This document shows, piece after piece, positions 1 to 64,000 of a DNA stretch of 64,000 nt. This DNA is from Lentinula raphanica (taxonomy: Eukaryota > Basidiomycota > Agaricomycetes > Agaricales > Omphalotaceae). Below the pieces are notes generated by a model. That model made no database searches. It had not been told where the DNA came from and saw nothing but the letters and a program-made list of their open reading frames with translations. Position 1 is the stretch's first letter. Every line of letters begins with the position of its first letter. The stretch lies in NCBI GenBank assembly GCA_027919835.1, contig JANVFP010000014.1, positions 434,001 to 498,000 on the forward strand, read 5' to 3'. Position numbers and translations under genes: made by a program.

Positions 1-1552
1 GAAATCATCATCCTTCTGCGGGGATGGGAGGGTGGAGTTGTTCTCTGTTCCGTTGGATTTAAATTCATTGTCGGGGTCTGAAAGCGTCGATGACACAGAG
101 CGTCGCTTTGTGCGAGCTGGAGTGCGAACATTGTGGACTGGAGGAGCAGCGGAACGTCCAGACGAGTTTGTACGCTGCCGTTGTAGAATTATTGGTATTT
201 CGAGACCCGCATTCTCGTCTTGACTTTCTTCGGTGACAGTTTCAGGATGGAAAAGTGTCGGTTTGGGTTCATTATCGATGTTTTTTCGAATGGTTGTTTC
301 GCTTGGGTTGGGATGGAAGGTGGAAGTGAGTTTATTGCCCTCTAATAACTCATGGTCAGAGTGATCGGGAGTAGTGGGCGCGGAAGTGCCAGATTCGGGA
401 TGTGAGCTTGCACCTGAGTCGGTAGTGGAAGCTTCTGAAGACAGAGCGAAATCCGTGAAATCATGAGTAAGCGGAGATTTGGCACGCGACCGCGATCCTT
501 CGGTGGATATGTTATCTGGATAGTCAGGTTTGTTTGAAGTAAACCACGGATGTTCGAGTATTTGAGGTATAGTCAAGCGCTGCGAGGGTTCCTTCTGTAG
601 AATGTTTTGAATGAGATCTCTAGCATCTGCAACCAACGTTCAGAACTGTAAAGATTCACGATATGGGCACGTACCCTCTGATAACCATTCTGGATCTTCA
701 AATTCGCCTAGTATGACTTTATCGCGCATGATCTGTTCGTCGTCGTCATCGAATGGCAGCATTCCGGTGAGCAGAACGTAGAGTATGACCCCTAGAGACC
801 AGATGTCCACCTCTACAAAAGTTCAGTGATATTCCCCAAAGATGTGCATTTGTACTGACCGGCACCAAGGTACTTCTTTCCCTGTAACATCTCCGGGGAA
901 GCGTATCCAGTCGTCCCGCAATAAGTGTCCATCAACACTCCGCGTTCAAACTCGCGAGTGAAACCAAAGTCTCCAAGCTTGACTCGACACCGTTCGTCAA
1001 GGAGGACGTTTTCCAGTTTCAGATCACGGTGCACTATACCCTTCTCGTGTAGATATGCAACGGCTAGACAGAGTTGGCCAAACAAGAATCGGGTTTCGTC
1101 TTCAGTGAGCCTTCCTTTTTCTGTCAGATAGTCGAAGAGCTCTCCTCCAGAACAAAGCTCGGTGACAATCCAGATGGAAGACTCGGTGGCGATGACTTCG
1201 TACATTTGTGTGATATGGGGATGGTGCAACTGGCGATGATGATGTATTTCGCGAGTGAGCGAAGCGGACATAGATTTCGGGATTTGTTTGATTGCAACAC
1301 GGGTTGAAGTCAGACGATGGGTGCCTATCCGCACTTTTCCATATGCACCTGTCCCGCGAGTTCAATGACTATTGAATGTTTGAAGGATCTGCGCTCACCC
1401 TCGCCAATGACCCTGCCTAAGGTATAGTTCCCTATCACTCTCATCTTCTGCGACGACAACTCCTTTCCGAGTTCATTATAGGCATTAGCAAGATGCGCTT
1501 TCTGGTTTTGGGAGAGGGATCCTGTATGTTTATGACCGTGAATTTTAGACAT
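1..1552 (-). CDS. CAMKL-family Ser/Thr protein kinase, Kin4-like (3' end off the window)
   Basis: Minus-strand spliced gene starting at the ATG at 1552 (MSKIHGHKHTGS). Exon 1 ends with the glycine-loop sequence YTLGRVIGEG, and an intron of about 50 bp follows. The next exon carries VAIK, HRDLKLEN, DFGF and CGTTGYASPEML. Clean introns at 813-859 and 627-674 join the rest of the kinase lobe (VDIWSLGVILY, then DARDLIQNIL). The C-terminal part is Ser/Thr/Pro-rich and runs off the left edge, so the stop is not visible. CAMKL/Kin4-type kinases act in cell-cycle and polarity checkpoints; the exact subfamily is inferred from sequence style only. All catalytic residues are present. The activation-segment motif is CGTTGYASPE rather than the usual GTPxYxAPE. 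Confidence 0.85.
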
Positions 1553-2027
1553 AATAGCATACAAGTGTATGATGATACACTGCAGCAAATTGGAGAGAGG
1601 AGTTCAAGGAGGAGAGAAATGAGAGACTAGGGTGAATGGTTAAAAGTACTAGAGCGACAGAGGGAAACAAATCAAACAAGAAAACTGAACGTCGTGATAG
1701 GTGAATGAGCAGAACATGAACTTCCTGATTTGCTTTCCAAAGATTTCCACAGTGGCGTGGGAATTCGGTTTGAGCCCTCCTCGCACTTTCCTCGGATTCG
1801 CAACACTTTCTTACTGGCCTTTTTCAAGCGCGTTCATTGAGTGACACAATCCAGATGATAGAACTGGTGAGGCGTGAGGGCTTCCGCAAAGAATGCACTA
1901 CTATGTAGATGTTAATTTTTAACCTCTGACATTGATTAATCGCTGTATATAGGTCTACCTCAATATGTTGAGTATGAGATACATAATTAATCAAAGACTT
2001 GCACTCAAGAGTCAACGTTCCTACCAT
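1553..2027. other. Intergenic, kinase promoter side
   Basis: No gene is visible between the kinase start and the stop of the FAD monooxygenase. It should hold the kinase promoter and the 3' UTR of the neighbour. No clear motif was seen. Confidence 0.5.
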
Positions 2028-3836
2028 TTATAGAGAATCCGTGGTGGAAGACCTCCGTGAAATCACTGTCCCGTACATGCTCCACCAGTTGTCAGCCTGC
2101 TCTATCGGATCGTAAGCATAGAAATCCACCTCCTCTCCCCATAGATCATTGAAAGCGTATTCCTTTTCTTCCATGTCTTCACATTCGGACAAACATCGTA
2201 TCTTCGCATCACGAAGATCTCGATCCTCTCCTGAAAGAAGCGTCAACATTCTCAGTTTCCTTGATTCCCAATCTCTGGCAGAGGCACAACGTTCCATCCG
2301 AAGTTCCTCGTGAGCAGAAAGGACTCGAGGGATCTCGTCGACATGCTTTATCCTCGTCAGTAGATAATCGAGAGCGTCAACGTCCTCTATGCACATCGCG
2401 GTGGAATGCATTCCGTCGGGCTTCACAAAGAAACAGATTTCAGAACACCTCCATGGCAAAACTGAGATCTTTGAAAATACATACCATCGTAGGATGAGCA
2501 GATTGCCCAGCAAGAATCACTTTGTCCAAGTCACATATCAGGTTCTCCGGCTCTGGTATGTATACATGACATGTCGGAATCACGAATCCTGCCATCTTGA
2601 GTAGCTTCTGGATACTGCATGGACAAGTAGGTGAGGTCAGAGATATCCCAGCAGAATGCGCTCTATGTACCGAGGTTCAAATCGTTCTAATCTCAGATCG
2701 AAATGGTCAACGGGATATTGTTTTGTCCAGTTGCCTTGGTACTCGGTCATATCGCCCTCCATCTCGGTAGTGATACATAGGGAATATCTGCCACTCGTTT
2801 TCTGAGTTCAAACGCATGTCAAGAAAGGATATCGCATGTAAAACAAACAACTTACATGACATGTTCCGTAGATCACGAATCCATCTCCGAGCCACAGATT
2901 CCACTGTATCATACAGTTAATGTACAGTTGTGAAGCACTAATCATGGGCACTCACGTTCCGTTTCTCGCAAATTCCTTCCAAGTTTTCTAAATCAGGATC
3001 GGCTTGCAGATCCTCCAATGGTACGGAAAACCAAAAGCATACATGCTGAGTAGGTAGCTCTTCAATCTCGCGAAGGAGTACAGCATCCCGGCTGATACTT
3101 CTTAGAGGCCCATCCGCACCAACGATGAGATCGGAATGCAGAATATCTCCATCACTGAGGAGAGCTGCAAGTGGGACGCGTTCGACCTTGACCACAGCAG
3201 TGTTGTAGCGAATTTCAACTCCCTCTCGGCGTGCTAGGTCCTGAAATATAGATACAAGGTCTCCATGCTGTAAGATATCAGTTGTGGCATCAATAAAATG
3301 TACAACTTAAAACTTACTTGTATCAGCAAAAAATCTGCCATGAGATCCCTTAAAAGTTCCTCGTAGAGTTTCAGTACTCCGATTGTTTTCCCACTTTGAC
3401 CTTCAAACAACATGAGCTTTTTCAAAGGTTTCAGAGTCTTAGACGACTGCCAACCTTCTAAAAATCGGAGCTGGTCGATTATCATCCCTGATTTTGCAAG
3501 TTGTAACTGAAGGCCCCATCGTTGTAGGATACGGGTCATATTAGGGGGTGATCTGAAAGTATGAGCATCAGCCTTCCCACTCTCATCTGGGACAAGAGAT
3601 GCATTATTCACGGTATTATACCTTGACTCTGAGTAATAGAGGGATTGAGTTTTTCAACAATGACTATTTCGGGGCGTACGCACTCTATATTTGCCATCGC
3701 CTTTCTCTACTACTACTACCTCGTGTCCTGACCTGCGCAGTATACACGCTGTAGCTAGCCCAGTGATACTTGCACCAATGATTATGATACGGGCAGAAAC
3801 TAATGCTTTCCGAGACGTGGATGGAAGGGCAGGCAT
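2028..3836 (-). CDS. FAD-dependent monooxygenase (aromatic hydroxylase type)
   Basis: Minus-strand spliced gene from the ATG at 3836 to the stop at 2028. The N-terminus has the dinucleotide-binding fold IIIIGASITGLATACIL followed by VVVVEKGDG. The mid-protein DG motif is LIVGADGPLRS (about 3110-3150). The third FAD motif reads ILAGQSAHPTM (about 2490-2520), where the family norm is GDxAHP. Family members hydroxylate aromatic or polyketide substrates with NAD(P)H and O2; the substrate here is unknown. The gene has several short introns (around 3612-3650, 3196-3230, 2905-2940 and others). No signal peptide is seen, so the product is probably cytosolic. Exon edges are approximate. Confidence 0.8.
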
Positions 3837-4746
3837 GTTTTGGACAAGTTCGTATGTAGTCAGGTTGTAGCGGGTGGGCGAGTAAACGGTTCAAGGCAAG
3901 GCTCTGCACGGAGTAGGGAGATATATAGCGCTTTAGACAACCCCCATCAGATGCAACGAGTTTGACGGCATCCCACGAGAAACTCGGAAATACGGAGGAA
4001 ACAATCAAAAGTCCGAAAACATACTGTTGTCGCCGCGGTTTGATGACCATAGTGCACGAGGGTGGTTAATTGAAAGTAGATTGCACATGCATGGCTAGAA
4101 TACACCCTTTGTAAGCCCATTATGCGACCGTTGTACAAAGCCTTATTCGATGAACCTTGGCCGGAGGAGTAGTGAAGACTGATCCTCGTGCAAAGTAGTG
4201 AAAACTGAGCAAGGTTACGGCCGAGAATTTTTCGGACTCACCAAGAGGCCAATGGATCAATACCACCCATTCTCTATCCAGTGATAGGGTAACAACAAGT
4301 ACTAGTACTGAGGCCTGAGGTGGTACTGCGCAGTGAGCAGTGAGCAGTGAGGTGGCTAAGTTTGGAACTACATATAGTAATGCGGGAAGAGTCACGGTGG
4401 CGGTGCTAGAAGTTGAGAAATCATAAAGCGCCCTAAAGCGCCCATCAAGCGCTTTTCCACGCACCTTCATTGGAAACCTCTGTAATGTGAACGTCGTTTT
4501 GACTGCGTTCTTATTTTGCTTCTGGTCAGCGTTCACTATTGCCAAATCCTTGTCGTTCAGTCATTTGCCTGGCTCCGACTGGCAGGGAATTGAAGCCCTA
4601 ACAGCCAACACTCGAAAGGTGCGTAAACAATAACCCTGCAAAATGGATCTAGGTTTGATAACCTTGCTCAGGAATACATAATTTACTTCACGGTCATTCT
4701 AAATAAACCTCTCTCGACGTCAATATTTCTGGAACCAAGTAGATCT
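3837..4746. promoter_or_regulatory. Divergent intergenic region with CATCAAGCGC motif
   Basis: This 0.9 kb stretch separates the divergent FAD monooxygenase and AT-hook genes. It contains several AAGCGC/GCGC blocks near 4435-4455, including CATCAAGCGC, a motif also found in two other promoters of this window. An open frame at 4120-4545 on the minus strand has no family resemblance and is taken as chance. Confidence 0.4.
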
Positions 4747-6783
4747 ATGAATATCACAACACCGGACTCTTTTCTACATGAGGCTAAAGACAAGAAACGA
4801 AAGCCTGGTCGGCCAAAAGGGACCGGAAAGAAAATAAAAGACAGAATCATACCTCCGAAACGACCTGTGGGTCGACCTCGGAGAGACGGACTACCCTCCG
4901 GCTCAGTTACTGTTCGGGCGAAGAGGGTTGTCATTCATCTGGACGATGACTGGGGAAAATCATCGCAGAACGATCCGGATTCATTCCTTTCCTCCCTCGT
5001 ACTTTCTCTCTCTGCGTTACCTCCTCCTGCATCATCCGGTCCAACGGCAGAAGAAGCATTCATGTCCCATCTCAACTCACTCGCACCGACCTCGGCACAT
5101 AACCCACAACTACCGACGCTTTATTCGATCCTCAAAACTTTCTGGCTGCCTACTTCACCCGCATACTTTTCACTGACGGCGTCAACATCGGCACGGACGC
5201 TGTCGGACCATCGTTTCTTCTACTGGGACCCCCAACCACTTGTCTTCGATGGGATCGCGTGTCCTTCATGCTCCTCCCCTTTGCACAATGAAGGCCGGAT
5301 CAAACGGGGTCCTTTGAAGATTTACGATGTCGAACGGCCTTTCTACATCATCGGGGCTGAATACGTTTGCAAAAACGAAGGAAAGAGTTATGCTTCAACT
5401 GATCCTTCTATCCTCCGCGCGCTTCCTGCGAAGCTCAGAGACGAACTTTCCGTCAAACTCGTTCAAGCAGACAAAGATGTGGGCACTGATGAGAATATAT
5501 GGTGCTGGAAGCCTGCAGGAGTCAGCAAAACGCTCTGGAATTTGGTATTGGGTTGTGTTAGGGGCGGTTTGAAGAAGGACATGATCGTCAAACTCATCAG
5601 AGACACACAAAAGGGCGTTCAACCCTTGCCTTTAGCGGGACCTTCCAAGTCCAACCAGAATGGTTTTACGGATGCATACGGCGATGCTTGGACTGCAAAT
5701 ATCGCCACTACTAATGACGACGACGACGACGATCAGACTCAATCACAATCGGAACCACCTACGGAACCACATACCCAGTCATCCAGTTCATATCACCAAG
5801 CTCAGTCCTCTAGGACTACTTCCACCAACTCCATTCGTTTCAAGCCTTATGAGTATGCTCCGAATAATAGCTCTGCTCAAACTCTGCAACCGAATGAAAT
5901 GGACAACGTTACTCTCCATAACACAACACTCTCGCCAGCAAGTTCGAGTTTGACTGCCAGGAGCACCGCAGTCACTCAAAGTCCACCTCAACAGCAAGCG
6001 ATGTTGTCTTCATCTTCGACCACATTGTCACCGCCATCCAATGCCATCACACCTCTTGCTACACACTCTATCCCTACGGTGTCTCTCTCCTCGTCGTCAT
6101 CTTCAACTGTCATGCGTCATCCGAATCCCTACCCTCACGTACAGCAAGCACGGTCTTCCTCATCAAATTCCTCGACCACGTTCAATCAATCCGTATATGA
6201 TTATTCCATGTCTGCCTATCACGCACACGACCAACAACAACAACAACATGCAATGCAACAGTCGCGGTCTTCGATCCAGATACACAATCCGTACGAGCAG
6301 GGGCACACAAACCCGTCTGCCGCTCATGTGCCTGTACATCCTCCCCAGCCAACAAACATGAGTGTAGTAGGCTCATCTTTCGGGTCCCAAAGCATTGATT
6401 ATTCTTCCACCGCTGGTCTCTCTTCTTTGTCTATGTCCAACGTAGGGAGCATTCCACTCCCTCAACATGTCGCCAGTTCAGGGTCTATGTCCTCTAATGT
6501 CCCCATACCTCCCTCACCTCCTTCTACACCGATCCCGAGCCCAATGAACATCTCCACGTCCATCAACGCCGTAAGTGCGACGCCGACATCCTCAGGGGGT
6601 GGATCCCGTAATATCCGCCAGCGTAACCCGCGGCACTGTTCAAAGTGCGGTCTTACGTCCTGTAAAGGCAAAGGTGGAAAATCATACTGTACAAATGCGT
6701 GTAAGGATTGCGGGAGATTCGAGTGTCAGGGCAGGAATTCAAGAAGGCCGGGCAAGAACTGCGAGGAGGGTTGGAATAAGTGA
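4747..6783 (+). CDS. AT-hook protein with zinc-binding DUF6729-like domain
   Basis: Single-exon gene, 678 residues. The N-terminus has AT-hook-like blocks (KPGRPKGTGKK and RPVGRPRRDG, residues about 18-45), which bind the minor groove of AT-rich DNA. Residues about 155-240 form a conserved block with CPSCSSPLHNEG and a later IIGAEYVC. It resembles the fungal DUF6729 domain, often found in transposon-linked proteins; this is a resemblance by eye. The middle (about 310-610) is low-complexity Ser/Thr/Gln/Pro. The C-terminus is cysteine-rich (CSKCGLTSC, CTNACKDCGRFECQG), likely a zinc site. It is probably nuclear. No intron is visible, unlike most neighbours, which could mean retro-origin or simply an intron-poor family. 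Confidence 0.75.
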   Translation: MNITTPDSFLHEAKDKKRKPGRPKGTGKKIKDRIIPPKRPVGRPRRDGLPSGSVTVRAKRVVIHLDDDWGKSSQNDPDSFLSSLVLSLSALPPPASSGPTAEEAFMSHLNSLAPTSAHNPQLPTLYSILKTFWLPTSPAYFSLTASTSARTLSDHRFFYWDPQPLVFDGIACPSCSSPLHNEGRIKRGPLKIYDVERPFYIIGAEYVCKNEGKSYASTDPSILRALPAKLRDELSVKLVQADKDVGTDENIWCWKPAGVSKTLWNLVLGCVRGGLKKDMIVKLIRDTQKGVQPLPLAGPSKSNQNGFTDAYGDAWTANIATTNDDDDDDQTQSQSEPPTEPHTQSSSSYHQAQSSRTTSTNSIRFKPYEYAPNNSSAQTLQPNEMDNVTLHNTTLSPASSSLTARSTAVTQSPPQQQAMLSSSSTTLSPPSNAITPLATHSIPTVSLSSSSSSTVMRHPNPYPHVQQARSSSSNSSTTFNQSVYDYSMSAYHAHDQQQQQHAMQQSRSSIQIHNPYEQGHTNPSAAHVPVHPPQPTNMSVVGSSFGSQSIDYSSTAGLSSLSMSNVGSIPLPQHVASSGSMSSNVPIPPSPPSTPIPSPMNISTSINAVSATPTSSGGGSRNIRQRNPRHCSKCGLTSCKGKGGKSYCTNACKDCGRFECQGRNSRRPGKNCEEGWNK

Positions 6784-6971
6784 TAACTTTTTACGACCCA
6801 AGTCTGCTTCACTAATGTGTATTCAAACCATATCTATTCTTATATCTACATATCCTTCATCTATCCTATAGTGTATTCCTAATAGTCCATCTGTAATGTA
6901 TTCCGCATCAATCATCGAGAGTTGCTTCACTTCCGTCCGACAAAACAGATAGTCCTGTTACATTAGACAAA

Positions 6972-8204
6972 TCAATCATAAATATGTGCCGTATTGAGCC
7001 CAGTTTCATCGTCAGCTAGATCCAAAAACTCCCCATTGTATTCCACTCTTGATTCCCAATCTACGAGGAACATGGTGAACAATTCCAACAGAGGATGAGA
7101 CGAAAACACGTACCTGGTCCCCACTTGACAGTCCAGATCCAACGACACAGATCTCTCAACATCGAGCGATACATCATATTTGCCATTTGGCCCAAAAGCC
7201 ACAGATGACCAGGATCAACCATAAGCATATCCTCATGCCATGCCGACATTGTTCGGACAATTTGTATACAACCAGACTGTAAAAAAGTACGACAGTTGTT
7301 GGTTACACGATTGTACTCCCCAAATCTTGCAATAGTCTCCTCGAAAATCCGTACAAGCTCTTCATGGTTACGGTCGGTCCATCCGCAGACGAACATATGG
7401 TAGCGGGGCGAGCCTTTTGCTGCATCGACCTCATCTTCGCGACATGGTCGATGTAGGAAATAAGGTCGAAAATTAGTTGCACGATCAAGTCTGAGCTCGT
7501 ATTTGTTGGTGGTTGTGTAGAGAACGAAATGTCCGCATAACTTGAAAACTGGGATGGATACAAGGACAGGTTCTCCGTACCTATATCGACCTAACATCGG
7601 TGAAAACACCAGGAAAAGAGAAAAACAGAAAGGAACCTCTCTGAATTCTGGCGCATGATCGCTCGCTCCTGATAAATCCATCGACACCGGAGATATGTAG
7701 AATGTCCAGAATATCCCAGAAGCAGTATAGAGATAACCAACATCGTAAGCTTGAACTTCAAATGCCGTTCTGGTTCTTTCTCTAGCAATATCGTAGCAAG
7801 GATCACAAAACTGTTTCCCCAAGCGGTGAAGATGAGGAGGTTGAACAATATACATGCAGCTCTGCACAGCTTGGTAATATTGTCAACGGGCCTGTACTCG
7901 TAGGATGTTCAGTATTTGAGGACGGAAACGACGCGAACTGCGCTCACTGGAGAGGAGGATAATGAGCTGGACGCGTCCAATAGATATATCCGAGATATCC
8001 TAGCGTTAGAATGCTGCTTCCTATAAACAGAGCATAGCCCCATAGGCCAACCCATTGGCTTGCAAGTGAGGACCATCGATACGCGTAAGGTAGAGGCACC
8101 AGAACCATGAATGCCACTATGCATATACTAGGAGCATAGTTTATGAGGCGTGCTCGAAAAGATTCTCGTGGATATTCAGGAGTATAAGGTTCTAGATGTT
8201 CCAT
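6972..8204 (-). CDS. Membrane protein with C-terminal LRAT/PPPDE-like (permuted papain) domain
   Basis: Minus-strand spliced gene from the ATG at 8204 (MEHLEPYTPEYP). Exon 1 carries two membrane segments (about 7990-8130). After an intron ending in TACAG, exon 2 adds two more (LLIFTAWGNSFVILATILL; LTMLVISILLLGYS). An intron near 7591-7640 leads into a soluble domain with LCGHFVLYTT and RVTNNCRTFLQ. An H...NC pair of this form is the signature of the permuted papain-like fold (LRAT, PPPDE). The last exon ends DETGLNTAHIYD at 6972. Function is not known; acyltransfer or peptidase activity is inference only. It is divergent from the gene at 8455, about 250 bp away, so the two may share a promoter. 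Confidence 0.65.
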
Positions 8205-8454
8205 CAATGGAGATGCGAGGACTCAGCTCAGCAGCTGCGAGTTCATGTAGGTGCCAGCCTGTGCGAGTATGTGGTAGCAATGTTGTAGGGGTAACAAGGT
8301 CGTTGTAAACGTTTTGAAAGCTGCTATAAGTTTTAGCGCTCTCTCTGATCGCTGTAATTTAAGCGCTGAAATGAGGTCAGAGAACCCGGCGTCTTTCTTA
8401 GGCTTCCTCTTCCATCCATATCTGATCTGTCCACGCATTCCAGTCATTCATCGT

Positions 8455-9432
8455 ATGATGAGCCCTCCCAACGCTTCTGCTCATTGGCCCCGTCCAAATC
8501 GATACGATGGGACCCTCCACAAACCCAATAGTAATGACCCACCTTTCTCAGCTAGCATTGGATGGAGAGAACCTAGCGAGGTTGATCGTGTAAAGCAAGA
8601 ATTCTTACCTGGGCAAGGGTTTCCAAAAGACAGCCATACGGATATCCACAAATTCCTCTGCAGTGAGCTCCAGGCTTCTCGGTTGAATGATATTCACAAA
8701 TATCTCTGGATTGCGGGCTGGAACGAGAGCATACATCCTCTACACTGGCATCTTATGGTCAGGCGGAATATTATCACCACAGAAGACCCCGATATGCATC
8801 TCGTATGCACCGACTGGGCTATTTTCGTCAAACCCCTTCCTATATACTTACTGGATTACGACAACTACCTCCAACACATCTCGAATTATGATAGTCTTTC
8901 TCTGGCTGCGAGAGGTTTTCTTCGCTCGTATGCACGCCTAGTCGTGCACGAGAGTGACTTTCTGCTTGCTCAGAAGCATGATTTACTACCTCCGAGCATG
9001 AAGTGGTTGGACTGGACCCGGCTTGCTCGAGAGCTGGCACTGATATCCACTGCGAGCGTCGACAAGCGTTTCAGATACGGTGAACTGCGCTTGTCAAGGC
9101 TCAACTTGATTTACCGTGTATGGCGCGGTCGATTGATGTACTTTCGGCTGCACCGCAGCTACACTGCATACTTTGTAGACCAGTACAAAGGCTCGCTGGT
9201 CTTGTTCGCGTACACGACCGTCATACATGCGGCGTTGCAGACTATGTTGAGTGCAGAAGGAACAGAATCATCGAGTTTGGAGGTGTTGTCCCAGTTGTCA
9301 TTCTGGTTCGGAGCAATGACAATTTCGTTTGTTCTAGTTTCTGCGTTATCTCAGAGTCTTTACCTGTTGGTGGTGTTTTTGTATAATTTGCTAGCCACTT
9401 TGAGGGCACCCAAACAATTCAAGAGAGACTGA
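8455..9432 (+). CDS. Fungal conserved protein, DUF6601-like, with C-terminal membrane segments
   Basis: Single-exon gene of about 325 residues. The frame is open upstream to 8314, but the ATG pair at 8455/8458 (MMSPPNASAH) is the more likely start, since residues before it are atypical and lie in the divergent promoter. The N-terminal half contains HKYLWIAGWNESIHPLHWH and a central VDKRFRYGELRLSRLN block, which resembles the fungal family DUF6601. Two hydrophobic segments follow (about 9200-9235 and 9300-9395), ending in a short basic tail. Likely an integral membrane protein of unknown function. Confidence 0.65.
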   Translation: MMSPPNASAHWPRPNRYDGTLHKPNSNDPPFSASIGWREPSEVDRVKQEFLPGQGFPKDSHTDIHKFLCSELQASRLNDIHKYLWIAGWNESIHPLHWHLMVRRNIITTEDPDMHLVCTDWAIFVKPLPIYLLDYDNYLQHISNYDSLSLAARGFLRSYARLVVHESDFLLAQKHDLLPPSMKWLDWTRLARELALISTASVDKRFRYGELRLSRLNLIYRVWRGRLMYFRLHRSYTAYFVDQYKGSLVLFAYTTVIHAALQTMLSAEGTESSSLEVLSQLSFWFGAMTISFVLVSALSQSLYLLVVFLYNLLATLRAPKQFKRD

Positions 9433-9569
9433 GCGCCGAGCGGGGATAGCGAACACTTGACTGTATTCTATATGATTAGTATATCCAATGTTGAATGGTA
9501 CATGCAAGGAAGACGACAGCGTATGATCATAGATGTTTCTTTGTGATGTTTCTTTAGGAGCAACAACAC

Positions 9570-10920
9570 TCAACCCTTCCACCAGTTATCGTGCTCGTAA
9601 CTCGCGTTGATACCCTATGCGAAATTAGACTAGATGTAGAGATTTATTCGAGAGAGACATTACCATTGTGATGAACCCGACTAGTCCCTGGTTGATCACA
9701 CCTCCGAGCAAGTGCATCTTGAAAATCGGATTGTATTCACCCTCTGGGCCGTGCGAGTCCTCAAAGATGTTGAGCGAGTCGCGCCAATTGCGTGTGCGGC
9801 CGCGGATGTCACGGATGGGGTTCTCGACATAGGGGTACATCTACAAGAGCAATCAATAACTCGACCTTGCCAGAAGATTATCGTCTGAGGATGTAAAACT
9901 TGCCTTGTCTACCTGCAGATTGAGGTCATCCTCAAAGAAGAACTGACCCACATGGGCAAGCTTTCCACCATCGAATGTCCCATTGGAATTCTCCGTCCAG
10001 GTCGTGAAGACTTTGGTGTGAACGTGAGTGGCACGGCCGGTATAGTATCCAGGGAAGATTGTCGTAAACCGAGCTACCCCATGAGAGTTGGTCGGCCAAG
10101 CACCTCTCAACCATTGCTCGTGGAAATTGGTACGGGGGAAAGCAGACAAAAGCCCTGAACGCTTTCCTCCCACTTGGGGTTGTTCGTTTGCAAGATGAGG
10201 CGCGGGTTCGGGGTGCCCGGCGTAGTGACCGGTGGCATTGGCTTGCCATATGTCTACAAGGACGTTCGGTAGTGGTTTGCAGGTGTTGACATCAATAACT
10301 CCAATGTCAAGGTAGGTAAGAAGACCGATTTGGTATTCAGCGATGTTTTGACGAATCGGATGGCCTGACTTGTGATAATAGGGACCCTCGGTAACTATAG
10401 GAGCTGAGAGTAATGGGTGTGCTAGTTAGCGACCGTATTAGAGAAAGTGTGTGAAGCATGCTCACCGAGAACACAAGAATTATTTTGCATTTCTGTTTCT
10501 TCTTCGACAACGTCGCAGGCTAGTATTTCTTGTCTACCTTGCACGGTTTCTGAACCATCTGACGCATAAGTTCCTGAGGCAAATAGTTCCTCGTTCGTTG
10601 GTAAAGAAGGATTCCCGGCGCTCGGTATGGATGTAGGAGCGAAGGCTGCTTGATTGAGTGGTAGTCCCGACAGTACTTGTTGCTGCCATGCACGTTTGCG
10701 GGCAGCTGTGAATTCCCCTACTGCGGGCGCGCACTGTAATGTCATACTAAAGGTAAGTAATGATAGTGGTATTGAAGGTGGCACAACGCACATAATAGGC
10801 AGCTCTCTGCAAAGCCCTCTGTGTCTCAATCTCTGCATCGGTCTTAGGCTCCTTGTGAGCATATACTGTGGCAACGCCCAACAGACTAAGAAGTAAAGTC
10901 CAGGAATGAGAACAAACCAT
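9570..10920 (-). CDS. Secreted intradiol ring-cleavage dioxygenase
   Basis: Minus-strand spliced gene from ATG 10920 to TGA 9570-9572. It begins with a signal peptide (SWTLLLSLLGVATVYA). Short introns follow, the first with GTGCGT right after RALQRAAYY. The mature part has CAPAVGEFTAARKRAWQQ and then the intradiol core: EGPYYHKSGHP, the mid-domain, and PGYYTGRATHVHTKV. The family binds Fe(III) with two Tyr and two His, and all four candidate ligands are visible. The C-terminal exon ends GINASYEHDNWWKG. Secreted fungal members cleave catechol-type aromatics and are linked to lignin or plant-phenolic breakdown. All exons join in frame, so the gene looks intact. Confidence 0.9.
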
Positions 10921-11392
10921 GACGATTACACTGAAAAGGCTGATGGCATGGTAAATTAGCTTTGAGACGACTTTTATAGGTGGAGGTCATTTGGGATCCG
11001 GACCAAGCCTTGAAATTGATTTTGGATCCGTCAGTGAGGTCAGCTGGGAAGGAAGCCGATCGCGTCGTACGGAAGAAGCATCAAAAATTGTTCTAGATCA
11101 TGGCGGCATCGGAAAGCGCCGAACGGCCGTACATGAAAGATATCTTTGGCCATCCCGCCTTTAGGCCGACAGTCGACTCATGATTCATCTCTATCTCTTC
11201 AGAACGTTCGAGGTTCAAGCAGAGGGCTTCATGCTTTGTCAAACTGCAACCTTGCGGCCTCTTGCGGGGGTTCAATCGAAATTATTGGCCTTGAGACAAC
11301 ACGAGTCCGAATCTTGAGCTGAATGATAGAACGGGAACAGAACTAGGAATACAAAGAGTGCGAACGAACGGATTCAACGATGCTACAACGCT
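10921..11392. other. Intergenic
   Basis: About 470 bp upstream of the dioxygenase and downstream of PRE1. No gene or strong motif is visible; it holds the dioxygenase promoter. Confidence 0.4.
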
Positions 11393-12087
11393 TCATAGTT
11401 CGATTTCTCGTGCACCGTCTTTGTCCACGACTTTAACCTTGTACTTCCCAGGGCTGACGACTAGCCGCTTCGCGACCTCCTCGATACATCTCTGCAAGGT
11501 TGCTAATCCTTCCTCCAATGTAGCTTCTGGATCGTGGTACCTACACACAGACGAAACAAAGTGAGTGCTAACTTTGGTTAGATGACGGGTGTCGCCTTAC
11601 CTGTCGAGCAAACTCAAGGCAAAATAGCTTCCATAGCCATGAGCACCAAACGGCACTTCCGTCATTGTCCCAAGATAATCTATCCAATACAGATGGGGCT
11701 TTTCCTCCGTCACATCGTATCCACCAAGCATAAGGTTAACAGAGTATGGCTTCCTAGAACGAAGTGATTGTGCCAAGGAACGACGAATCCAAGAGGCAGC
11801 AGCAGATGGTCGCAAGGAATAGTTGTTTCGGATATGGAAGAGACGCAGATTGCGTTCAACGTATTCAGAAAACTGGATAGTATCGCCTGAAAGGTACTTC
11901 AGTATACCACAATGGAAACGCTGCATTGATGCATACCTGGTTCTCCTGAATAAGACATGAGTAGATGAGGGCTGACAACCTTGATTTTGTCCTCGTCAGT
12001 CTTCATCTTGACGATGGATCGAGCGGCTGTAGTGTCTGACGCGACTATAACATAACCTTTGCCAGTGAGAGCGAACGAGGTTTCCAT
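11393..12087 (-). CDS. PRE1: 20S proteasome subunit beta-4 (PRE1/PSMB2)
   Basis: Minus-strand spliced gene from ATG 12087 (METSFALTGKGYVIVASDTT) to TGA 11393-11395. Visible blocks are ARSIVKMKTDEDKI, YSGEPG, a long middle exon with PYSVNLMLGGYD and YWIDYLGTM, GAHGYGSYFALSLLDR, and a last exon on ATLEEGLATLQRC. Two introns separate three main exons. This is a non-catalytic beta subunit: it has no propeptide-Thr start, as expected for beta-4. Length of about 200 residues fits the family. It is divergent from GLE1, about 350 bp away. Confidence 0.92.
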
Positions 12088-12436
12088 GATAGATGATCAA
12101 GTAGAAGTGAGTCCAAACGATAATGAGCAGAGTTACGCGTCTTGCCCTAACCCCAATCTAGACAAGCGCCCACGCTCCAAATAGTGCGTCCCGTGATATT
12201 CGGCTACGACTCATCAAGCGCCTGCTGAGTCAGCGCCGTGTGCTCATCTGAACTCATGCTTCCACCTATACCTCAACCCACACCCCTCTCATACCGCCTC
12301 ATATCGCCCTCTTGGAATTATCTCTTCATCTACCCTCCCTACTCTCACAACTTCACAGAACTCGAATTCTCTACGTGATAGGACGTGATACAACTTATCC
12401 TTTGTCGAATTCCGCTCGGTCACAGACCATAGACAG
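12088..12436. promoter_or_regulatory. Divergent PRE1/GLE1 promoter
   Basis: The 349 bp between the two start codons drives both housekeeping genes. It includes CATCAAGCGC near 12213, the same 10-mer seen upstream of the genes at 4747 (+) and 19081 (-). Confidence 0.5.
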
Positions 12437-14501
12437 ATGCGATTCAGCGCGCCACGATCCCCATCTACGTCGCCTGAAAGGGAGTGAGTTCATGCTCTAA
12501 CTACACTGGATATTGGTCTTACTACTAGCACTACAGACCGGGTCAAAGAAGGCATCGAACACCTTTGGCACAAAGACGGTCCCCATCCACCTTTGGCTTA
12601 ATTTCCTCGTCAGAGTCTGAAGTCGATGAAGGATCAGACTTTGAGTCAGATACAGGGGAGCCCGTTCCAGACTCCTCTGACTCTGATTCTTTCTGCTATG
12701 GATCTGAAAGCGAGGAACCTGTGCATATGTATGTGCCACTATCTTCTCTCAATCTTCCTCAAATGAAACACGCGACTAGGAAAGAAAAACAGACTCCTCC
12801 TCGATCTACGCGAGAACAAAGCCATATAGAAGACACGATCGCGGCGATACGTCTACGCACGCGACATCATGACCCGTTTGAAGAGTGGGAAAAGGAGATG
12901 AGAAAAGATTCCTTAGTGAGCTGTCAAATAATGATGTATGAAAGGGGAATTACTGACTCATTCGTTCCCAGCGCGCAGCTCGTAAAAACCACAGCGAAGC
13001 CGAAACCCAATTTCTTCGACATCAGAATCAGCGCCGGATAGAAGAATCGAGGCGCCTTGCAGCAGCGTTCAAGCAGGATGAGATCCAGTTAATACAGAAA
13101 CTGGATGGTCTGCGTCTTCAACAACAAGCACGGGAACAGACTCTTCGCGAAAAGCTAGCTGAACGTAGTGGAACGCTCTGGAACAGAATCGAGGCCTCGA
13201 TCAAACTCGAACAAGACCAGAAGCAAGCAAAGTTGGATGAGGAACGCAGAGTGAGGGAGGAGACGGAGAGAAAGCTGAGAGAAGAAGCAGAAAAGACGAG
13301 ACGAGAAGAACAGCGACAAAGGGAAGAGGAGGAGCGGAAACGACGGGAAGAGGACGAAGTAAGACGCAAGAGGGAGGAAGAGGCGAGAAGAATACAGGAG
13401 GAGAAAGAAGCAGCTATACAAGAGGCTAAGCAGCAGGAGAACAGACTGAAAGCGGAGGAAGAGAGTAGGAAAGCTGCCGGTATGACAACGTCGGAAGATG
13501 ATTGGAAGCAATCCCGAAAGAACCTCCAACTTGTCAAAACCCAAGGAACGCGGCTTGTCAAAGCAAACCCGGCCTTTAGATCTAGTTGGAGTAGTGCAAG
13601 ACGTACCATCACCGCCAAGGTTGGTCAGTTAACGAATGATGTCGAAACCATTAACCGAGTGGTAAGGCTTATCTCGAATCACAAAACTGTTGTTTGACAT
13701 ATCATCTACAGTCCTCTCAAATTATTGGAATCCTTCGACCCGCGGGTAACCCATTACCTCCTCCAGTATACACCGCTCTCCTTTCAGCCTTAGCCAAAGC
13801 TCTTATCCTACAAGCTGAAACTGAGATCACAGCCGAAAAGCGCTCGGCCGTCCCACTTGCTCAAGTAGCATTCAACTGCCTGGATCAGCTGGAAGGCTTG
13901 TCCGAAGTCTTTTTCGCCAAAATTACACAGCGAATCGGACCTTGGGCTATACCTTGTCTTCTGCCAGAGACCGATTTCGATGGTCGGTCCTGGACGGACA
14001 ATGCAGAGATTCGAAGAATGCATGGCTTCAGGCTCGGGGAGGATGGCGCGTCAGAAACACAAACGCAGTATACGGATCGTGTGAAGGGGGTGATGAGGTT
14101 GTATTTCTCGGTGCTGAAAATCACACCAAAAAGAGGACCGCTATCCAAGATGTTTCAGCTTCCAAGATATTGGACGTGGATGGCTCGATTACTTGCGTCG
14201 CGGTCGATGCTATCTAGCGCAGTGGGCGCTGAAGTACTCTTCGGTGAGTTTTGAAATATCCTTCATTGTAGATCTTTGATTGATACATTGTCCTCTGATA
14301 GTCGCACTTGAGGTGCTGGGAGCTGAGGCTTTGCGGATCTGGGGATACCAGTTTGTGAAGATACTTCGTCTGATCTATGATGCATCCACCGAGGGTTTGG
14401 GCAACGGTAAAGTCCTCGGTGGTACCTCGCCTGACGGTATCGCTGCCCGTGCTCGGGTTAAGCTGGAGGTGGAAAGTATAATGAAAGGGGCTGATATCTG
14501 A
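12437..14501 (+). CDS. GLE1: mRNA export factor / nucleoporin GLE1
   Basis: Spliced gene. Exon 1 is only 47 bp (ATG 12437-12483, MRFSAPRSPSTSPER), followed by introns 12484-12536, 12916-12971, one near 13661-13710 and one near 14245-14300. All join in frame. After a Ser/acidic N-terminus, a long Glu/Arg/Lys coiled coil spans about 13060-13480. The C-terminal helical-repeat domain follows (SSQIIGILRPAGNPLP, GPWAIPCLLP, PRYWTWMARLLAS, LRIWGYQFVKIL). Gle1 sits on the cytoplasmic face of the nuclear pore, binds IP6 and activates the DEAD-box protein Dbp5 to release exported mRNA. The gene looks complete. Confidence 0.9.
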
Positions 14502-15229
14502 CGGCCGCTCCTCTCTGTCAGCCTCTTCCCAAGTCAGCCGGGTGCAGCATCATTCATGCAACTGTTCTTATCCAACCTGCTTTCGTTCTCAACGCCGTTC
14601 GTTCTTCAATGTATCATAGTACCGCCGCATGGAATGCATGATCTTAGATGATATTGGTCTTTTGAAACGATATTTGACTTTTACAGAATGTTTGCGCCTT
14701 GCGATGTGAAGCTGCAGGCTGGTTGTTAGCCATTCTCGGACTGTCGCGGGAAAATTCTCTCGACATAGTGGTACAGCTGCAACAGGTAAGAATTTTCGAG
14801 GCCTTTATAATGATGGTTTCTGTAACAGGATGATCTAGGTTCGCCACTTCTGTCGCTCGTTCTTCGGCCACATGAGCTTCAGGCTTTATCTCTGCTGAGA
14901 CACTTGATTTCTTGCGCAGCCTTGTGCTTCAAGATCAGAGAAGTAGCTCTTCGAAACCGTATATCATGGTCTTCATATGGTACATCAATACTGATCCTTT
15001 GACCTATCTCATGTTCTGACAAGCTCCGAATTATCTCTGTTGATTTCATGCGGTCCTCGAATACATCCAAGCATGGGAGTTGCTCTCGTCTTCAATCTCC
15101 ATATGATGATTTGATCATGTTGTGTTTGCTATATAATCACGAATTCAAATGTTCTGCAGACACACCCTACAACCCGAACTCGTTATAATACTCACTTTCA
15201 CCTGGAGACAGTACCGCTTGGGCTAACAG
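14502..15229. other. Intergenic between GLE1 and RNase T2
   Basis: About 730 bp. No gene recognised. It contains the GLE1 3' end and the RNase T2 promoter. Short minus-strand frames at 14644-14871 and 14879-15070 have no support. Confidence 0.4.
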
Positions 15230-17293
15230 ATGCTAACCCAATTCGCTCTTCTTCTGGTTCTCGCTGCCGGCTCTGCCTTCGGGTCTCCGTCGACGTTTTC
15301 CAACACATCAGGGTTGGGAGGACCGTTTGACTTACTTGCAAGGAATGCGGCTATATCTTCTGGATGTTCTACAACAGGCACAGCTTCTTGTCACAACACA
15401 TCTGCGGTGTCGGATACATGCTGTTTCGAGACTCCTGGAGTGCGGCTAGATATCTCGTCTCGTACAGAAGAGTTTTCTGACGCCGACTTTAGGGCTTGAT
15501 TTTACAAACTCAGGCATGTACTACCCACCTCACTCATGGAAGTTGAAGATATCAACCATCGGACTCTACAGTTCTGGGATACTGATCCTTCTACGGGACC
15601 CAGTAATAGCTGGACTATTCATGGTATGTCCTACCATGCTGCTATGATCAGTACTTAACGTCTCTGTAAAGGCTTGTGGCCAGACAAGTTAGTACTTTCT
15701 TAAGGATCGTCTGCAATGTTTCTTACCTGAAACCCACGCGTCAGTTGTGACGGGTCGTTCTCGGAGAACTGCGATCCTTCCAGAGACCAAAGTGATATCA
15801 CCTCAGTGAATTGCATATCCGCTCGGGCATCTTGAGAGAAGTTTAATGATTCTCAACTACAGCTGCTTGAATCTGCAGGAGCAACGTCTACTCTATCTTT
15901 CATGCAAACAGTGAGTGAGGATGTGTTGACACTTCGAAGTCATTTATAACTCGCATCGCTTTGATCTGGATTAGTACTGGAAAAATGACCCGGACGATGG
16001 GAGTGACGAAGAGTTATGGTCTCATGAATGGGACACGCATGGAACTTGCTATAGCACCCTCCGCCCAGCATGTCTTCCGAGTGGAAGTTCCTCCGGTACG
16101 GACGTAAGTTAGACACTATCAGCTCGAGCTGTATCTTGTTCATGACTCGATGAAATCAGGCTGTAGCTTTCTATGAGACCGTCGTTCGATTATTCCAGGT
16201 ACGCTAGCCCACATTGTCTGACTCTATGATTCTGTGTTCATTCCTCCTCTTCCCTTAATGATAGACCCTCCCGACGTACACATGGCTCGAGAATCAGGGA
16301 ATCACACCATCATCATCGACTACACATACTCTCACCTCACTCGAGAATGCGCTTACCGCGGAAGCAGGAGTAAAGCCTATGTTGACTTGCGACGGCAGCA
16401 ACTTGAATCAGATAGCCTGGTATTTCAACCTGAAGGGATCCATTATAGATGGGACGTTTGTACCTATCGGTGCGTTCTTTTGTAATGTATCATCTTGATA
16501 GTATCCTCACTTTGAATTTCCTCCCATTTGCAGACTCGCCGGAAGACAGTGATTGTCCTTCGAGCGGTATCAAGTATCCTGTGAAAACAGGTTCTCCGGT
16601 TACTACAACATCGGTCACTAGTACAAAAACGAGCACGACGACGGTTCGTGTTCAATCTGCAAACTTTTGTTCTCGACTGACATGAAACCTCAACTTCCTC
16701 GTCATCGCAATAGACTGGAACTGTAAGTGAACTCAGTTGGTTATCATTCAGCGTTATAGGCTGATTAACTTGATCACTCAGTCTACCTCGACCGGAGTAA
16801 GATAGATATATGCATTTGCTCACTCTCAATTTCTAATTTGAATTCGTTCGTCTTTGCGCATATAGACGCCTGGAGCTTTACCCACCAAGGCAATGATCGT
16901 AGCGATCCACAACGGTGCTCAGGTAGGCGGGTTGCTCACCCTCGGAACATGGTCGACACAGACTCTGGCGACCATGACCCTCGCAGGCTCAACCTCAAGC
17001 TTCACTATGACTTCGTCCAAGGGCAGCTGTGGAGTCAGTGGTGGTGAGTTGACTTGTGGAAGTGGCGTATCTGCGTCTTCCTTCACCGCTGTAAGCAGCA
17101 TATGTTTTTGCTTGAATCATACATATGTTGACGGGAAAAACTGTAGGTATCGTCCGGAGGGAGCTTGCTCCTCGCATCCGGAGGATCTACAGCATTCTCT
17201 AGCACGGCAGTACCGAGTGGCGAAACTGTGGAGACTGTATTCACAGGCTCTAGCAAGGCTCAGACTTACACACTTGCGATTGTATCGACTTGA
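15230..17293 (+). CDS. Secreted RNase T2 with C-terminal accessory domain
   Basis: Gene of roughly ten or more exons from ATG 15230 (signal peptide LTQFALLLVLAAGSAFG) to TGA 17291-17293. The N-terminal block has CHNTSAVSDTCCFETPG. Exon 2 is a 21 bp microexon (15493-15513, GLILQTQ). The next exon gives FWDTDPSTGPSNSWTIHG. The catalytic regions are TIHG-LWPD (split by an intron) and WSHEWDTHGTC, so both active-site His residues are present. AVAFYETVVRLFQ and the Thr-rich linker (SVTSTKTSTTT) lead to a C-terminal domain (MIVAIHNGAQVGGLLTLG). The enzyme degrades extracellular or vacuolar RNA. One intron, 15514-15571, starts with GC rather than GT. It is convergent with a secreted acid phosphatase. 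Confidence 0.9.
15493..15571 (+). other. 21 bp microexon and GC-AG intron in RNase T2
   Basis: Only by using a 21 bp exon at 15493-15513 and an intron from GC (15514) to AG (15571), 58 bp long, does the reading frame give the conserved RNase T2 order TPG-GLILQTQ-FWDTDP. Both junctions are phase 0. Confidence 0.75.
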
Positions 17294-17471
17294 CCATAGG
17301 GAATCACAGTGAATGGAGCGAGTTTAGCGTCGTACAGTTGGACGACAGTGATTGTCCAGTGTTAAATGTTGATATCGTCAAAGAGTACGTACATACACGG
17401 CAGAACCTTGTAGTGTGTTTAAATTCGTTGTGTAATTGTCCCATCATCCATCTTGTGAAGCCTCAGTCACC

Positions 17472-19081
17472 TTAATTCTGACAAGCAGCGAACAGCTCAG
17501 GACCAGTACCAATCGTGTTGTTGACATCTAGAAACACAATCAGATCAAGCCATGCAAGGGGATAGAGAGACGTTACAGCTGAAGAAGTCTTCTACGGGTA
17601 TCATGTCCAACAAACCACTGCTATTCGTGCCCAAGGGAAGTGAAGTCTGCATCGGCTGACCACCCCAGAGAACCCTTAGGAAGTAGTTCGAAGAGAGGGA
17701 ATTGGAGGGGGCTGATTTCTCATATAGTTCATAAACAATTTCTGAACCCCTGCGAATCGGAAAAGTCAACATGATTGAGAGAAACTCAGGTCAAAGCCTG
17801 CTCAAAAGCACTCACATTCCCGGCCAAACCATTTCGGATATCTGCATAATCCCCAGTAACGGCCCCAATGAATCGTCATGTGCGACATTGTGGAAGTATC
17901 GAACCGAGCTGCTTCCTTCGATTTGTTCGGTCAAGTGGCCAACCAACTCTAACACCCAAGCTCCATAGCTCAATGCACTGAAGAGAGTCGAATTAAACGC
18001 GTCACGGTAGTAATATGAGTATTCATAGTTTCCAAGGCGGAAAACGGTGTCCGCTAGGGACTGGGTGACGCATAAGGATGTGTCGTTGACGCTGCATGGG
18101 AGAGGTTTAGAATCACATTGTTTGGCGGATAGATTATCGTAGTAACTAGAGTAGAAAATCAATGATACAGAACGTTTGAAGAGGCACTCATATTACTCAC
18201 TGATCAAAACTTGTGTGCCACCCCGCAGTATCGTCCTCAGCAATACCTGACACGGCATCTAGCTCCTTGTAAATTCCTGCACCATCAACCAGATGCTCTG
18301 TCCAATTGGCGCTACCGGTGGTATACGCAGAAAAGACGGAGTCGGCAACGGGACAGCTGTACGACGCAGATAGTGAGTCGAACGCGTCGGCTTGGATCAG
18401 GACAGCAACGTCCGAAGCGTCAGGAAACAAACCGCGGAGCAGCCCGCCAGAGACTTGGGATGTGATGGGATTGGAGGTGACTCGGATTTTGAACGTGTTT
18501 GGATCGAGGTTGGTGGAAAGATTGAGTCGTTCAGCATAGACCGCTCGTAAGTCTGCTCCATGGGTATACGAATCGTTGATACCTCCAGTAGTGATCTGTG
18601 GGAAAGCACAGTTGCTTCCGACAAAACCTGGTCCGACACTGTTGGTAAATGGGTTTTGAGAGTTGGTATACGCAGACCATTGCACGACAGCCGGGTCACT
18701 CGTCACGCCCACAGTGCCTTTGCCATAGTAAACCGGGCCTTCTCCTGTGCAATCCCATGCTATATCCTCCTTGAAGAACGTGTTGGAAGCGTATGGCGTG
18801 CGTTTGTGATGCCGCTGAATGACCTCGATATATTTCAGATTATAATCCGAGCTAGGAATCTGATACTCTTGAGTCCGAACATGGGGCATATTGCACCAAT
18901 TATAGATGCCATAGTCGATGGCCGGAGTGGTCGACGAGTTGAATATCCCGGGTGCGCCGGTGCCGTTCAAGACAAACGTTAGGTTATTGAGATTAGTGAG
19001 CTTGGGAGGGTAATGCACGACGTTAACTGCTGGAGTGAGGCAAGGAAGACCGAGTGCGAATGCAACTACGAAGAGATTCAT
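17472..19081 (-). CDS. Secreted histidine acid phosphatase (branch 2)
   Basis: Minus-strand gene from ATG 19081 to TAA 17472-17474. A signal peptide (FVVAFALGLPCLTPA) is followed by a large first exon with the catalytic motif VIQRHHKRTPYASN; the family pattern is RHGxRxP, so the Gly is His here. Later exons have YDNLSAKQC, SLADTVFRLGNYEYSYYY and FHNVAHDDSLGPLLG, where the HD pair is the proton donor. The last exon ends TIGTGPELFAACQN. Cys and N-glycosylation sites (NxS/T) are frequent, as in secreted phosphatases. It releases phosphate from organic esters. It is convergent with RNase T2; only about 180 bp separate the two stops. Confidence 0.87.
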
Positions 19082-19896
19082 GTTGGTGGTGGGACGCTCA
19101 CGAAGAACGTTCGTCGTTCAACATGATGATTGAATTGATAGAATTGACGATATGATCAAACGACGCTCATCAAGCGCTTGAAGCGCTCTCAGCAGTGATG
19201 GACAAGTCATTGACTTGCTATGACGACATAATCTGGACAAAATCGATATAGGTGGTCGGGTACTCTGATCATTTGATCAATGATATGAATAATACTATCC
19301 TGAACCGTGACATTCTCATTTTGACTTAGACTGAATAAATAAACGCTTGAGTTGTGTTCCGCTCCACTCTGAGTAGGGTCGTATAGACACGGCCTGCACC
19401 TGTTAGCACTGACACACATACGTGATCGAGTTGAACAAGATGCCATGTAAGTTTTGTTCGTTGGTCCTCGACTTGCGACTGGTCGTTGTTTCGTGATTGG
19501 TCACCGGTTTGTGATTGGAAGGAAGCACTTCAACAGAAAATGAGCAGCCTCTGGTTTCGATTCTTCACCTATGTGTGTTTGTCATTCTACGTTGCTGATG
19601 TCCTGTTCCATTTTGATGTACCTTATTCCTCTTTTTGTACAGCTTGTGCTAAACAAAAGCCTCCTTGGTCCTTTTGCAACTTTCAACTTTTTCTCTCATT
19701 CATTGGGCTCGACTGTTCCCTTGTAGGACCCACCGTCGGTGGAGCCGAGCAGTTTCCTTCCTTCAAGTATACAGCTGTTGCAAATTTCACAAAGACGAAT
19801 ATACTGAAGGAAAAGAAGTATGTATTGTTGAGTGTATTGAGAAAGGACAAAGCGGAACGTCGAAAGTACAAGCAGTCATATTATTATGGCTCGGAA
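19082..19896. other. Intergenic with one copy of a dispersed CCAAT-rich repeat
   Basis: This gap carries the phosphatase promoter, including CATCAAGCGC near 19163, and a repeat copy at about 19353-19545. Open frames here (e.g. 19486-19914) show no family resemblance. Confidence 0.4.
19353..19545. repeat. Dispersed promoter-like repeat, copy 1
   Basis: Shares a CCGCTCCACTC...GAGTAGGG...GTATAGA.ACGGCCTGCACC block with 41766-41940, then a run of ATTGG (reverse CCAAT) units and GATTGGAA.GAAGCACTTCAA. Copy 2 lies upstream of the HECT-like gene. It could be a promoter module or a remnant of a non-autonomous element. Confidence 0.65.
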
Positions 19897-20094
19897 ACTG
19901 GATGCGTGAATTGAAAGGTCGATCCACGGTCTGTGTAAGTATCAATCAACGGTGAAGTTTGTTAGCGGATCCAGCAGTATCGGCTCAAAAGCGAAACATC
20001 CTTACCTTCGTAAGTGCCCTCCACGAATTCATCAACAGTCGCAAAACCGTTGTATGGTGTCGAGAGATGCAATGGCATTGTAGGATTCATGAGA
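19897..20094 (-). CDS. Possible small two-exon gene of unknown function
   Basis: On the minus strand an ATG at 20094 opens MNPTMPLHLSTPYNGF, then DEFVEGTYE at a GTAAGG donor. After an ACACAG acceptor the frame continues DRGSTFQFTHPVSEP and stops, giving about 45 residues. Three CCAAT elements lie just upstream (about 20105-20185). A further exon-like piece with clean splice signals (AYDARTAYALLVLRLKRRD) sits at about 20365-20440, so this may instead be the 3' end of a larger, partly lost gene. No family is recognised. Confidence 0.25.
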
Positions 20095-20663
20095 TTCGCT
20101 TTGTTCCGAGGATTGGTCGTTCAACTTTTTGATTGGACGACTCCGTCTGTTGAGTTTGACGTTGCTGCGAGGATTGGACCAATGGCGCTGGGTCGGCGTT
20201 GGCAACAATGATGACGACCATTGGCCACAATGACTATGTGAGTTACGAGGATGAGCCGTTGAACGCTTGAGTATATCAGATCGAGAACTCACGATTAGCT
20301 CTGCAAACAGAGAATTGAAAATCAGATACGCAGCAGTCTCATTCTGAGGGAGAGTTTTTGCTTACCATCCGAAATGACTGCATCGCGTCGTTTCAGTCGC
20401 AATACGAGCAGTGCGTATGCGGTACGAGCATCATAGGCCTAGCACATGTTTGTTAATAGAGGAAATAGGATGAACACTGTAATACGTAGCTTAAAGGTTT
20501 TATTTCGCACATTGTTGCGTATTTTGTTGGTCTTTCGTATTCGCAGAGAGTTGCGTGTTGTTCTAAACTACACTAATGATTGAATACATGATGTATATGA
20601 TCCCCGATACTATAACTGATGAGAGTCAGTAGAAGATTTTGAGGAAGGAAAGAAATATTTACC

Positions 20664-21162
20664 TCACGCCGTCGATGACCTAACGAGGATAGGACGAATA
20701 ATCGTCACCCAATCGTAAAACCAATCGTCCGAGAATGCGAATACTTCAACGTGTTTTCTTCGGCCTGGAAGGAAAGTTGGCGATGGGGCGCTCGAAGAAT
20801 GAGGAACGTACAGTTAGAACAGTAGTATTTGGGTCGTTCAGAGCATTCGAGCTCCAAAGATAGATGTGCCAGCGATTCTGCCAAAGCGAAGTTAGAATCG
20901 GAACCTCGATAATGATCAGTGACTCACCTGCTCGACGTCTCCTCGTCGTAGCAATGGGGACCATCCAAACCCGATCGTCACAAGGACACTGCTGGTCCCA
21001 TTCCCTCTTTCTCCGTTCGAAATCGCGAGACATGCCGATCTTCCATCGGCGACCTTTATCGACGAACGCATACAAATAACCCGGACCATCCGCCGATGAG
21101 GTTGGGCGAGCCCGCCGAAACGCGTAGAGAGCGCGCAATATGACTTTGGGTTGTTTGGCCAT
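20664..21162 (-). CDS. Small GIY-YIG-superfamily (T5orf172/DUF1766) protein
   Basis: Minus-strand gene with three exons from ATG 21162 to TGA 20664-20666, about 120 residues. Exon 1 has GPGYLYAFVDKG and WKIGMSRDFERRKREWDQQC, the Y-(x)n-KIG core of the T5orf172 branch. Exon 2 (after a GTGAGT-TTGGCAG intron) gives ESLAHLSLELECSERPKYYC. Exon 3 gives RRKHVEVFAFSDDWFYDW. The RH.E.F pattern and the Cys pairs match the DUF1766/MUG113 group. It is essentially a stand-alone domain. The role, DNA cleavage or binding, is not known. All exons join in frame. Confidence 0.7.
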
Positions 21163-22936
21163 TGACTAGGAAGGTCAGAGAGATGGTTGAGGAAAAAGGA
21201 TGTTTAGGTTGTGAAGAGGAAGCGGTTATCGTGTGGATGAGGATGTGAAACGTTGTTAGGACTAAATTCTTGAGTTTGGACCGTGGTGGATGGGATTAAG
21301 AAGGGTTTTGCCTGCTGCTGTCGATGGGATCAAGATGTATAATCGTTTGTGATCGTTTGGCTTCAACAACTGCGAGAATCCTGGGAGACAAACACAACGG
21401 ACGGACAGACACAGATTCCAGTAATTGTGAGTATCTAAGAAGCAATCATTGGGCAGGGTCGAGGGCCGAGAAGGAGGAGGAGGAGGATCCAAGTTAAAGG
21501 AAGGTTGGTGAAAGAAGTTTGAAGTAAGGGTATGGAGACGAGGAATTGGCCAAAGAGAAGGAGGGAAGCGGAGCAAGTGATAAGGTGGGAGACGGAGAAG
21601 GTAAGGAGGATTGCAGGGATCGGAGGATGGGGGTCAAAATACCGAGGACTTGCTCCGCTGTTTCCCGATTGCGTGAGTTGGGGCCCGAGCCTTCCTCCTT
21701 CTCCTTCAGAATTTTGGGACCCTCATACCTATCATGTGGTTCGCAGCCAGATATGACAATAACGGTTTGATTCCCTCGTCTTTCGTCCAAACGGCTTTGG
21801 CTGCTGAGTTGAGGGCAGTGGGGGAGGGAGATGAAGGAGAGAAGGGTGTATTTGGTGGTTTAGCGGAAGAAGGAGGGGAGAGTAATCATTGGTTTTGAGT
21901 GGAGGGAGGACCAGGGGATACAGCTTGGGTAAATGAAGTATAGCTGTTTCCCCCAAGACTGCATGTGCCGCTGAAGTTCGAGTTGGGTATAGCTCCCACA
22001 TCGAAAACGAACATATTCAATGTCATATCGGCTTCGTAAGTCAGGCTTTGCATTGCCATTGCTACCCTCTTTGTACGACGAAGGAGAGTTGATGTTGCGG
22101 TGATCTCCAAGGACATATTCTACCGACGAAGGCGACAACGCAGGAGCTTTTGAATCGAGACTGGCTGGATATAGCCAATCAATCGTAAAGTGCGCCGTCG
22201 ACGAACAAGCCTAAGACGGTATTGAACAACAACATCGGAGACAGAGGCGAAAGCATTGATCGAAACACGCGTAGTAAGGCTGGAAAGAATATGCGGCTCC
22301 GTGAGCTTTCGTCGGATGATAGTCGGGGCTCACAAAGAAATATTCGGAGCCGACAGTCTTGCCTACGAGCTCGCAAAGAGTCGGTGAATTGCACCGTGTG
22401 TTAAACTTGAGCAGACAAATGATTGAGCATACGGCGTGGTGGCAATAAGGTCCTAATTTCTAATTGAAGTTGAATATCTTGAGACCAAGGGAGCGAATCA
22501 GTAGAAGTCAGAGAAGGGGAAAGGTGCAAGATCGATCTGACCAGATTGCGGATGTATGCAGGATTTCTGGTGAAGCATAACACTGGAGGATATGTTAGCA
22601 CGTTCCGAGTATCCACGAACATACTCGAGATTTGCGGGATTGCGTTGCGGTAACAGCGAGTTCGCGAAGATTGACGTTAAACTCCGGAAAATGTGGGGTA
22701 CGAAATCCCCGCACAGCAACTTCATCACCATATCACCATGACGGATACTGGAAGCGCTCGACAATGAGCTAACTTGTAACGGTTCCCAGCGGTCGGTTAC
22801 CTGCATCTCAACTGTCGAACCCCAAAGGCTTGACATTCAGTAGATACCGCTCGATTCTCGATTCTCAATGCTCATTGGTTTCCTCTGTGTGAACAACATC
22901 CGAATGGGTCGTACACTCGACTTTTCATTCATCAAG
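21163..22936. other. 1.8 kb without a recognised gene
   Basis: The segment holds the GIY-YIG gene promoter, a G/A-rich stretch (about 21455-21640) and unassigned open frames. Two minus-strand frames look somewhat protein-like (22498-22836, opening MSSLWGSTVEMQ, and about 21890-22116), but neither has neighbours in frame or a recognisable domain. They could be decayed gene fragments. Confidence 0.3.
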
Positions 22937-23753
22937 TTACGAAAACAGATAGTTCTGAAGGCCTTTCCACCAGACGAACAAGGCGGTCACCAAGAGACTG
23001 ATCACAGTGGGCAAAAGATCGAGCTCGAGCGCCGTATAGACCCAGACTGTAGCCAATGGAGGACACTGATTTCGATGTCAGCACAAGAGGAATAGGACTG
23101 GGTTGGGAAACACGATTCGAATTCACTCGCCTGCCGCATATTGACCGTTCATGAGCCCAAAGCTATATCAACCGTGTACCCGTTGCACATGACAAGAAGA
23201 AGAGGAATGATTGAATCTCTTGGCTACGTTTATGCCTTGTTTATGCCTATGAACTGTGAATGAACATAGTCACATTGTCGTCCTTCAGGAAGAGGAGTCA
23301 ATTAGCGAACCATTGAACAAGGCCAGAACTAGAGCAAGGATGAGTTGGAGCAAGAAGACTGGATAGTAGTTTGCTCACTTGGGCCTCTCGAGCTCGTTCC
23401 ATGGAATAGTTCCTTGAAGCTTGCCTGTCGACCGTATTGATTGTGGATTAGGCTTTTCTGACCGAGCTCGAGTCAGCCTCACTCTGTCACTTTGAGGGCA
23501 CAGACAGTTGAAAGACGCACATATCCATGAGTAGGAGTAGAGAGCAGAAGGGTATGATGATCATGCTGGTGTCGAGAATCTCGTCCATTGATGTATATTC
23601 CGAGTCCGTTGGTGCTTCGTCTGAACTTATTTTGTGTAGAACGCCGGACTCGTTGATGAGCCTCCATTGTTCATCTTCAGGTATGTCGATGAGAGGTGTA
23701 GCGTCAGATTTAGGCGGTTCCGGGTTTGGCTTGCGCTGGCGAATCCAAGCCAT
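22937..23753 (-). pseudogene. DUF7719-like membrane protein, probably broken
   Basis: Starts at ATG 23753 (MAWIRQRKPNPEPP). Exon 1 ends in a membrane segment (MIIIPFCSLLLLMD). Exon 2 gives ILIHNQYGRQASFKELFHG. A third block gives HKRSQEIQSFLFFLSCATG, and the last exon gives CPPLATVWVYTALELDLLP and ends at 22937. This order matches fungal DUF7719 proteins. The frame is interrupted: a near-duplicate GGCATAAAC repeat (about 23229-23250) puts TAG and TAA in frame just before HKRSQ, and a further stop follows the RLI after SCATG. The last intron (23066-23130) would start with GC. Unless splicing avoids these points, the gene is a pseudogene. Confidence 0.55.
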
Positions 23754-23764
23754 GATGATGGTGG

Positions 23765-24449
23765 TTGAGTAAAGAGAGAACGGCACGTCGGCAAACTTGC
23801 ACCGGCACTCGACGGCTAGCATCAGTATCTCTGAGGAACGACCACGATGAGCTCTTAAGCATCTTGCAAGCCCATGGTCAGAAGTTTCTCTCCTCCTTCA
23901 ACGGAGGTATCTCTACCAGCCGCGGGAAAGGCAATGTGCAATCTTCGATTGAAGAAGTAGAAGAAGAAGAGGACGAGGACGAGGAATGGCAAGGGATACA
24001 AACTAACTCTATATCCGAGTCGGATGAAGGTACGTTGTTGACAACTATATGCACATTCGCTCACATCGAAGACTAACTCTGGCATCCCAGACTTTGATGA
24101 AAACGACGACGATTTCACAGCGGCATCTTCCTCTACATCCAACGCCAATGTAATTGTTTTCTCTGACAAAACAGCTGCACGGTGCTCATCCTCACATCTT
24201 CTTTCCCAATGGCTATAGACAAAAAACTTAGGGAATTATCATCCGACATTGAAAAGACTGCTGGACCCTGATCTTGAGACGGCGAAACCAAAGAAACGAG
24301 TACGGGGACTGCAGATGGGTGTTGAGAGCTTCAAAGATGGCACGCTGCGACTTAGTCGTCGAGAGATTGATTCGGTCCAAGGGCATAAGGGCGGTACGAG
24401 TGGTCGTGGCAGTGGTCGGGGTGGTTGGAAAAAACGACCGCGCAAATGA
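23765..24449 (+). CDS. Basic-tailed protein of unknown function, start unclear
   Basis: The open frame begins about 10 bp from the divergent gene's ATG and has no in-frame ATG near its start, so the true first exon is not resolved. Visible parts are DHDELLSILQAHGQKFLSSF, a very acidic run, an intron near 24028-24090, DFDENDDDFTAASSST, a second intron ending CTATAG near 24219, then YHPTLKRLLDPDLE, RVRGLQMGVESFKDGTLRLS and a Gly/Arg/Lys tail ending at 24449. The FKDGTLRLS block recalls the DUF4602 (C1orf131/Faf1, 40S biogenesis) tail, but this is weak. Its 3' end is part of the 24.2/26.9 kb duplication. Confidence 0.45.
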
Positions 24450-24660
24450 CAGTTGCATGGATCTGTATATACATCGTGCATTCTGAGATACATGGAAAAG
24501 TTGTGTGTACATGATCGTTGAAATTGACTTGAATTCAAACCCCTCTTTTGATTCGTTCAAGTTTCTTGACCTCTGCCAATGCATGTGTCGTTTCGGTGAT
24601 TGTATCCACAACCAAGGAAATGGTCTGAGGATCAATGAACGTGGTTGGGCCAACCGATGA
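24181..24660. repeat. Duplicated segment, copy 1 (two gene 3' ends)
   Basis: About 470 bp nearly repeated at 26911-27385 in the same orientation. Copy 1 contains the intact 3' end of the basic-tailed gene and the 3' end of the convergent SSSCA1-like gene. Confidence 0.85.
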
Positions 24661-25794
24661 TGACAATCGACCAGATAGTGTTATCAATGTTTGCTCCAGA
24701 GTGTGCGTTGTGATGTTCAGCGCCGAAAGGGTGGATTCGTTGGCGATCTGCAAAGATATGTCAAAAAGGAACGTGTATGACAGGGACCAGAACGCACAGA
24801 TGTAGCGGGGTGAGGGATGCTTCCAATGGGCTGTGAGGATATGGTTGATAAAGTCTTTGAGCTACATGAGAACGAAAAACGATAGGTACCTCATGTAATC
24901 CGAGGGAAGGCAAGGAAACGTTGTCGCTCTCTGTTGGTAGACGAGGTTTCTAGATCAAAAGGAGTTCATTGAATGAGGCAACTGAGGTAGAGACTCTAGT
25001 ATGTTATCTCACCGTGACAGTTGAAGATAGATGAGATCCCGAGGTTTCCACTGGATGAGTTGGTATTGATGATATTTGAGCAGACGGTTGGGGTTGGGAA
25101 ACCTCCGCTTCGACAAGATCGCCTTCACCGACGTATACACGGCCGCATATCACACATTCCTTGTCGTCAAATAAGCCTCCAACAGCAGAAAAAAGATTGG
25201 ATGCGAACTCTGTTGGGATTCTTCTCATTACCCGACTTCGGAGCCCTGACAAGCGGAATTCCAAAGCAAGTCTCGTTGATACATTCCTCTCCAAGTAAAG
25301 CCCACCCTTTCAGTAGTCGATTCCCAATTTCTGCGGAAGCTCGGTCAGATTGTTCACGTCGGCGTCTGCTTTCAGGGGTTTCTGCGGGTATCACAAACGT
25401 TGGAGAGCTGGGAACGTCAGAAATTTCGGTTGCTGGAGTTGAGGAACGGGAGACAGTTGTTCGCGTGGTTGAGGATGCATTTGTCAAGCTAGATGAACTT
25501 GATGTTCGCACAACATCGACTAATTGAATTCTGTAAGAAATGGCAGTCGTTTAAATCATTGATGTTGACCTTTTTGAGCGTTTCCATCACAGTTTGCACA
25601 GAAATGCATGATTGGAACTTGATTCTTGGGTGAGCGCATCAATGGGATGTTTTTGCATCGCGGACATGGGGTATCGGTTAAAACCTTGATGATTGTTAGT
25701 ATCCCGCGAAGATACTACTGCAATTACATCGACGCACCCATCCTTTGAGCATGTATTCGCCAATGGTGTTGGATATACCGTCAACAGTTGCCAT
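24535..25794 (-). CDS. SSSCA1/ZNRD2-like protein with two zinc ribbons
   Basis: Minus-strand spliced gene from ATG 25794 (MATVDGISNTIGEYMLKGW). The first ribbon is LTDTPCPRCKNIPLMRSP followed by MHFCANCDG. A Ser/Thr-rich linker leads to a second unit, ASAEIGNRLLKGWALLGEEC, then CFGIPLVRAPKSG and ECVICGRVY. The tandem ribbon order is typical of the fungal form of the Sjogren/scleroderma autoantigen 1 family. The C-terminal exon (ALNITTHTLEQTLITLSGRL ... LAEVKKLERIKRGV) is helical and ends at 24535. The protein is of uncertain function, linked to microtubules or mitosis in animals. Exon borders are approximate. Confidence 0.75.
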
Positions 25795-25904
25795 TATTAG
25801 TGTTGAGAGTGGTGAGGCCGTCGCGGATGACTGGATTTGATTAAAAAGTTGAAGAAGCGCCCATGGGCGCCAAAAGTTCTCTCTCTTAACTGCCACGTTC
25901 TCGA

Positions 25905-26808
25905 ATGAAGCTGGGGTGGTTCCTTCCTAAATGCCTTGCTGCACTTGTGTTTATCTCTCTTGAGCACATCCAATGCTCTTTGGCTACACCTCTAAACCAC
26001 TCCAGTTGGACTACGGAAAGGAAACTAGCAGCTCGGTCTGTGCAGAGTATTCTATTTGCTTCCCCGGGGTACTCAACAACTCAATTATCAGAGAGAGGAC
26101 ACGAAAGCTGTGGTATCATGGTTTCAATAACTACATGGAACATGGTATGTGGACCATCTCTCATCAGTCAACTATCATCTCATCACGAATCATTGATTTA
26201 GCTTTCCCTCTGGACGAGGTAACTGCCTCCCTCAGGTTCCAACACTACCTTGATCTCAATAACTTTCAGTTAACTCCTCTCAGCTGCTCTGGCAAAGGTC
26301 CAGACTGGGCAGACCCGTGCGTGCATCTTGCGCCCATCACGAATCAATCCTCAATCCGTTCATTAGCACAAACACCGGTGCCAACGATGTCGCGGGGAAT
26401 TTCAGTCTGACCCTCGTCGACGTGCTCGATACGTTCGTTGTTCTTGACGATCGTAGAGGGTTCGAATTTGCAGTCAGAGATGTCATACAGTGGGTATCTT
26501 TCGACGTGAATACGAAGCCTCAAGCCTTTGAGACTACTATCCGTGTACTTGGAGGTTTACTTTCCGGACACATCTTTGCCAGCCAGCCTGGCCCTTTTCA
26601 TCTGACATGGTATACGGGGAAATTGCTCGATCTGGCGTACGATCTAGGAAAGAGATTACTTCCAACGTTCTCTACTCCCACTGGAATTCCACTAGCCCGT
26701 GTTCGTCTTTGAGTGCTTGCCCAGAATCGCTTCCACGTATCCTTATTCTTATTGCTTCTCAGATCAACCTCAGACATGGACTTGTACGAGGAGAAACGGT
26801 CGAAACAT
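25905..26808 (+). pseudogene. EDEM-type GH47 protein, 5' fragment
   Basis: Begins MKLGWFLPKCLAALVFISLE, a signal peptide, then WTTERKLAARS. Short introns separate RERTRKLWYHGFNNYMEH, AFPLDE, LTPLSCSGKGPDWADP and a long exon with NDVAGNFSLTLVDVLDTFVV, PQAFETTIRVLGGLLSGH and GPFHLTWYTGKLLDLAYDLG. The last recognisable exon reads INLRHGLVRGETVET. EDEM/Htm1 proteins trim mannose from misfolded glycoproteins in the ER and mark them for degradation. Normally several hundred residues follow, including the rest of the GH47 barrel. Here the gene stops about 100 bp before the duplicated segment at 26911. The visible part looks undamaged, so the truncation may be recent. Confidence 0.82.
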
Positions 26809-26910
26809 GTAGGTTTTCTCTTTTGCACTTCTTGTTTTTAGAGGGCTTGGTCCAAAAACAAAAAGAGGGGAAGGCTGCTCAATTAGAGGAGGTCCGTCCA
26901 TGTCTCTAGG

Positions 26911-27385
26911 CTGGTGCTCATCTTCACATCTTCTTTCCCAATGGCTATAGACAAAAAACCTAGGAAATTATCATCCGGCGTTGAAAAGACTGCTGGACCC
27001 TGATTATGAGACGGCGAAACCGAAAAAACGCATACGGGGACTGCAGATGGGTGTTGGGAGCTTCAAAGATGGCACTTTGCGACTCAGTCGTCGAGAGATC
27101 GATTCGGTCCAGACGCATAAGGGCGGTACGAGTGGTCGTGGCAGTGGGAGGGGTGGTTGGAAAAAATGACCGCGCAAATGACAGTTGCATAGCTCTGTAT
27201 ATACATCGTGCATTCTGATATACATGGAAAACTCATGTGTACATGATCGTTGAAATTGACTTGAATTCAAACCCCTCTTTCGATTCGTTCAAGTTTCTTG
27301 ACCTCTGCCAATGCATGTGTCGTTTTGGTGATTGTATCCATGACCGAAATAGTCTGAGGATTAAAGAAGCCGGTTGGGCTGATTA
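26911..27385. repeat. Duplicated segment, copy 2 (truncated)
   Basis: Second copy of 24181-24660. Scattered point changes are visible. In copy 2 the basic-tailed reading frame ends early (TGA right after GRGGWKK). The copy sits exactly between the cut ends of EDEM and NOT1. Confidence 0.85.
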
Positions 27386-28453
27386 CAATGCTACGGTACA
27401 ATACATCGGGACTGAGGAATTCACATCTATGTCAATGCAGCAGAACTCGCTCTGAGAGGAGGAAGGACTCGACTGCCTCGCTTTCCTTTTCGTTGCAGTC
27501 GTACATCTGCTTGTAGAGGCCATCTACTTCTGCTCCAAGTTCGGGAGAGTAGGTTCGATATCCATATTAGGCAACATACTCATCAACCGAGGATGGACTT
27601 GAAAGCAATGGTTTTTGACATCCCACCAAAACTGCTTGTCCTCGTCTGCCATTTGGCTTTGACTGCAACATGTGAGCATCGGGAAGGGCATTCTCAAATC
27701 CATGACATACCTATTCCGTAGCATCCTGAGTATGATGGTGATCGTGTTAGGATTGAGAGTCATCGTTCTGGAGTCGGGTTGGGGATCCGCAATTCGGATC
27801 GTTTCTTCATTCTGCATCTTGTCCTCCAAATACATCAACACAGAATGCAAAAATTCGGCGCCATGATTGGTAACGTTGTCCGTCAACCACTTGTCCAAGT
27901 TCAGGTATTCTCTCCGAGACGCTAATGCCGCAACGTCTAACGCAAAGCTTAACGGACGAAGTTCTAAGAGAGCCTCTAGGATCTGAGAGAAGAGACAATG
28001 AAAGATAGAAAGACGGGAGAGGAACTTGACGCACTTTGAGATCCTGTGCTACATCTAGGATACAAGTTATATTGAGAGGGTTCTCTTCGTAGAAGTCGCG
28101 AAAAGCATCTGTAAGATATGTTGGTTGTATTTGCCAAATTCGCATGAAAACAAGTTGATGGTTAGGGTGTCCTGCAAGAAACATGGTGAGTAATTTGCGA
28201 GAGTATTCGAGGCGAGTTTCATTCCAGGGAGCGTCCTATACATAGCTGTAAGCCATTGACAGAACCGTGAATGTCTTGTCATTTTGCTCACCGAGACTTG
28301 TAAGAGGCCCATATGCACAAGCTCAGCACTGATTTTGATGGCTTTGTCTAATATCTCGCAAACGACGCCTCGAATCTCTGTCGATTCTGAATCTGCTATC
28401 TTCACCAAAACCTCAAATAAATCAAGGGAATTCCAAGTGTGACCCTGAACATT

Positions 28454-28460
28454 AGCTGCG
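28454..28460. repeat. Target-site duplication of foldback element, left
   Basis: AGCTGCG, repeated at 31215-31221. Removing the element plus one copy restores the NOT1 frame SLAANVQG exactly. Confidence 0.85.
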
Positions 28461-31214
28461 CAGCTGATACTGTAAAGCTTTTGTAAAAAGACCTGATGAG
28501 TTATCCAGGAACATTTGAAAATAGTTGTGACGACATAGAGGGGGCTCCGGAAATGGCTCCAGGGGGTGGGCATGCCTGTCACCACCTGTCACATCTGACC
28601 TATATTTACTATTTTGGGTAATTAATAATTACCCAGATATTAAATAAGCGGTACATTTGTAAAAAATCCTGATAAACTATAAAAATTCAAAAAAAACCAA
28701 AAAAACCTAATTAGGTCAAATCGGAGTATGTAAACAAAATAGCCTTATATGGTAAAAAATGCTGTAGGATCTATCTAGGTGCTAAAAATAGCCAAAAAAT
28801 CACTAAAAATTCTAAAAATATGTAGGAATGGTATATAGCCTATTGCAGATCCAGGTAACCAAAAAATTACCAAAAAGGGAAATTTTTGATGATGATGTTA
28901 TCCTGTAGCAAAAAATCTGAAAAAAATCCTAAAAATAGTCAAAAAATTCAGGGGTGCCTTGTTGGCCCTGAAAATGCAAAATTAAAAAAAATACGCAACA
29001 AGTGTAAAAATTTTTGTCACTCCAAATGATACCAAATCCACTATATAGTCAGTATATATAATGTATATGCTATATTTAGCATCCTAGTACCCTCATTGGG
29101 CTAAAAATAGAACTTGATCTCATCTGGTAGCAAAAAGTCTGAAAAAATCATAAAAAATACTCAAAAATACTTATATGTATCATACTTAACACAGTTGGCA
29201 ATTATACTTAATACACTTAACAGTCAAAAAGTCGGAACAATGTTACTTGATATACATAACACACTCATTGTTATACTACAACACACTTATAACAACGAGT
29301 TTTGGGCGCTTATGGGCGCTTATTTGGTATTTTTGAGTCAAAATTCATTAATAGCACACTCAATAATTTTTGTGTGGGGTTTATACTGTGTAAGGATGTT
29401 GTTTATATCATACTACACTTGGTACAATTGGGAGAACTCAAGATTACAGCCTGTGGGGCTGGCTATATTGTGATCTTTTGAAATATAACAGTGTTTTATG
29501 TAAATGTCAATGCATATGTCCATGTAATGCAAGTATACTGATGGTGGTTCATGAGGGAATCTCTCCTACAGTCTACTGGTAGTGTCTGTACATGATTCAG
29601 ATAGCTATCATAAAGGTTGGACACTGTGATACACATGTACATGTTTCATGTACACCATAGATGTCTACACTTACATGTAACAATAGATGTCATATTCAAT
29701 GACCCCCATTACAGATCTCTTGACTGTATCACATAGATTTAGCATAGAATAGGTTGTAGGATGACTCTTTTCATGACCCAGCAGCAGTTTGACTTCATAA
29801 CATGGGTGTATGCACTGTCATTTACATAAAACAGTGTTATATCACAAAAAATCATAGTATAGCTAGCCCCACAGGTTGTATTTTCGAGTTCTCCGAATTA
29901 TATCTAGAGGAATATGATATAGACAACATCTTGACACAATATAGAGCCCACACAAACATTATTGAGTGTGCTATTAATGAATTTCGACTCAAAAACACCA
30001 AATAAGCGCCCATAAGCGCCCAAAACTCGTTGTTATGAGTGTGTTATAGTATAACAATGAGTGTGTTATGTATATCAAGTAACATTGTTCCGACTTTTTG
30101 ACTGTTAGGTGTGTTAAGTATAGTGACTGATAACACTGGTTTGAGTATTTTCATTGCCAACTGTGTTAAGTATGATACATATAAGTACTGTTCCGAGTTT
30201 CAGTGTGTTAAATGTGATGAGTACTAAGTATACTGAATATATTGAGTGATATAAATTGTTCTGAGTTTTTAAGGGTACTAGGTGTGCTCAAAATACCATG
30301 TACATTACATTTACTCAATGTTGTCAGTTTGGTAGGATTCTTGAGTGATATAAGTGATTGAGGGTACTAGGGATGCTATAAATAGTATATACATGATATA
30401 TACTGACTATATAGTAAATTTGATAAGATTTGAAGTGATGTTGGTTTTCAATTGTGTCGTATAAATTTTTTTATTTTGCATTTTCAGGGCCAATGAGGCA
30501 CCCCTGAATTTTTGAGTATTTTTTATGATTTTTGCAGATTTTTTGCTACCAGATGAGATCAAGTTCTATTTTTAGCCCAATGAGGGTACTAGGATGCTAA
30601 ATATAGCATATACATTATATATACTGACTATATAGTGGATTTGGTATCATTTGGAGTGACAAAAATTTTTACACTTGTCGCGTATTTTTTTTAATTTTGC
30701 ATTTTCAGGGCCAACAAGGCACCCCTGAATTTTTTGACTATTTTTAGGATTTTTTTCAGATTTTTTGCTACAGGATGACATCATCATCAAAAATTTCCTT
30801 TTTTGGTAATTTTTGGTTACCTGGATCTGCAATAGGCTATATACCATTCCTACATATTTTTAGAATTTTTAGTGATTTTTTGGCTATTTTTAGCACCTAA
30901 ATAGATCCTACAGCATTTTTTACCATATAAGGCTATTTTGTTCACATACTCCGATTTGACCTAATTAGGTTTTTTTGGTTTTTTTTGAATTTTTATAGTT
31001 TATCAGGATTTTTTACAAATGTACCGCTTATTTAATATCTGGATAATTATTAATTACTCAAAACAGTAAATATAGGTCAGATGTGACAGGTGGTGACAGG
31101 CATGCCCACCCCCCGGAGCCATTTCCGGAGCCCCCTCTATGTCATCACAACTATTTTCAAATGTTCCTGGATAACTCATCAGGTCTTTTTACAAAAGCTT
31201 CACAGTATCCTGTG
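28461..31214. mobile_element. 2.75 kb AT-rich foldback (giant inverted-repeat) transposon
   Basis: Almost the whole element is one inverted repeat. The left arm (28461 to about 29520) and right arm (about 29800-31214) are reverse complements, with a central spacer of about 280 bp. The tips are CAGCTGATACTGTAAAGC (left) and, on the other strand, CACAGGATACTGTGAAGC (right). The right arm has about 310 extra bp (roughly 30195-30505) that partly repeat a neighbouring block. It is flanked by the 7 bp duplication AGCTGCG. No transposase frame is visible, so it is non-autonomous. The superfamily is not clear; 7 bp is not the usual hAT (8) or Mutator (9) size. Confidence 0.85.
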
Positions 31215-31221
31215 AGCTGCG
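31215..31221. repeat. Target-site duplication of foldback element, right
   Basis: AGCTGCG, matching 28454-28460. Confidence 0.85.
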
Positions 31222-32826
31222 AGGGATTTGATAGTGGGACTGGCAACTGCAACATCCTCGACTGTTACAACGCGGCGGCCAGGAAGCTGGACCAAGTTGA
31301 ACGTGTCACCTGGAAGGGATAGCAGTGCATCAAGAAGGCGAAGTTGGTACAGGGCGTTAGACCAGATAGTCCAAAAGCCGGTTACAGGGTGGGGATTGGC
31401 GTCACGAGAGCAACCGAGAAGGATGGCAATGAGGAGTTTGAGAGTTGGCGTGTCAACACCGTGTCGGTCGGGAACATCGAAAGATTTGATCACGGTTGCC
31501 CAATTGAGGTTGGCATTGGGAAAACTGTTTAAGGCTCGAACTAGAGCTGCCATATCACATATGACCTCTCCTTCAGTAGCCTTCCGGCTCAAGTTCGACA
31601 CGACGTCAACGACCCGTTCGTCTTGCGGAGGAGAAACATCGGTGATGCCAAAACGCGCCAAGAGTGCACGAACGGCATCAGGGTCAGCTGTGATGTCGGG
31701 GCCAAGCTGCACGAGAGCCTGAACGAGTGTTGTACCGGGTGGTAAGCTGTCAAAACTTTGAGGTTGGGATTGATGTAACGCTTGAGATGATGAACACTCA
31801 CCTCAAACTAGGCAGAATACGTTGGAGCATGGGGGCAACAGTATTTTTGCCATATTTGGTCTGTGCTGCCACGATAAGTGCTTGTCGTTGTGAGGCGTTC
31901 AGAACGGGAGAATCTACAGGAGGATCGGAGAGCAGACTTCCCAGTAATTTGCTAACCTGATTTGGTGACAAGTCTGCAAGGTCGAAGGACGGAGTATGAT
32001 ACAGGCTGAGGACTGCATTTTTGAACGCCTGCTTCACGACTGTTTGTGCTTGTGCACTGAATTCTTTCCTGACTGGGGAAGAAACGATTGGAGTCGCGAG
32101 GATCAGTCGTTCGAGAGGTCGTAAGCCCATGCGATCAACGAATCGAATAAAGTCAAAGTTCCTAAAGACTTCTCCTTCACCTCTATCAACACCGTCCCGA
32201 AAGCGTTCAGCAAGATATGGGTCTCGAGCTAATCTCTGGATTTCTTGTAAGAGCAGCCGAAAACTGAGTGAGTTCGAGGCGTCGAAGGTCGTGGAATTAT
32301 TGTTGCAAGACAAACGCGCGTGAGAGTGCACAATCAAGCGCCTGATGAAGTGCAGATAGGTATCTATACCATGTTGCTCCGAAAGCTGCAGAACGTTATG
32401 AGTTCCTGTTAGGTGTAGTTAATTGTAAAGACGCACCGATCGAATTTCCAGTTGATTCTGTTCATGATTGTCCTCTGTTAAGGTTGACAGCAAGAGCACT
32501 ATCTGGGCTTTGACGATAGTATGCCCAAACGAGTTCTCCATATGCGAGCTGGTCCTCGACGGTGTGATCGAGTGCCAGACTGCAGCGTTCCCGAGTTCTG
32601 TTGCCATTTTTGAGGGTGAAATTGTTGATGGATAGCGGAAGGTTGTGAGGTGAAAAAGGATGGGTGGTAACTTGGAGGCGACGCGGCGCTTTTGAGGCTA
32701 CGGAGCCACTCCGGCTGACAGGAAGGAAGACGAGACAAGCTTAGCTATGACTCCAGCAGGAAATTAATTGTCGGAGCTCAAAATCGGTTGCTTCGGCAAA
32801 CTGCCGCCTCGGCTCAAGCACGACAA

Positions 32827-32868
32827 TGACTCATAGCGCGACAATGACTCAAGCGCGACAATGACTCA
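32827..32868. promoter_or_regulatory. Three tandem TGACTCA (bZIP) sites
   Basis: TGACTCA occurs at 32827-32833, 32845-32851 and 32862-32868 inside a 17-18 bp tandem repeat of the form GCGCGACAATGACTCA. TGACTCA is the Gcn4/AP-1-type bZIP site. The array lies in the 334 bp divergent promoter between NOT1 (start 32607) and RFA1 (start 32942). Confidence 0.65.
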
Positions 32869-33189
32869 TTGTCACCCTGTGACATATAAACGAAACGGCG
32901 AACGCGCTTGGTCAACAAATACTTTTTTACTCCCAACCACAATGAGCTTCCAACTTGACACGGGCATCTGCCAACGAATTAGCAGCGCTACCTTCAATGA
33001 AGATGAACTTTTAGATCGTTCCATTATGCTTCAAGTGCTCTCCTTGAACAAAGTTGGTAGACATCAAGATAATACGAATCTTCACTCTGATCGTTACCGT
33101 ATCGTTTTGTCGGACGGCGCGCATTTTCTACAAGCCGTATTAGGGACTCACCTCAATAATATGGTAGTAGAAGAAAACCTCAGGAAAAA

Positions 33190-33314
33190 CACTCTACATC
33201 AGGAAAACATCCCTGACCTAGGCTCCCTAGAGATACCCCCCCAAAACCTAGGCACTCTTAGGGCACCTAAAGAAAATTTTGATCTCTACTAGGCAATGAG
33301 GCAGTAGAATTCTG
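33190..33314. repeat. Direct repeat at left edge of the RFA1 inversion
   Basis: Shares CTACATCAGGAAAA, CCTAGGCTCC, AGAGATACCCCC, CCTAGGC and CTCT.CTAGGCA in the same order and orientation with 34089-34218. Possibly a MITE remnant. Confidence 0.65.
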
Positions 33315-34087
33315 TACGATTAGATGTACGTACCACAATTAGAGTCCTTGGGCAAATCATGCAACTCCTGCAAAGTTACGAAGTTATACTTGATCGTAGG
33401 TAGACTTGATGCTTCCTCACACTGGAGTGGATATACTCAGATAAGGACGTGCTGCGCATAGACAAATCATACCTCTTCAATCTCGGTTTTAGCCTCTAGA
33501 GTGATCTCGAAGTCATTCTGGACCTTGGAGTATTTTTGTTCGCGAGGTTGACCTTCCCTTTGGAGACGTAGTAGACCTTCCCTTCCTTCAATTTGGGGTA
33601 AAGGTCGTCGGCGATAGCGTTGAACGCGGTGGCTCTGATTTCACCCGTTTCATCCTTGAAAGTCACATTGAATACCTTGCCTTCCCCACGCACATTCGAG
33701 AATGATTTGAGTTCTGTCTTCTGAATGATCCTTGCTTTGATCGTCCAATTGTTCTGATAAGGACCAAGACTCTCAATAGGATGCCAGTTGTTCCTCTGGG
33801 GGAGATGACAGACAGAAAGTGCTGGAACCTCGCTGCTGGAAGTGGATTGAGCAGTAGGCTGCCGAAGAGGGTTTTCGACCGCAGGAGTCGGAGCTTCCGG
33901 ATTCGCAATTGTTTCTATAGGAACCGGTTCTCCAATCCTCCCATCCTCTTGTCCAAGGATTCGTAAGGCCATAATGATCATTATACTGTATGTCAGTTTA
34001 AGTGACTTAACCACGACTGAAAACTGAGATAACGCGTTGCTAACCGTCTTTCTCGCACATAACCAAAAGACAGCCTCTCTATGCAAA
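33315..34087 (-). other. RFA1: Inverted RFA1 segment (DBD-A exons)
   Basis: About 0.77 kb holding RFA1 exons in reverse orientation, with their splice sites intact on the minus strand (e.g. a TCCAG acceptor before the EASSLPTIKYNFVTLQ exon and a GTACGT donor after DLPKDSNC). Both breakpoints fall in introns. Confidence 0.85.
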
Positions 34088-34088
34088 C

Positions 34089-34218
34089 TACATCAGGAAA
34101 ATCACTCCCATCTCTAGGCTCCCCAGAGATACCCCCAAATCCTAGGCTCTCTTAAAGTACTCTGAGACATTATATTTCTCTGAGGGTCTCTAGGCAGCTT
34201 TAGATTTCTCTGATATCA
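34089..34218. repeat. Direct repeat at right edge of the RFA1 inversion
   Basis: Counterpart of 33190-33314. It contains the small palindrome ATCTCT...AGAGAT. Confidence 0.65.
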
Positions 34219-35453
34219 TTGGCATCCTGAAGGAATATGGCGATGTTTCTGAAATCACTTCTCAAAAGACTAATCGCACGGTCAGCATTCATGACATTTC
34301 CAATACTTGCGGAATTATCTAACTGTAACCTCCTTTGCAGATGCAGAAGAGAGATCTGACCCTGGTTGACGAATCAGGGTTTTTCGTGAGATTGACTCTC
34401 TGGGGCAAGGAAGCCGAAAATTTCAGCTCTGACAAAGAAAACCCGGTGGTTGCTTTTAAGGGTGTCAAAGTCTTCGCTTATGAAGGTCAGTGTGTAATTT
34501 CATCAAAACGAACAGCCATGGTTGAATCGTCTTTTCTTTTACAGGACGCTCGCTTGGTATGACCTCGAGTTCCATTATGACCCGCGACCCGGATATTCCA
34601 GAATCGTATGCCCTTCAAGGCTGGTACGACTCCACCGGCAGTACTATGACCTTCCAGTCCCAAAGGAATGCAGGTGGATCGCTCCCTGGATCAGGTGGAG
34701 GCGGGTTCAATCGCTCAGAGATGAAAACCCTCTGTGAGATGAAGTTAGAAGCCGATCGCATCCCCGACTCCGACGAAAAACCAGTCTATTTTTCAACAAG
34801 AGTGATGGTGATGCACATCAGAAACGAGAACATTGCCTACCCTGCTTGTGAGACTTGTAAAAAGAAGGTTGTTGAGGAAGGGGGGTCGTGGAGATGCGAC
34901 AAGTGCAACAAATTATGGAGTCGCCCGACTTACAGGTATACCAACGTCTGCTCTATTCTCGTCGAGTGATGAATTCCCTTTTTCACAGATATATCATGTC
35001 GTTCGTTGTCTCGGATCACACAGGTAAAGCCTGGTTTCAAGGGTTCAATGACGTCGGTGATACACTCTTTGGAAAATCCGCAAACGAGATCACAGAGATC
35101 AAGGTAGGTTGAGGTGAAATCAGACATATTACTCATGTAACTGATTGAATTTGTCCAGGACAATGATGATGCAAAGTACAACTCCATATTGGCAGAGGCC
35201 TGCGGCAAGTTGTACAACTTTGTGCTTCGCGCCAAACGCGATGACTATAATGTTCGTCCGTCGGCAATGACTTATCTCTTTGTCTGACCTTTATGTCTAT
35301 TGACGTTAGGACAACAAACGTATCAGGTATGGGGTCGCTCGTATCCTGCCGTTGAATTACAAGGAGGAATGCGAAGCCCTGTTGAACTCGATGGACACCC
35401 CTTGGGGTCAACAGGAATTGAAAATGGAGTCGAACGACATGTTGATGGACTAG

Positions 35454-35932
35454 ATACAGAACGAATCTTGTACCACAGTTCTTGTTTATAAGTCGCAGTG
35501 CGTCTGCCTTACATTTTGTACTTGATATTTGGACTGGTTTTTTGTTTAACACGAAGTAGGATTGCTGATTCGAATGCCGCTTGCTATGTCAGATAATTCA
35601 GTGAGGAGGCGAAATACTTAGGTTGAATTACTAGCGCGGCCGTGGACCGGAATAAACCTTAAGTTTAAACGCGGAAAAGGTGAGAAAAGCTGAACCTATG
35701 TAATAGTGACTGGAGGCTTGGAGGAGCTATGCTCCATGATACAGATGCTAATTCACTGACGAAGGCTCAAGGAAGAGTGTAAAGAGACAAAGGAATGATG
35801 TTATTAGAAGTCGTTCCAGTATACACTTCAAATATGTACAAGAGTAGGATACGACAGGTGCTGAAGCTTACAGGATATAGGCTGAACGCCATTGATATCA
35901 TAATGAGGGAACAACGAAGCATTGAATGAACA
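35454..35932. other. Intergenic, convergent 3' ends
   Basis: About 480 bp between the RFA1 and TET/JBP-like stops. No gene or motif seen. Confidence 0.4.
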
Positions 35933-37615
35933 CTAAGCAGAGGGCTTCAGTAAACCCAGCCCCTCCTTCCACATTTCCTCCCGGTATGCATTCCACCGCT
36001 TCAAGAGCTTGGGAGACCCATGGGAGCGCATGTCCTTATCTGATACAAAACCATTGTGGCACCATCGAAAGAGACCGGCGGCAGAGTAAAAAGTTACAGA
36101 GGAGCGAGTTTGCCCAGGCGGGAGACTGACATTGGAGTGTTCGAGCAATGCTGAAGGAAGGAGAATGACAGTTCCGGGTGGAAATTCCAGGAATAGACCG
36201 AGGTCCCATAGAATCAAATGACCACCGCACTGATAATCATAGGAACCCACGGGAAAGACGGCACACAAACCAAAAAGCAAGTTGAGAAAGTCTCGATGTC
36301 GGAAGGTCACAGCGCGCAGGAAGTTGATGTGGGCCACCGCCCATGAGCATTCTGGGAAGTTTCGCTCAAATTCGGGATTGTCTTCGTGAAGCAAGTCGAG
36401 GACGTTGTTGTACAAGTTATGCATATTGGGAAAATAGGATTGAAAATAGTCTGACAAAAACATTTAAGAGAATTATCGGAGGTAGAAAGTTCCACTCACG
36501 GTCACATAATCGAGCAATGCGTTGCATGTCTGGGTCTTCTCGAAGCCCTTGAAGGATAGCGGCATTGTGAGGGGTGTGAGCGAACATAGCGGGTCGTTTC
36601 TGACCACCGCCGAAACTGCCACCCATCGGTGCCGCGTCATAAGTTCCTCGTAAGTTGACTTTCTTCTTCATAGGTGCAAAATTGAGCGCTACGTGTGCCT
36701 GTGTAAGTTTCTGCTGGATACGTTCGACAACGTCGTCAAAGTCTGATGGTCGGCGGCCCATAACGACGAGAGGGACACCGCACCCGTCCTGTATGATCCT
36801 GGTATGGCTTTTGGAGGTTAGGACACCTGAATGTCTAGAAATGTTATGTCTCACCTGCCATCCCAGCACATCCTTTTAAGTTCGGGCATGGCCAACAGTT
36901 CTTCCAACGAATACGCCTCCTCATTTGCCGCAATCTTTTTACCAACCCACTTCGCCTTCTGACGTTGAAAGTCCGTCTTTACAATGTTTGAGGCCAATCT
37001 TGAACGGGCAATGTTTTGCATGGCACACGCTTTGAGGGAGGAGCCCACTGCGAGCTGCTTTTTACGGCGTTCGTGATCACGGAGGGTGCGAGAGCGTCTG
37101 TGGGACTTCTCACTCTTCCTTCGTTGAGCAGAGATACCCATGTTTGGCTGATAGGGAGCGCGTTCGCGAGGAGACGGAAGGCGCACAGACCTCGGTTTGG
37201 CGAGTTCTTTGATGGTGTAGAAATGCGAGGGTTTGGGGGGACATCGGTCGAGAGCGAGTGGCTTTAGAGGAACAGCTTCATCGGTAATCTCTTCGTTCTG
37301 TGCGTTGTATTCTTCTTGCCACCTATAGACATCCTCCATCAGACTGCCTGCGTCAAAGCTGACGGTGAGGAGCTCGGCCTCTTCGTCTCCACGAGAGATG
37401 CCGCTATATTCTTTATTGTTCCGTAATGCACGCCGAAAAGCTGTGAAGAGTGTTAGAATTGACATTGAGGGAGAGTAAATGAACGTTGACATTGAGGGAG
37501 AGTGAATGAACGAACGAAAGAGAAAGAACATGAAAAACCTTAGCATACCAGGGTATGCCAAGACGCTACATTCTGCTGCCCCAAAGCCGGGTCTGCATAC
37601 TAGAGGCTTGGGCAT
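35933..37615 (-). CDS. Fungal TET/JBP-like 2-oxoglutarate/Fe(II) dioxygenase
   Basis: Minus-strand spliced gene. The probable start is ATG 37615 (MPKPLVC), though a short upstream exon is possible. The N-terminal part is basic (AQRRKSEKSHRRSRTLRDHE). Then come KRMCWDG, GCGVPLVVMGRRPSDFDDVV and MFAHTPHNAAILQGL. The C-terminal catalytic block carries VTFRHRDFLNLLFG (HxD iron ligands), GGHLILWDLGLFLEFPPG, ILLPSALLEHSNV (distal His) and GQTRSS (2OG-binding Arg), then YSAAGLFRWCHNGF. This pattern matches the basidiomycete TET/JBP expansion linked to KDZ transposons, which oxidises 5-methylcytosine. All metal ligands are present. Intron borders near 36410-36470 and 36800-36850 are approximate. Confidence 0.72.
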
Positions 37616-38305
37616 AATGGAGTGAGGTCAATTCATCGTAATATGCAGAAATACGCTAAGATATACATATGCAAGGTAAAATTGAGGCCACTCACATGCA
37701 GACATGAAGGTGGGAAGCTGAGAGAAAACTTCGACTGGCGCCGGTGCTTTATGTAGGCTCATGACCACGTGATCGCGTCATCGTCATCGTACTACAAGTT
37801 AACTTCAAGAAGTGGCCCAGCTGAATGCTTTGGCCAGTCAAATATACATATTTTGAATTATACTCTATTACATCTCTCAGTGCTCAACGTTTCCCTACCG
37901 TCTCGCCGTCCTATAGTACTAGTAGAGACTTCGTCTGACGTAAGCAGCTCTCAATAGCAGGCAGGCTTTGCTTCCATTGTGAACTTACGTAAAGTTTCAT
38001 TTTTTGTTGGGCAACATCGACCGCGAATCGCTGCTACTATTAGCATATTTTCCTGCATACAATTGTAAGTACCGTCCCGTTCAAATTAGCCATCCGAGAG
38101 GACATGAGCCATGCCAATGAACAACGCAACCTAAAGGCAAAAAACAGAGAAATATCAGATGAAGTACACAAGCAAAGATGCCAAAAAGTTTCAGGCTGAG
38201 ACCACGCCAAATTTTGGGCAGAGTTCTAGTCAAATTCATTGAAATTCATGACAGTCCGATACTAATAGCCATATATGCTGACATCCACCTGGCAGGTACA
38301 TACGG
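37616..38305. other. Divergent intergenic between TET/JBP-like and Spt5-like genes
   Basis: About 690 bp. No gene recognised apart from a possible tiny upstream exon of the TET/JBP-like gene near 37700. It holds the promoters of both neighbours. Confidence 0.4.
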
Positions 38306-40766
38306 ATGAGCCACGATCTTGCGCAGGAAGAAGAAGAATTCGACGAGTGGGACAGTTCAGATGGGGATGAAGCCAAAAAATGCGCTAACGCGGACGCTCC
38401 ATCCGAATATGCCCTCCCCTTCGTCAATTCGTCTCATGGTTTCGATCGGGTGATCCAACGGGAGGAGGAAGCGATTCATCTTCGGGAGATCGTCAATGCG
38501 CGCAGCAGTCGTGTATTCCCAACCGTCATTCCAGTATCATCGGCACGCTATGAGCCTCTTTGTTACGACCATCAGAATCGGAGCTCCATCGGAGTTTCAC
38601 TCGGAGGTTGGACTTGGAGATTTCCTGAATCTCTCTAAGTCATTCCCAACAGCATCCACCTTGTCCCTCATTCCGATTCCGCCGGTGCATCGGTTTGGAC
38701 TAACTTGATTATGATCTTATTGTTTTATTCTCTGACAGCTCAGCTGACCTTTATATTGATTTACTTTACAATAGCTTATTGTCTTTCTCACCTCCGATGC
38801 TGTAGTACCGAGATGTGTATCGTCTTATTGTACTTTAGATTAGACTGACTATCCGTACAGTATATAAGGAGCCTGTACATACTTACATACCTCAGTTTTA
38901 ATATCAACTTGGATTACCTCGTTAACGTTAACACTCACCTCTGTGCTCTCGGTGTCGTCTTGATCATTGATCATCGCCGACTCCGAACCTCCGTCGGACT
39001 TCGTACACGTTGTACTCGTCCTCCTCTGCTCTCTTGGTTGAACACGGTAACGTGGCGAGGGTGTTGCTCAATAACAACACTAACGTTCAACAATCCTCTG
39101 TGTCTCTGATCGGAGCTCCGACTCCATCGGTGGCACGGTCCTAACACTCTTCCATCGAGGATTAAACCTAGACGACGTTCAGCATCTGTACCTCCGCCGG
39201 CTGTATCAAAGATGACTACAACCGAACTACGACGCTCAGGATCAACTCCGCCTTTGGGTACAGTAACGCGTATGAATAATGTGATGTCTTCCAGTGATAT
39301 GGAAGTATCTCATAGTACCGGTATCGCTGTTGATGTAGCGGGCTCAGAGGAAGAGCAAGATTGGCAAATGGAAGATGAGGTTGAGTTAAAGAAACGCTTA
39401 TTGAAGCAGAGGATCAGAAAATATATGGGTGCTGAAGAGTTGGTGGCACCGGGTTTTAAGATCTTTCACGTTCGCTGCCAGGTGCGATCCTTTGCTTAAT
39501 CCATTGAACTCGAACTAATGCAGAAATCTTTAGCACCTAGTTATTGACCCTCTGATTCTACAAGCGGGATTTCCCTATGTTTTACCTGGAGATATATATC
39601 TTCAAGCACGAAGCATGCTCCCTCTGAACACTGTTCTTGCGGCATACCTCCTTACGATGACCGGCCTCTTGTACTCGAAAGCCCTCCGATTCGCATTTCC
39701 ATTGCAGACTTCGAAACACCATATATCTACAGCAGAAGCTCGCACAGATCTAACTTTACCCATCCTTGGTCCCATGGATGATCCTGTGGGCATTCAATGC
39801 ATTCTACGGGAATCGTCCCATCTTGGTCGATATTCTCCTCAGAGATGGATCAAACACAAACGCGGTCTTCACAAGGATGAGGTTGGACTTTTTGTTGCAG
39901 ACGAATTCGATGAAATCAGCTCTGATGTCGAAAGTTTGGTCCTATTTCCTCCTCGAATCGACTGGGACTTGGTTCCCGATTTTTCCAGTGGGAAAGCCTC
40001 CCTTGGCAAACGAAAGCGTGAGCCGACGGAACGCCCAGCGGTTCTCTCTCGGAAGGGCGGAGTGTATATCAATCAAAATTACTGCTTCCCCACCCGAATG
40101 GATTGTGCTGAACATTGTGAAACTCCCCATTCATGCTCACATTCCGAGGCGACACACAAACGCTATATATGTCTAGGTCAACAGTGGCAGAACGGCCTTG
40201 TTTTCGTACGAATAAAGCTCGCAGATATGGAGCTTGCATCGGAGATTCCAGCCGACATTCGCTACTATTTTCTAGAGTCTAAGCATTATGCCGTTCAACA
40301 ATCTCTCCTACGGATGCCTCCGCTATCATCCTGGGACTTCCAGATCGGGGAGGACGTTCGTTTCACTGATCTCGATGGCGTTTGGTGTACACCAGGAGGA
40401 CGATATACATTCGAACTTCCCGAAGGCTGTACCAAAGGCGTAATTCACCATGTTGGTCCTTCAGATTGTGAGATCAGCATCCCTCTGCAGGTGGTGAATA
40501 TTACGGTTAACCCACTCCATACGATGTTGAAAGTGCATCTTGTAAAAATATTTTTTCCGGGCGATATTGTCCAACTTCCCCTTGGCGACCGAACAAGGCT
40601 TCGCTTGCACCGCGAAACGAATGAGCACGGGGTAACGGCGGAAACGGAGGATATAGAGCTGGCACGAAATGAAGGTCTAGTGATCAGTGTTTGTTCTGGT
40701 GGGGTTGAGGTGCTGTTACAGGAGGGTCACAATGAGGTCCGTTTCACTTCTCAATCATTGTACTGA
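38306..40766 (+). pseudogene. Spt5-like (NGN/KOW) protein interrupted by a solo LTR
   Basis: The first part starts at ATG 38306 (MSHDLAQEEEEFDEWDSSDG), typical of an acidic Spt5 N-terminus, and runs to SSARYEPL. A solo LTR follows at 38561-39146. Beyond it the same frame resumes: PSRIKPRRRSASVPPP, then ELRRSGSTPPL, KKRLLKQRIRKYMG and FKIFHVRC. A 52 bp intron (about 39482-39533) leads to GDIYLQARSMLPLNTV and WIKHKRGLHKDEVGL (KOW-like), then LVLFPPRIDWDLVPDF, and ends at 40766. Such Spt5-like copies are common in Agaricomycetes; the true elongation factor is expected elsewhere. The LTR brings a stop 25 codons in. Confidence 0.6.
38561..39146. mobile_element. Solo LTR (586 bp) with 5 bp TSD
   Basis: Starts TGTTACGACC and ends GGTCCTAACA (TG...CA with near-perfect terminal inverted repeats), and is flanked by CTCTT on both sides (38556-38560 and 39147-39151). 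A TATA box (TATATAAGG, 38861-38869) fits an LTR promoter. It is unrelated to the LTRs of the 17.9 kb element. Confidence 0.85.
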
Positions 40767-42293
40767 TAACTCAATGGCTTCTAGAAGCAAATTTTTGAAT
40801 CTCACCCAAATACACACACAAAGGTAGAACGATCAGCCGCCGTTCACGACGTGCTATCTCATCACCCAAAACACCTCTCAGCACACCAACGCAGGCTCCC
40901 TTTGATCGATTCCTCCACCGCTCAATTTCCCTTGCAACTGGTTCCACGGACGCAGGACCGACTCTTGCGACAACGTCCTGTTCTTTCAACCCACCCAGTC
41001 CGGTACTGACCATTGGAACGAGCGTTAAACACGAGGGGATCTTTACCATGAGAATTCGCATCGTAGAATTGAAAACTGCTTAGTGCCATCGAAGATTGCT
41101 TAGTAAACATCCATACTGACACGGTCAAAAAGTTGCTTCTTTTCCTTCTCGTGTTTTTGCTTCTACATACTTACGCTCTGACCATCTATATTCCTGCAGT
41201 TTTCCTGTCGTCCGCTGGTCTTTCGAGCTTTGTGAAGGCATTCTCTTCCTACATTCACTCCCTTCCCTCTTTCCTTCCCTTTTTCCTTCCCTTTTTGTCG
41301 CACTCTCCGTCGTTTCCTCCCGAGCTCGTACGTAGTGCAAATCACGGATCTCAAGTCTATACGATCTGCTTCCGGGCGATTCCTTAATTCCGAGAACCAG
41401 CGATCGATCCTACAGAATCAACGATCAGTCTGAAAATGCATACACAATGCATACATACTATTCCACGAATACACTGACCTACTCGCACCGAGATCAACCG
41501 AAGATGGACATGAGTCTTTCTCTGACGAACATGAGCTGATATCGAAAATACTCCACGAAAGTCCGAGCCCTCACTCAGAGAATAAGTTGCAGTCCAGCAC
41601 GATGTTCTACAAATTTATCAAAGGGAGTGACGAATCACTGTAGATGGCGGTTGCTCAGGAAAGTCAAAATGAAGAATTCAAGTGATTATATGAGCCAAGG
41701 TACGAGACGCCTTTTGAGTCAAAATCATCTCTGCAGGTCCGGAAAGTTGTACAATGTCAAATATTGTGAATTGTGTACCGCTCCACTCAGAGTAGGGCCG
41801 TATAGAAACGGCCTGCACCACATATACAGTTGAATAAGTTGGCGTGTATTGTGTAAAGTTGGTCATCTACTTGTGATTGGTCATTATCTAGTGATTGGTC
41901 ATCGTTTCGTGATTGGAATGAAGCACTTCAAGCAGGTATTCAAAAACCCCTAGTTCCGATCCTTCACCTACGTGTGTTCGTCGCAGGTTCGTCGTTCCAT
42001 TTTGCTGATTTTGCTGATGCCTTGCTTTACTCTGCTGACGTGTCCTCCATTTAGATCGACGGCGGGAACGATACGTTTTGAGGTCTATAAAAGACGCATG
42101 AAGACGCATGAAGCGGTCAATCCTTCTTTACCCCCCTCTTTCATCGTCCTTTTTGTTCAGCGTGTATCTCGCCCCCCAGCCAATCTCTTGGATTTCTCAG
42201 TCGTTTCTACAGTCAGTACGCAGTGTCTGGCCGAATTGATGGATAAATCTGATTTTTTCTTCAGATATCATTTCATCTAATCGTCCACTGAAC
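40767..42293. other. 1.5 kb intergenic with repeat copy and pyrimidine-rich tract
   Basis: No gene recognised. It includes a CTTCC/CTTTTT-rich tract near 41265-41310 and the second copy of the dispersed promoter-like repeat at 41766-41940. Minus-strand frames at 40771-41128 are unsupported. Confidence 0.4.
41766..41940. repeat. Dispersed promoter-like repeat, copy 2
   Basis: Homologous to 19353-19545. This copy has three GTGATTGG (reverse CCAAT) units in a row at about 41870-41920. It lies about 350 bp upstream of the HECT-like start codon. Confidence 0.65.
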
Positions 42294-44771
42294 ATGGATT
42301 ATCCTCAGATCGTTCAACAGTCGCTGCAAGCCATGCTTGCTAGCAACCCTCAGCTTATTCTTCAATTCTTACAGCAGTCGTCGCCTCCAGCATCTGGTTC
42401 GAGTGGGCCACAGTTATCCGTATCGCCTCAGCCGTCAGCTCCTACTCAGACGGCGCCTAACTCTTCTTCCATCGAAGGCTCCTCAGTCTCGTCTTCAGTG
42501 TCTGCTTCTGCAGCGCTGCCTGCTCCTACGGCTTCGCAGACAAGTCCTGCATCTGCAGCTTCGCAGACGATACCTGCTTTCACACCTGCACCGCTACCTT
42601 CTATTAGCACGCCAGCGAGTTCGTTGCATTCTCAACCAGCGCCGCCGATCACAAATTATCTATCTCCTCTCAATATGTTGGCATCCGTCCACGCTTCGGG
42701 TTCCAACAGTGGTCACCCACATCCATCCTTTGCACCCCCGGCCTCACCTTTTCACAGCCTCACTACCATAGAACGAGCGAATCGTGACCGTAGCGAGCAT
42801 GCAGCTCAGATGTCAACGAGCAACCCCGAAAGGAGGAGGAAGAAGAGAGGTTTGGGTAGGAAACCGCCTAGACTGGTTGGCAGTGCTAGTACCTTCAAAG
42901 TAGAAGACACGATCGCCACAGCTAGCGACGGAACGGAAGTTGTGAGTCTGGTCGTTCTCGTGTATCCGCCGCCCCTCACTCCTGACGAATGTCAAGTACG
43001 TCTTCTCATATATCGATCTGGAATCTTATGATACTAACATGATAGTCATTTCAGATTCATAATATCCCTCTCCGGCTTCACCACTATGTGCAGAACAGCG
43101 ACGCGTTCCAGACTGTCCTCGAATCTCTCAATCTAGTGTATCATTTCGACAATCTGTCTCTGAATACGAAGGTTGTCGACCTCCTCGACGTTATACAATC
43201 ATCTTTATCCCAGTCCGGTTGGAGCTTTCCCCCAAATCTGAGCTCTGGTACCGAGCCATCAGCCTTCTTTCGTCGTCACGAGCGCCTCGCTATACAGCTT
43301 CTGCGGTTTGTGAACCGAGGAAACACCAATAATAATGCAAAGACGCCTCGACTGTGCCCCGGGAAGGTAGATTCTGAGGACATGACTTTGGCACACCTCG
43401 TCTACGATCCAGATTATGGGGTTTCCAAGTACGCCGTCACTTCCAAGAAAAAATTTGTTCTCCATACTGGTATGGTCCGCACTTTGATTTCCAAGGGTGA
43501 TCACTAATTTTAGTTCAATAGCCATTCGATCCTCCAATGTGTCCTTGAGCGTCAACCTGTTCGAGAAAGGGCTTGGATCTGATAATACCGTACATACGCA
43601 TCACTGCATTTCGAAACGTATATATGGTATCTTTCGTTCTGACACGGACGCCCTTGTCGATGAGGGATATAGGGCACTCAACGAGACTGAAATTGAGTTC
43701 GGATGTAGAAGGGATGCTGATGAGGACTCTGCGGTATGTTTATTCCATCCATTTCCATCCATTGTATTAACGCGAACTGGTTTGATCCTAGGAGATGAGG
43801 GTAGTAGCTCAAATGCTCACTATGGATCCATTGAGTTCTAGTTCTATCACGCAAGGTAAATTACTCAATGACACCACTGGTCCAATAGCTCACCGTTCAC
43901 AGGATTACTCGACTTACAGCCCCCGATGCCTCCCGTGATTCAAGGTAGCTCAGAAGGTCCGGACACTGGAGTAAGTAACAGGTTCCCGTTCAGCTTGCAC
44001 AGCAGCTCATGTGTTTCGTGATAGCCCTTGAAGATCCTCTGGGATACTACTTGGGTCCCTCCTGATGTCACCGAATTGTTTTCTGTCGTCGATCGTTCAC
44101 CAATGTTCAAATACGTTTCGGAGCGATATCACCAGTTATTTGACATGGAAGAACCAGGTTTCATGATCAAAGGAGAGAACACACATGAATTGGCTCGAAT
44201 ATACGCAAAGCTCGTACGCAAAGCAAACATAGATGGAGATTTCACTACCCTCCTGTCGGAGCACAGACATTTTCAGTTGTGAGTGGGCTGTTCGTCGAAT
44301 CAACTGATACTTCATATACATATTTCTAGAGTGCATATCGAACTAAGCGGCGTCGAGACCTACATCACCTCGGGACCTGGCGTCGAAAAGGAGGTTATGA
44401 GCATCTTTTTCCAGTCCGCTTTCAATGACGCTGCGATCCTTCTCACCCACGTTACCGATGATTTCACCACGCTCGCCACCGTGCCCATGTCGTCGGCGTC
44501 AGAAATATCGACCACCAAGAAGGATGAGCTAACTTACTTTGGGTCTGTTGTCGGGTTGGCCCTCATACACGGGATTTATCCTGTGAATCTGAACCCTCTG
44601 CTTCTGGTATACCTCCTCAATGATTGCGATCTCAGCTCCATCACGAAAGACTTGGTTCTTGAATTCTTCCCTACACTATATCAGACTTTAATCCGATGGC
44701 TCGCGCTCGACTACCGCGATAACAACGCTCTATCCTCGTTTGAAGCGCACTTTGCAACTTATCATAATTTA

Positions 44772-44775
44772 CCGG
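44772..44775. repeat. Target-site duplication, left (CCGG)
   Basis: CCGG before the 5' LTR matches CCGG at 62718-62721 after the 3' LTR. The uninterrupted sequence would read TTACCGGTACGT, placing the insertion on the exon/intron junction of the HECT-like gene. Confidence 0.8.
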
Positions 44776-46466
44776 TAATACGCCCATTTTGCGTGCAGGC
44801 ATGCAATGGCCTAATTTTAACGATTAGAGCCTTGTAGAGTACTAAAGGACTGTAGTGAGCCCGAGCTGACAGTCAAACTTGTATCATGTTAATGCCAGGA
44901 CGTCAGATCCAGACAGGAAAACACATCCTGACGAATAATAAGAGTTCACACTCGAGTCCCTTGGTCGGGGAGTCCTTCAAGACAAAGCCACCTCTGATAT
45001 GAGCTATCAAGGGATTATCAACTTAGTTTTCAACGCCTAACGGCCAACTGAGTATGATACTGCACCGAGACGAGCTTAGAACCACTAGATCTATTCGTAT
45101 TACCAGTGGGGATGGATTATTCAAGGCCCAGACTCAACAGATCTGTTCACTTAGATCGAGTTTCGGGATGGATCAGGTCGCAGGAATGTGACTAAACGGA
45201 GAAACAACCAAAGTGTATCATCCCAGTTACATGTGGACGTTTCCTAAATGGGAAATAGACGCCTGAGATGTACAGCTTTGACCAGGAGTGTTGCAAGGGT
45301 AGATCTTTCGACTTCACCATTGTTAAACCTCTGGATCTATTCGATATATGCATATCGTTGGAAAGCTAGAAGCCAAACGAACCTATTGGGACAGGTTTCC
45401 CCCCTTTAAATGTACTCCCATTCAGTTGGAGAGGCATACAACCGTTCACATAGCGGAATCAAATGAGGAAACGTTTGAGTTACCTGTGCAGGAGCTTATC
45501 CGTGCCCTTTAACCACCAGCATGTGGATGGACGCACAGACCAGGTCCGGATTCGAAGGTCAGGCAACTAGATCTCGACAAAGGACCACCAGAAATGGACA
45601 TTTTACTTGTTTTTATCCTTTTTACTCTCTGTTTCTCTGGTGTTTGTATCGTTTCTCGTCCTATCTTTCCTTATTTGTATCAGATCTCGGACTCCGTTCT
45701 CTCAAATCTATAGATCTATTCCATAAAATAGTAAATTGGCTACAGATCTCTTCGTAGAAGTACTTAAGGACGTAGCCTACAAAAATATATTCAGGTTTTG
45801 TGCCCAGTTTCTCTGACTAGCTAACCTTTGCTCTCATACGTGAGGAGTAAAGGCTTTGTAAGCCGGGCGGTCTTCGGAAGTGGTTGTGAAATTCTCATCT
45901 CGTTAGGCCCGATATCTTGTCAGTTGATAAAGTCTCAGCTAGATTTGAATCGAAGGTAGACTCCTATCGTGGAGATACAGAGGGCTTGGTTCTCGGTTGT
46001 TCCAAGTGAGCGTTCAGAGTTTCGGTGGCTCTGTTCAAGCAGACGTGTGGTGATCGGTGATCCATACGAGCTGTGAAGGTTTTCTGTGATCGGTGATCAG
46101 TAGATCTTCAACCTGGTTCTGATAGTATTTGTGTGGTCATAAAGTCTGATCTATACGAGTTCTCTCGTTCCTTGTAAACCCTTTGAGTGGATCACTCACC
46201 CCCTTCGAGTCCAGATCAAAAGATCTGTACTTCCGTGTCACTTCGCTCTGTTGACCTGTATTGCGGATCCAGTAGATCTTTTAAGACTACCAGTTCGTTC
46301 TAAGGTATAAGATCATGCGGAATCTCTGACAACGCCCCACACCTCGCTTAAATACATTGACAAACGACATAAGAAGTATATTGGTGATCAGTGTTCAGTG
46401 ATAAAGTCACTAGGTCATTAGATCTATCCAACGAAGCATTAAATTGCACCCTTCATATCCTCGTTA
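44776..46466 (+). repeat. 5' LTR
   Basis: 1,691 bp, starting TAATACGCCC and ending CCTCGTTA, so the termini are TA...TA, not the usual TG...CA. An open frame at 45521-45757 is present identically in both LTRs and is probably not coding. Confidence 0.9.
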
Positions 46467-46468
46467 TC

Positions 46469-46485
46469 TGGAGTCCACCGCGAGG
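46469..46485 (+). other. Primer-binding site candidate
   Basis: TGGAGTCCACCGCGAGG begins 2 bp after the 5' LTR. The TGG start fits pairing to a tRNA 3' CCA end; the tRNA species was not identified. Confidence 0.55.
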
Positions 46486-46560
46486 GGTGGAATCTATATT
46501 TTGGAACGAACTCGAGAGATCTATCGATTTCTCAAACCATTGCCTTAGGTCGAACTTTGT

Positions 46561-48438
46561 TTGATCTTAAAAATAGCTCCAAGGGAGTCTCGGACGTCGA
46601 AGAACGCAGGTTCTTTAGATTACTTTGATCCAGAGGTGCAAGCCCCGGATAAAAGAAAACGTGTTACAAAGAAGCCTACGGTTCCTGTCTACGATCCGAA
46701 GAACCTCGGACGAGCAAAGAGCAATCCGGATAACGGGACTGCTGCTAGATCTGCTTCTGAAGTTCCAAGAACGAACAGATCTGGTGTAGTGCAAGGAAGC
46801 AGTAGACGTCAGGCAGTTACTGCTGAACCAGTCGATTTGACTAGTTTGAATCCTACATTACCAAACTCTATTTCTTTTGACTTGCAACGTATCGTGTTTG
46901 GGAACAGAATACCAAATATAACGATGAGTACTACACAAAATGGCCAAAATGCACAAGGTGCAAACGAGGCTCCAGTGGATATCCTCAAACTGTTGGGACC
47001 TCCTGCGTTGTCTCCTGAAGAGCAAGGGGAATACAACAATGCAAAGTTCCCTGCCACTCATAAAACGGCTATGATCTTGGATCTAGCTGATCCGATCCAA
47101 ATGCCTGAATGGATGAGGTTCTGTCTAACGACGTTCCAAGCCACGGGTGTGACCTCTGAAAAGGTGAAGATGCAAAGGATCTTTGGATGGATGACCCTCC
47201 AGACGAAGCAAGCCTTAGAGCATCTCCCTGGAGCGGAGGAAGGAAAGGAAGATGCAGATCAATTCCTTCGAGCCATGATTGAGCGGTTCCCGTCTATCTT
47301 TGGCAAACCCCTGGGTTCCAAGAAAGCTATGCTGGAATTGGTTCAGAGGTTTCGACCATTGAGAGTCGAGGATGGATCTGAGCTGTTGATCTATTGCATG
47401 TTGTTCGAAGTCGAGGCCAATAAGTTGTTGAAACCGCCTCCGGCGATTGGAAACCATGAATTGGTGTCGGTCTTTCTATCAGCATTCGATGGAAACCTGA
47501 GAAAAGCTGTCTCGAAACGGGTTCAGCATCAGGTCCCCAACTCGAAACTTGCAAAACGACGTACGGATGATCCATACACGTTCTCGGAATGGAAAAGTGC
47601 TGCAGAGGCTGTGGCTAGGCAGCCCCCTCTCGAATCGCTATACCAGACCTTTACTGGAACGGATGGAGCTGTCCTGAATGCAGAGACCAACTCTAGGGGA
47701 GGGATCTATATTCCGGTGGTTACCCCAGCAGCTGCTAAAGAGGAGACGCCAGATCTGACCCGTTTCTTTGCTACAGACACTAGATCTAGTGTTAAGCAGG
47801 AACAGGCAGAGGACCATGAACGTGCCTTTGTGGAAAATGTGGACAAATCGTCGTTGATGCTCAAAGAAATGGGGAATCTTAAGACGCGTTTTCAGGATGA
47901 ACTGACGTCGTTGCAGCAGTTGCTCAATGATGTTAGGGCAGGAAAATCGGATGCTGGAATGCGACCCCAGCCCAGACCTGGCTTTTCTGGTAGTGGTAAT
48001 CCCGGAACCAGTGGGCAGGGTCGAGGGATCCTTAATATAAATCCCCCTCCAGGCCAAGGAATGCCAGATCGAACGTGTTTCTTGTGTCGAGGACCAGATC
48101 ATATGATGAGTAACTGTCCCTTGTTCATGGAACTCCTTGGGAAAGGCTGGGTGATGCCGGAGTCTCAAGGATCCAAACGTCTCAAGCTGAAAGATGGATC
48201 TCCGTTACCAAATAACTTTGGTCCGGAAACTCGATACCAAAAGATCGTGAAATATGCTCAGAGCAAGAACTGGCCTGTTTTGGCGACGTTATACAATGAT
48301 CTAATCCCCGATGAAGAGGATTATGCAGATCAGTTGGGGGATCCTACTTGGTTGTACCTTGCCAACGTAGTTGAATCTTCCCAGGGGAGATCTAGCAACA
48401 ATGTTGCAACGGTGTACAGTAATGAGTCGGGAAACTAG
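46561..48438 (+). CDS. gag: Gag polyprotein of the LTR element
   Basis: The open frame runs from an in-frame TAG at 46546 to the stop at 48436-48438. The first in-frame ATG is 46924 (MSTTQNGQNAQ), giving 504 residues; about 120 open codons precede it without an ATG. Capsid-type sequence (MPEWMRFCLTTFQATGV, QFLRAMIERFPSIFGKP) is followed by one zinc knuckle, CFLCRGPDHMMSNC (CX2CX4HX4C), near 48075-48120. Gag packages the RNA. The last three codons before the stop form the slippery heptamer GGGAAAC, so some ribosomes shift -1 into the protease frame. Confidence 0.88.
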   Translation: MILKIAPRESRTSKNAGSLDYFDPEVQAPDKRKRVTKKPTVPVYDPKNLGRAKSNPDNGTAARSASEVPRTNRSGVVQGSSRRQAVTAEPVDLTSLNPTLPNSISFDLQRIVFGNRIPNITMSTTQNGQNAQGANEAPVDILKLLGPPALSPEEQGEYNNAKFPATHKTAMILDLADPIQMPEWMRFCLTTFQATGVTSEKVKMQRIFGWMTLQTKQALEHLPGAEEGKEDADQFLRAMIERFPSIFGKPLGSKKAMLELVQRFRPLRVEDGSELLIYCMLFEVEANKLLKPPPAIGNHELVSVFLSAFDGNLRKAVSKRVQHQVPNSKLAKRRTDDPYTFSEWKSAAEAVARQPPLESLYQTFTGTDGAVLNAETNSRGGIYIPVVTPAAAKEETPDLTRFFATDTRSSVKQEQAEDHERAFVENVDKSSLMLKEMGNLKTRFQDELTSLQQLLNDVRAGKSDAGMRPQPRPGFSGSGNPGTSGQGRGILNINPPPGQGMPDRTCFLCRGPDHMMSNCPLFMELLGKGWVMPESQGSKRLKLKDGSPLPNNFGPETRYQKIVKYAQSKNWPVLATLYNDLIPDEEDYADQLGDPTWLYLANVVESSQGRSSNNVATVYSNESGN

Positions 48439-48502
48439 AGGATCCAATGATTGAGTCGAGCAAGGGACGAAAAACAAGGTCCCAGCTGAAGGACACGACT
48501 CA
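48429..48502 (+). promoter_or_regulatory. gag-pro -1 frameshift site and hairpin
   Basis: Gag frame reads TC[G GGA AAC] TAG, with heptamer GGGAAAC at 48429-48435, the canonical X XXY YYZ form. The -1 frame stays open into protease. Downstream stems: TGAGTCG (48452-48458) with CGACTCA (48496-48502), enclosing GGGAC (48464-48468) with GTCCC (48479-48483). The spacer of about 16 nt is longer than usual. Confidence 0.75.
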
Positions 48503-49925
48503 TGAGGATGAACCTAAGCCCTGTTCATTGAAAACTGTGCCTCCCACTAAGACGAAACGTTTTGATGGAGTGCACATACCCGTAGATCGAAATCACCCAA
48601 ATTTTAAAACTGTTGCCAATCAATCCAAATCTGCTCCTGAACCATCCAATTCGAAAGATCTGAATGGAAAATCGAACAGATCCAATCATTCATCAGGGGA
48701 TGCTTCACTAGGGAAGTCGAGATCTGTTAGTGTCGAAGAGAAATCGGATAAAGAGGATTCTGATTCTGAAGTAGAATTAGTTGAGGAAACTAGTGAGACC
48801 ACTCGCAAAGTGCGTTTCAGGGAGCCCTCCCCCTCTAGATCTGACGAAACACATCGACCTTTTGATCATGTCCCACCCAGGGAAGTGTCACCCATACCTC
48901 GAAATCAACCAAAATCCAAACCGGAGAAGGTCACTGAATCTAAAGGATCTTCGAAGGGACCCAAATTTCGGCTTCGGAATGAGTTATTCATTCCAGGCCT
49001 TGAAGAAGAATTAGCTGATCGGATTTCTCGTCAAATGATCACACTGACGGCTGCTGAGGCATTCCAATTGTCAGGCAAAGTCAGGCAGATCATGATGAGG
49101 AAGATGAAAAACCGCCAAGTGCGTCCACAAGAACGAATCAAGTCCTTTGTTAATGAGGCCCATGATGTTGAACCTAGTGTCGAGGAAATCCCGAGAACAG
49201 GGATGGAGATGCAACAGTTCATTGCCGTGGAAGATCTCAGTCTGTCAGAAGGATTGATCTTTGAGAAAATACTCGAGGATCGAGATGGCATGAAGGCAGG
49301 GGATTATGTTCAGTTGGATCCGGTGGTAGCTTTTCTTCATGATGTTGATGAAAATGATTCACGTCGTGATATGACTATAGTAGCCACTATGGGAAATGGC
49401 TTAAGATCTGTGTGGCCAGTTGTGAATAATCGAGATGATCTAGACATAGAGAGTGTATTAGACTCTGGATCTCAGATTGTTGCTATCGATATGTGTGTTG
49501 CCCTAGGATTAGGACTAGGTTGGGATCCGAAAGTGACCATCCAAATGCAGAATGTGCATGGAGGTCTGGCCCGTACCAAAGGACTGTCCAGGAACGTACC
49601 ATTCCGATTTGGACCCATAACACTGTATCTACAATGCCATGTGCAGGAAAAGGCACCCTTCGAAATTCTGTTGGGTAGACCTTTCGATGTACTGACAGAA
49701 AGTGTCATCCATACGTTTGGATCTGGTGACCAAGAGTTAACCATAACAGATCCGAACACTGGAAAGCAATACACCATAGGGACTAGTCCGAGAGGACAAA
49801 GTCCTAAAGCTCAAAAACGGCAGTTGGATAAGCAGAAGTATGCTCAGACTCGGACAGAGACTCCAGATCCAAATCAGGAGACCAGTCCCGAAGAAGAGGA
49901 GAAAACTGCTGAACCAAATTTTTAG
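48447..49925 (+). CDS. pro: Retropepsin-type protease ORF
   Basis: 492 residues in the -1 frame relative to gag. The first ATG is 48447, but the frame is open back through the GGGAAAC site, so it is likely made as a Gag-Pro fusion. A long charged linker (Ser/Lys/Glu) precedes the protease core: VLDSGSQIVAIDMCVALGLG (catalytic DSG) near 49465-49515 and FEILLGRPFDVL near 49665-49695. The charged C-terminal tail ends at TAG 49923-49925, immediately after the second slippery heptamer. Separate pro and pol frames are unusual for Ty3-type elements. Confidence 0.85.
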   Translation: MIESSKGRKTRSQLKDTTHEDEPKPCSLKTVPPTKTKRFDGVHIPVDRNHPNFKTVANQSKSAPEPSNSKDLNGKSNRSNHSSGDASLGKSRSVSVEEKSDKEDSDSEVELVEETSETTRKVRFREPSPSRSDETHRPFDHVPPREVSPIPRNQPKSKPEKVTESKGSSKGPKFRLRNELFIPGLEEELADRISRQMITLTAAEAFQLSGKVRQIMMRKMKNRQVRPQERIKSFVNEAHDVEPSVEEIPRTGMEMQQFIAVEDLSLSEGLIFEKILEDRDGMKAGDYVQLDPVVAFLHDVDENDSRRDMTIVATMGNGLRSVWPVVNNRDDLDIESVLDSGSQIVAIDMCVALGLGLGWDPKVTIQMQNVHGGLARTKGLSRNVPFRFGPITLYLQCHVQEKAPFEILLGRPFDVLTESVIHTFGSGDQELTITDPNTGKQYTIGTSPRGQSPKAQKRQLDKQKYAQTRTETPDPNQETSPEEEEKTAEPNF

Positions 49926-49972
49926 ATAACCTCTGTGATCTGAGTAGCGATCAGGGAGAGGTTGAAATCGCT
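49916..49972 (+). promoter_or_regulatory. pro-pol -1 frameshift site and hairpin
   Basis: Protease frame reads CC[A AAT TTT] TAG, with heptamer AAATTTT at 49916-49922. After a 5 nt spacer, AACCTCT (49928-49934) pairs with AGAGGTT (49957-49963); inside it TGATC (49936-49940) pairs with GATCA (49949-49953). AGCGAT (49946-49951) could also pair with ATCGCT (49967-49972), giving a pseudoknot. The pol frame is open from the heptamer onward. Confidence 0.82.
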
Positions 49973-52900
49973 GTGAGTGGGTATTGGGATCCTTTAGGTG
50001 AAGAAGTAGTCATTGAGTCGACCAAAGTGAAAGAAGGAGTGTTCCAAGACGAAGAATTGGCCGAACTATATGTTAATTATAGCCAACCCTCGTTTAGGGA
50101 TTCACTTCCTGAAGTCGCTGAAACCATAGATCTATACCTAAACAAAGGTGTGGACCATCAACAAAATCGTGTGATCAATCCTTGGAAGGAAGGATTTCGA
50201 ACTGATCCGGACGTGGAACAACTTGAACAATCCTTTTATCAGTCTATTAAAGCTAAGAGTCTGACGAGAGACGTTCATGGGTTGTCCCGGCCAAGTGATT
50301 ACACTTCAGATCTGGACCATGTAAGTCCAGATCAACCGGATAATTCCCAGTCCTACGACTTGAGGAGTGCCCGGGAACGAGTTCAATCGTGGGAACAAAA
50401 GAATGGAACATTTGAACAGCATATAGGCGCATATAGTGACCCAATGTCATCATATTCAAATGTATCTGTCTTCGGTTCTCGAAAATATAAGCCTGTTGCG
50501 TTGAAAGTACGCCCGGTTAAGGCTGAACTTCCTGAGGAATTTAGGGTTCGTCGTCATATCTTTGGAGATCCTTTGGAAGGATTGCCAGATCTGCCGACTC
50601 ATCCACCTGAATTCACTCCGGGAGTCCGATACACGCAAGAGCGTAAGGAGATTATTGACAAGAACCATCCAGAAGGATTCTTAACAAATGAGGAACGAAA
50701 ACTCGTTCATCATCTGATGAAGGTTCAGGAAATGGGTTTTGCCTGGGATCAATCCGAAGGTGGAACTTTCAGAGAGGATTTCTTCCCTCCAGTAAAGATT
50801 CCGGTTATACCTCACGAACCCTGGGTCGAGAAAAACATTCCCGTGCCTCCAGGAATCTTTCCAAAGGTTTGTAAGATAATCAAGGATAAGATCCTTGCAG
50901 GAGTTTACGAACCATCGAGTGCAAGCTACAGATCTAAATGGTTCTGTGTGGTGAAAAAGGATGGAACGAGCCTAAGATTGGTGCACAGTCTGGAGCCTTT
51001 GAATAAGGTTACTATACGGCACTCCGGGGTTCCCCCAGCTACTGCGGACATTGCTAGACACTTTGCAGGCAGAGCATGTGGAGGGATCTTGGATATCTTT
51101 GTGGGCTACGATGAGAGACATATAGACGTTGGATCTAGGGATCTCACCACTTTCCAAACTCCTTATGGACCACATCGTCTCGTCAAATTGCCTATGGGAT
51201 GGACCAACTCGGTACCAATCTTCCATGACGATGTAACTTACTTGTTACGAGACGAAATTCCTGAATATACTATTCCTTACATTGATGATGTACCTGTGCG
51301 AGGACCCGAGAGTCGATATGAGTTACCAGGTGGTGGCTATGAAACCATTCCGGAAAACCCACAGATCCGTCGATTCGTATGGGAACATCTTCAAAACGTG
51401 AATCGGATCATCCAACGAATGAAGCACGCTGGAGGTACCTTCTCAGGACCTAAAGCCTTCGTTTGTTGTGAGGAAACCACAGTGGTTGGACATCGTTGTG
51501 CCTATGAAGGACAGAAACCAGATGATAAGATCGCTACTACGGTCTTAACTTGGCCTAAATGCGAAACTCGAACACATGTGAGAGCTTTTCTGGGGACTGT
51601 TGGCCAGCTTCAAATGTTCATTCACAACTATTCCAAGAAAGCTGCCCCCTTGACTAAATTGACGGCAAATGTACCGTTTGAGTGGTCTGAGGAGCAGGAT
51701 CTTGCTATGGAACTACTAAAGGAAGGAGTGCGAAATGCACCAGCCCTTAGAGTCATTGTTTATGATTGGGAAACACATCTATCAGTCGATAGCTCCTGGA
51801 TGGGAACAGGATTTTACATTTATCAAGTAGATCCTAACGACCCTGAAAAGATCTATTATAATTACTTTGGATCTATTCCCTACGTGGAACGGGAAGCCCG
51901 TTTTTCACAGTCTAAACGTGAACTTTATGGTCTGAAACTTGCTTTGGAGTCCACCCATTATCTTCTTTATGGATGCCGACAACTGATAGTGGAAACTGAT
52001 GCGAGCTACATACAGGGAATGCTCGAAAACCCCAGTAGTGGCCCAAATGCAACCATTAATCGTTGGATTGAGGCAATCCGTAAATTCCATTTCGATTTGG
52101 TACATGTCAAAGGTGTGACACATGGACCTGATGGCTTATCTCGAAGACCACCTGGTGGTTGGACAACTCCTCGCGGAAAGTCGACCAGTGAAGATGATCT
52201 GGACGAGGATGACTCCAACAACATCAGGTTTCTGAAAGCAGATGATGCCGACGATCCATTCCCCTTTGATTCGTTTAAAGATCATATAGATCCAAGGCAT
52301 GGTTATCTCCTAGGAATCTATTGCCCAGATTTCGAGGAAGATCTAGAACTTGCCAGAGAAGAAGATCTTGAGCATAAACTACGAAAGGACCATCTGCTTA
52401 TGCATGGGATGCAACCAGTTTCTCAGTATCTGCAATATACCACGATTCCTGACAATGCAGTCTGGGGACCAGATCAATCATATCCGGATTCCCACAGATC
52501 TGATGGAGGAAATCGTTTGGATAAGCAGTTGCCAGAGATCTTGGAGTGGCTGAAAAACCCTGATGCAGAATGTTTCGGGAAATTGGACAAGAAACAACGG
52601 TTAGAGATGGATAGGAAAGTAATTCCCTTCTCCATTGATGCCGAAGGTCGATTGTACCATAGGAAGTTATCGTCAGATCAGCCTCGTTTAGTCGTGGATC
52701 CTGATCGACGAATGGCTCTTCTGAACAGTGCACATGATGCCCTTGGTCACAAAGGTGTCTTTGCAACGAAGGACTTCTTGGAAAAGAGGTTTTGGTGGCC
52801 AGATCTGGACAAAGACGTGGAGTGGTATGTTAAATCGTGCCAAGCCTGTCAGGATCGACAGAGGGCTCTCATTAGAATCCCTCCAACGGTTACTTATACC

Positions 52901-53893
52901 CCTTCCCTGTTTCAGAAGGTACATATCGACACCATGTTCATGACCCCATCCAGTAATGGGTGTAAGTACATAGTGCATGGTCGAGATTCACTTTCATCCT
53001 GGTCCGAGGCGAGAGCCTTAAGAGTGGAAAATGCCAGATCTATAGCTGAATGGTTCTTTGATGACATTATCTGTCGATGGGGATGTCCTGAGGAAGTTGT
53101 TTCGGATAATGCACCCCAAATGAAGCTTATGCTGAAATGGTTGGAACAAAAGTATGGGATCCGAGGAATTAAGATTTCCCCGTATAACTCTCAAGCCAAT
53201 GGAAAGATTGAGCGTGCTCATTATGATCTGAGGCAGGCCCTAGCAAAGACTTGTGCTGGAGATCTGAGCAAATGGTTCTACTTCCTGAAGCCAATGTTAT
53301 GGGCAGATCGAGTCACTCCTAGGAGGGGTCTCGGATGCTCTCCCTATTTTGTTGTAACTGGTGCAGAACCGTTACTCCCTTTTGATATCGTCGAATCTAC
53401 CTATTTGGTCAATCCACCAAATCGAATCCTCTCTCGGGAAGAGTTGCTGGGTTATCGTGCTCAGGCCCTTTCCAAACACCGTTCCTTCATTGAGAACATG
53501 AGATCCAGGATTGATGCTAATAAGCGTCGAGATCTTAGGATCTTCGAAGACAAGTTCCGATATACTATCAAGGACTGGGATTTCAAACCAGGGACCTTGG
53601 TACAGATCAGGAACACCACCATCGAGAAGAATTTGGATCGAAAAATGTATAGTCGTTACCGTGGACCTATGGTTGTAATCAGACGAACACGAGGAGGGTC
53701 TTATATCATTGCTGAAATGGATGGTACCGTACTGAAAGACAAAGTCGGTGCATTCAGAGTAATGCCTCATCATGCTCGTTTCGAACCAATAGATCTGCCC
53801 CAGAACATCCATGACCTGATAGATCTGAGTCCAGAACAACTGGAAGCTAGAGGTGCTCACGAGTGCACACTCGAGTGTACTTGCCACTCGTGA
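49916..53893 (+). CDS. pol: Pol polyprotein: RT, RNase H, integrase
   Basis: No ATG near its start; the frame is open from the AAATTTT site, so expression by -1 frameshift is expected. RT: LRLVHSLEPLNKV, GGILDIFVGYDE (catalytic Asp), YIDD at 51278-51289. RNase H: LSVDSSWMGTGFY, KRELYGLKLALE, VETDASYIQGML. Integrase: HDALGH (HX4H) and CQAC (CX2C), then VHIDTMF, VVSDNAPQ and GKIERAH as the D, D, E residues. A C-terminal GPMVVIRR block resembles the GPY/F module. No chromodomain is seen. The last 15 or so residues and the stop come from the inserted MITE at 53848; the native tail continues at 54622. Confidence 0.92.
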   Translation, partial: KFLDNLCDLSSDQGEVEIAVSGYWDPLGEEVVIESTKVKEGVFQDEELAELYVNYSQPSFRDSLPEVAETIDLYLNKGVDHQQNRVINPWKEGFRTDPDVEQLEQSFYQSIKAKSLTRDVHGLSRPSDYTSDLDHVSPDQPDNSQSYDLRSARERVQSWEQKNGTFEQHIGAYSDPMSSYSNVSVFGSRKYKPVALKVRPVKAELPEEFRVRRHIFGDPLEGLPDLPTHPPEFTPGVRYTQERKEIIDKNHPEGFLTNEERKLVHHLMKVQEMGFAWDQSEGGTFREDFFPPVKIPVIPHEPWVEKNIPVPPGIFPKVCKIIKDKILAGVYEPSSASYRSKWFCVVKKDGTSLRLVHSLEPLNKVTIRHSGVPPATADIARHFAGRACGGILDIFVGYDERHIDVGSRDLTTFQTPYGPHRLVKLPMGWTNSVPIFHDDVTYLLRDEIPEYTIPYIDDVPVRGPESRYELPGGGYETIPENPQIRRFVWEHLQNVNRIIQRMKHAGGTFSGPKAFVCCEETTVVGHRCAYEGQKPDDKIATTVLTWPKCETRTHVRAFLGTVGQLQMFIHNYSKKAAPLTKLTANVPFEWSEEQDLAMELLKEGVRNAPALRVIVYDWETHLSVDSSWMGTGFYIYQVDPNDPEKIYYNYFGSIPYVEREARFSQSKRELYGLKLALESTHYLLYGCRQLIVETDASYIQGMLENPSSGPNATINRWIEAIRKFHFDLVHVKGVTHGPDGLSRRPPGGWTTPRGKSTSEDDLDEDDSNNIRFLKADDADDPFPFDSFKDHIDPRHGYLLGIYCPDFEEDLELAREEDLEHKLRKDHLLMHGMQPVSQYLQYTTIPDNAVWGPDQSYPDSHRSDGGNRLDKQLPEILEWLKNPDAECFGKLDKKQRLEMDRKVIPFSIDAEGRLYHRKLSSDQPRLVVDPDRRMALLNSAHDALGHKGVFATKDFLEKRFWWPDLDKDVEWYVKSCQACQDRQRALIRIPPTVTYTPSLFQKVHIDTMFMTPSSNGCKYIVHGRDSLSSWSEARALRVENARSIAEWFFDDIICRWGCPEEVVSDNAPQMKLMLKWLEQKYGIRGIKISPYNSQANGKIERAHYDLRQALAKTCAGDLSKWFYFLKPMLWADRVTPRRGLGCSPYFVVTGAEPLLPFDIVESTYLVNPPNRILSREELLGYRAQALSKHRSFIENMRSRIDANKRRDLRIFEDKFRYTIKDWDFKPGTLVQIRNTTIEKNLDRKMYSRYRGPMVVIRRTRGGSYIIAEMDGTVLKDKVGAFRVMPHHARFEPIDLPQNIHDLIDLSPEQLEARGAHECTLECTCHS
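53840..53847. repeat. hAT-type 8 bp target-site duplication, left
   Basis: CTGGAAGC, repeated at 54614-54621. Confidence 0.85.
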
Positions 53894-54613
53894 CATGAAT
53901 ATTCGTCACTCAAAATCAGCAACTGTGACTCGAGTCTGTACTCGAGTGTCTCTAAGTAACAGACACTCGAGTGCGAGTGCCACGAATATTCACAGTAAAT
54001 TATTCAAATCATAACTCGGGTGTCTACTCGAGTATATAAAGGAAAGACTTGAGTATTGAAAAATACACTCGAGTGTTTTAATACTCGTTACCTTAATTTT
54101 CATAGCTTTTAATAAATATACAGTACCGAAACATATATTAACATGCTTCAAAGCAAGAACAATGTACAGATTTATTGTTATACAAAGTTGCCATGAGGGG
54201 GAATTGAACTCTGAAGGAAGTTAAAGGAAGGCTGACCTTAGTCCAGAGTCAGCGCCTTTAACCACTTCACCATTCACATTTTCTTACATATGACATATGT
54301 TAGACTATATTACTTCTTTTCTCCTAATAAATATAATAGGCAGTGGCTGTGACTCTAACACAAAAAATTATAATAGGCACATAGCCACTGAGAAAAGTCA
54401 TGTGCAGAGTTAATAGTAGAAATACTCACGAGTACAGGAGAATACTCGCGAATAAAATGCACGAGTACTTGTCAATACATTTTGATGATCGTGACTCGAG
54501 TATACACTCGTACCACGAGTACACTCGTATAAATAAAACACTCGACTCGCGAGTCACGAGTACGAATAAACTCACGAGTACTTGTCAACACTTGCCACTC
54601 GTGAACATCTCTA
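53848..54613. mobile_element. Nested hAT-type MITE (766 bp) in pol
   Basis: Terminal inverted repeats are TAGAGGTGCTCACGAGTG at the left and TAGAGATGTTCACGAGTG at the right (two mismatches), with the 8 bp TSD CTGGAAGC, both as expected for hAT elements. Subterminal regions are packed with ACTCGAGT and ACTCGTG/CACGAGTA motifs on both strands, the usual form of hAT transposase binding sites. No transposase frame. Removing the element and one TSD rejoins pol in frame. Confidence 0.88.
54187..54282 (-). ncRNA. tRNA-like (pseudo-tRNA) sequence inside the MITE
   Basis: The minus strand has an A-box-like TGGTGAAGTGG, a helix GCTGAC/GTCAGC and a B-box-like AGTTCAATTCC at tRNA-like spacing. The acceptor stem does not close, so this is a tRNA-derived or SINE-head sequence rather than a working tRNA. 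Confidence 0.35.
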
Positions 54614-54856
54614 CTGGAAGCTATGGTCGATGATGACGAGGATACCCCTGATAATGTTGAGGATCTAGTATTCGGAGCAATCCCTAAGATCAACATATCT
54701 GAGGATCCTGATGTCACATTCGATGCTTCAGCTGAAAAGGATACAGATCCTTCGGATCTGAAGGCTGCGGAGTCCGGTTCTAATGATGAAGCACCTGAGG
54801 ATGACAATTCTGAGGCAGGCCCACGTCGTAGTCGAAGGATCTCCTCATCAAACTGA
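54614..54856 (+). CDS. pol: Displaced C-terminal tail of pol
   Basis: 78 residues in the pol frame once the MITE is ignored. Acidic, Asp/Glu/Ser-rich (VDDDEDTPDNVEDLV ... NDEAPEDDNSE) with a basic end PRRSRRISSSN and a stop at 54854-54856. The join LEA-MVDDD is in frame across the single TSD. Not reached by translation in this copy. Confidence 0.8.
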   Translation: MEAMVDDDEDTPDNVEDLVFGAIPKINISEDPDVTFDASAEKDTDPSDLKAAESGSNDEAPEDDNSEAGPRRSRRISSSN

Positions 54857-54874
54857 GTTAGACCAACAGATCTA

Positions 54875-54889
54875 TTTAGTTTGGGGGAG
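54875..54889 (+). repeat. Internal PPT-like motif 1
   Basis: TTTAGTTTGGGGGAG, identical to the PPT next to the 3' LTR, here 18 bp after the pol stop. Confidence 0.75.
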
Positions 54890-55064
54890 TCCGGTCATTG
54901 ATCTTTCGAAATTTCTATCTCAACATGCTCGAGGAAGTTGGTCATCGACTGAATTACCTCAAAAACTACCTAATACGTTACTTGACTGCATATCAGGTAT
55001 AAAAATAGGTACCAGGACAACGGGAACGAATGGATCTGGTGTTTCAACTACTTCAGACGTCTAC

Positions 55065-57046
55065 CTAAGGCGCGGAATGTGGAGGAAGCGAAGGATCTAG
55101 GCGTGCTAGCTGTTCTCTATCACCTTGTGGATCACCCCTGGGTGGCATCATAAGGGGACGAGTGTAGGGTGTGTAGGAAGGAACGACAACCACTTCCTCG
55201 CGAGGATTGCTGTCGTCGTCGGCGTTCAGGGGCTTTTTCATGCGGAAAGCCTTCATGGCGTTGTCGATAATGGCCTGACTTGCCAACCCACGTCGAGCGT
55301 AAAACCTAGCTTTGACGGAACAGTCGAAAAGCTGATTCTGATGGAAGTTAACCAAGGCATTGAACTGTGCCTCGGTTTAGTTGCTGTACTCAGCAGCGTG
55401 GCTATGAGTGATATCTTGAAGGAGACGGACGAGGTCCCAGTTTTCGGAATCTCCAGGGTCGCCTGTGAAGATGATTAGCTCAGATACCACGTCCTAGAGA
55501 CAGTTCAAACGCAAGACAACATGCTAAAGTAATAGATCTAGTGATCCTTGCTGCTCTGTGATAAATAATAGAGCGAAAAGAAGAAGAAGATCTGTTGGAA
55601 ATGACTCGAGGTACTTACAAGTATCGGCCAGATCTAGGTAGACCTTGGTCCTCTTGGTCTGTTCCTCTCCGGTCGCCAGGGGCTGAACGATAGTCTCAGG
55701 TCCAGCAGTGGTTGAGTAAGGCTCAGGATTCACTGAAGTCTCGGCGGATCCTGCTGTCCCCACGTCTTGGTCCTGTCGCTTTCGTTTTCCCTTGCCCTTG
55801 GAAGCCTTCGTAGTCTCTTCCTCAGCATTCGTTCCCTTGGCCTTAGCCTTGGGTTTGGGTTCCTCTTCCATCTAAAGAATCGTCAGATCTATTCGTTTTG
55901 AGTAGATCTAAAGGTACTTACGATGATATCCGGGTCAGCCATTGGCTCAGGAGTCTCCTCGACGACCTTAGACTTCTTTTTGGACTTGGACTTAGACTTA
56001 GCCTTGGGAGACGCCTCTTCTTCACCTGCAACGTCCTCCATCTGAAGATCTTCATCAGAAACCGTTAGATCTATCAAGTGGAACGACGTACAGGGCTATC
56101 TTGGTCAGCTACTTTGACGGGAGTGCCCTTTCGATACAACTTAGCACGACGTTCGGCTCGATAAGCAAGAATGGCGTAGGCTGCAATGCCATCACAGCCT
56201 GTACTTGCCTGTTGACGACGAAGGAAGGCCGTAGTTCCCTTGGGACGGGCCTTACGTGCAGCAGCCTCGTCTTCAGCTTCGGCGGCGGCGAGATCTGCTT
56301 CCTAACTCGATGGATCAGTACTTCGGATCGACTCGACGAACAGATCTACTCACGATTTCTTCCATGAACTTCTGTTCAGCGTCAATGGGCTCGACTGAAG
56401 CACGTTCCACGGTCTTTTCTCTGGCCTTGGACGATTCCTTGCCTTTGGTCTTTGAAAATTGATCAGATCTATCGAAGGGACAAAGTTATTCGAAGCAATA
56501 CTTACTCCTGGAGTCGAGTTTTTGACTTCCTTTGCAGCGGCCTCGGCCTTCTGCATTTTGGCTCGTGTGGCGGAACGACGGATCTTGACGAGCTCGTCGA
56601 GGAACAGTTCCATCCTGGAGTCTTGTCCACCCTCATTCTTGACGTTGGGGTAGAGTCTGCCGGCCTCCTCTGCGATCTCAGAGAAGGCCATGATGCCGAT
56701 CAAGGCCTCACTCAAGGCCTCGTACTGTTGCATGTACGAAGTGTTGAGACTGGCAGCCTCCTTCGACACCTTAAGGGACTGGAAAAGTCGTCAAATGTCT
56801 GATAATGAATAGATCTAGTCATGAAATACATACAATGTGTTCATAGGCAGACTTTACATCAGCCATGATCGCTTTTCTCGTCGAAGTCTGAAGCTTGATG
56901 GATCCTTGTTGATTGATAGCAGCACTGAAGCCTAGGGTACGATCTTGACATAGTACTTTGGCCCAGTGTGCTGCATCGTCAGCCCAGTCCTCAAGCTCGG
57001 ACTCCAAACGAAGGGGAATGTTGGAAAATTCGTGGTTGGGCGCCAT
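55065..57046 (-). CDS. Antisense gene A of the retrotransposon, unknown function
   Basis: Minus-strand gene from ATG 57046 (MAPNHEFSNIPLRLESELED). About eight exons separated by short GT-AG introns, several with a GTAAGT donor. N-terminal helical region (EALSEALIGIMAFSEIAEEA, MELFLDELVKIRRSATRAK), then Lys/Glu-rich low-complexity exons (SPKAKSKSKSKKKSKVVEE). A later exon (DVVSELIIFTGDPGDSENWD) reaches TAA at 55377-55379. The same frame stays open beyond it for about 100 codons (FNALVNFHQNQLFDCSVKAR) to 55065. A TATA-like TATAAAA lies at 57086-57092. No family recognised. AGATCT recurs in its introns, as elsewhere in the element. Confidence 0.6.
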
Positions 57047-57134
57047 ATTTTTGTTTGGGAGTTGGATCTACTCGGATCAGTGCTGTTTTATATGAAAAAC
57101 TTTCCTTGACTGAGTCAGCAGGGACTGCTGAGCT

Positions 57135-57149
57135 TTTAGTTTGGGGGAG
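57135..57149 (+). repeat. Internal PPT-like motif 2
   Basis: TTTAGTTTGGGGGAG again, just upstream of antisense gene A. Motifs 1 and 2 are both followed within about 20 bp by TTTCGAAA. Confidence 0.75.
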
Positions 57150-57861
57150 GGGACACTGTGTTTCGAAAATTTTCAAAATTTAAAATTTTACGAAGTCAGT
57201 GATCTAAGTGAAACAAGCATGTGGGTAACATGTATAGCACTAGATCTGAGGCCGACGTAGCTCACATTAGTTGCCCAAAGGATTAAGAGACCTTAGGGCA
57301 GTGACCACCAACATTTTTATAAGCGAAAGGCACGAAAGAACGAATAGATCTATTCGTGTTTTCCGCATATACTCACAGATCCAGGGAACCTGTAACAAGG
57401 GATACTCTGGATCTGTTCATTTCTCTTACAAAGAGGCTCAATAGGGTCAACGGAATTGTATTTCAAAGATTTCTATTAGAGCTTACTTTATTTTACACTA
57501 TTGAGGACAGATCTATTCATGATCGTTAACTTAGTGGACTTATGAAGGATTTCACACGAGGTTCAAGATCAAATTGGCACTAAGGCCATGCATTGGAGCA
57601 GACTACTAGGGTACTACCTAAGTGTCTGTAAGAATGTACCAAGAAATATTGAAAAGACCTCAAAGGAATACTACATAGGCTACGAGTAAAGAGTTGATGA
57701 GATTTAGTCCGTATGTAGTAAAACTAGGGGTCTGTAGACGAGTCGGTGCGATTGAGATATGTACAGATCATTTTGTGCTGGTCCAAGAAGCCGCATTTCC
57801 AAACAGATCCTACCGGAGAAGGACCACCCCGCAACCCATGAGCGTCGAAACCAAGTATGAT
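57150..57861. other. Spacer between the two antisense genes
   Basis: About 700 bp with no gene seen. It contains several AGATCT sites and the region downstream of antisense gene B. Confidence 0.4.
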
Positions 57862-60549
57862 TCAAGGTTTCGCAGGATCAGGAGCGACGGAGGGGGCCTT
57901 CTTGTCATCCTTCGACTTCTTCTCCTCCTTCGACTTGTCGTCCTCGATGGGTCCGCTCTGAGCCGTCATGTGCGAGTACTCACGAACGACAGGGGGAAGG
58001 GAAGGCTCTTTGGCTGCGATTTCGTTTTCGTACAGCATGTCAGTGGAAGGGGGTGCCGGAACTTCAACTTCATGAGCCCGTATGAAGGCCTGGAACTTGG
58101 CAATACTTTCGGAATCCTTGAGGTACGCGGACAGGTTGCACGACGAGTTCCAGCCAAAGAAGGTCGCAAACCAACAGGCGGTATCATAGTCGAGTTCCTG
58201 ATTAGGATGCTCCTCGGCCCAGGCAGATAAGACAACGTTAGCGTCGAGACCAGCACGCTTCAGTTTGTTGGCCTGGCGAGCCAGGATAGTCAGGGAGTTT
58301 TGGAGCAGGCTCTCCGTGTTTTCCATGACTCGGAAGTGGTTGTCCAAGGCTTCCTGGAACTGCTCCACGGCGTCGGAATACCCTGAAAGAAGAAAGCATC
58401 GTTAGCAAAAACGCGAAGTGGTACAGATCTGTAGATACTGACCACCAGGAAGAGTGCGGACGGCTTCAGGGATGATGTCCAGAAGATCGGATTGAAGCTC
58501 CATGTGCAACGCACTGGAGCAGGTGCGATGAGACTGCTCACACCCAAAGCAGGGACCTCCGAGTTGAGCCCCAGAACGACAGTTGAGCCCCCGGATGAGG
58601 CAGGAAACGCAGTCCGTGGTCGGCGCGACGTCGGGATCGGCGGGATGAGACGAGGGAGCCAGACCCCGGGAGGTCAAGTGGGCGAAACGGGCAAGGTTGG
58701 AAAGTGAAAAGGAGACGTTTCCGGTGGTAAGGAAACTTCCTATCGCTTCCAACTCCGGAGAAACCGACCATTTAGGCTCACGAAGGATCTGCATATCATT
58801 GCGACGTTTGGGTGTACTATGAGAGGCCCGTTTATACAAAACAGAAAATGCGAGCCGAGGCTTGTAGTCGGGATTGGCCAGGTAGGACACCAGATGCTCA
58901 ACATCGGTATCGTTATCAGCCAAAGGACCAGCTGCCTCGGTTCCAGCAGGTTCCGGGAGGATAGTATCCTCGTACTCCAGCTCGTCCTCTTCGACAGTAG
59001 GAGGAGGAGTCACAGCACGAGACTTTCCTTCGGCCTTGCCTGTCCTTTGCTTCTTGGAGGCGGGAGCGTGACTGGGCTATAATGCAGTTAGAAACCCAGC
59101 GGCCGGAAGTGAGAAGCAAGAAACTTACCTCGGAAGTGGGATCATCAGGACGTTCTCTCTTGACCTTGATAAGTACCGCTGGTTTGGCCGAAGCAGGAGC
59201 TTTGCCCTTGCCCTTACCAACTGGTGGACCAACCTTGGCAGGAGAAGAACGTGTAACACGGTTTCGAGTGCTGGCCAGATTGGTACCTAAAACCAAGGAG
59301 TTAGTAATGATCGATGGGAGAGGGGCACGGTAAAACACCTACCAGCTCTTGTACGAACATTAGAACCCTTGAAAACGTCCCCGGCTTCAGGTTCATCGGA
59401 AGAGGCCTCGGTCTCTCCCAGATCAACGTCCCCTTGAAAAGGCGACGACCCGGCAGGCGAACCAGCAAAAGATCCAACGGGCGAGGCGATCCCCTCATCA
59501 CTGAGGACGGGGGAAGCAATCCCATGGTGGCTGGAAGAAGCTTGAGGAGGAGGAGTTGGTTGGGACGGTCTAGCCTGGTACTGCGGTTCGGGAAGTAGAA
59601 GCTGGTTGGTGAAAGGATCATGGAGGGCTTGTTGAGGTGTTCCGGTGCTTGCCACTTGGACGATTAACTGTCCCTCGCAGGATAGAAAGTCGAAAGGGAT
59701 GGGAATCGCCAAGGACGCCACCGTCAGGCCCCCAGGTTTGAACGAACGCTGGGAAGTAGGGTTAGCTAACGAAGGGCGAGGCCAGAAGAAGGAAAACCCA
59801 CCTTGATCTCAGCCCGAAGAGCTGCGCTTACTCCCAGACCAGCATTCTGCTTCTCATCGTAGACAAACTTTGCGTATTCGTGGGCGTCCAAGTAGCGGTC
59901 GCAGTAGTCGCTGAACAAGCAGACGAAGCGCACCGCGAACAAAGGACAAGAGCGAGACCGGTGCCAGAAATGGCGATAGTGTTTCTGCAAGAAACGTTGG
60001 TTGGATGTCAAAACAAGAGGGGAGAAAACTTACCAAAGCGTTCTGGATCTGGGGTTTCTTCAGCATCTCTAAAATGCGACTCTGAGTCTTAGAGCGCGAT
60101 TTGTTTGCTGACATGATGTCGGCCACGGCATCCTGCACGATTCGAAGTCCTTGATAAAGGAAAGACGCGTTTACGCGGCACAGGGGACCGTTAGCAAAAG
60201 GCTTGTACATCTGCACCAGTTGGGCGGGGTAGAAGTTTGTTGCAAGGTCATTGTTGTAATCAGGCGGGATGACCAATGGAAAAGTGATATCGTCAAAGTG
60301 GGCAAAGATCGGCTGCTCAAAAGCAGAGTCAAGAGTGTTGTGAGCTTTAGGCCAGAGTCGTTGTAGAACTTCAGCTTCCTCAGGTGACGAGGGCAGGAAT
60401 AAAATGGGTTTCTTTGTTGAGAGTAGACTGTCCCGAGCGCGCACCGCATCGTGGAAGGTAAACTCTGTAACGGGCGAAGAAAAGTGAATCTGCTGCGAAG
60501 TCCTGTATTGGGTTTTGCTGGTGGATGGACCCTTGCCTTTACCTGACAT
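57862..60549 (-). CDS. Antisense gene B of the retrotransposon, Cys-rich, unknown function
   Basis: Minus-strand gene from ATG 60549 (MSGKGKGPSTSKTQYRTSQQ) to the stop at 57862-57864, with about six exons. Exon 1: EFTFHDAVRARDSLLSTKKP, SPEEAEVLQRLWPKAHN, VNASFLYQGLRIVQDAVAD. Exon 2: KHYRHFWHRSRSCPLFAVRF, FSDYCDRYLDAHEYAKFVYD. Later exons are Pro/Ser-rich. A cysteine motif CVSCLIRGLNCRSG followed by GGPCFGCEQSHRTC could bind zinc. A coiled C-terminal part (AVEQFQEALDNHFRVMENTE) ends in Lys/Asp/Glu-rich sequence. Introns have clean GT-AG borders. A TATA-like ATAAAA lies near 60647-60652. No family recognised; exons join in frame, so it looks intact. Confidence 0.62.
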
Positions 60550-61010
60550 AGCGTGGGCGATAGAACAGTGGACACACGAAAAAGCGGAGAAGTTGGAAGT
60601 AAGAAAGAAAGCGGACTTAGAGAAAATTTTCGAGGTCCCGCTGCCTTTTATCCACGGTTCTTAAGAACTTCCCAGGACGTAATAAGCCACTGGGAAAATT
60701 CTAAGAATAGTAGGAAGAATTGTAATACTTACAAAGGTCAAAGAAATGAACTTTGTGAAGTTGCAGGATGTTGTGATTAGATCTCTTGATAATCACACTC
60801 GGAAATTAAGCGCTTCTATCGAGTTAGCCGCGGGTTTAATTATCATCAGTTGATCCCGAGGCAACCGAACAGATCTATAGCGTTAATGAGTGGGAATACC
60901 ATTGGGATATCGAAGAGATCAATCCAAAAGTTCGGATCAGTTGCAGTACCACACTCCTAAGGGAGGTACAAGCCTGTCTACCCAACCAGATGACCGGGGA
61001 CGGTCAGATC
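60550..61010. promoter_or_regulatory. Promoter side of antisense gene B
   Basis: About 460 bp between the gene B start and the 3' polypurine tract. No other gene seen. Confidence 0.4.
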
Positions 61011-61026
61011 TTTAGTTTGGGGGAGA
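61011..61026 (+). other. 3' polypurine tract
   Basis: TTTAGTTTGGGGGAGA directly abuts the 3' LTR at 61027, as expected for the plus-strand primer. Confidence 0.85.
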
Positions 61027-62717
61027 TAATACGCCCATTTTGCGTGCAGGCATGCAATGGCCTAATTTTAACGATTAGAGCCTTGTAGAGTACTAAAGGA
61101 CTGTAGTGAGCCCGAGCTGACAGTCAAACTTGTATCATGTTAATGCCAGGACGTCAGATCCAGACAGGAAAACACATCCTGACGAATAATAAGAGTTCAC
61201 ACTCGAGTCCCTTGGTCGGGGAGTCCTTCAAGACAAAGCCACCTCTGATATGAGCTATCAAGGGATTATCAACTTAGTTTTCAACGCCTAACGGCCAACT
61301 GAGTATGATACTGCACCGAGACGAGCTTAGAACCACTAGATCTATTCGTATTACCAGTGGGGATGGATTATTCAAGGCCCAGACTCAACAGATCTGTTCA
61401 CTTAGATCGAGTTTCGGGATGGATCAGGTCGCAGGAATGTGACTAAACGGAGAAACAACCAAAGTGTATCATCCCAGTTACATGTGGACGTTTCCTAAAT
61501 GGGAAATAGACGCCTGAGATGTACAGCTTTGACCAGGAGTGTTGCAAGGGTAGATCTTTCGACTTCACCATTGTTAAACCTCTGGATCTATTCGATATAT
61601 GCATATCGTTGGAAAGCTAGAAGCCAAACGAACCTATTGGGACAGGTTTCCCCCCTTTAAATGTACTCCCATTCAGTTGGAGAGGCATACAACCGTTCAC
61701 ATAGCGGAATCAAATGAGGAAACGTTTGAGTTACCTGTGCAGGAGCTTATCCGTGCCCTTTAACCACCAGCATGTGGATGGACGCACAGACCAGGTCCGG
61801 ATTCGAAGGTCAGGCAACTAGATCTCGACAAAGGACCACCAGAAATGGACATTTTACTTGTTTTTATCCTTTTTACTCTCTGTTTCTCTGGTGTTTGTAT
61901 CGTTTCTCGTCCTATCTTTCCTTATTTGTATCAGATCTCGGACTCCGTTCTCTCAAATCTATAGATCTATTCCATAAAATAGTAAATTGGCTACAGATCT
62001 CTTCGTAGAAGTACTTAAGGACGTAGCCTACAAAAATATATTCAGGTTTTGTGCCCAGTTTCTCTGACTAGCTAACCTTTGCTCTCATACGTGAGGAGTA
62101 AAGGCTTTGTAAGCCGGGCGGTCTTCGGAAGTGGTTGTGAAATTCTCATCTCGTTAGGCCCGATATCTTGTCAGTTGATAAAGTCTCAGCTAGATTTGAA
62201 TCGAAGGTAGACTCCTATCGTGGAGATACAGAGGGCTTGGTTCTCGGTTGTTCCAAGTGAGCGTTCAGAGTTTCGGTGGCTCTGTTCAAGCAGACGTGTG
62301 GTGATCGGTGATCCATACGAGCTGTGAAGGTTTTCTGTGATCGGTGATCAGTAGATCTTCAACCTGGTTCTGATAGTATTTGTGTGGTCATAAAGTCTGA
62401 TCTATACGAGTTCTCTCGTTCCTTGTAAACCCTTTGAGTGGATCACTCACCCCCTTCGAGTCCAGATCAAAAGATCTGTACTTCCGTGTCACTTCGCTCT
62501 GTTGACCTGTATTGCGGATCCAGTAGATCTTTTAAGACTACCAGTTCGTTCTAAGGTATAAGATCGTGCGGAATCTCTGACAACGCCCCACACCTCGCTT
62601 AAATACATTGACAAACGACATAAGAAGTATATTGGTGATCAGTGTTCAGTGATAAAGTCACTAGGTCATTAGATCTATCCAACGAAGCATTAAATTGCAC
62701 CCTTCATATCCTCGTTA
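61027..62717 (+). repeat. 3' LTR
   Basis: 1,691 bp, matching 44776-46466 with one difference seen by eye (62566 G versus 46315 A). Confidence 0.92.
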
Positions 62718-62721
62718 CCGG
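62718..62721. repeat. Target-site duplication, right (CCGG)
   Basis: Matches 44772-44775. Confidence 0.8.
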
Positions 62722-63655
62722 TACGTTCCTCCACTCGTCACCATTGCACATACTCAAGGCTTACTAGGTTTCGGTTTTGCGTGATCGGAATGAACAACTC
62801 CATCATTCACTTGCATGGAGAATGCTTCACAATGTCATCGTTGGTCCCGAATCCGTCGAGCATCCTTATTTCAAAGCCTTCTTGAAGGGCCTCCTCCTCC
62901 CGTGTGGGACTATGGGTGTGAACTTATCGGAAGTGCGTATATATCTTTGTACTCGAATGGTGGTGGTGCTCAGTGTGCTTAATCACTAGATCGCAAGACG
63001 TTTCACCGGTGGTACGAGCGAATTCGTTAACTCACTCCTCGAAACTCGTACCAAAGGCGACTATACTATGCTTCGAATTGATTACAGCAACCATATCAAC
63101 AATCTTGTTGAGCGTGAGCTCAAAGACACTCTGTCGTTGGTTTTCCCGGCATTGTCCGACAAAGGATTTCCTGCCATTTTCCGAGAGTTTCTGGAAGGTT
63201 CAGGATTGCCGCCACCTCTGACTATGCAAGAGTTGCAAGGCAGGTTCGCAGATGTAGTACCACTCGACGATGTTTCCAAGAAAGAATTCCGAATGAGAAT
63301 GTTCTGCTGGGCAACCACTGGAGTGCCTCATATCCTCGTCGATGGTTCTTATACTGAGGTGAGTGATTCCTGTTCATGTTGGAAGCTATTCTTAAACATT
63401 CCATAGGTTTGTCTTGTTCCAGACGACAGTCCCCAGTACATGAGACATGGTACTTCAGACGAGGCGCGTAGACAGCATTTGGATAAAGGCACATGCTGCT
63501 TCAAGACCTGCACGCGCATGATGTTCATACCCATATCCTATCTACTGAAGCTGTTGAGGGCACCATCTAGCGATCCACAGGAGGTCATGGACGCGATTTC
63601 TAGCTGGCTTTTCATGGAGATTCTGGATGGCGTTGGGAATTACAACATTTTGTAG

Positions 63656-64000
63656 GCAACGTTCTTTTTAAATATATGACGGACAATTCGCTACCGTTAC
63701 TTGATAGATACTCGTCGCTCGTTACTTTGGCAATGTTGAAGTATACCTTAATCTAAACTTTAATGTTTTGATTCAGTTATCATCTTGTTGAGCTCAATGG
63801 TTCATAAGCTATCGAGATGGTTCATAAGCCTCGATGATAGCTTATGAACTATTGATAGCAAGGTTGAAGGCTTTACTATATCCGCCGCGATATTACACAC
63901 CGTCAAACACGTATGTATGATACCGAAGTCCATGCTGTGAATGATACTGTACCCCGTCTCGCGCACCGGCCGTACTATAGTACTCGACTTCGTAAGCAGT
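63656..64000. terminator. Downstream of HECT-like gene, with a hairpin
   Basis: A 14 bp perfect inverted repeat, GTTCATAAGCTATC (63800-63813) and GATAGCTTATGAAC (63836-63849), encloses a third GTTCATAAGC copy. It could be a 3' UTR hairpin or a small element tip. No gene is visible to the window end. Confidence 0.4.

Follow-up and report, generated by a model that had tools for sequence, protein, structure and literature searches.

Between positions 44776 and 62717, the window (the whole 64,000-nucleotide stretch of Lentinula raphanica DNA that was analysed) contains a Ty3/gypsy-type LTR retrotransposon with two genes on the strand opposite to gag and pol. Do these genes belong to a mobile lineage, and how are they maintained within it? 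The parts of the window copy are as follows.

44772 to 44775, no strand: left target site duplication, CCGG
44776 to 46466, plus strand: 5' LTR, 1,691 bp, TAATAC...TCGTTA
46549 to 48438, plus strand: gag-like ORF, 629 aa, with a weak CCHC zinc knuckle, below the Pfam cut-off, at residues 508-524
48426 to 49925, plus strand: aspartyl protease ORF, domain at residues 338-420, slightly below the Pfam cut-off
49913 to 53893, plus strand: pol ORF, RT-RNaseH and then H2C2 integrase, the end of the frame reading into a MITE
53850 to 54612, no strand: 763-bp MITE interrupting the end of pol, imperfect TIR GAGRTGYTCACGAGTG, duplication of ~11 bp
55065 to 57046, minus strand: gene A, lysine-rich, 7 exons (57046-56834, 56778-56506, 56449-56354, 56301-56092, 56041-55922, 55871-55619, 55462-55065)
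57862 to 60549, minus strand: gene B, 805 aa, 6 exons (60549-60034, 59984-59802, 59748-59343, 59286-59129, 59076-58443, 58382-57862)
61019 to 61026, plus strand: polypurine tract GGGGGAGA, adjoining the 3' LTR
61027 to 62717, plus strand: 3' LTR, 1,691 bp
62718 to 62721, no strand: right target site duplication, CCGG

The sequence-only reading had described near-identical LTRs of this size together with a pair of multi-exon genes read in the opposite direction, and both points held: the LTRs differ by one mismatch and have CCGG on both flanks, and A and B, which follow pol and precede the 3' LTR, are both spliced on the minus strand. A TGG lies 2 nt past the end of the 5' LTR, without a tRNA match. 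In Pfam, the RNaseH domains of pol fall at residues 590-724 and the H2C2 integrase at 927-982, placing integrase downstream of RT-RNaseH. The reverse transcriptase of the window copy gave no RVT_1 match in a Pfam scan at E = 1. Its translation has a YIDD motif, which we take to be the reverse transcriptase motif. Among the 120 pol relatives listed (1,097 in all at E <= 0.001), one carried PF00078 and one, at 68%, was from L. edodes. We read the missing RVT_1 match as pointing to a divergent reverse transcriptase rather than to its absence, and still file the element as Ty3/gypsy.

All DNA comparisons were made within a single genome assembly. Full-length LTR matches at 98-100% numbered at least 38, including the two in the window (best 40 of 310 candidates scored). 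Ten full copies were compared, the window copy and nine fetched on the basis of LTR, pol and antisense matches, and both A and B were present in all ten, although some were broken. In a less selected count, a gene A match was found near 14 of 14 other nearly complete pol copies and a B match near 13; the exception, C26:33135, had a partial A only and no B among the matches listed. Target duplications agreed in 8 of the 9 copies with both flanks read, 7 of the 9 copies with both LTRs complete had 0-2 LTR mismatches, and CG occupied the middle two positions of every target site read (15/15). The element is thus a recently active Ty3/gypsy-type lineage of L. raphanica.

That this copy alone had received the 54.9-61.0 kb part by chance, which the sequence-only reading had named as its refutation, was ruled out, as the region is present in 9/9 other fetched full copies and a sister family has both genes too. 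The stable mobile lineage that it had proposed was instead borne out: several full-length copies retain A and B in position, and most of these have a separate target duplication that matches on its two sides, and LTRs that are nearly identical to each other. Its size of 17.9 kb is correct for the window copy; the usual element is ~17.0-17.1 kb, because the 763-bp MITE is a later insertion confined to the window copy among the ten compared. This MITE has 42 matches in the genome, including itself, most of them full length and at least 89% identical.

Gene A is nearly constant, its copies being 97.6-99.3% identical. In the window copy the last exon is interrupted by an in-frame stop that none of the nine other copies has at that place. 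In three of those nine (C52, C6 and C13) A is open with the same six introns, and the remainder need a changed or extra intron. Upstream of A in the window copy is a TATA-like box, for which an exact 10-base search found no counterpart in the other nine copies.

57086 to 57092, minus strand: TATA-like box TATAAAA, upstream of gene A

Gene B showed the opposite behavior. Mean pairwise difference among the ten full copies was 0.8% in the 3' LTR and 1.5% in A, as compared to 37% in the B coding zone, where divergence was ~45 times that of the LTRs. The difference profile delimits the variable stretch, and B's own TATA-like box lies just beyond it.

57330 to 60626, no strand: variable cassette, from the mean pairwise difference profile of ten copies
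60644 to 60652, minus strand: TATA-like box GATAAAAGG, ~95 nt upstream of the B start codon, outside the variable stretch

At the edge near 60626, just before the B start codon, the mean pairwise difference rises abruptly from 2.9% to 32%, and at the far edge it decays from 28% to 0.6% over 57826-57326, ~540 bp beyond the B stop. The TATA-like box of B was found in 10/10 full copies and 9/11 further copies, and was missing in C14b and C26b, both decayed. Among 21 fetched main-family B copies, 14 were open, 4 had one stop and 3 were decayed. With an amino-acid cut-off of 95%, the open copies represent 10 types and all 20 aligned copies 15, or 12 at 90%, and the types form two deep groups. Such drastic variation of a single gene amid constant surroundings would be expected if selection kept that gene diverse.

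Could this contrast have arisen during assembly, if repeat collapse gave identical-looking backbones around unique B cassettes? The gag-pro-pol region was split into several frames in 5 of 6 copies checked (C9, C20, C37, C5 and C48; clean in C6), and several copies had odd A introns, as in unpolished repeats, while B was mostly clean. Nevertheless, collapse requires backbones that are truly near-identical, so that the contrast would remain; gag was ~99% identical in amino acids in the three of these six copies where it is one piece. In addition, the agreement of target duplications on both sides of 8/9 copies and the equally diverse B proteins recorded from other strains speak against an artefact, which we regard as very improbable. 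We place local hypermutation of B by a diversity-generating mechanism lower still. It would account for divergence limited to one gene, but the coding changes in B are mostly synonymous, two thirds of the fetched frames (14/21) are open, the types separate into two deep groups, and extended tracts of 99-100% identity abut diverged tracts.

The coding sequence of B is under purifying selection. In 13 pairs between types of one group dN/dS was 0.04-0.12, and in a sister-family pair it was 0.08. Between groups and families it was 0.16-0.39, with dS there near saturation and these values unreliable (28/55 B pairs were saturated in dS), and within one type (window and C1, dS 0.04) it was 0.30. As dN/dS is well below 1, there is no direct sign of positive selection.

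B also recombines. C9 and C6 are mosaics that match the window copy at 99-100% from ~58430 to the end of the cassette, but at only 61-80% over 60626-58827. B distance was unrelated to LTR distance (Mantel r = -0.14, p = 0.79). The earlier claim that the antisense genes move with the element therefore stands for their position and not for one fixed sequence, because B is swapped between copies independently of the rest.

The sister family provides a second case. Its pol DNA is 75% identical to that of the main family, and A and B occupy the same position in the same orientation. Among the 40 matches listed its pol was 97-100% identical, and one of its B zones found itself, then matches at 99, 90, 85 and 85%, and then at 64-76% over longer parts. 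Thus, the sister family repeats the contrast of a constant backbone and a variable B. In an outgroup pol copy, L042 (53% in the RT segment), neither A nor B was found within 3.3 kb downstream and no LTRs in the stretch examined; this copy may be damaged. No relatives were found in viral contigs by pol, pol alignment or B alignment, or in prokaryote genome contigs by pol alignment.

These observations bear on whether the B lineages are merely old, with the rest of the element homogenised by gene conversion or template switching and B too divergent to convert. The fading of divergence over ~500 bp on the 3' side fits conversion tracts that end in diverged sequence, and the dN/dS of B is ordinary. 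However, the few LTR mismatches and separate target duplications of most copies indicate recent insertions and not old copies converted in place, the mosaics show that B does recombine, and neither the size of the B-LTR contrast, nor the retention of 10 open types, nor the same contrast in the sister family is readily explained by passive persistence. We therefore consider such persistence unlikely. Less likely again is repeated capture, in which the element would acquire B by recombination from other families of elements or from other species, each type being a recent import. In its favor, B types cut across LTR relationships, and B and backbone differ in composition, with a GC3 of 0.58 for B of the window copy and 0.55-0.61 over 12 copies, vs 0.39-0.47 in gag, pro and pol. 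Against it, main-family types are nearer to each other (38-100%, the decayed C26b excepted) than to either of the two types read from the sister family (29-35%), and so look like one lineage held by the main family. B protein searches matched L. raphanica only (10/10 and 13/13 matches, ~8,000 best candidates scored in each), an absence elsewhere that is weak evidence, since such databases contain few spliced fungal genes. In our best reading, B is a specificity cassette that is old, functional and subject to recombination.

What might the product of B do? A GenBank protein model from another L. raphanica strain matched B at 96%; the predicted splicing equals the GenBank model from contig C6 letter for letter and that from C13 except for the first three residues. 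Exon 5 encodes CX2CX6CX9CX2CX6C, retained in 19/23 B readings; the four that lack it (C52, C37, C14b and C9b) are all broken. The Zn2Cys6 consensus spacing is CX2CX6CX5-12CX2CX6-8C, which the cysteines of B fit, and the protein also has basic stretches such as KKQRTGK. Pfam returned nothing better than E = 0.24 on nine B proteins and no Zn2Cys6 (Zn_clus) match at E = 5, no relative of solved structure was found at E = 5, and the predicted structure was of low confidence (pLDDT 38). Judging from its cysteine spacing and basic stretches, B is probably a nuclear zinc-cluster regulator.

A candidate target for such a protein is a short palindrome.

44776 to 61026, no strand: AGATCT palindrome, 56 dispersed copies, 3.4 per kb vs 0.25 per kb elsewhere in the window

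AGATCT is ~14-fold enriched across the LTR, gag-pol and A, and nearly absent from the B cassette. It is dispersed, also inside gag, pro and pol coding sequence, and forms no tandem arrays. In pol it occurs 15 times, against a maximum of 8 in 2,000 synonymous shuffles. The top hexamer of the sister family is CGGAAA, with extra AGATCT, and the one outgroup copy showed no AGATCT excess (3 in 9.5 kb). It is possible that A or B binds AGATCT and strips silencing, as in the published VANC precedent of VANDAL elements (PMC5735166), with B varying as the host counter-evolves. The enrichment, the zinc-cluster spacing of B and the different hexamer of the sister family, as expected if motif and reader co-evolve, are consistent with this possibility. 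Nonetheless, both B groups share one AGATCT-rich backbone, so that B variation does not track the motif. Its coding and non-tandem placement, its absence from the cassette, the gag count at the edge of the shuffles (5 vs a maximum of 5), and a dN/dS lower than an arms race would give also weigh against an anti-silencing role of this kind, which strikes us as improbable. That B reads AGATCT sites is a guess.

We favor an overall explanation, to which we assign a probability of roughly 45%, in which a young backbone carries old B types that are shuffled by recombination and favored by selection when rare, with B self-regulatory. The introns of A and B are antisense to the genomic RNA and would be left unspliced there, so that both genes could survive reverse transcription, as we infer from the way retroelements are copied. 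The B coding region would then be a cassette of many anciently diverged, mostly open types on one young backbone, shuffled most simply by template switching between co-packaged RNAs. Its diversity may be kept by frequency-dependent selection favoring rare types. The putative nuclear zinc-cluster protein would exert type-specific control over the element's own expression or silencing, and an element with a new B would escape control tuned to the resident types. More tentatively, B might be a multi-allelic recognition gene of the family itself, its types dividing the elements of a nucleus into classes of compatibility or immunity, with rare types invading and negative frequency-dependent selection keeping old ones, much as at mating-type or het loci; such a system would have arisen or been kept in two sister families. 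The idea that B diverges so that its mRNA avoids pairing as dsRNA with the RNA of other copies is disfavored; gene A is equally antisense yet not diverse, which argues against any model that starts from antisense orientation alone.

Many copies in one genome thus differ almost solely in one antisense gene. Because at least 10 open natural B types share a backbone, the function of antisense genes becomes directly testable by comparison of types. If B is a type-specific regulator, a self-recognition polymorphism would be maintained inside a mobile element.

The mostly open-access literature yielded no earlier report on Lentinula or on an antisense gene that is hypervariable, and individual features have counterparts elsewhere. 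Fungal mating-type and het allorecognition genes exist as numerous functional alleles that are old and diverged, and their divergence is highest at the gene itself. B likewise has many old, diverged open types and a divergence peak at the gene, but those are host loci, while B is carried by a mobile element found at dozens of sites. VANDALs are DNA transposons. In Arabidopsis, the VANDAL/VANC system has an accessory anti-silencing gene and a short motif that is strongly enriched in the element and differs in a related family (PMC5735166), much as here; VANDAL motifs lie mainly in noncoding tandem repeats, in contrast to the dispersed, partly coding AGATCT, and anti-silencing in L. raphanica is putative.

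Among LTR retrotransposons, plant Ty3/gypsy elements of the Retand, Grande and RIRE2 type have a long region between pol and the 3' LTR with antisense ORFs as a lineage feature, as in L. raphanica; their products possibly bind DNA and their role is described as unknown (PMC11963269). The usual plant antisense product has TRP28, for which the L. raphanica element gave no match (PF04195; minus-strand ORFs scanned and nine B proteins), and membership in the plant Retand lineage was rejected on this ground although the antisense ORF position fits. A and B also differ in having several introns each, and the accessible text on the plant elements does not report a hypervariable antisense gene between near-identical copies (PMC11963269). 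In retroviral env exchange, one downstream gene is swapped by recombination between otherwise similar retroelements (PMC10536682); B, by contrast, is antisense and spliced. Finally, in Saccharomyces, recombining Ty1 and Ty1' subfamilies have divergent self-encoded genes that set which elements restrict each other through copy number control (PMC7055915). There, too, LTR retrotransposon recombination leaves one self-encoded gene divergent. The variable gene of Ty1 is sense gag in two subfamilies; in L. raphanica gag is nearly constant, which sets aside a gag-derived restriction factor of the Ty1 type, and the variation falls instead in an additional, antisense gene, of which at least 10 types are open.

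The window copy of the Ty3/gypsy-type element (assembly G000, 49 Mb in 75 contigs; window C14:434001-498000) is bounded by LTRs at 44776-46466 and 61027-62717 that differ by 1 mismatch in 1,691 bases, with CCGG duplicated on both outer sides (44772-44775 and 62718-62721), which confirms the near-identical 1,691-bp LTRs described in the sequence-only reading. Inward of the 5' LTR, gag-like, protease and pol ORFs follow in that order on the + strand. Both multi-exon genes that had been proposed to lie antisense, between pol and the 3' LTR, could be spliced; they are listed here together with a MITE:

57046-55065, - strand: gene A, 7 exons, GT-AG introns, spliced from sequence
60549-57862, - strand: gene B, 6 exons, 805 aa, GT-AG introns, spliced from sequence
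53850-54612, no strand assigned: MITE of 763 bp in the terminal part of pol; its terminal inverted repeats are imperfect, its target duplication ~11 bp

Splicing B in the copy on contig C6 gave the deposited protein letter for letter, as it did for C13 except for the first three residues, left unaligned here. The MITE, which has 42 genome matches including itself (the majority full length, at least 89% identity), is absent from the other compared full copies, so that the window copy alone carries the 763-bp insert. The size of 17.9 kb noted earlier thus holds for the window copy but not for the others, which measure ~17.0-17.1 kb except for C52 with its additional insertion. This C52 copy has ~5.2 kb of extra DNA in the gag end (G000:C52 ~89787-95020), with ~6 bp of junction overlap, as of a nested insertion. 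The host gene split by the window copy (44283-44775 and 62990-63406) is HECT-like by a weak match, below the Pfam cut-off and in the left piece only. Elsewhere in the window, long inverted repeats at 28466-31209 (703 bp at 98%) flank an AT-rich centre and are likely another mobile element or a nested palindrome.

The element belongs to a lineage of copies carrying A and B. Genome DNA searches scored the best ~40 candidates each, and the counts are therefore lower bounds. The LTR had at least 38 full-length matches at 98-100% (the window's two counted), and pol was found at 98-99% in at least 13 non-window places covering at least 3,935 of 3,981 bases, with a fourteenth covering 3,717. Gene A matches lay near all 14 of these pol copies and B matches near 13; at the exception, C26:33135, only a partial A and no B were among the matches listed. 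Nine further full copies were chosen from the LTR, pol and antisense matches. The check proposed earlier, a search for other full copies with both antisense genes in the same place, was positive in all nine, B being decayed in C37 and interrupted by one stop in C52. The 4-bp duplication matched on both sides in eight of the nine copies with both flanks read (window included); the flanks of C37 disagree (ACGC vs TCGC), and the target site of C13 was read at the 3' end only. LTR pairs showed 0-2 differences in seven of the nine copies whose two LTRs are complete, the window copy among the nine, and 11 in C37 and in C1.

CG occupied the two middle positions of the 4-bp target (NCGN) in 15/15 insertion sites read, one of which belongs to a solo LTR with CCGG at either end; ten of these sites were read on both sides, C37 differing in the first base between them. 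This pattern suggests CpG-directed integration. Seven contigs (C1, C2, C10, C25, C32, C33 and C68) have LTRs of this family within ~3 kb of their first base, either because the assembly broke at the repeat or because these places are subtelomeric.

Hypervariability was confined to gene B. Pairwise comparison of ten full copies gave mean differences of 0.8% in the 3' LTR, 1.5% in gene A and 37% in gene B, and nucleotide-alignment identity per pair ranged over 97.6-99.3% for A and 49.9-99.8% for B. Followed in the direction of B transcription (- strand), the difference is 2.9% up to about 60626, a short way upstream of the B start codon (60549), and leaps there to 32%; past the B stop (57862) it drops from 28% to 0.6% across 57826-57326. 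This variable stretch does not include B's TATA-like box, which was found in all ten full copies and in 9 of 11 additional ones.

Gene B was read by a spliced-alignment script in 21 main-family copies, the genome search listing more B places beyond these. It was open in 14 (C5 requiring one extra intron, C15 one fewer, and C13 being aligned from its fourth residue on), had one stop in each of four (C52, C18, C38 and C9b) and was decayed in three (C37, C14b and C26b). The open copies represent 10 B types at a 95% amino-acid cut-off, and all 20 aligned copies (C37 excluded) represent 15 types at 95% and 12 at 90%, falling into two groups 38-45% identical to one another (decayed C26b set aside). 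Among 11 B readings, dS was saturated in 28 of 55 pairs, and dN/dS was 0.04-0.12 in 13 measurable pairs of different types within the same group and 0.08 in a pair from the sister family. Computable pairs between groups or families gave 0.16-0.39, with dS near saturation, and two within-type pairs gave 0.30 (dS 0.04) and 0.08 (dS 0.01). Low dN/dS together with saturated dS indicates that the B types are old, constrained proteins rather than fresh mutations, and on this sequence evidence B appears to be maintained as a functional protein. The spacing CX2CX6CX9CX2CX6C, present in 19 of 23 B readings, including the two from the sister family and every one of the 14 open main-family copies, falls in the most conserved B stretch among main-family copies; the predicted B structure was of low confidence (pLDDT 38).

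Gene A read cleanly in fewer copies. It carries a stop in the window copy and is open with the same six introns in three of nine non-window copies; the remainder need an altered or additional intron, and A of C48 also has a stop. Gag-pro-pol was clean in one of six copies checked and split among several frames in the other five, where assembly errors between near-identical repeats or genuine decay may be the cause; every element DNA sequence comes from one assembly.

Some B genes are mosaic, and B shows no linkage to the LTRs. Relative to the window copy, C9 and C6 are 99-100% identical from ~58430 to the cassette end, yet 61-80% identical across 60626-58827. The B genes of C9 and C6 are 99.8% identical while 15 sites separate their 3' LTRs; window and C9 have 7 LTR differences and B just 79.5% identical. 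Across ten copies, LTR and B distances were not correlated (Mantel r = -0.14, p = 0.79). Thus, the earlier proposal that the antisense genes travel with the element stands as far as A and B keep their place, but B does not descend with its LTRs.

A sister family, with pol DNA 75% identical to the main family, carries both antisense genes, placed and oriented as in the main family, in two partly read copies (A at 33-48% aa identity over pieces, B at 28-33%); B was read from these two, with provisional gene ends. Sister pol was 97-100% identical in all 40 matches listed (33 of 98 candidates scored) and an LTR piece 99-100% in 40/40 (40 of 266 scored). One sister B zone as query returned itself, then matches at 99, 90, 85 and 85%, followed by longer stretches at 64-76% and some short pieces at 69-89% (40 of 42 scored). 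With pol and LTR near-uniform while the B zone is diverse, the B contrast recurs in this second family. A damaged-looking outgroup copy, L042, has its own 188-aa antisense ORF downstream of pol (6676-7242), for which tblastn showed no relation to either A or B.

The 16.25 kb that run from the 5' LTR up to the 3' LTR (44776-61026) contain 56 copies of the palindrome AGATCT, or 3.4/kb vs 0.25/kb in the rest of the window, an enrichment of ~14-fold that extends across LTR, gag-pol and gene A. Its 15 occurrences in pol are more than in any of 2,000 synonymous shuffles, which averaged 2.9 and reached 8 at most; protease has 5 vs a shuffle maximum of 4, and the 5 in gag equal the maximum. The B cassette is almost free of AGATCT, and its GC3 is also unlike the rest of the element. 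The main functional rival, modelled on VANC (PMC5735166), is that A or B might act in anti-silencing via AGATCT; this would account for the motif but leaves unexplained why B types vary on one motif-bearing backbone. The sister family has an AGATCT surplus too (20 in 10 kb vs 4.1 expected), but its top hexamer is CGGAAA, which is strongly enriched and strand-biased in the copies L028 and L029 (28 sense vs 6 antisense in LTR-gag-pol of L028), possibly an RNA-level signal. One outgroup copy was enriched in neither AGATCT nor CGGAAA.

A young backbone with many old B types suggests that something protects B diversity. We favor rare-type advantage as this force; such an advantage would arise if each B acted to control the elements that carry its type. 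Antisense introns would escape splicing of genomic RNA, and because they stay unspliced, intron-bearing genes could persist in a retroelement. Co-packaged RNAs may recombine in reverse transcription, a putative route by which B is swapped among backbones.

Plant Retand elements have as their hallmark antisense genes that sit between pol and 3' LTR (PMC11963269), so such anatomy is already known in plants. The Retand TRP28 domain was not found by Pfam in the - strand ORFs scanned or in 9 B proteins, and in the literature searched no account was found for L. raphanica, nor of a hypervariable antisense gene. In yeast, copy number control of Ty1 (PMC7055915) involves a self-encoded, type-specific control gene swapped by recombination, and by analogy it would offer a precedent for the proposed type-specific role of B.
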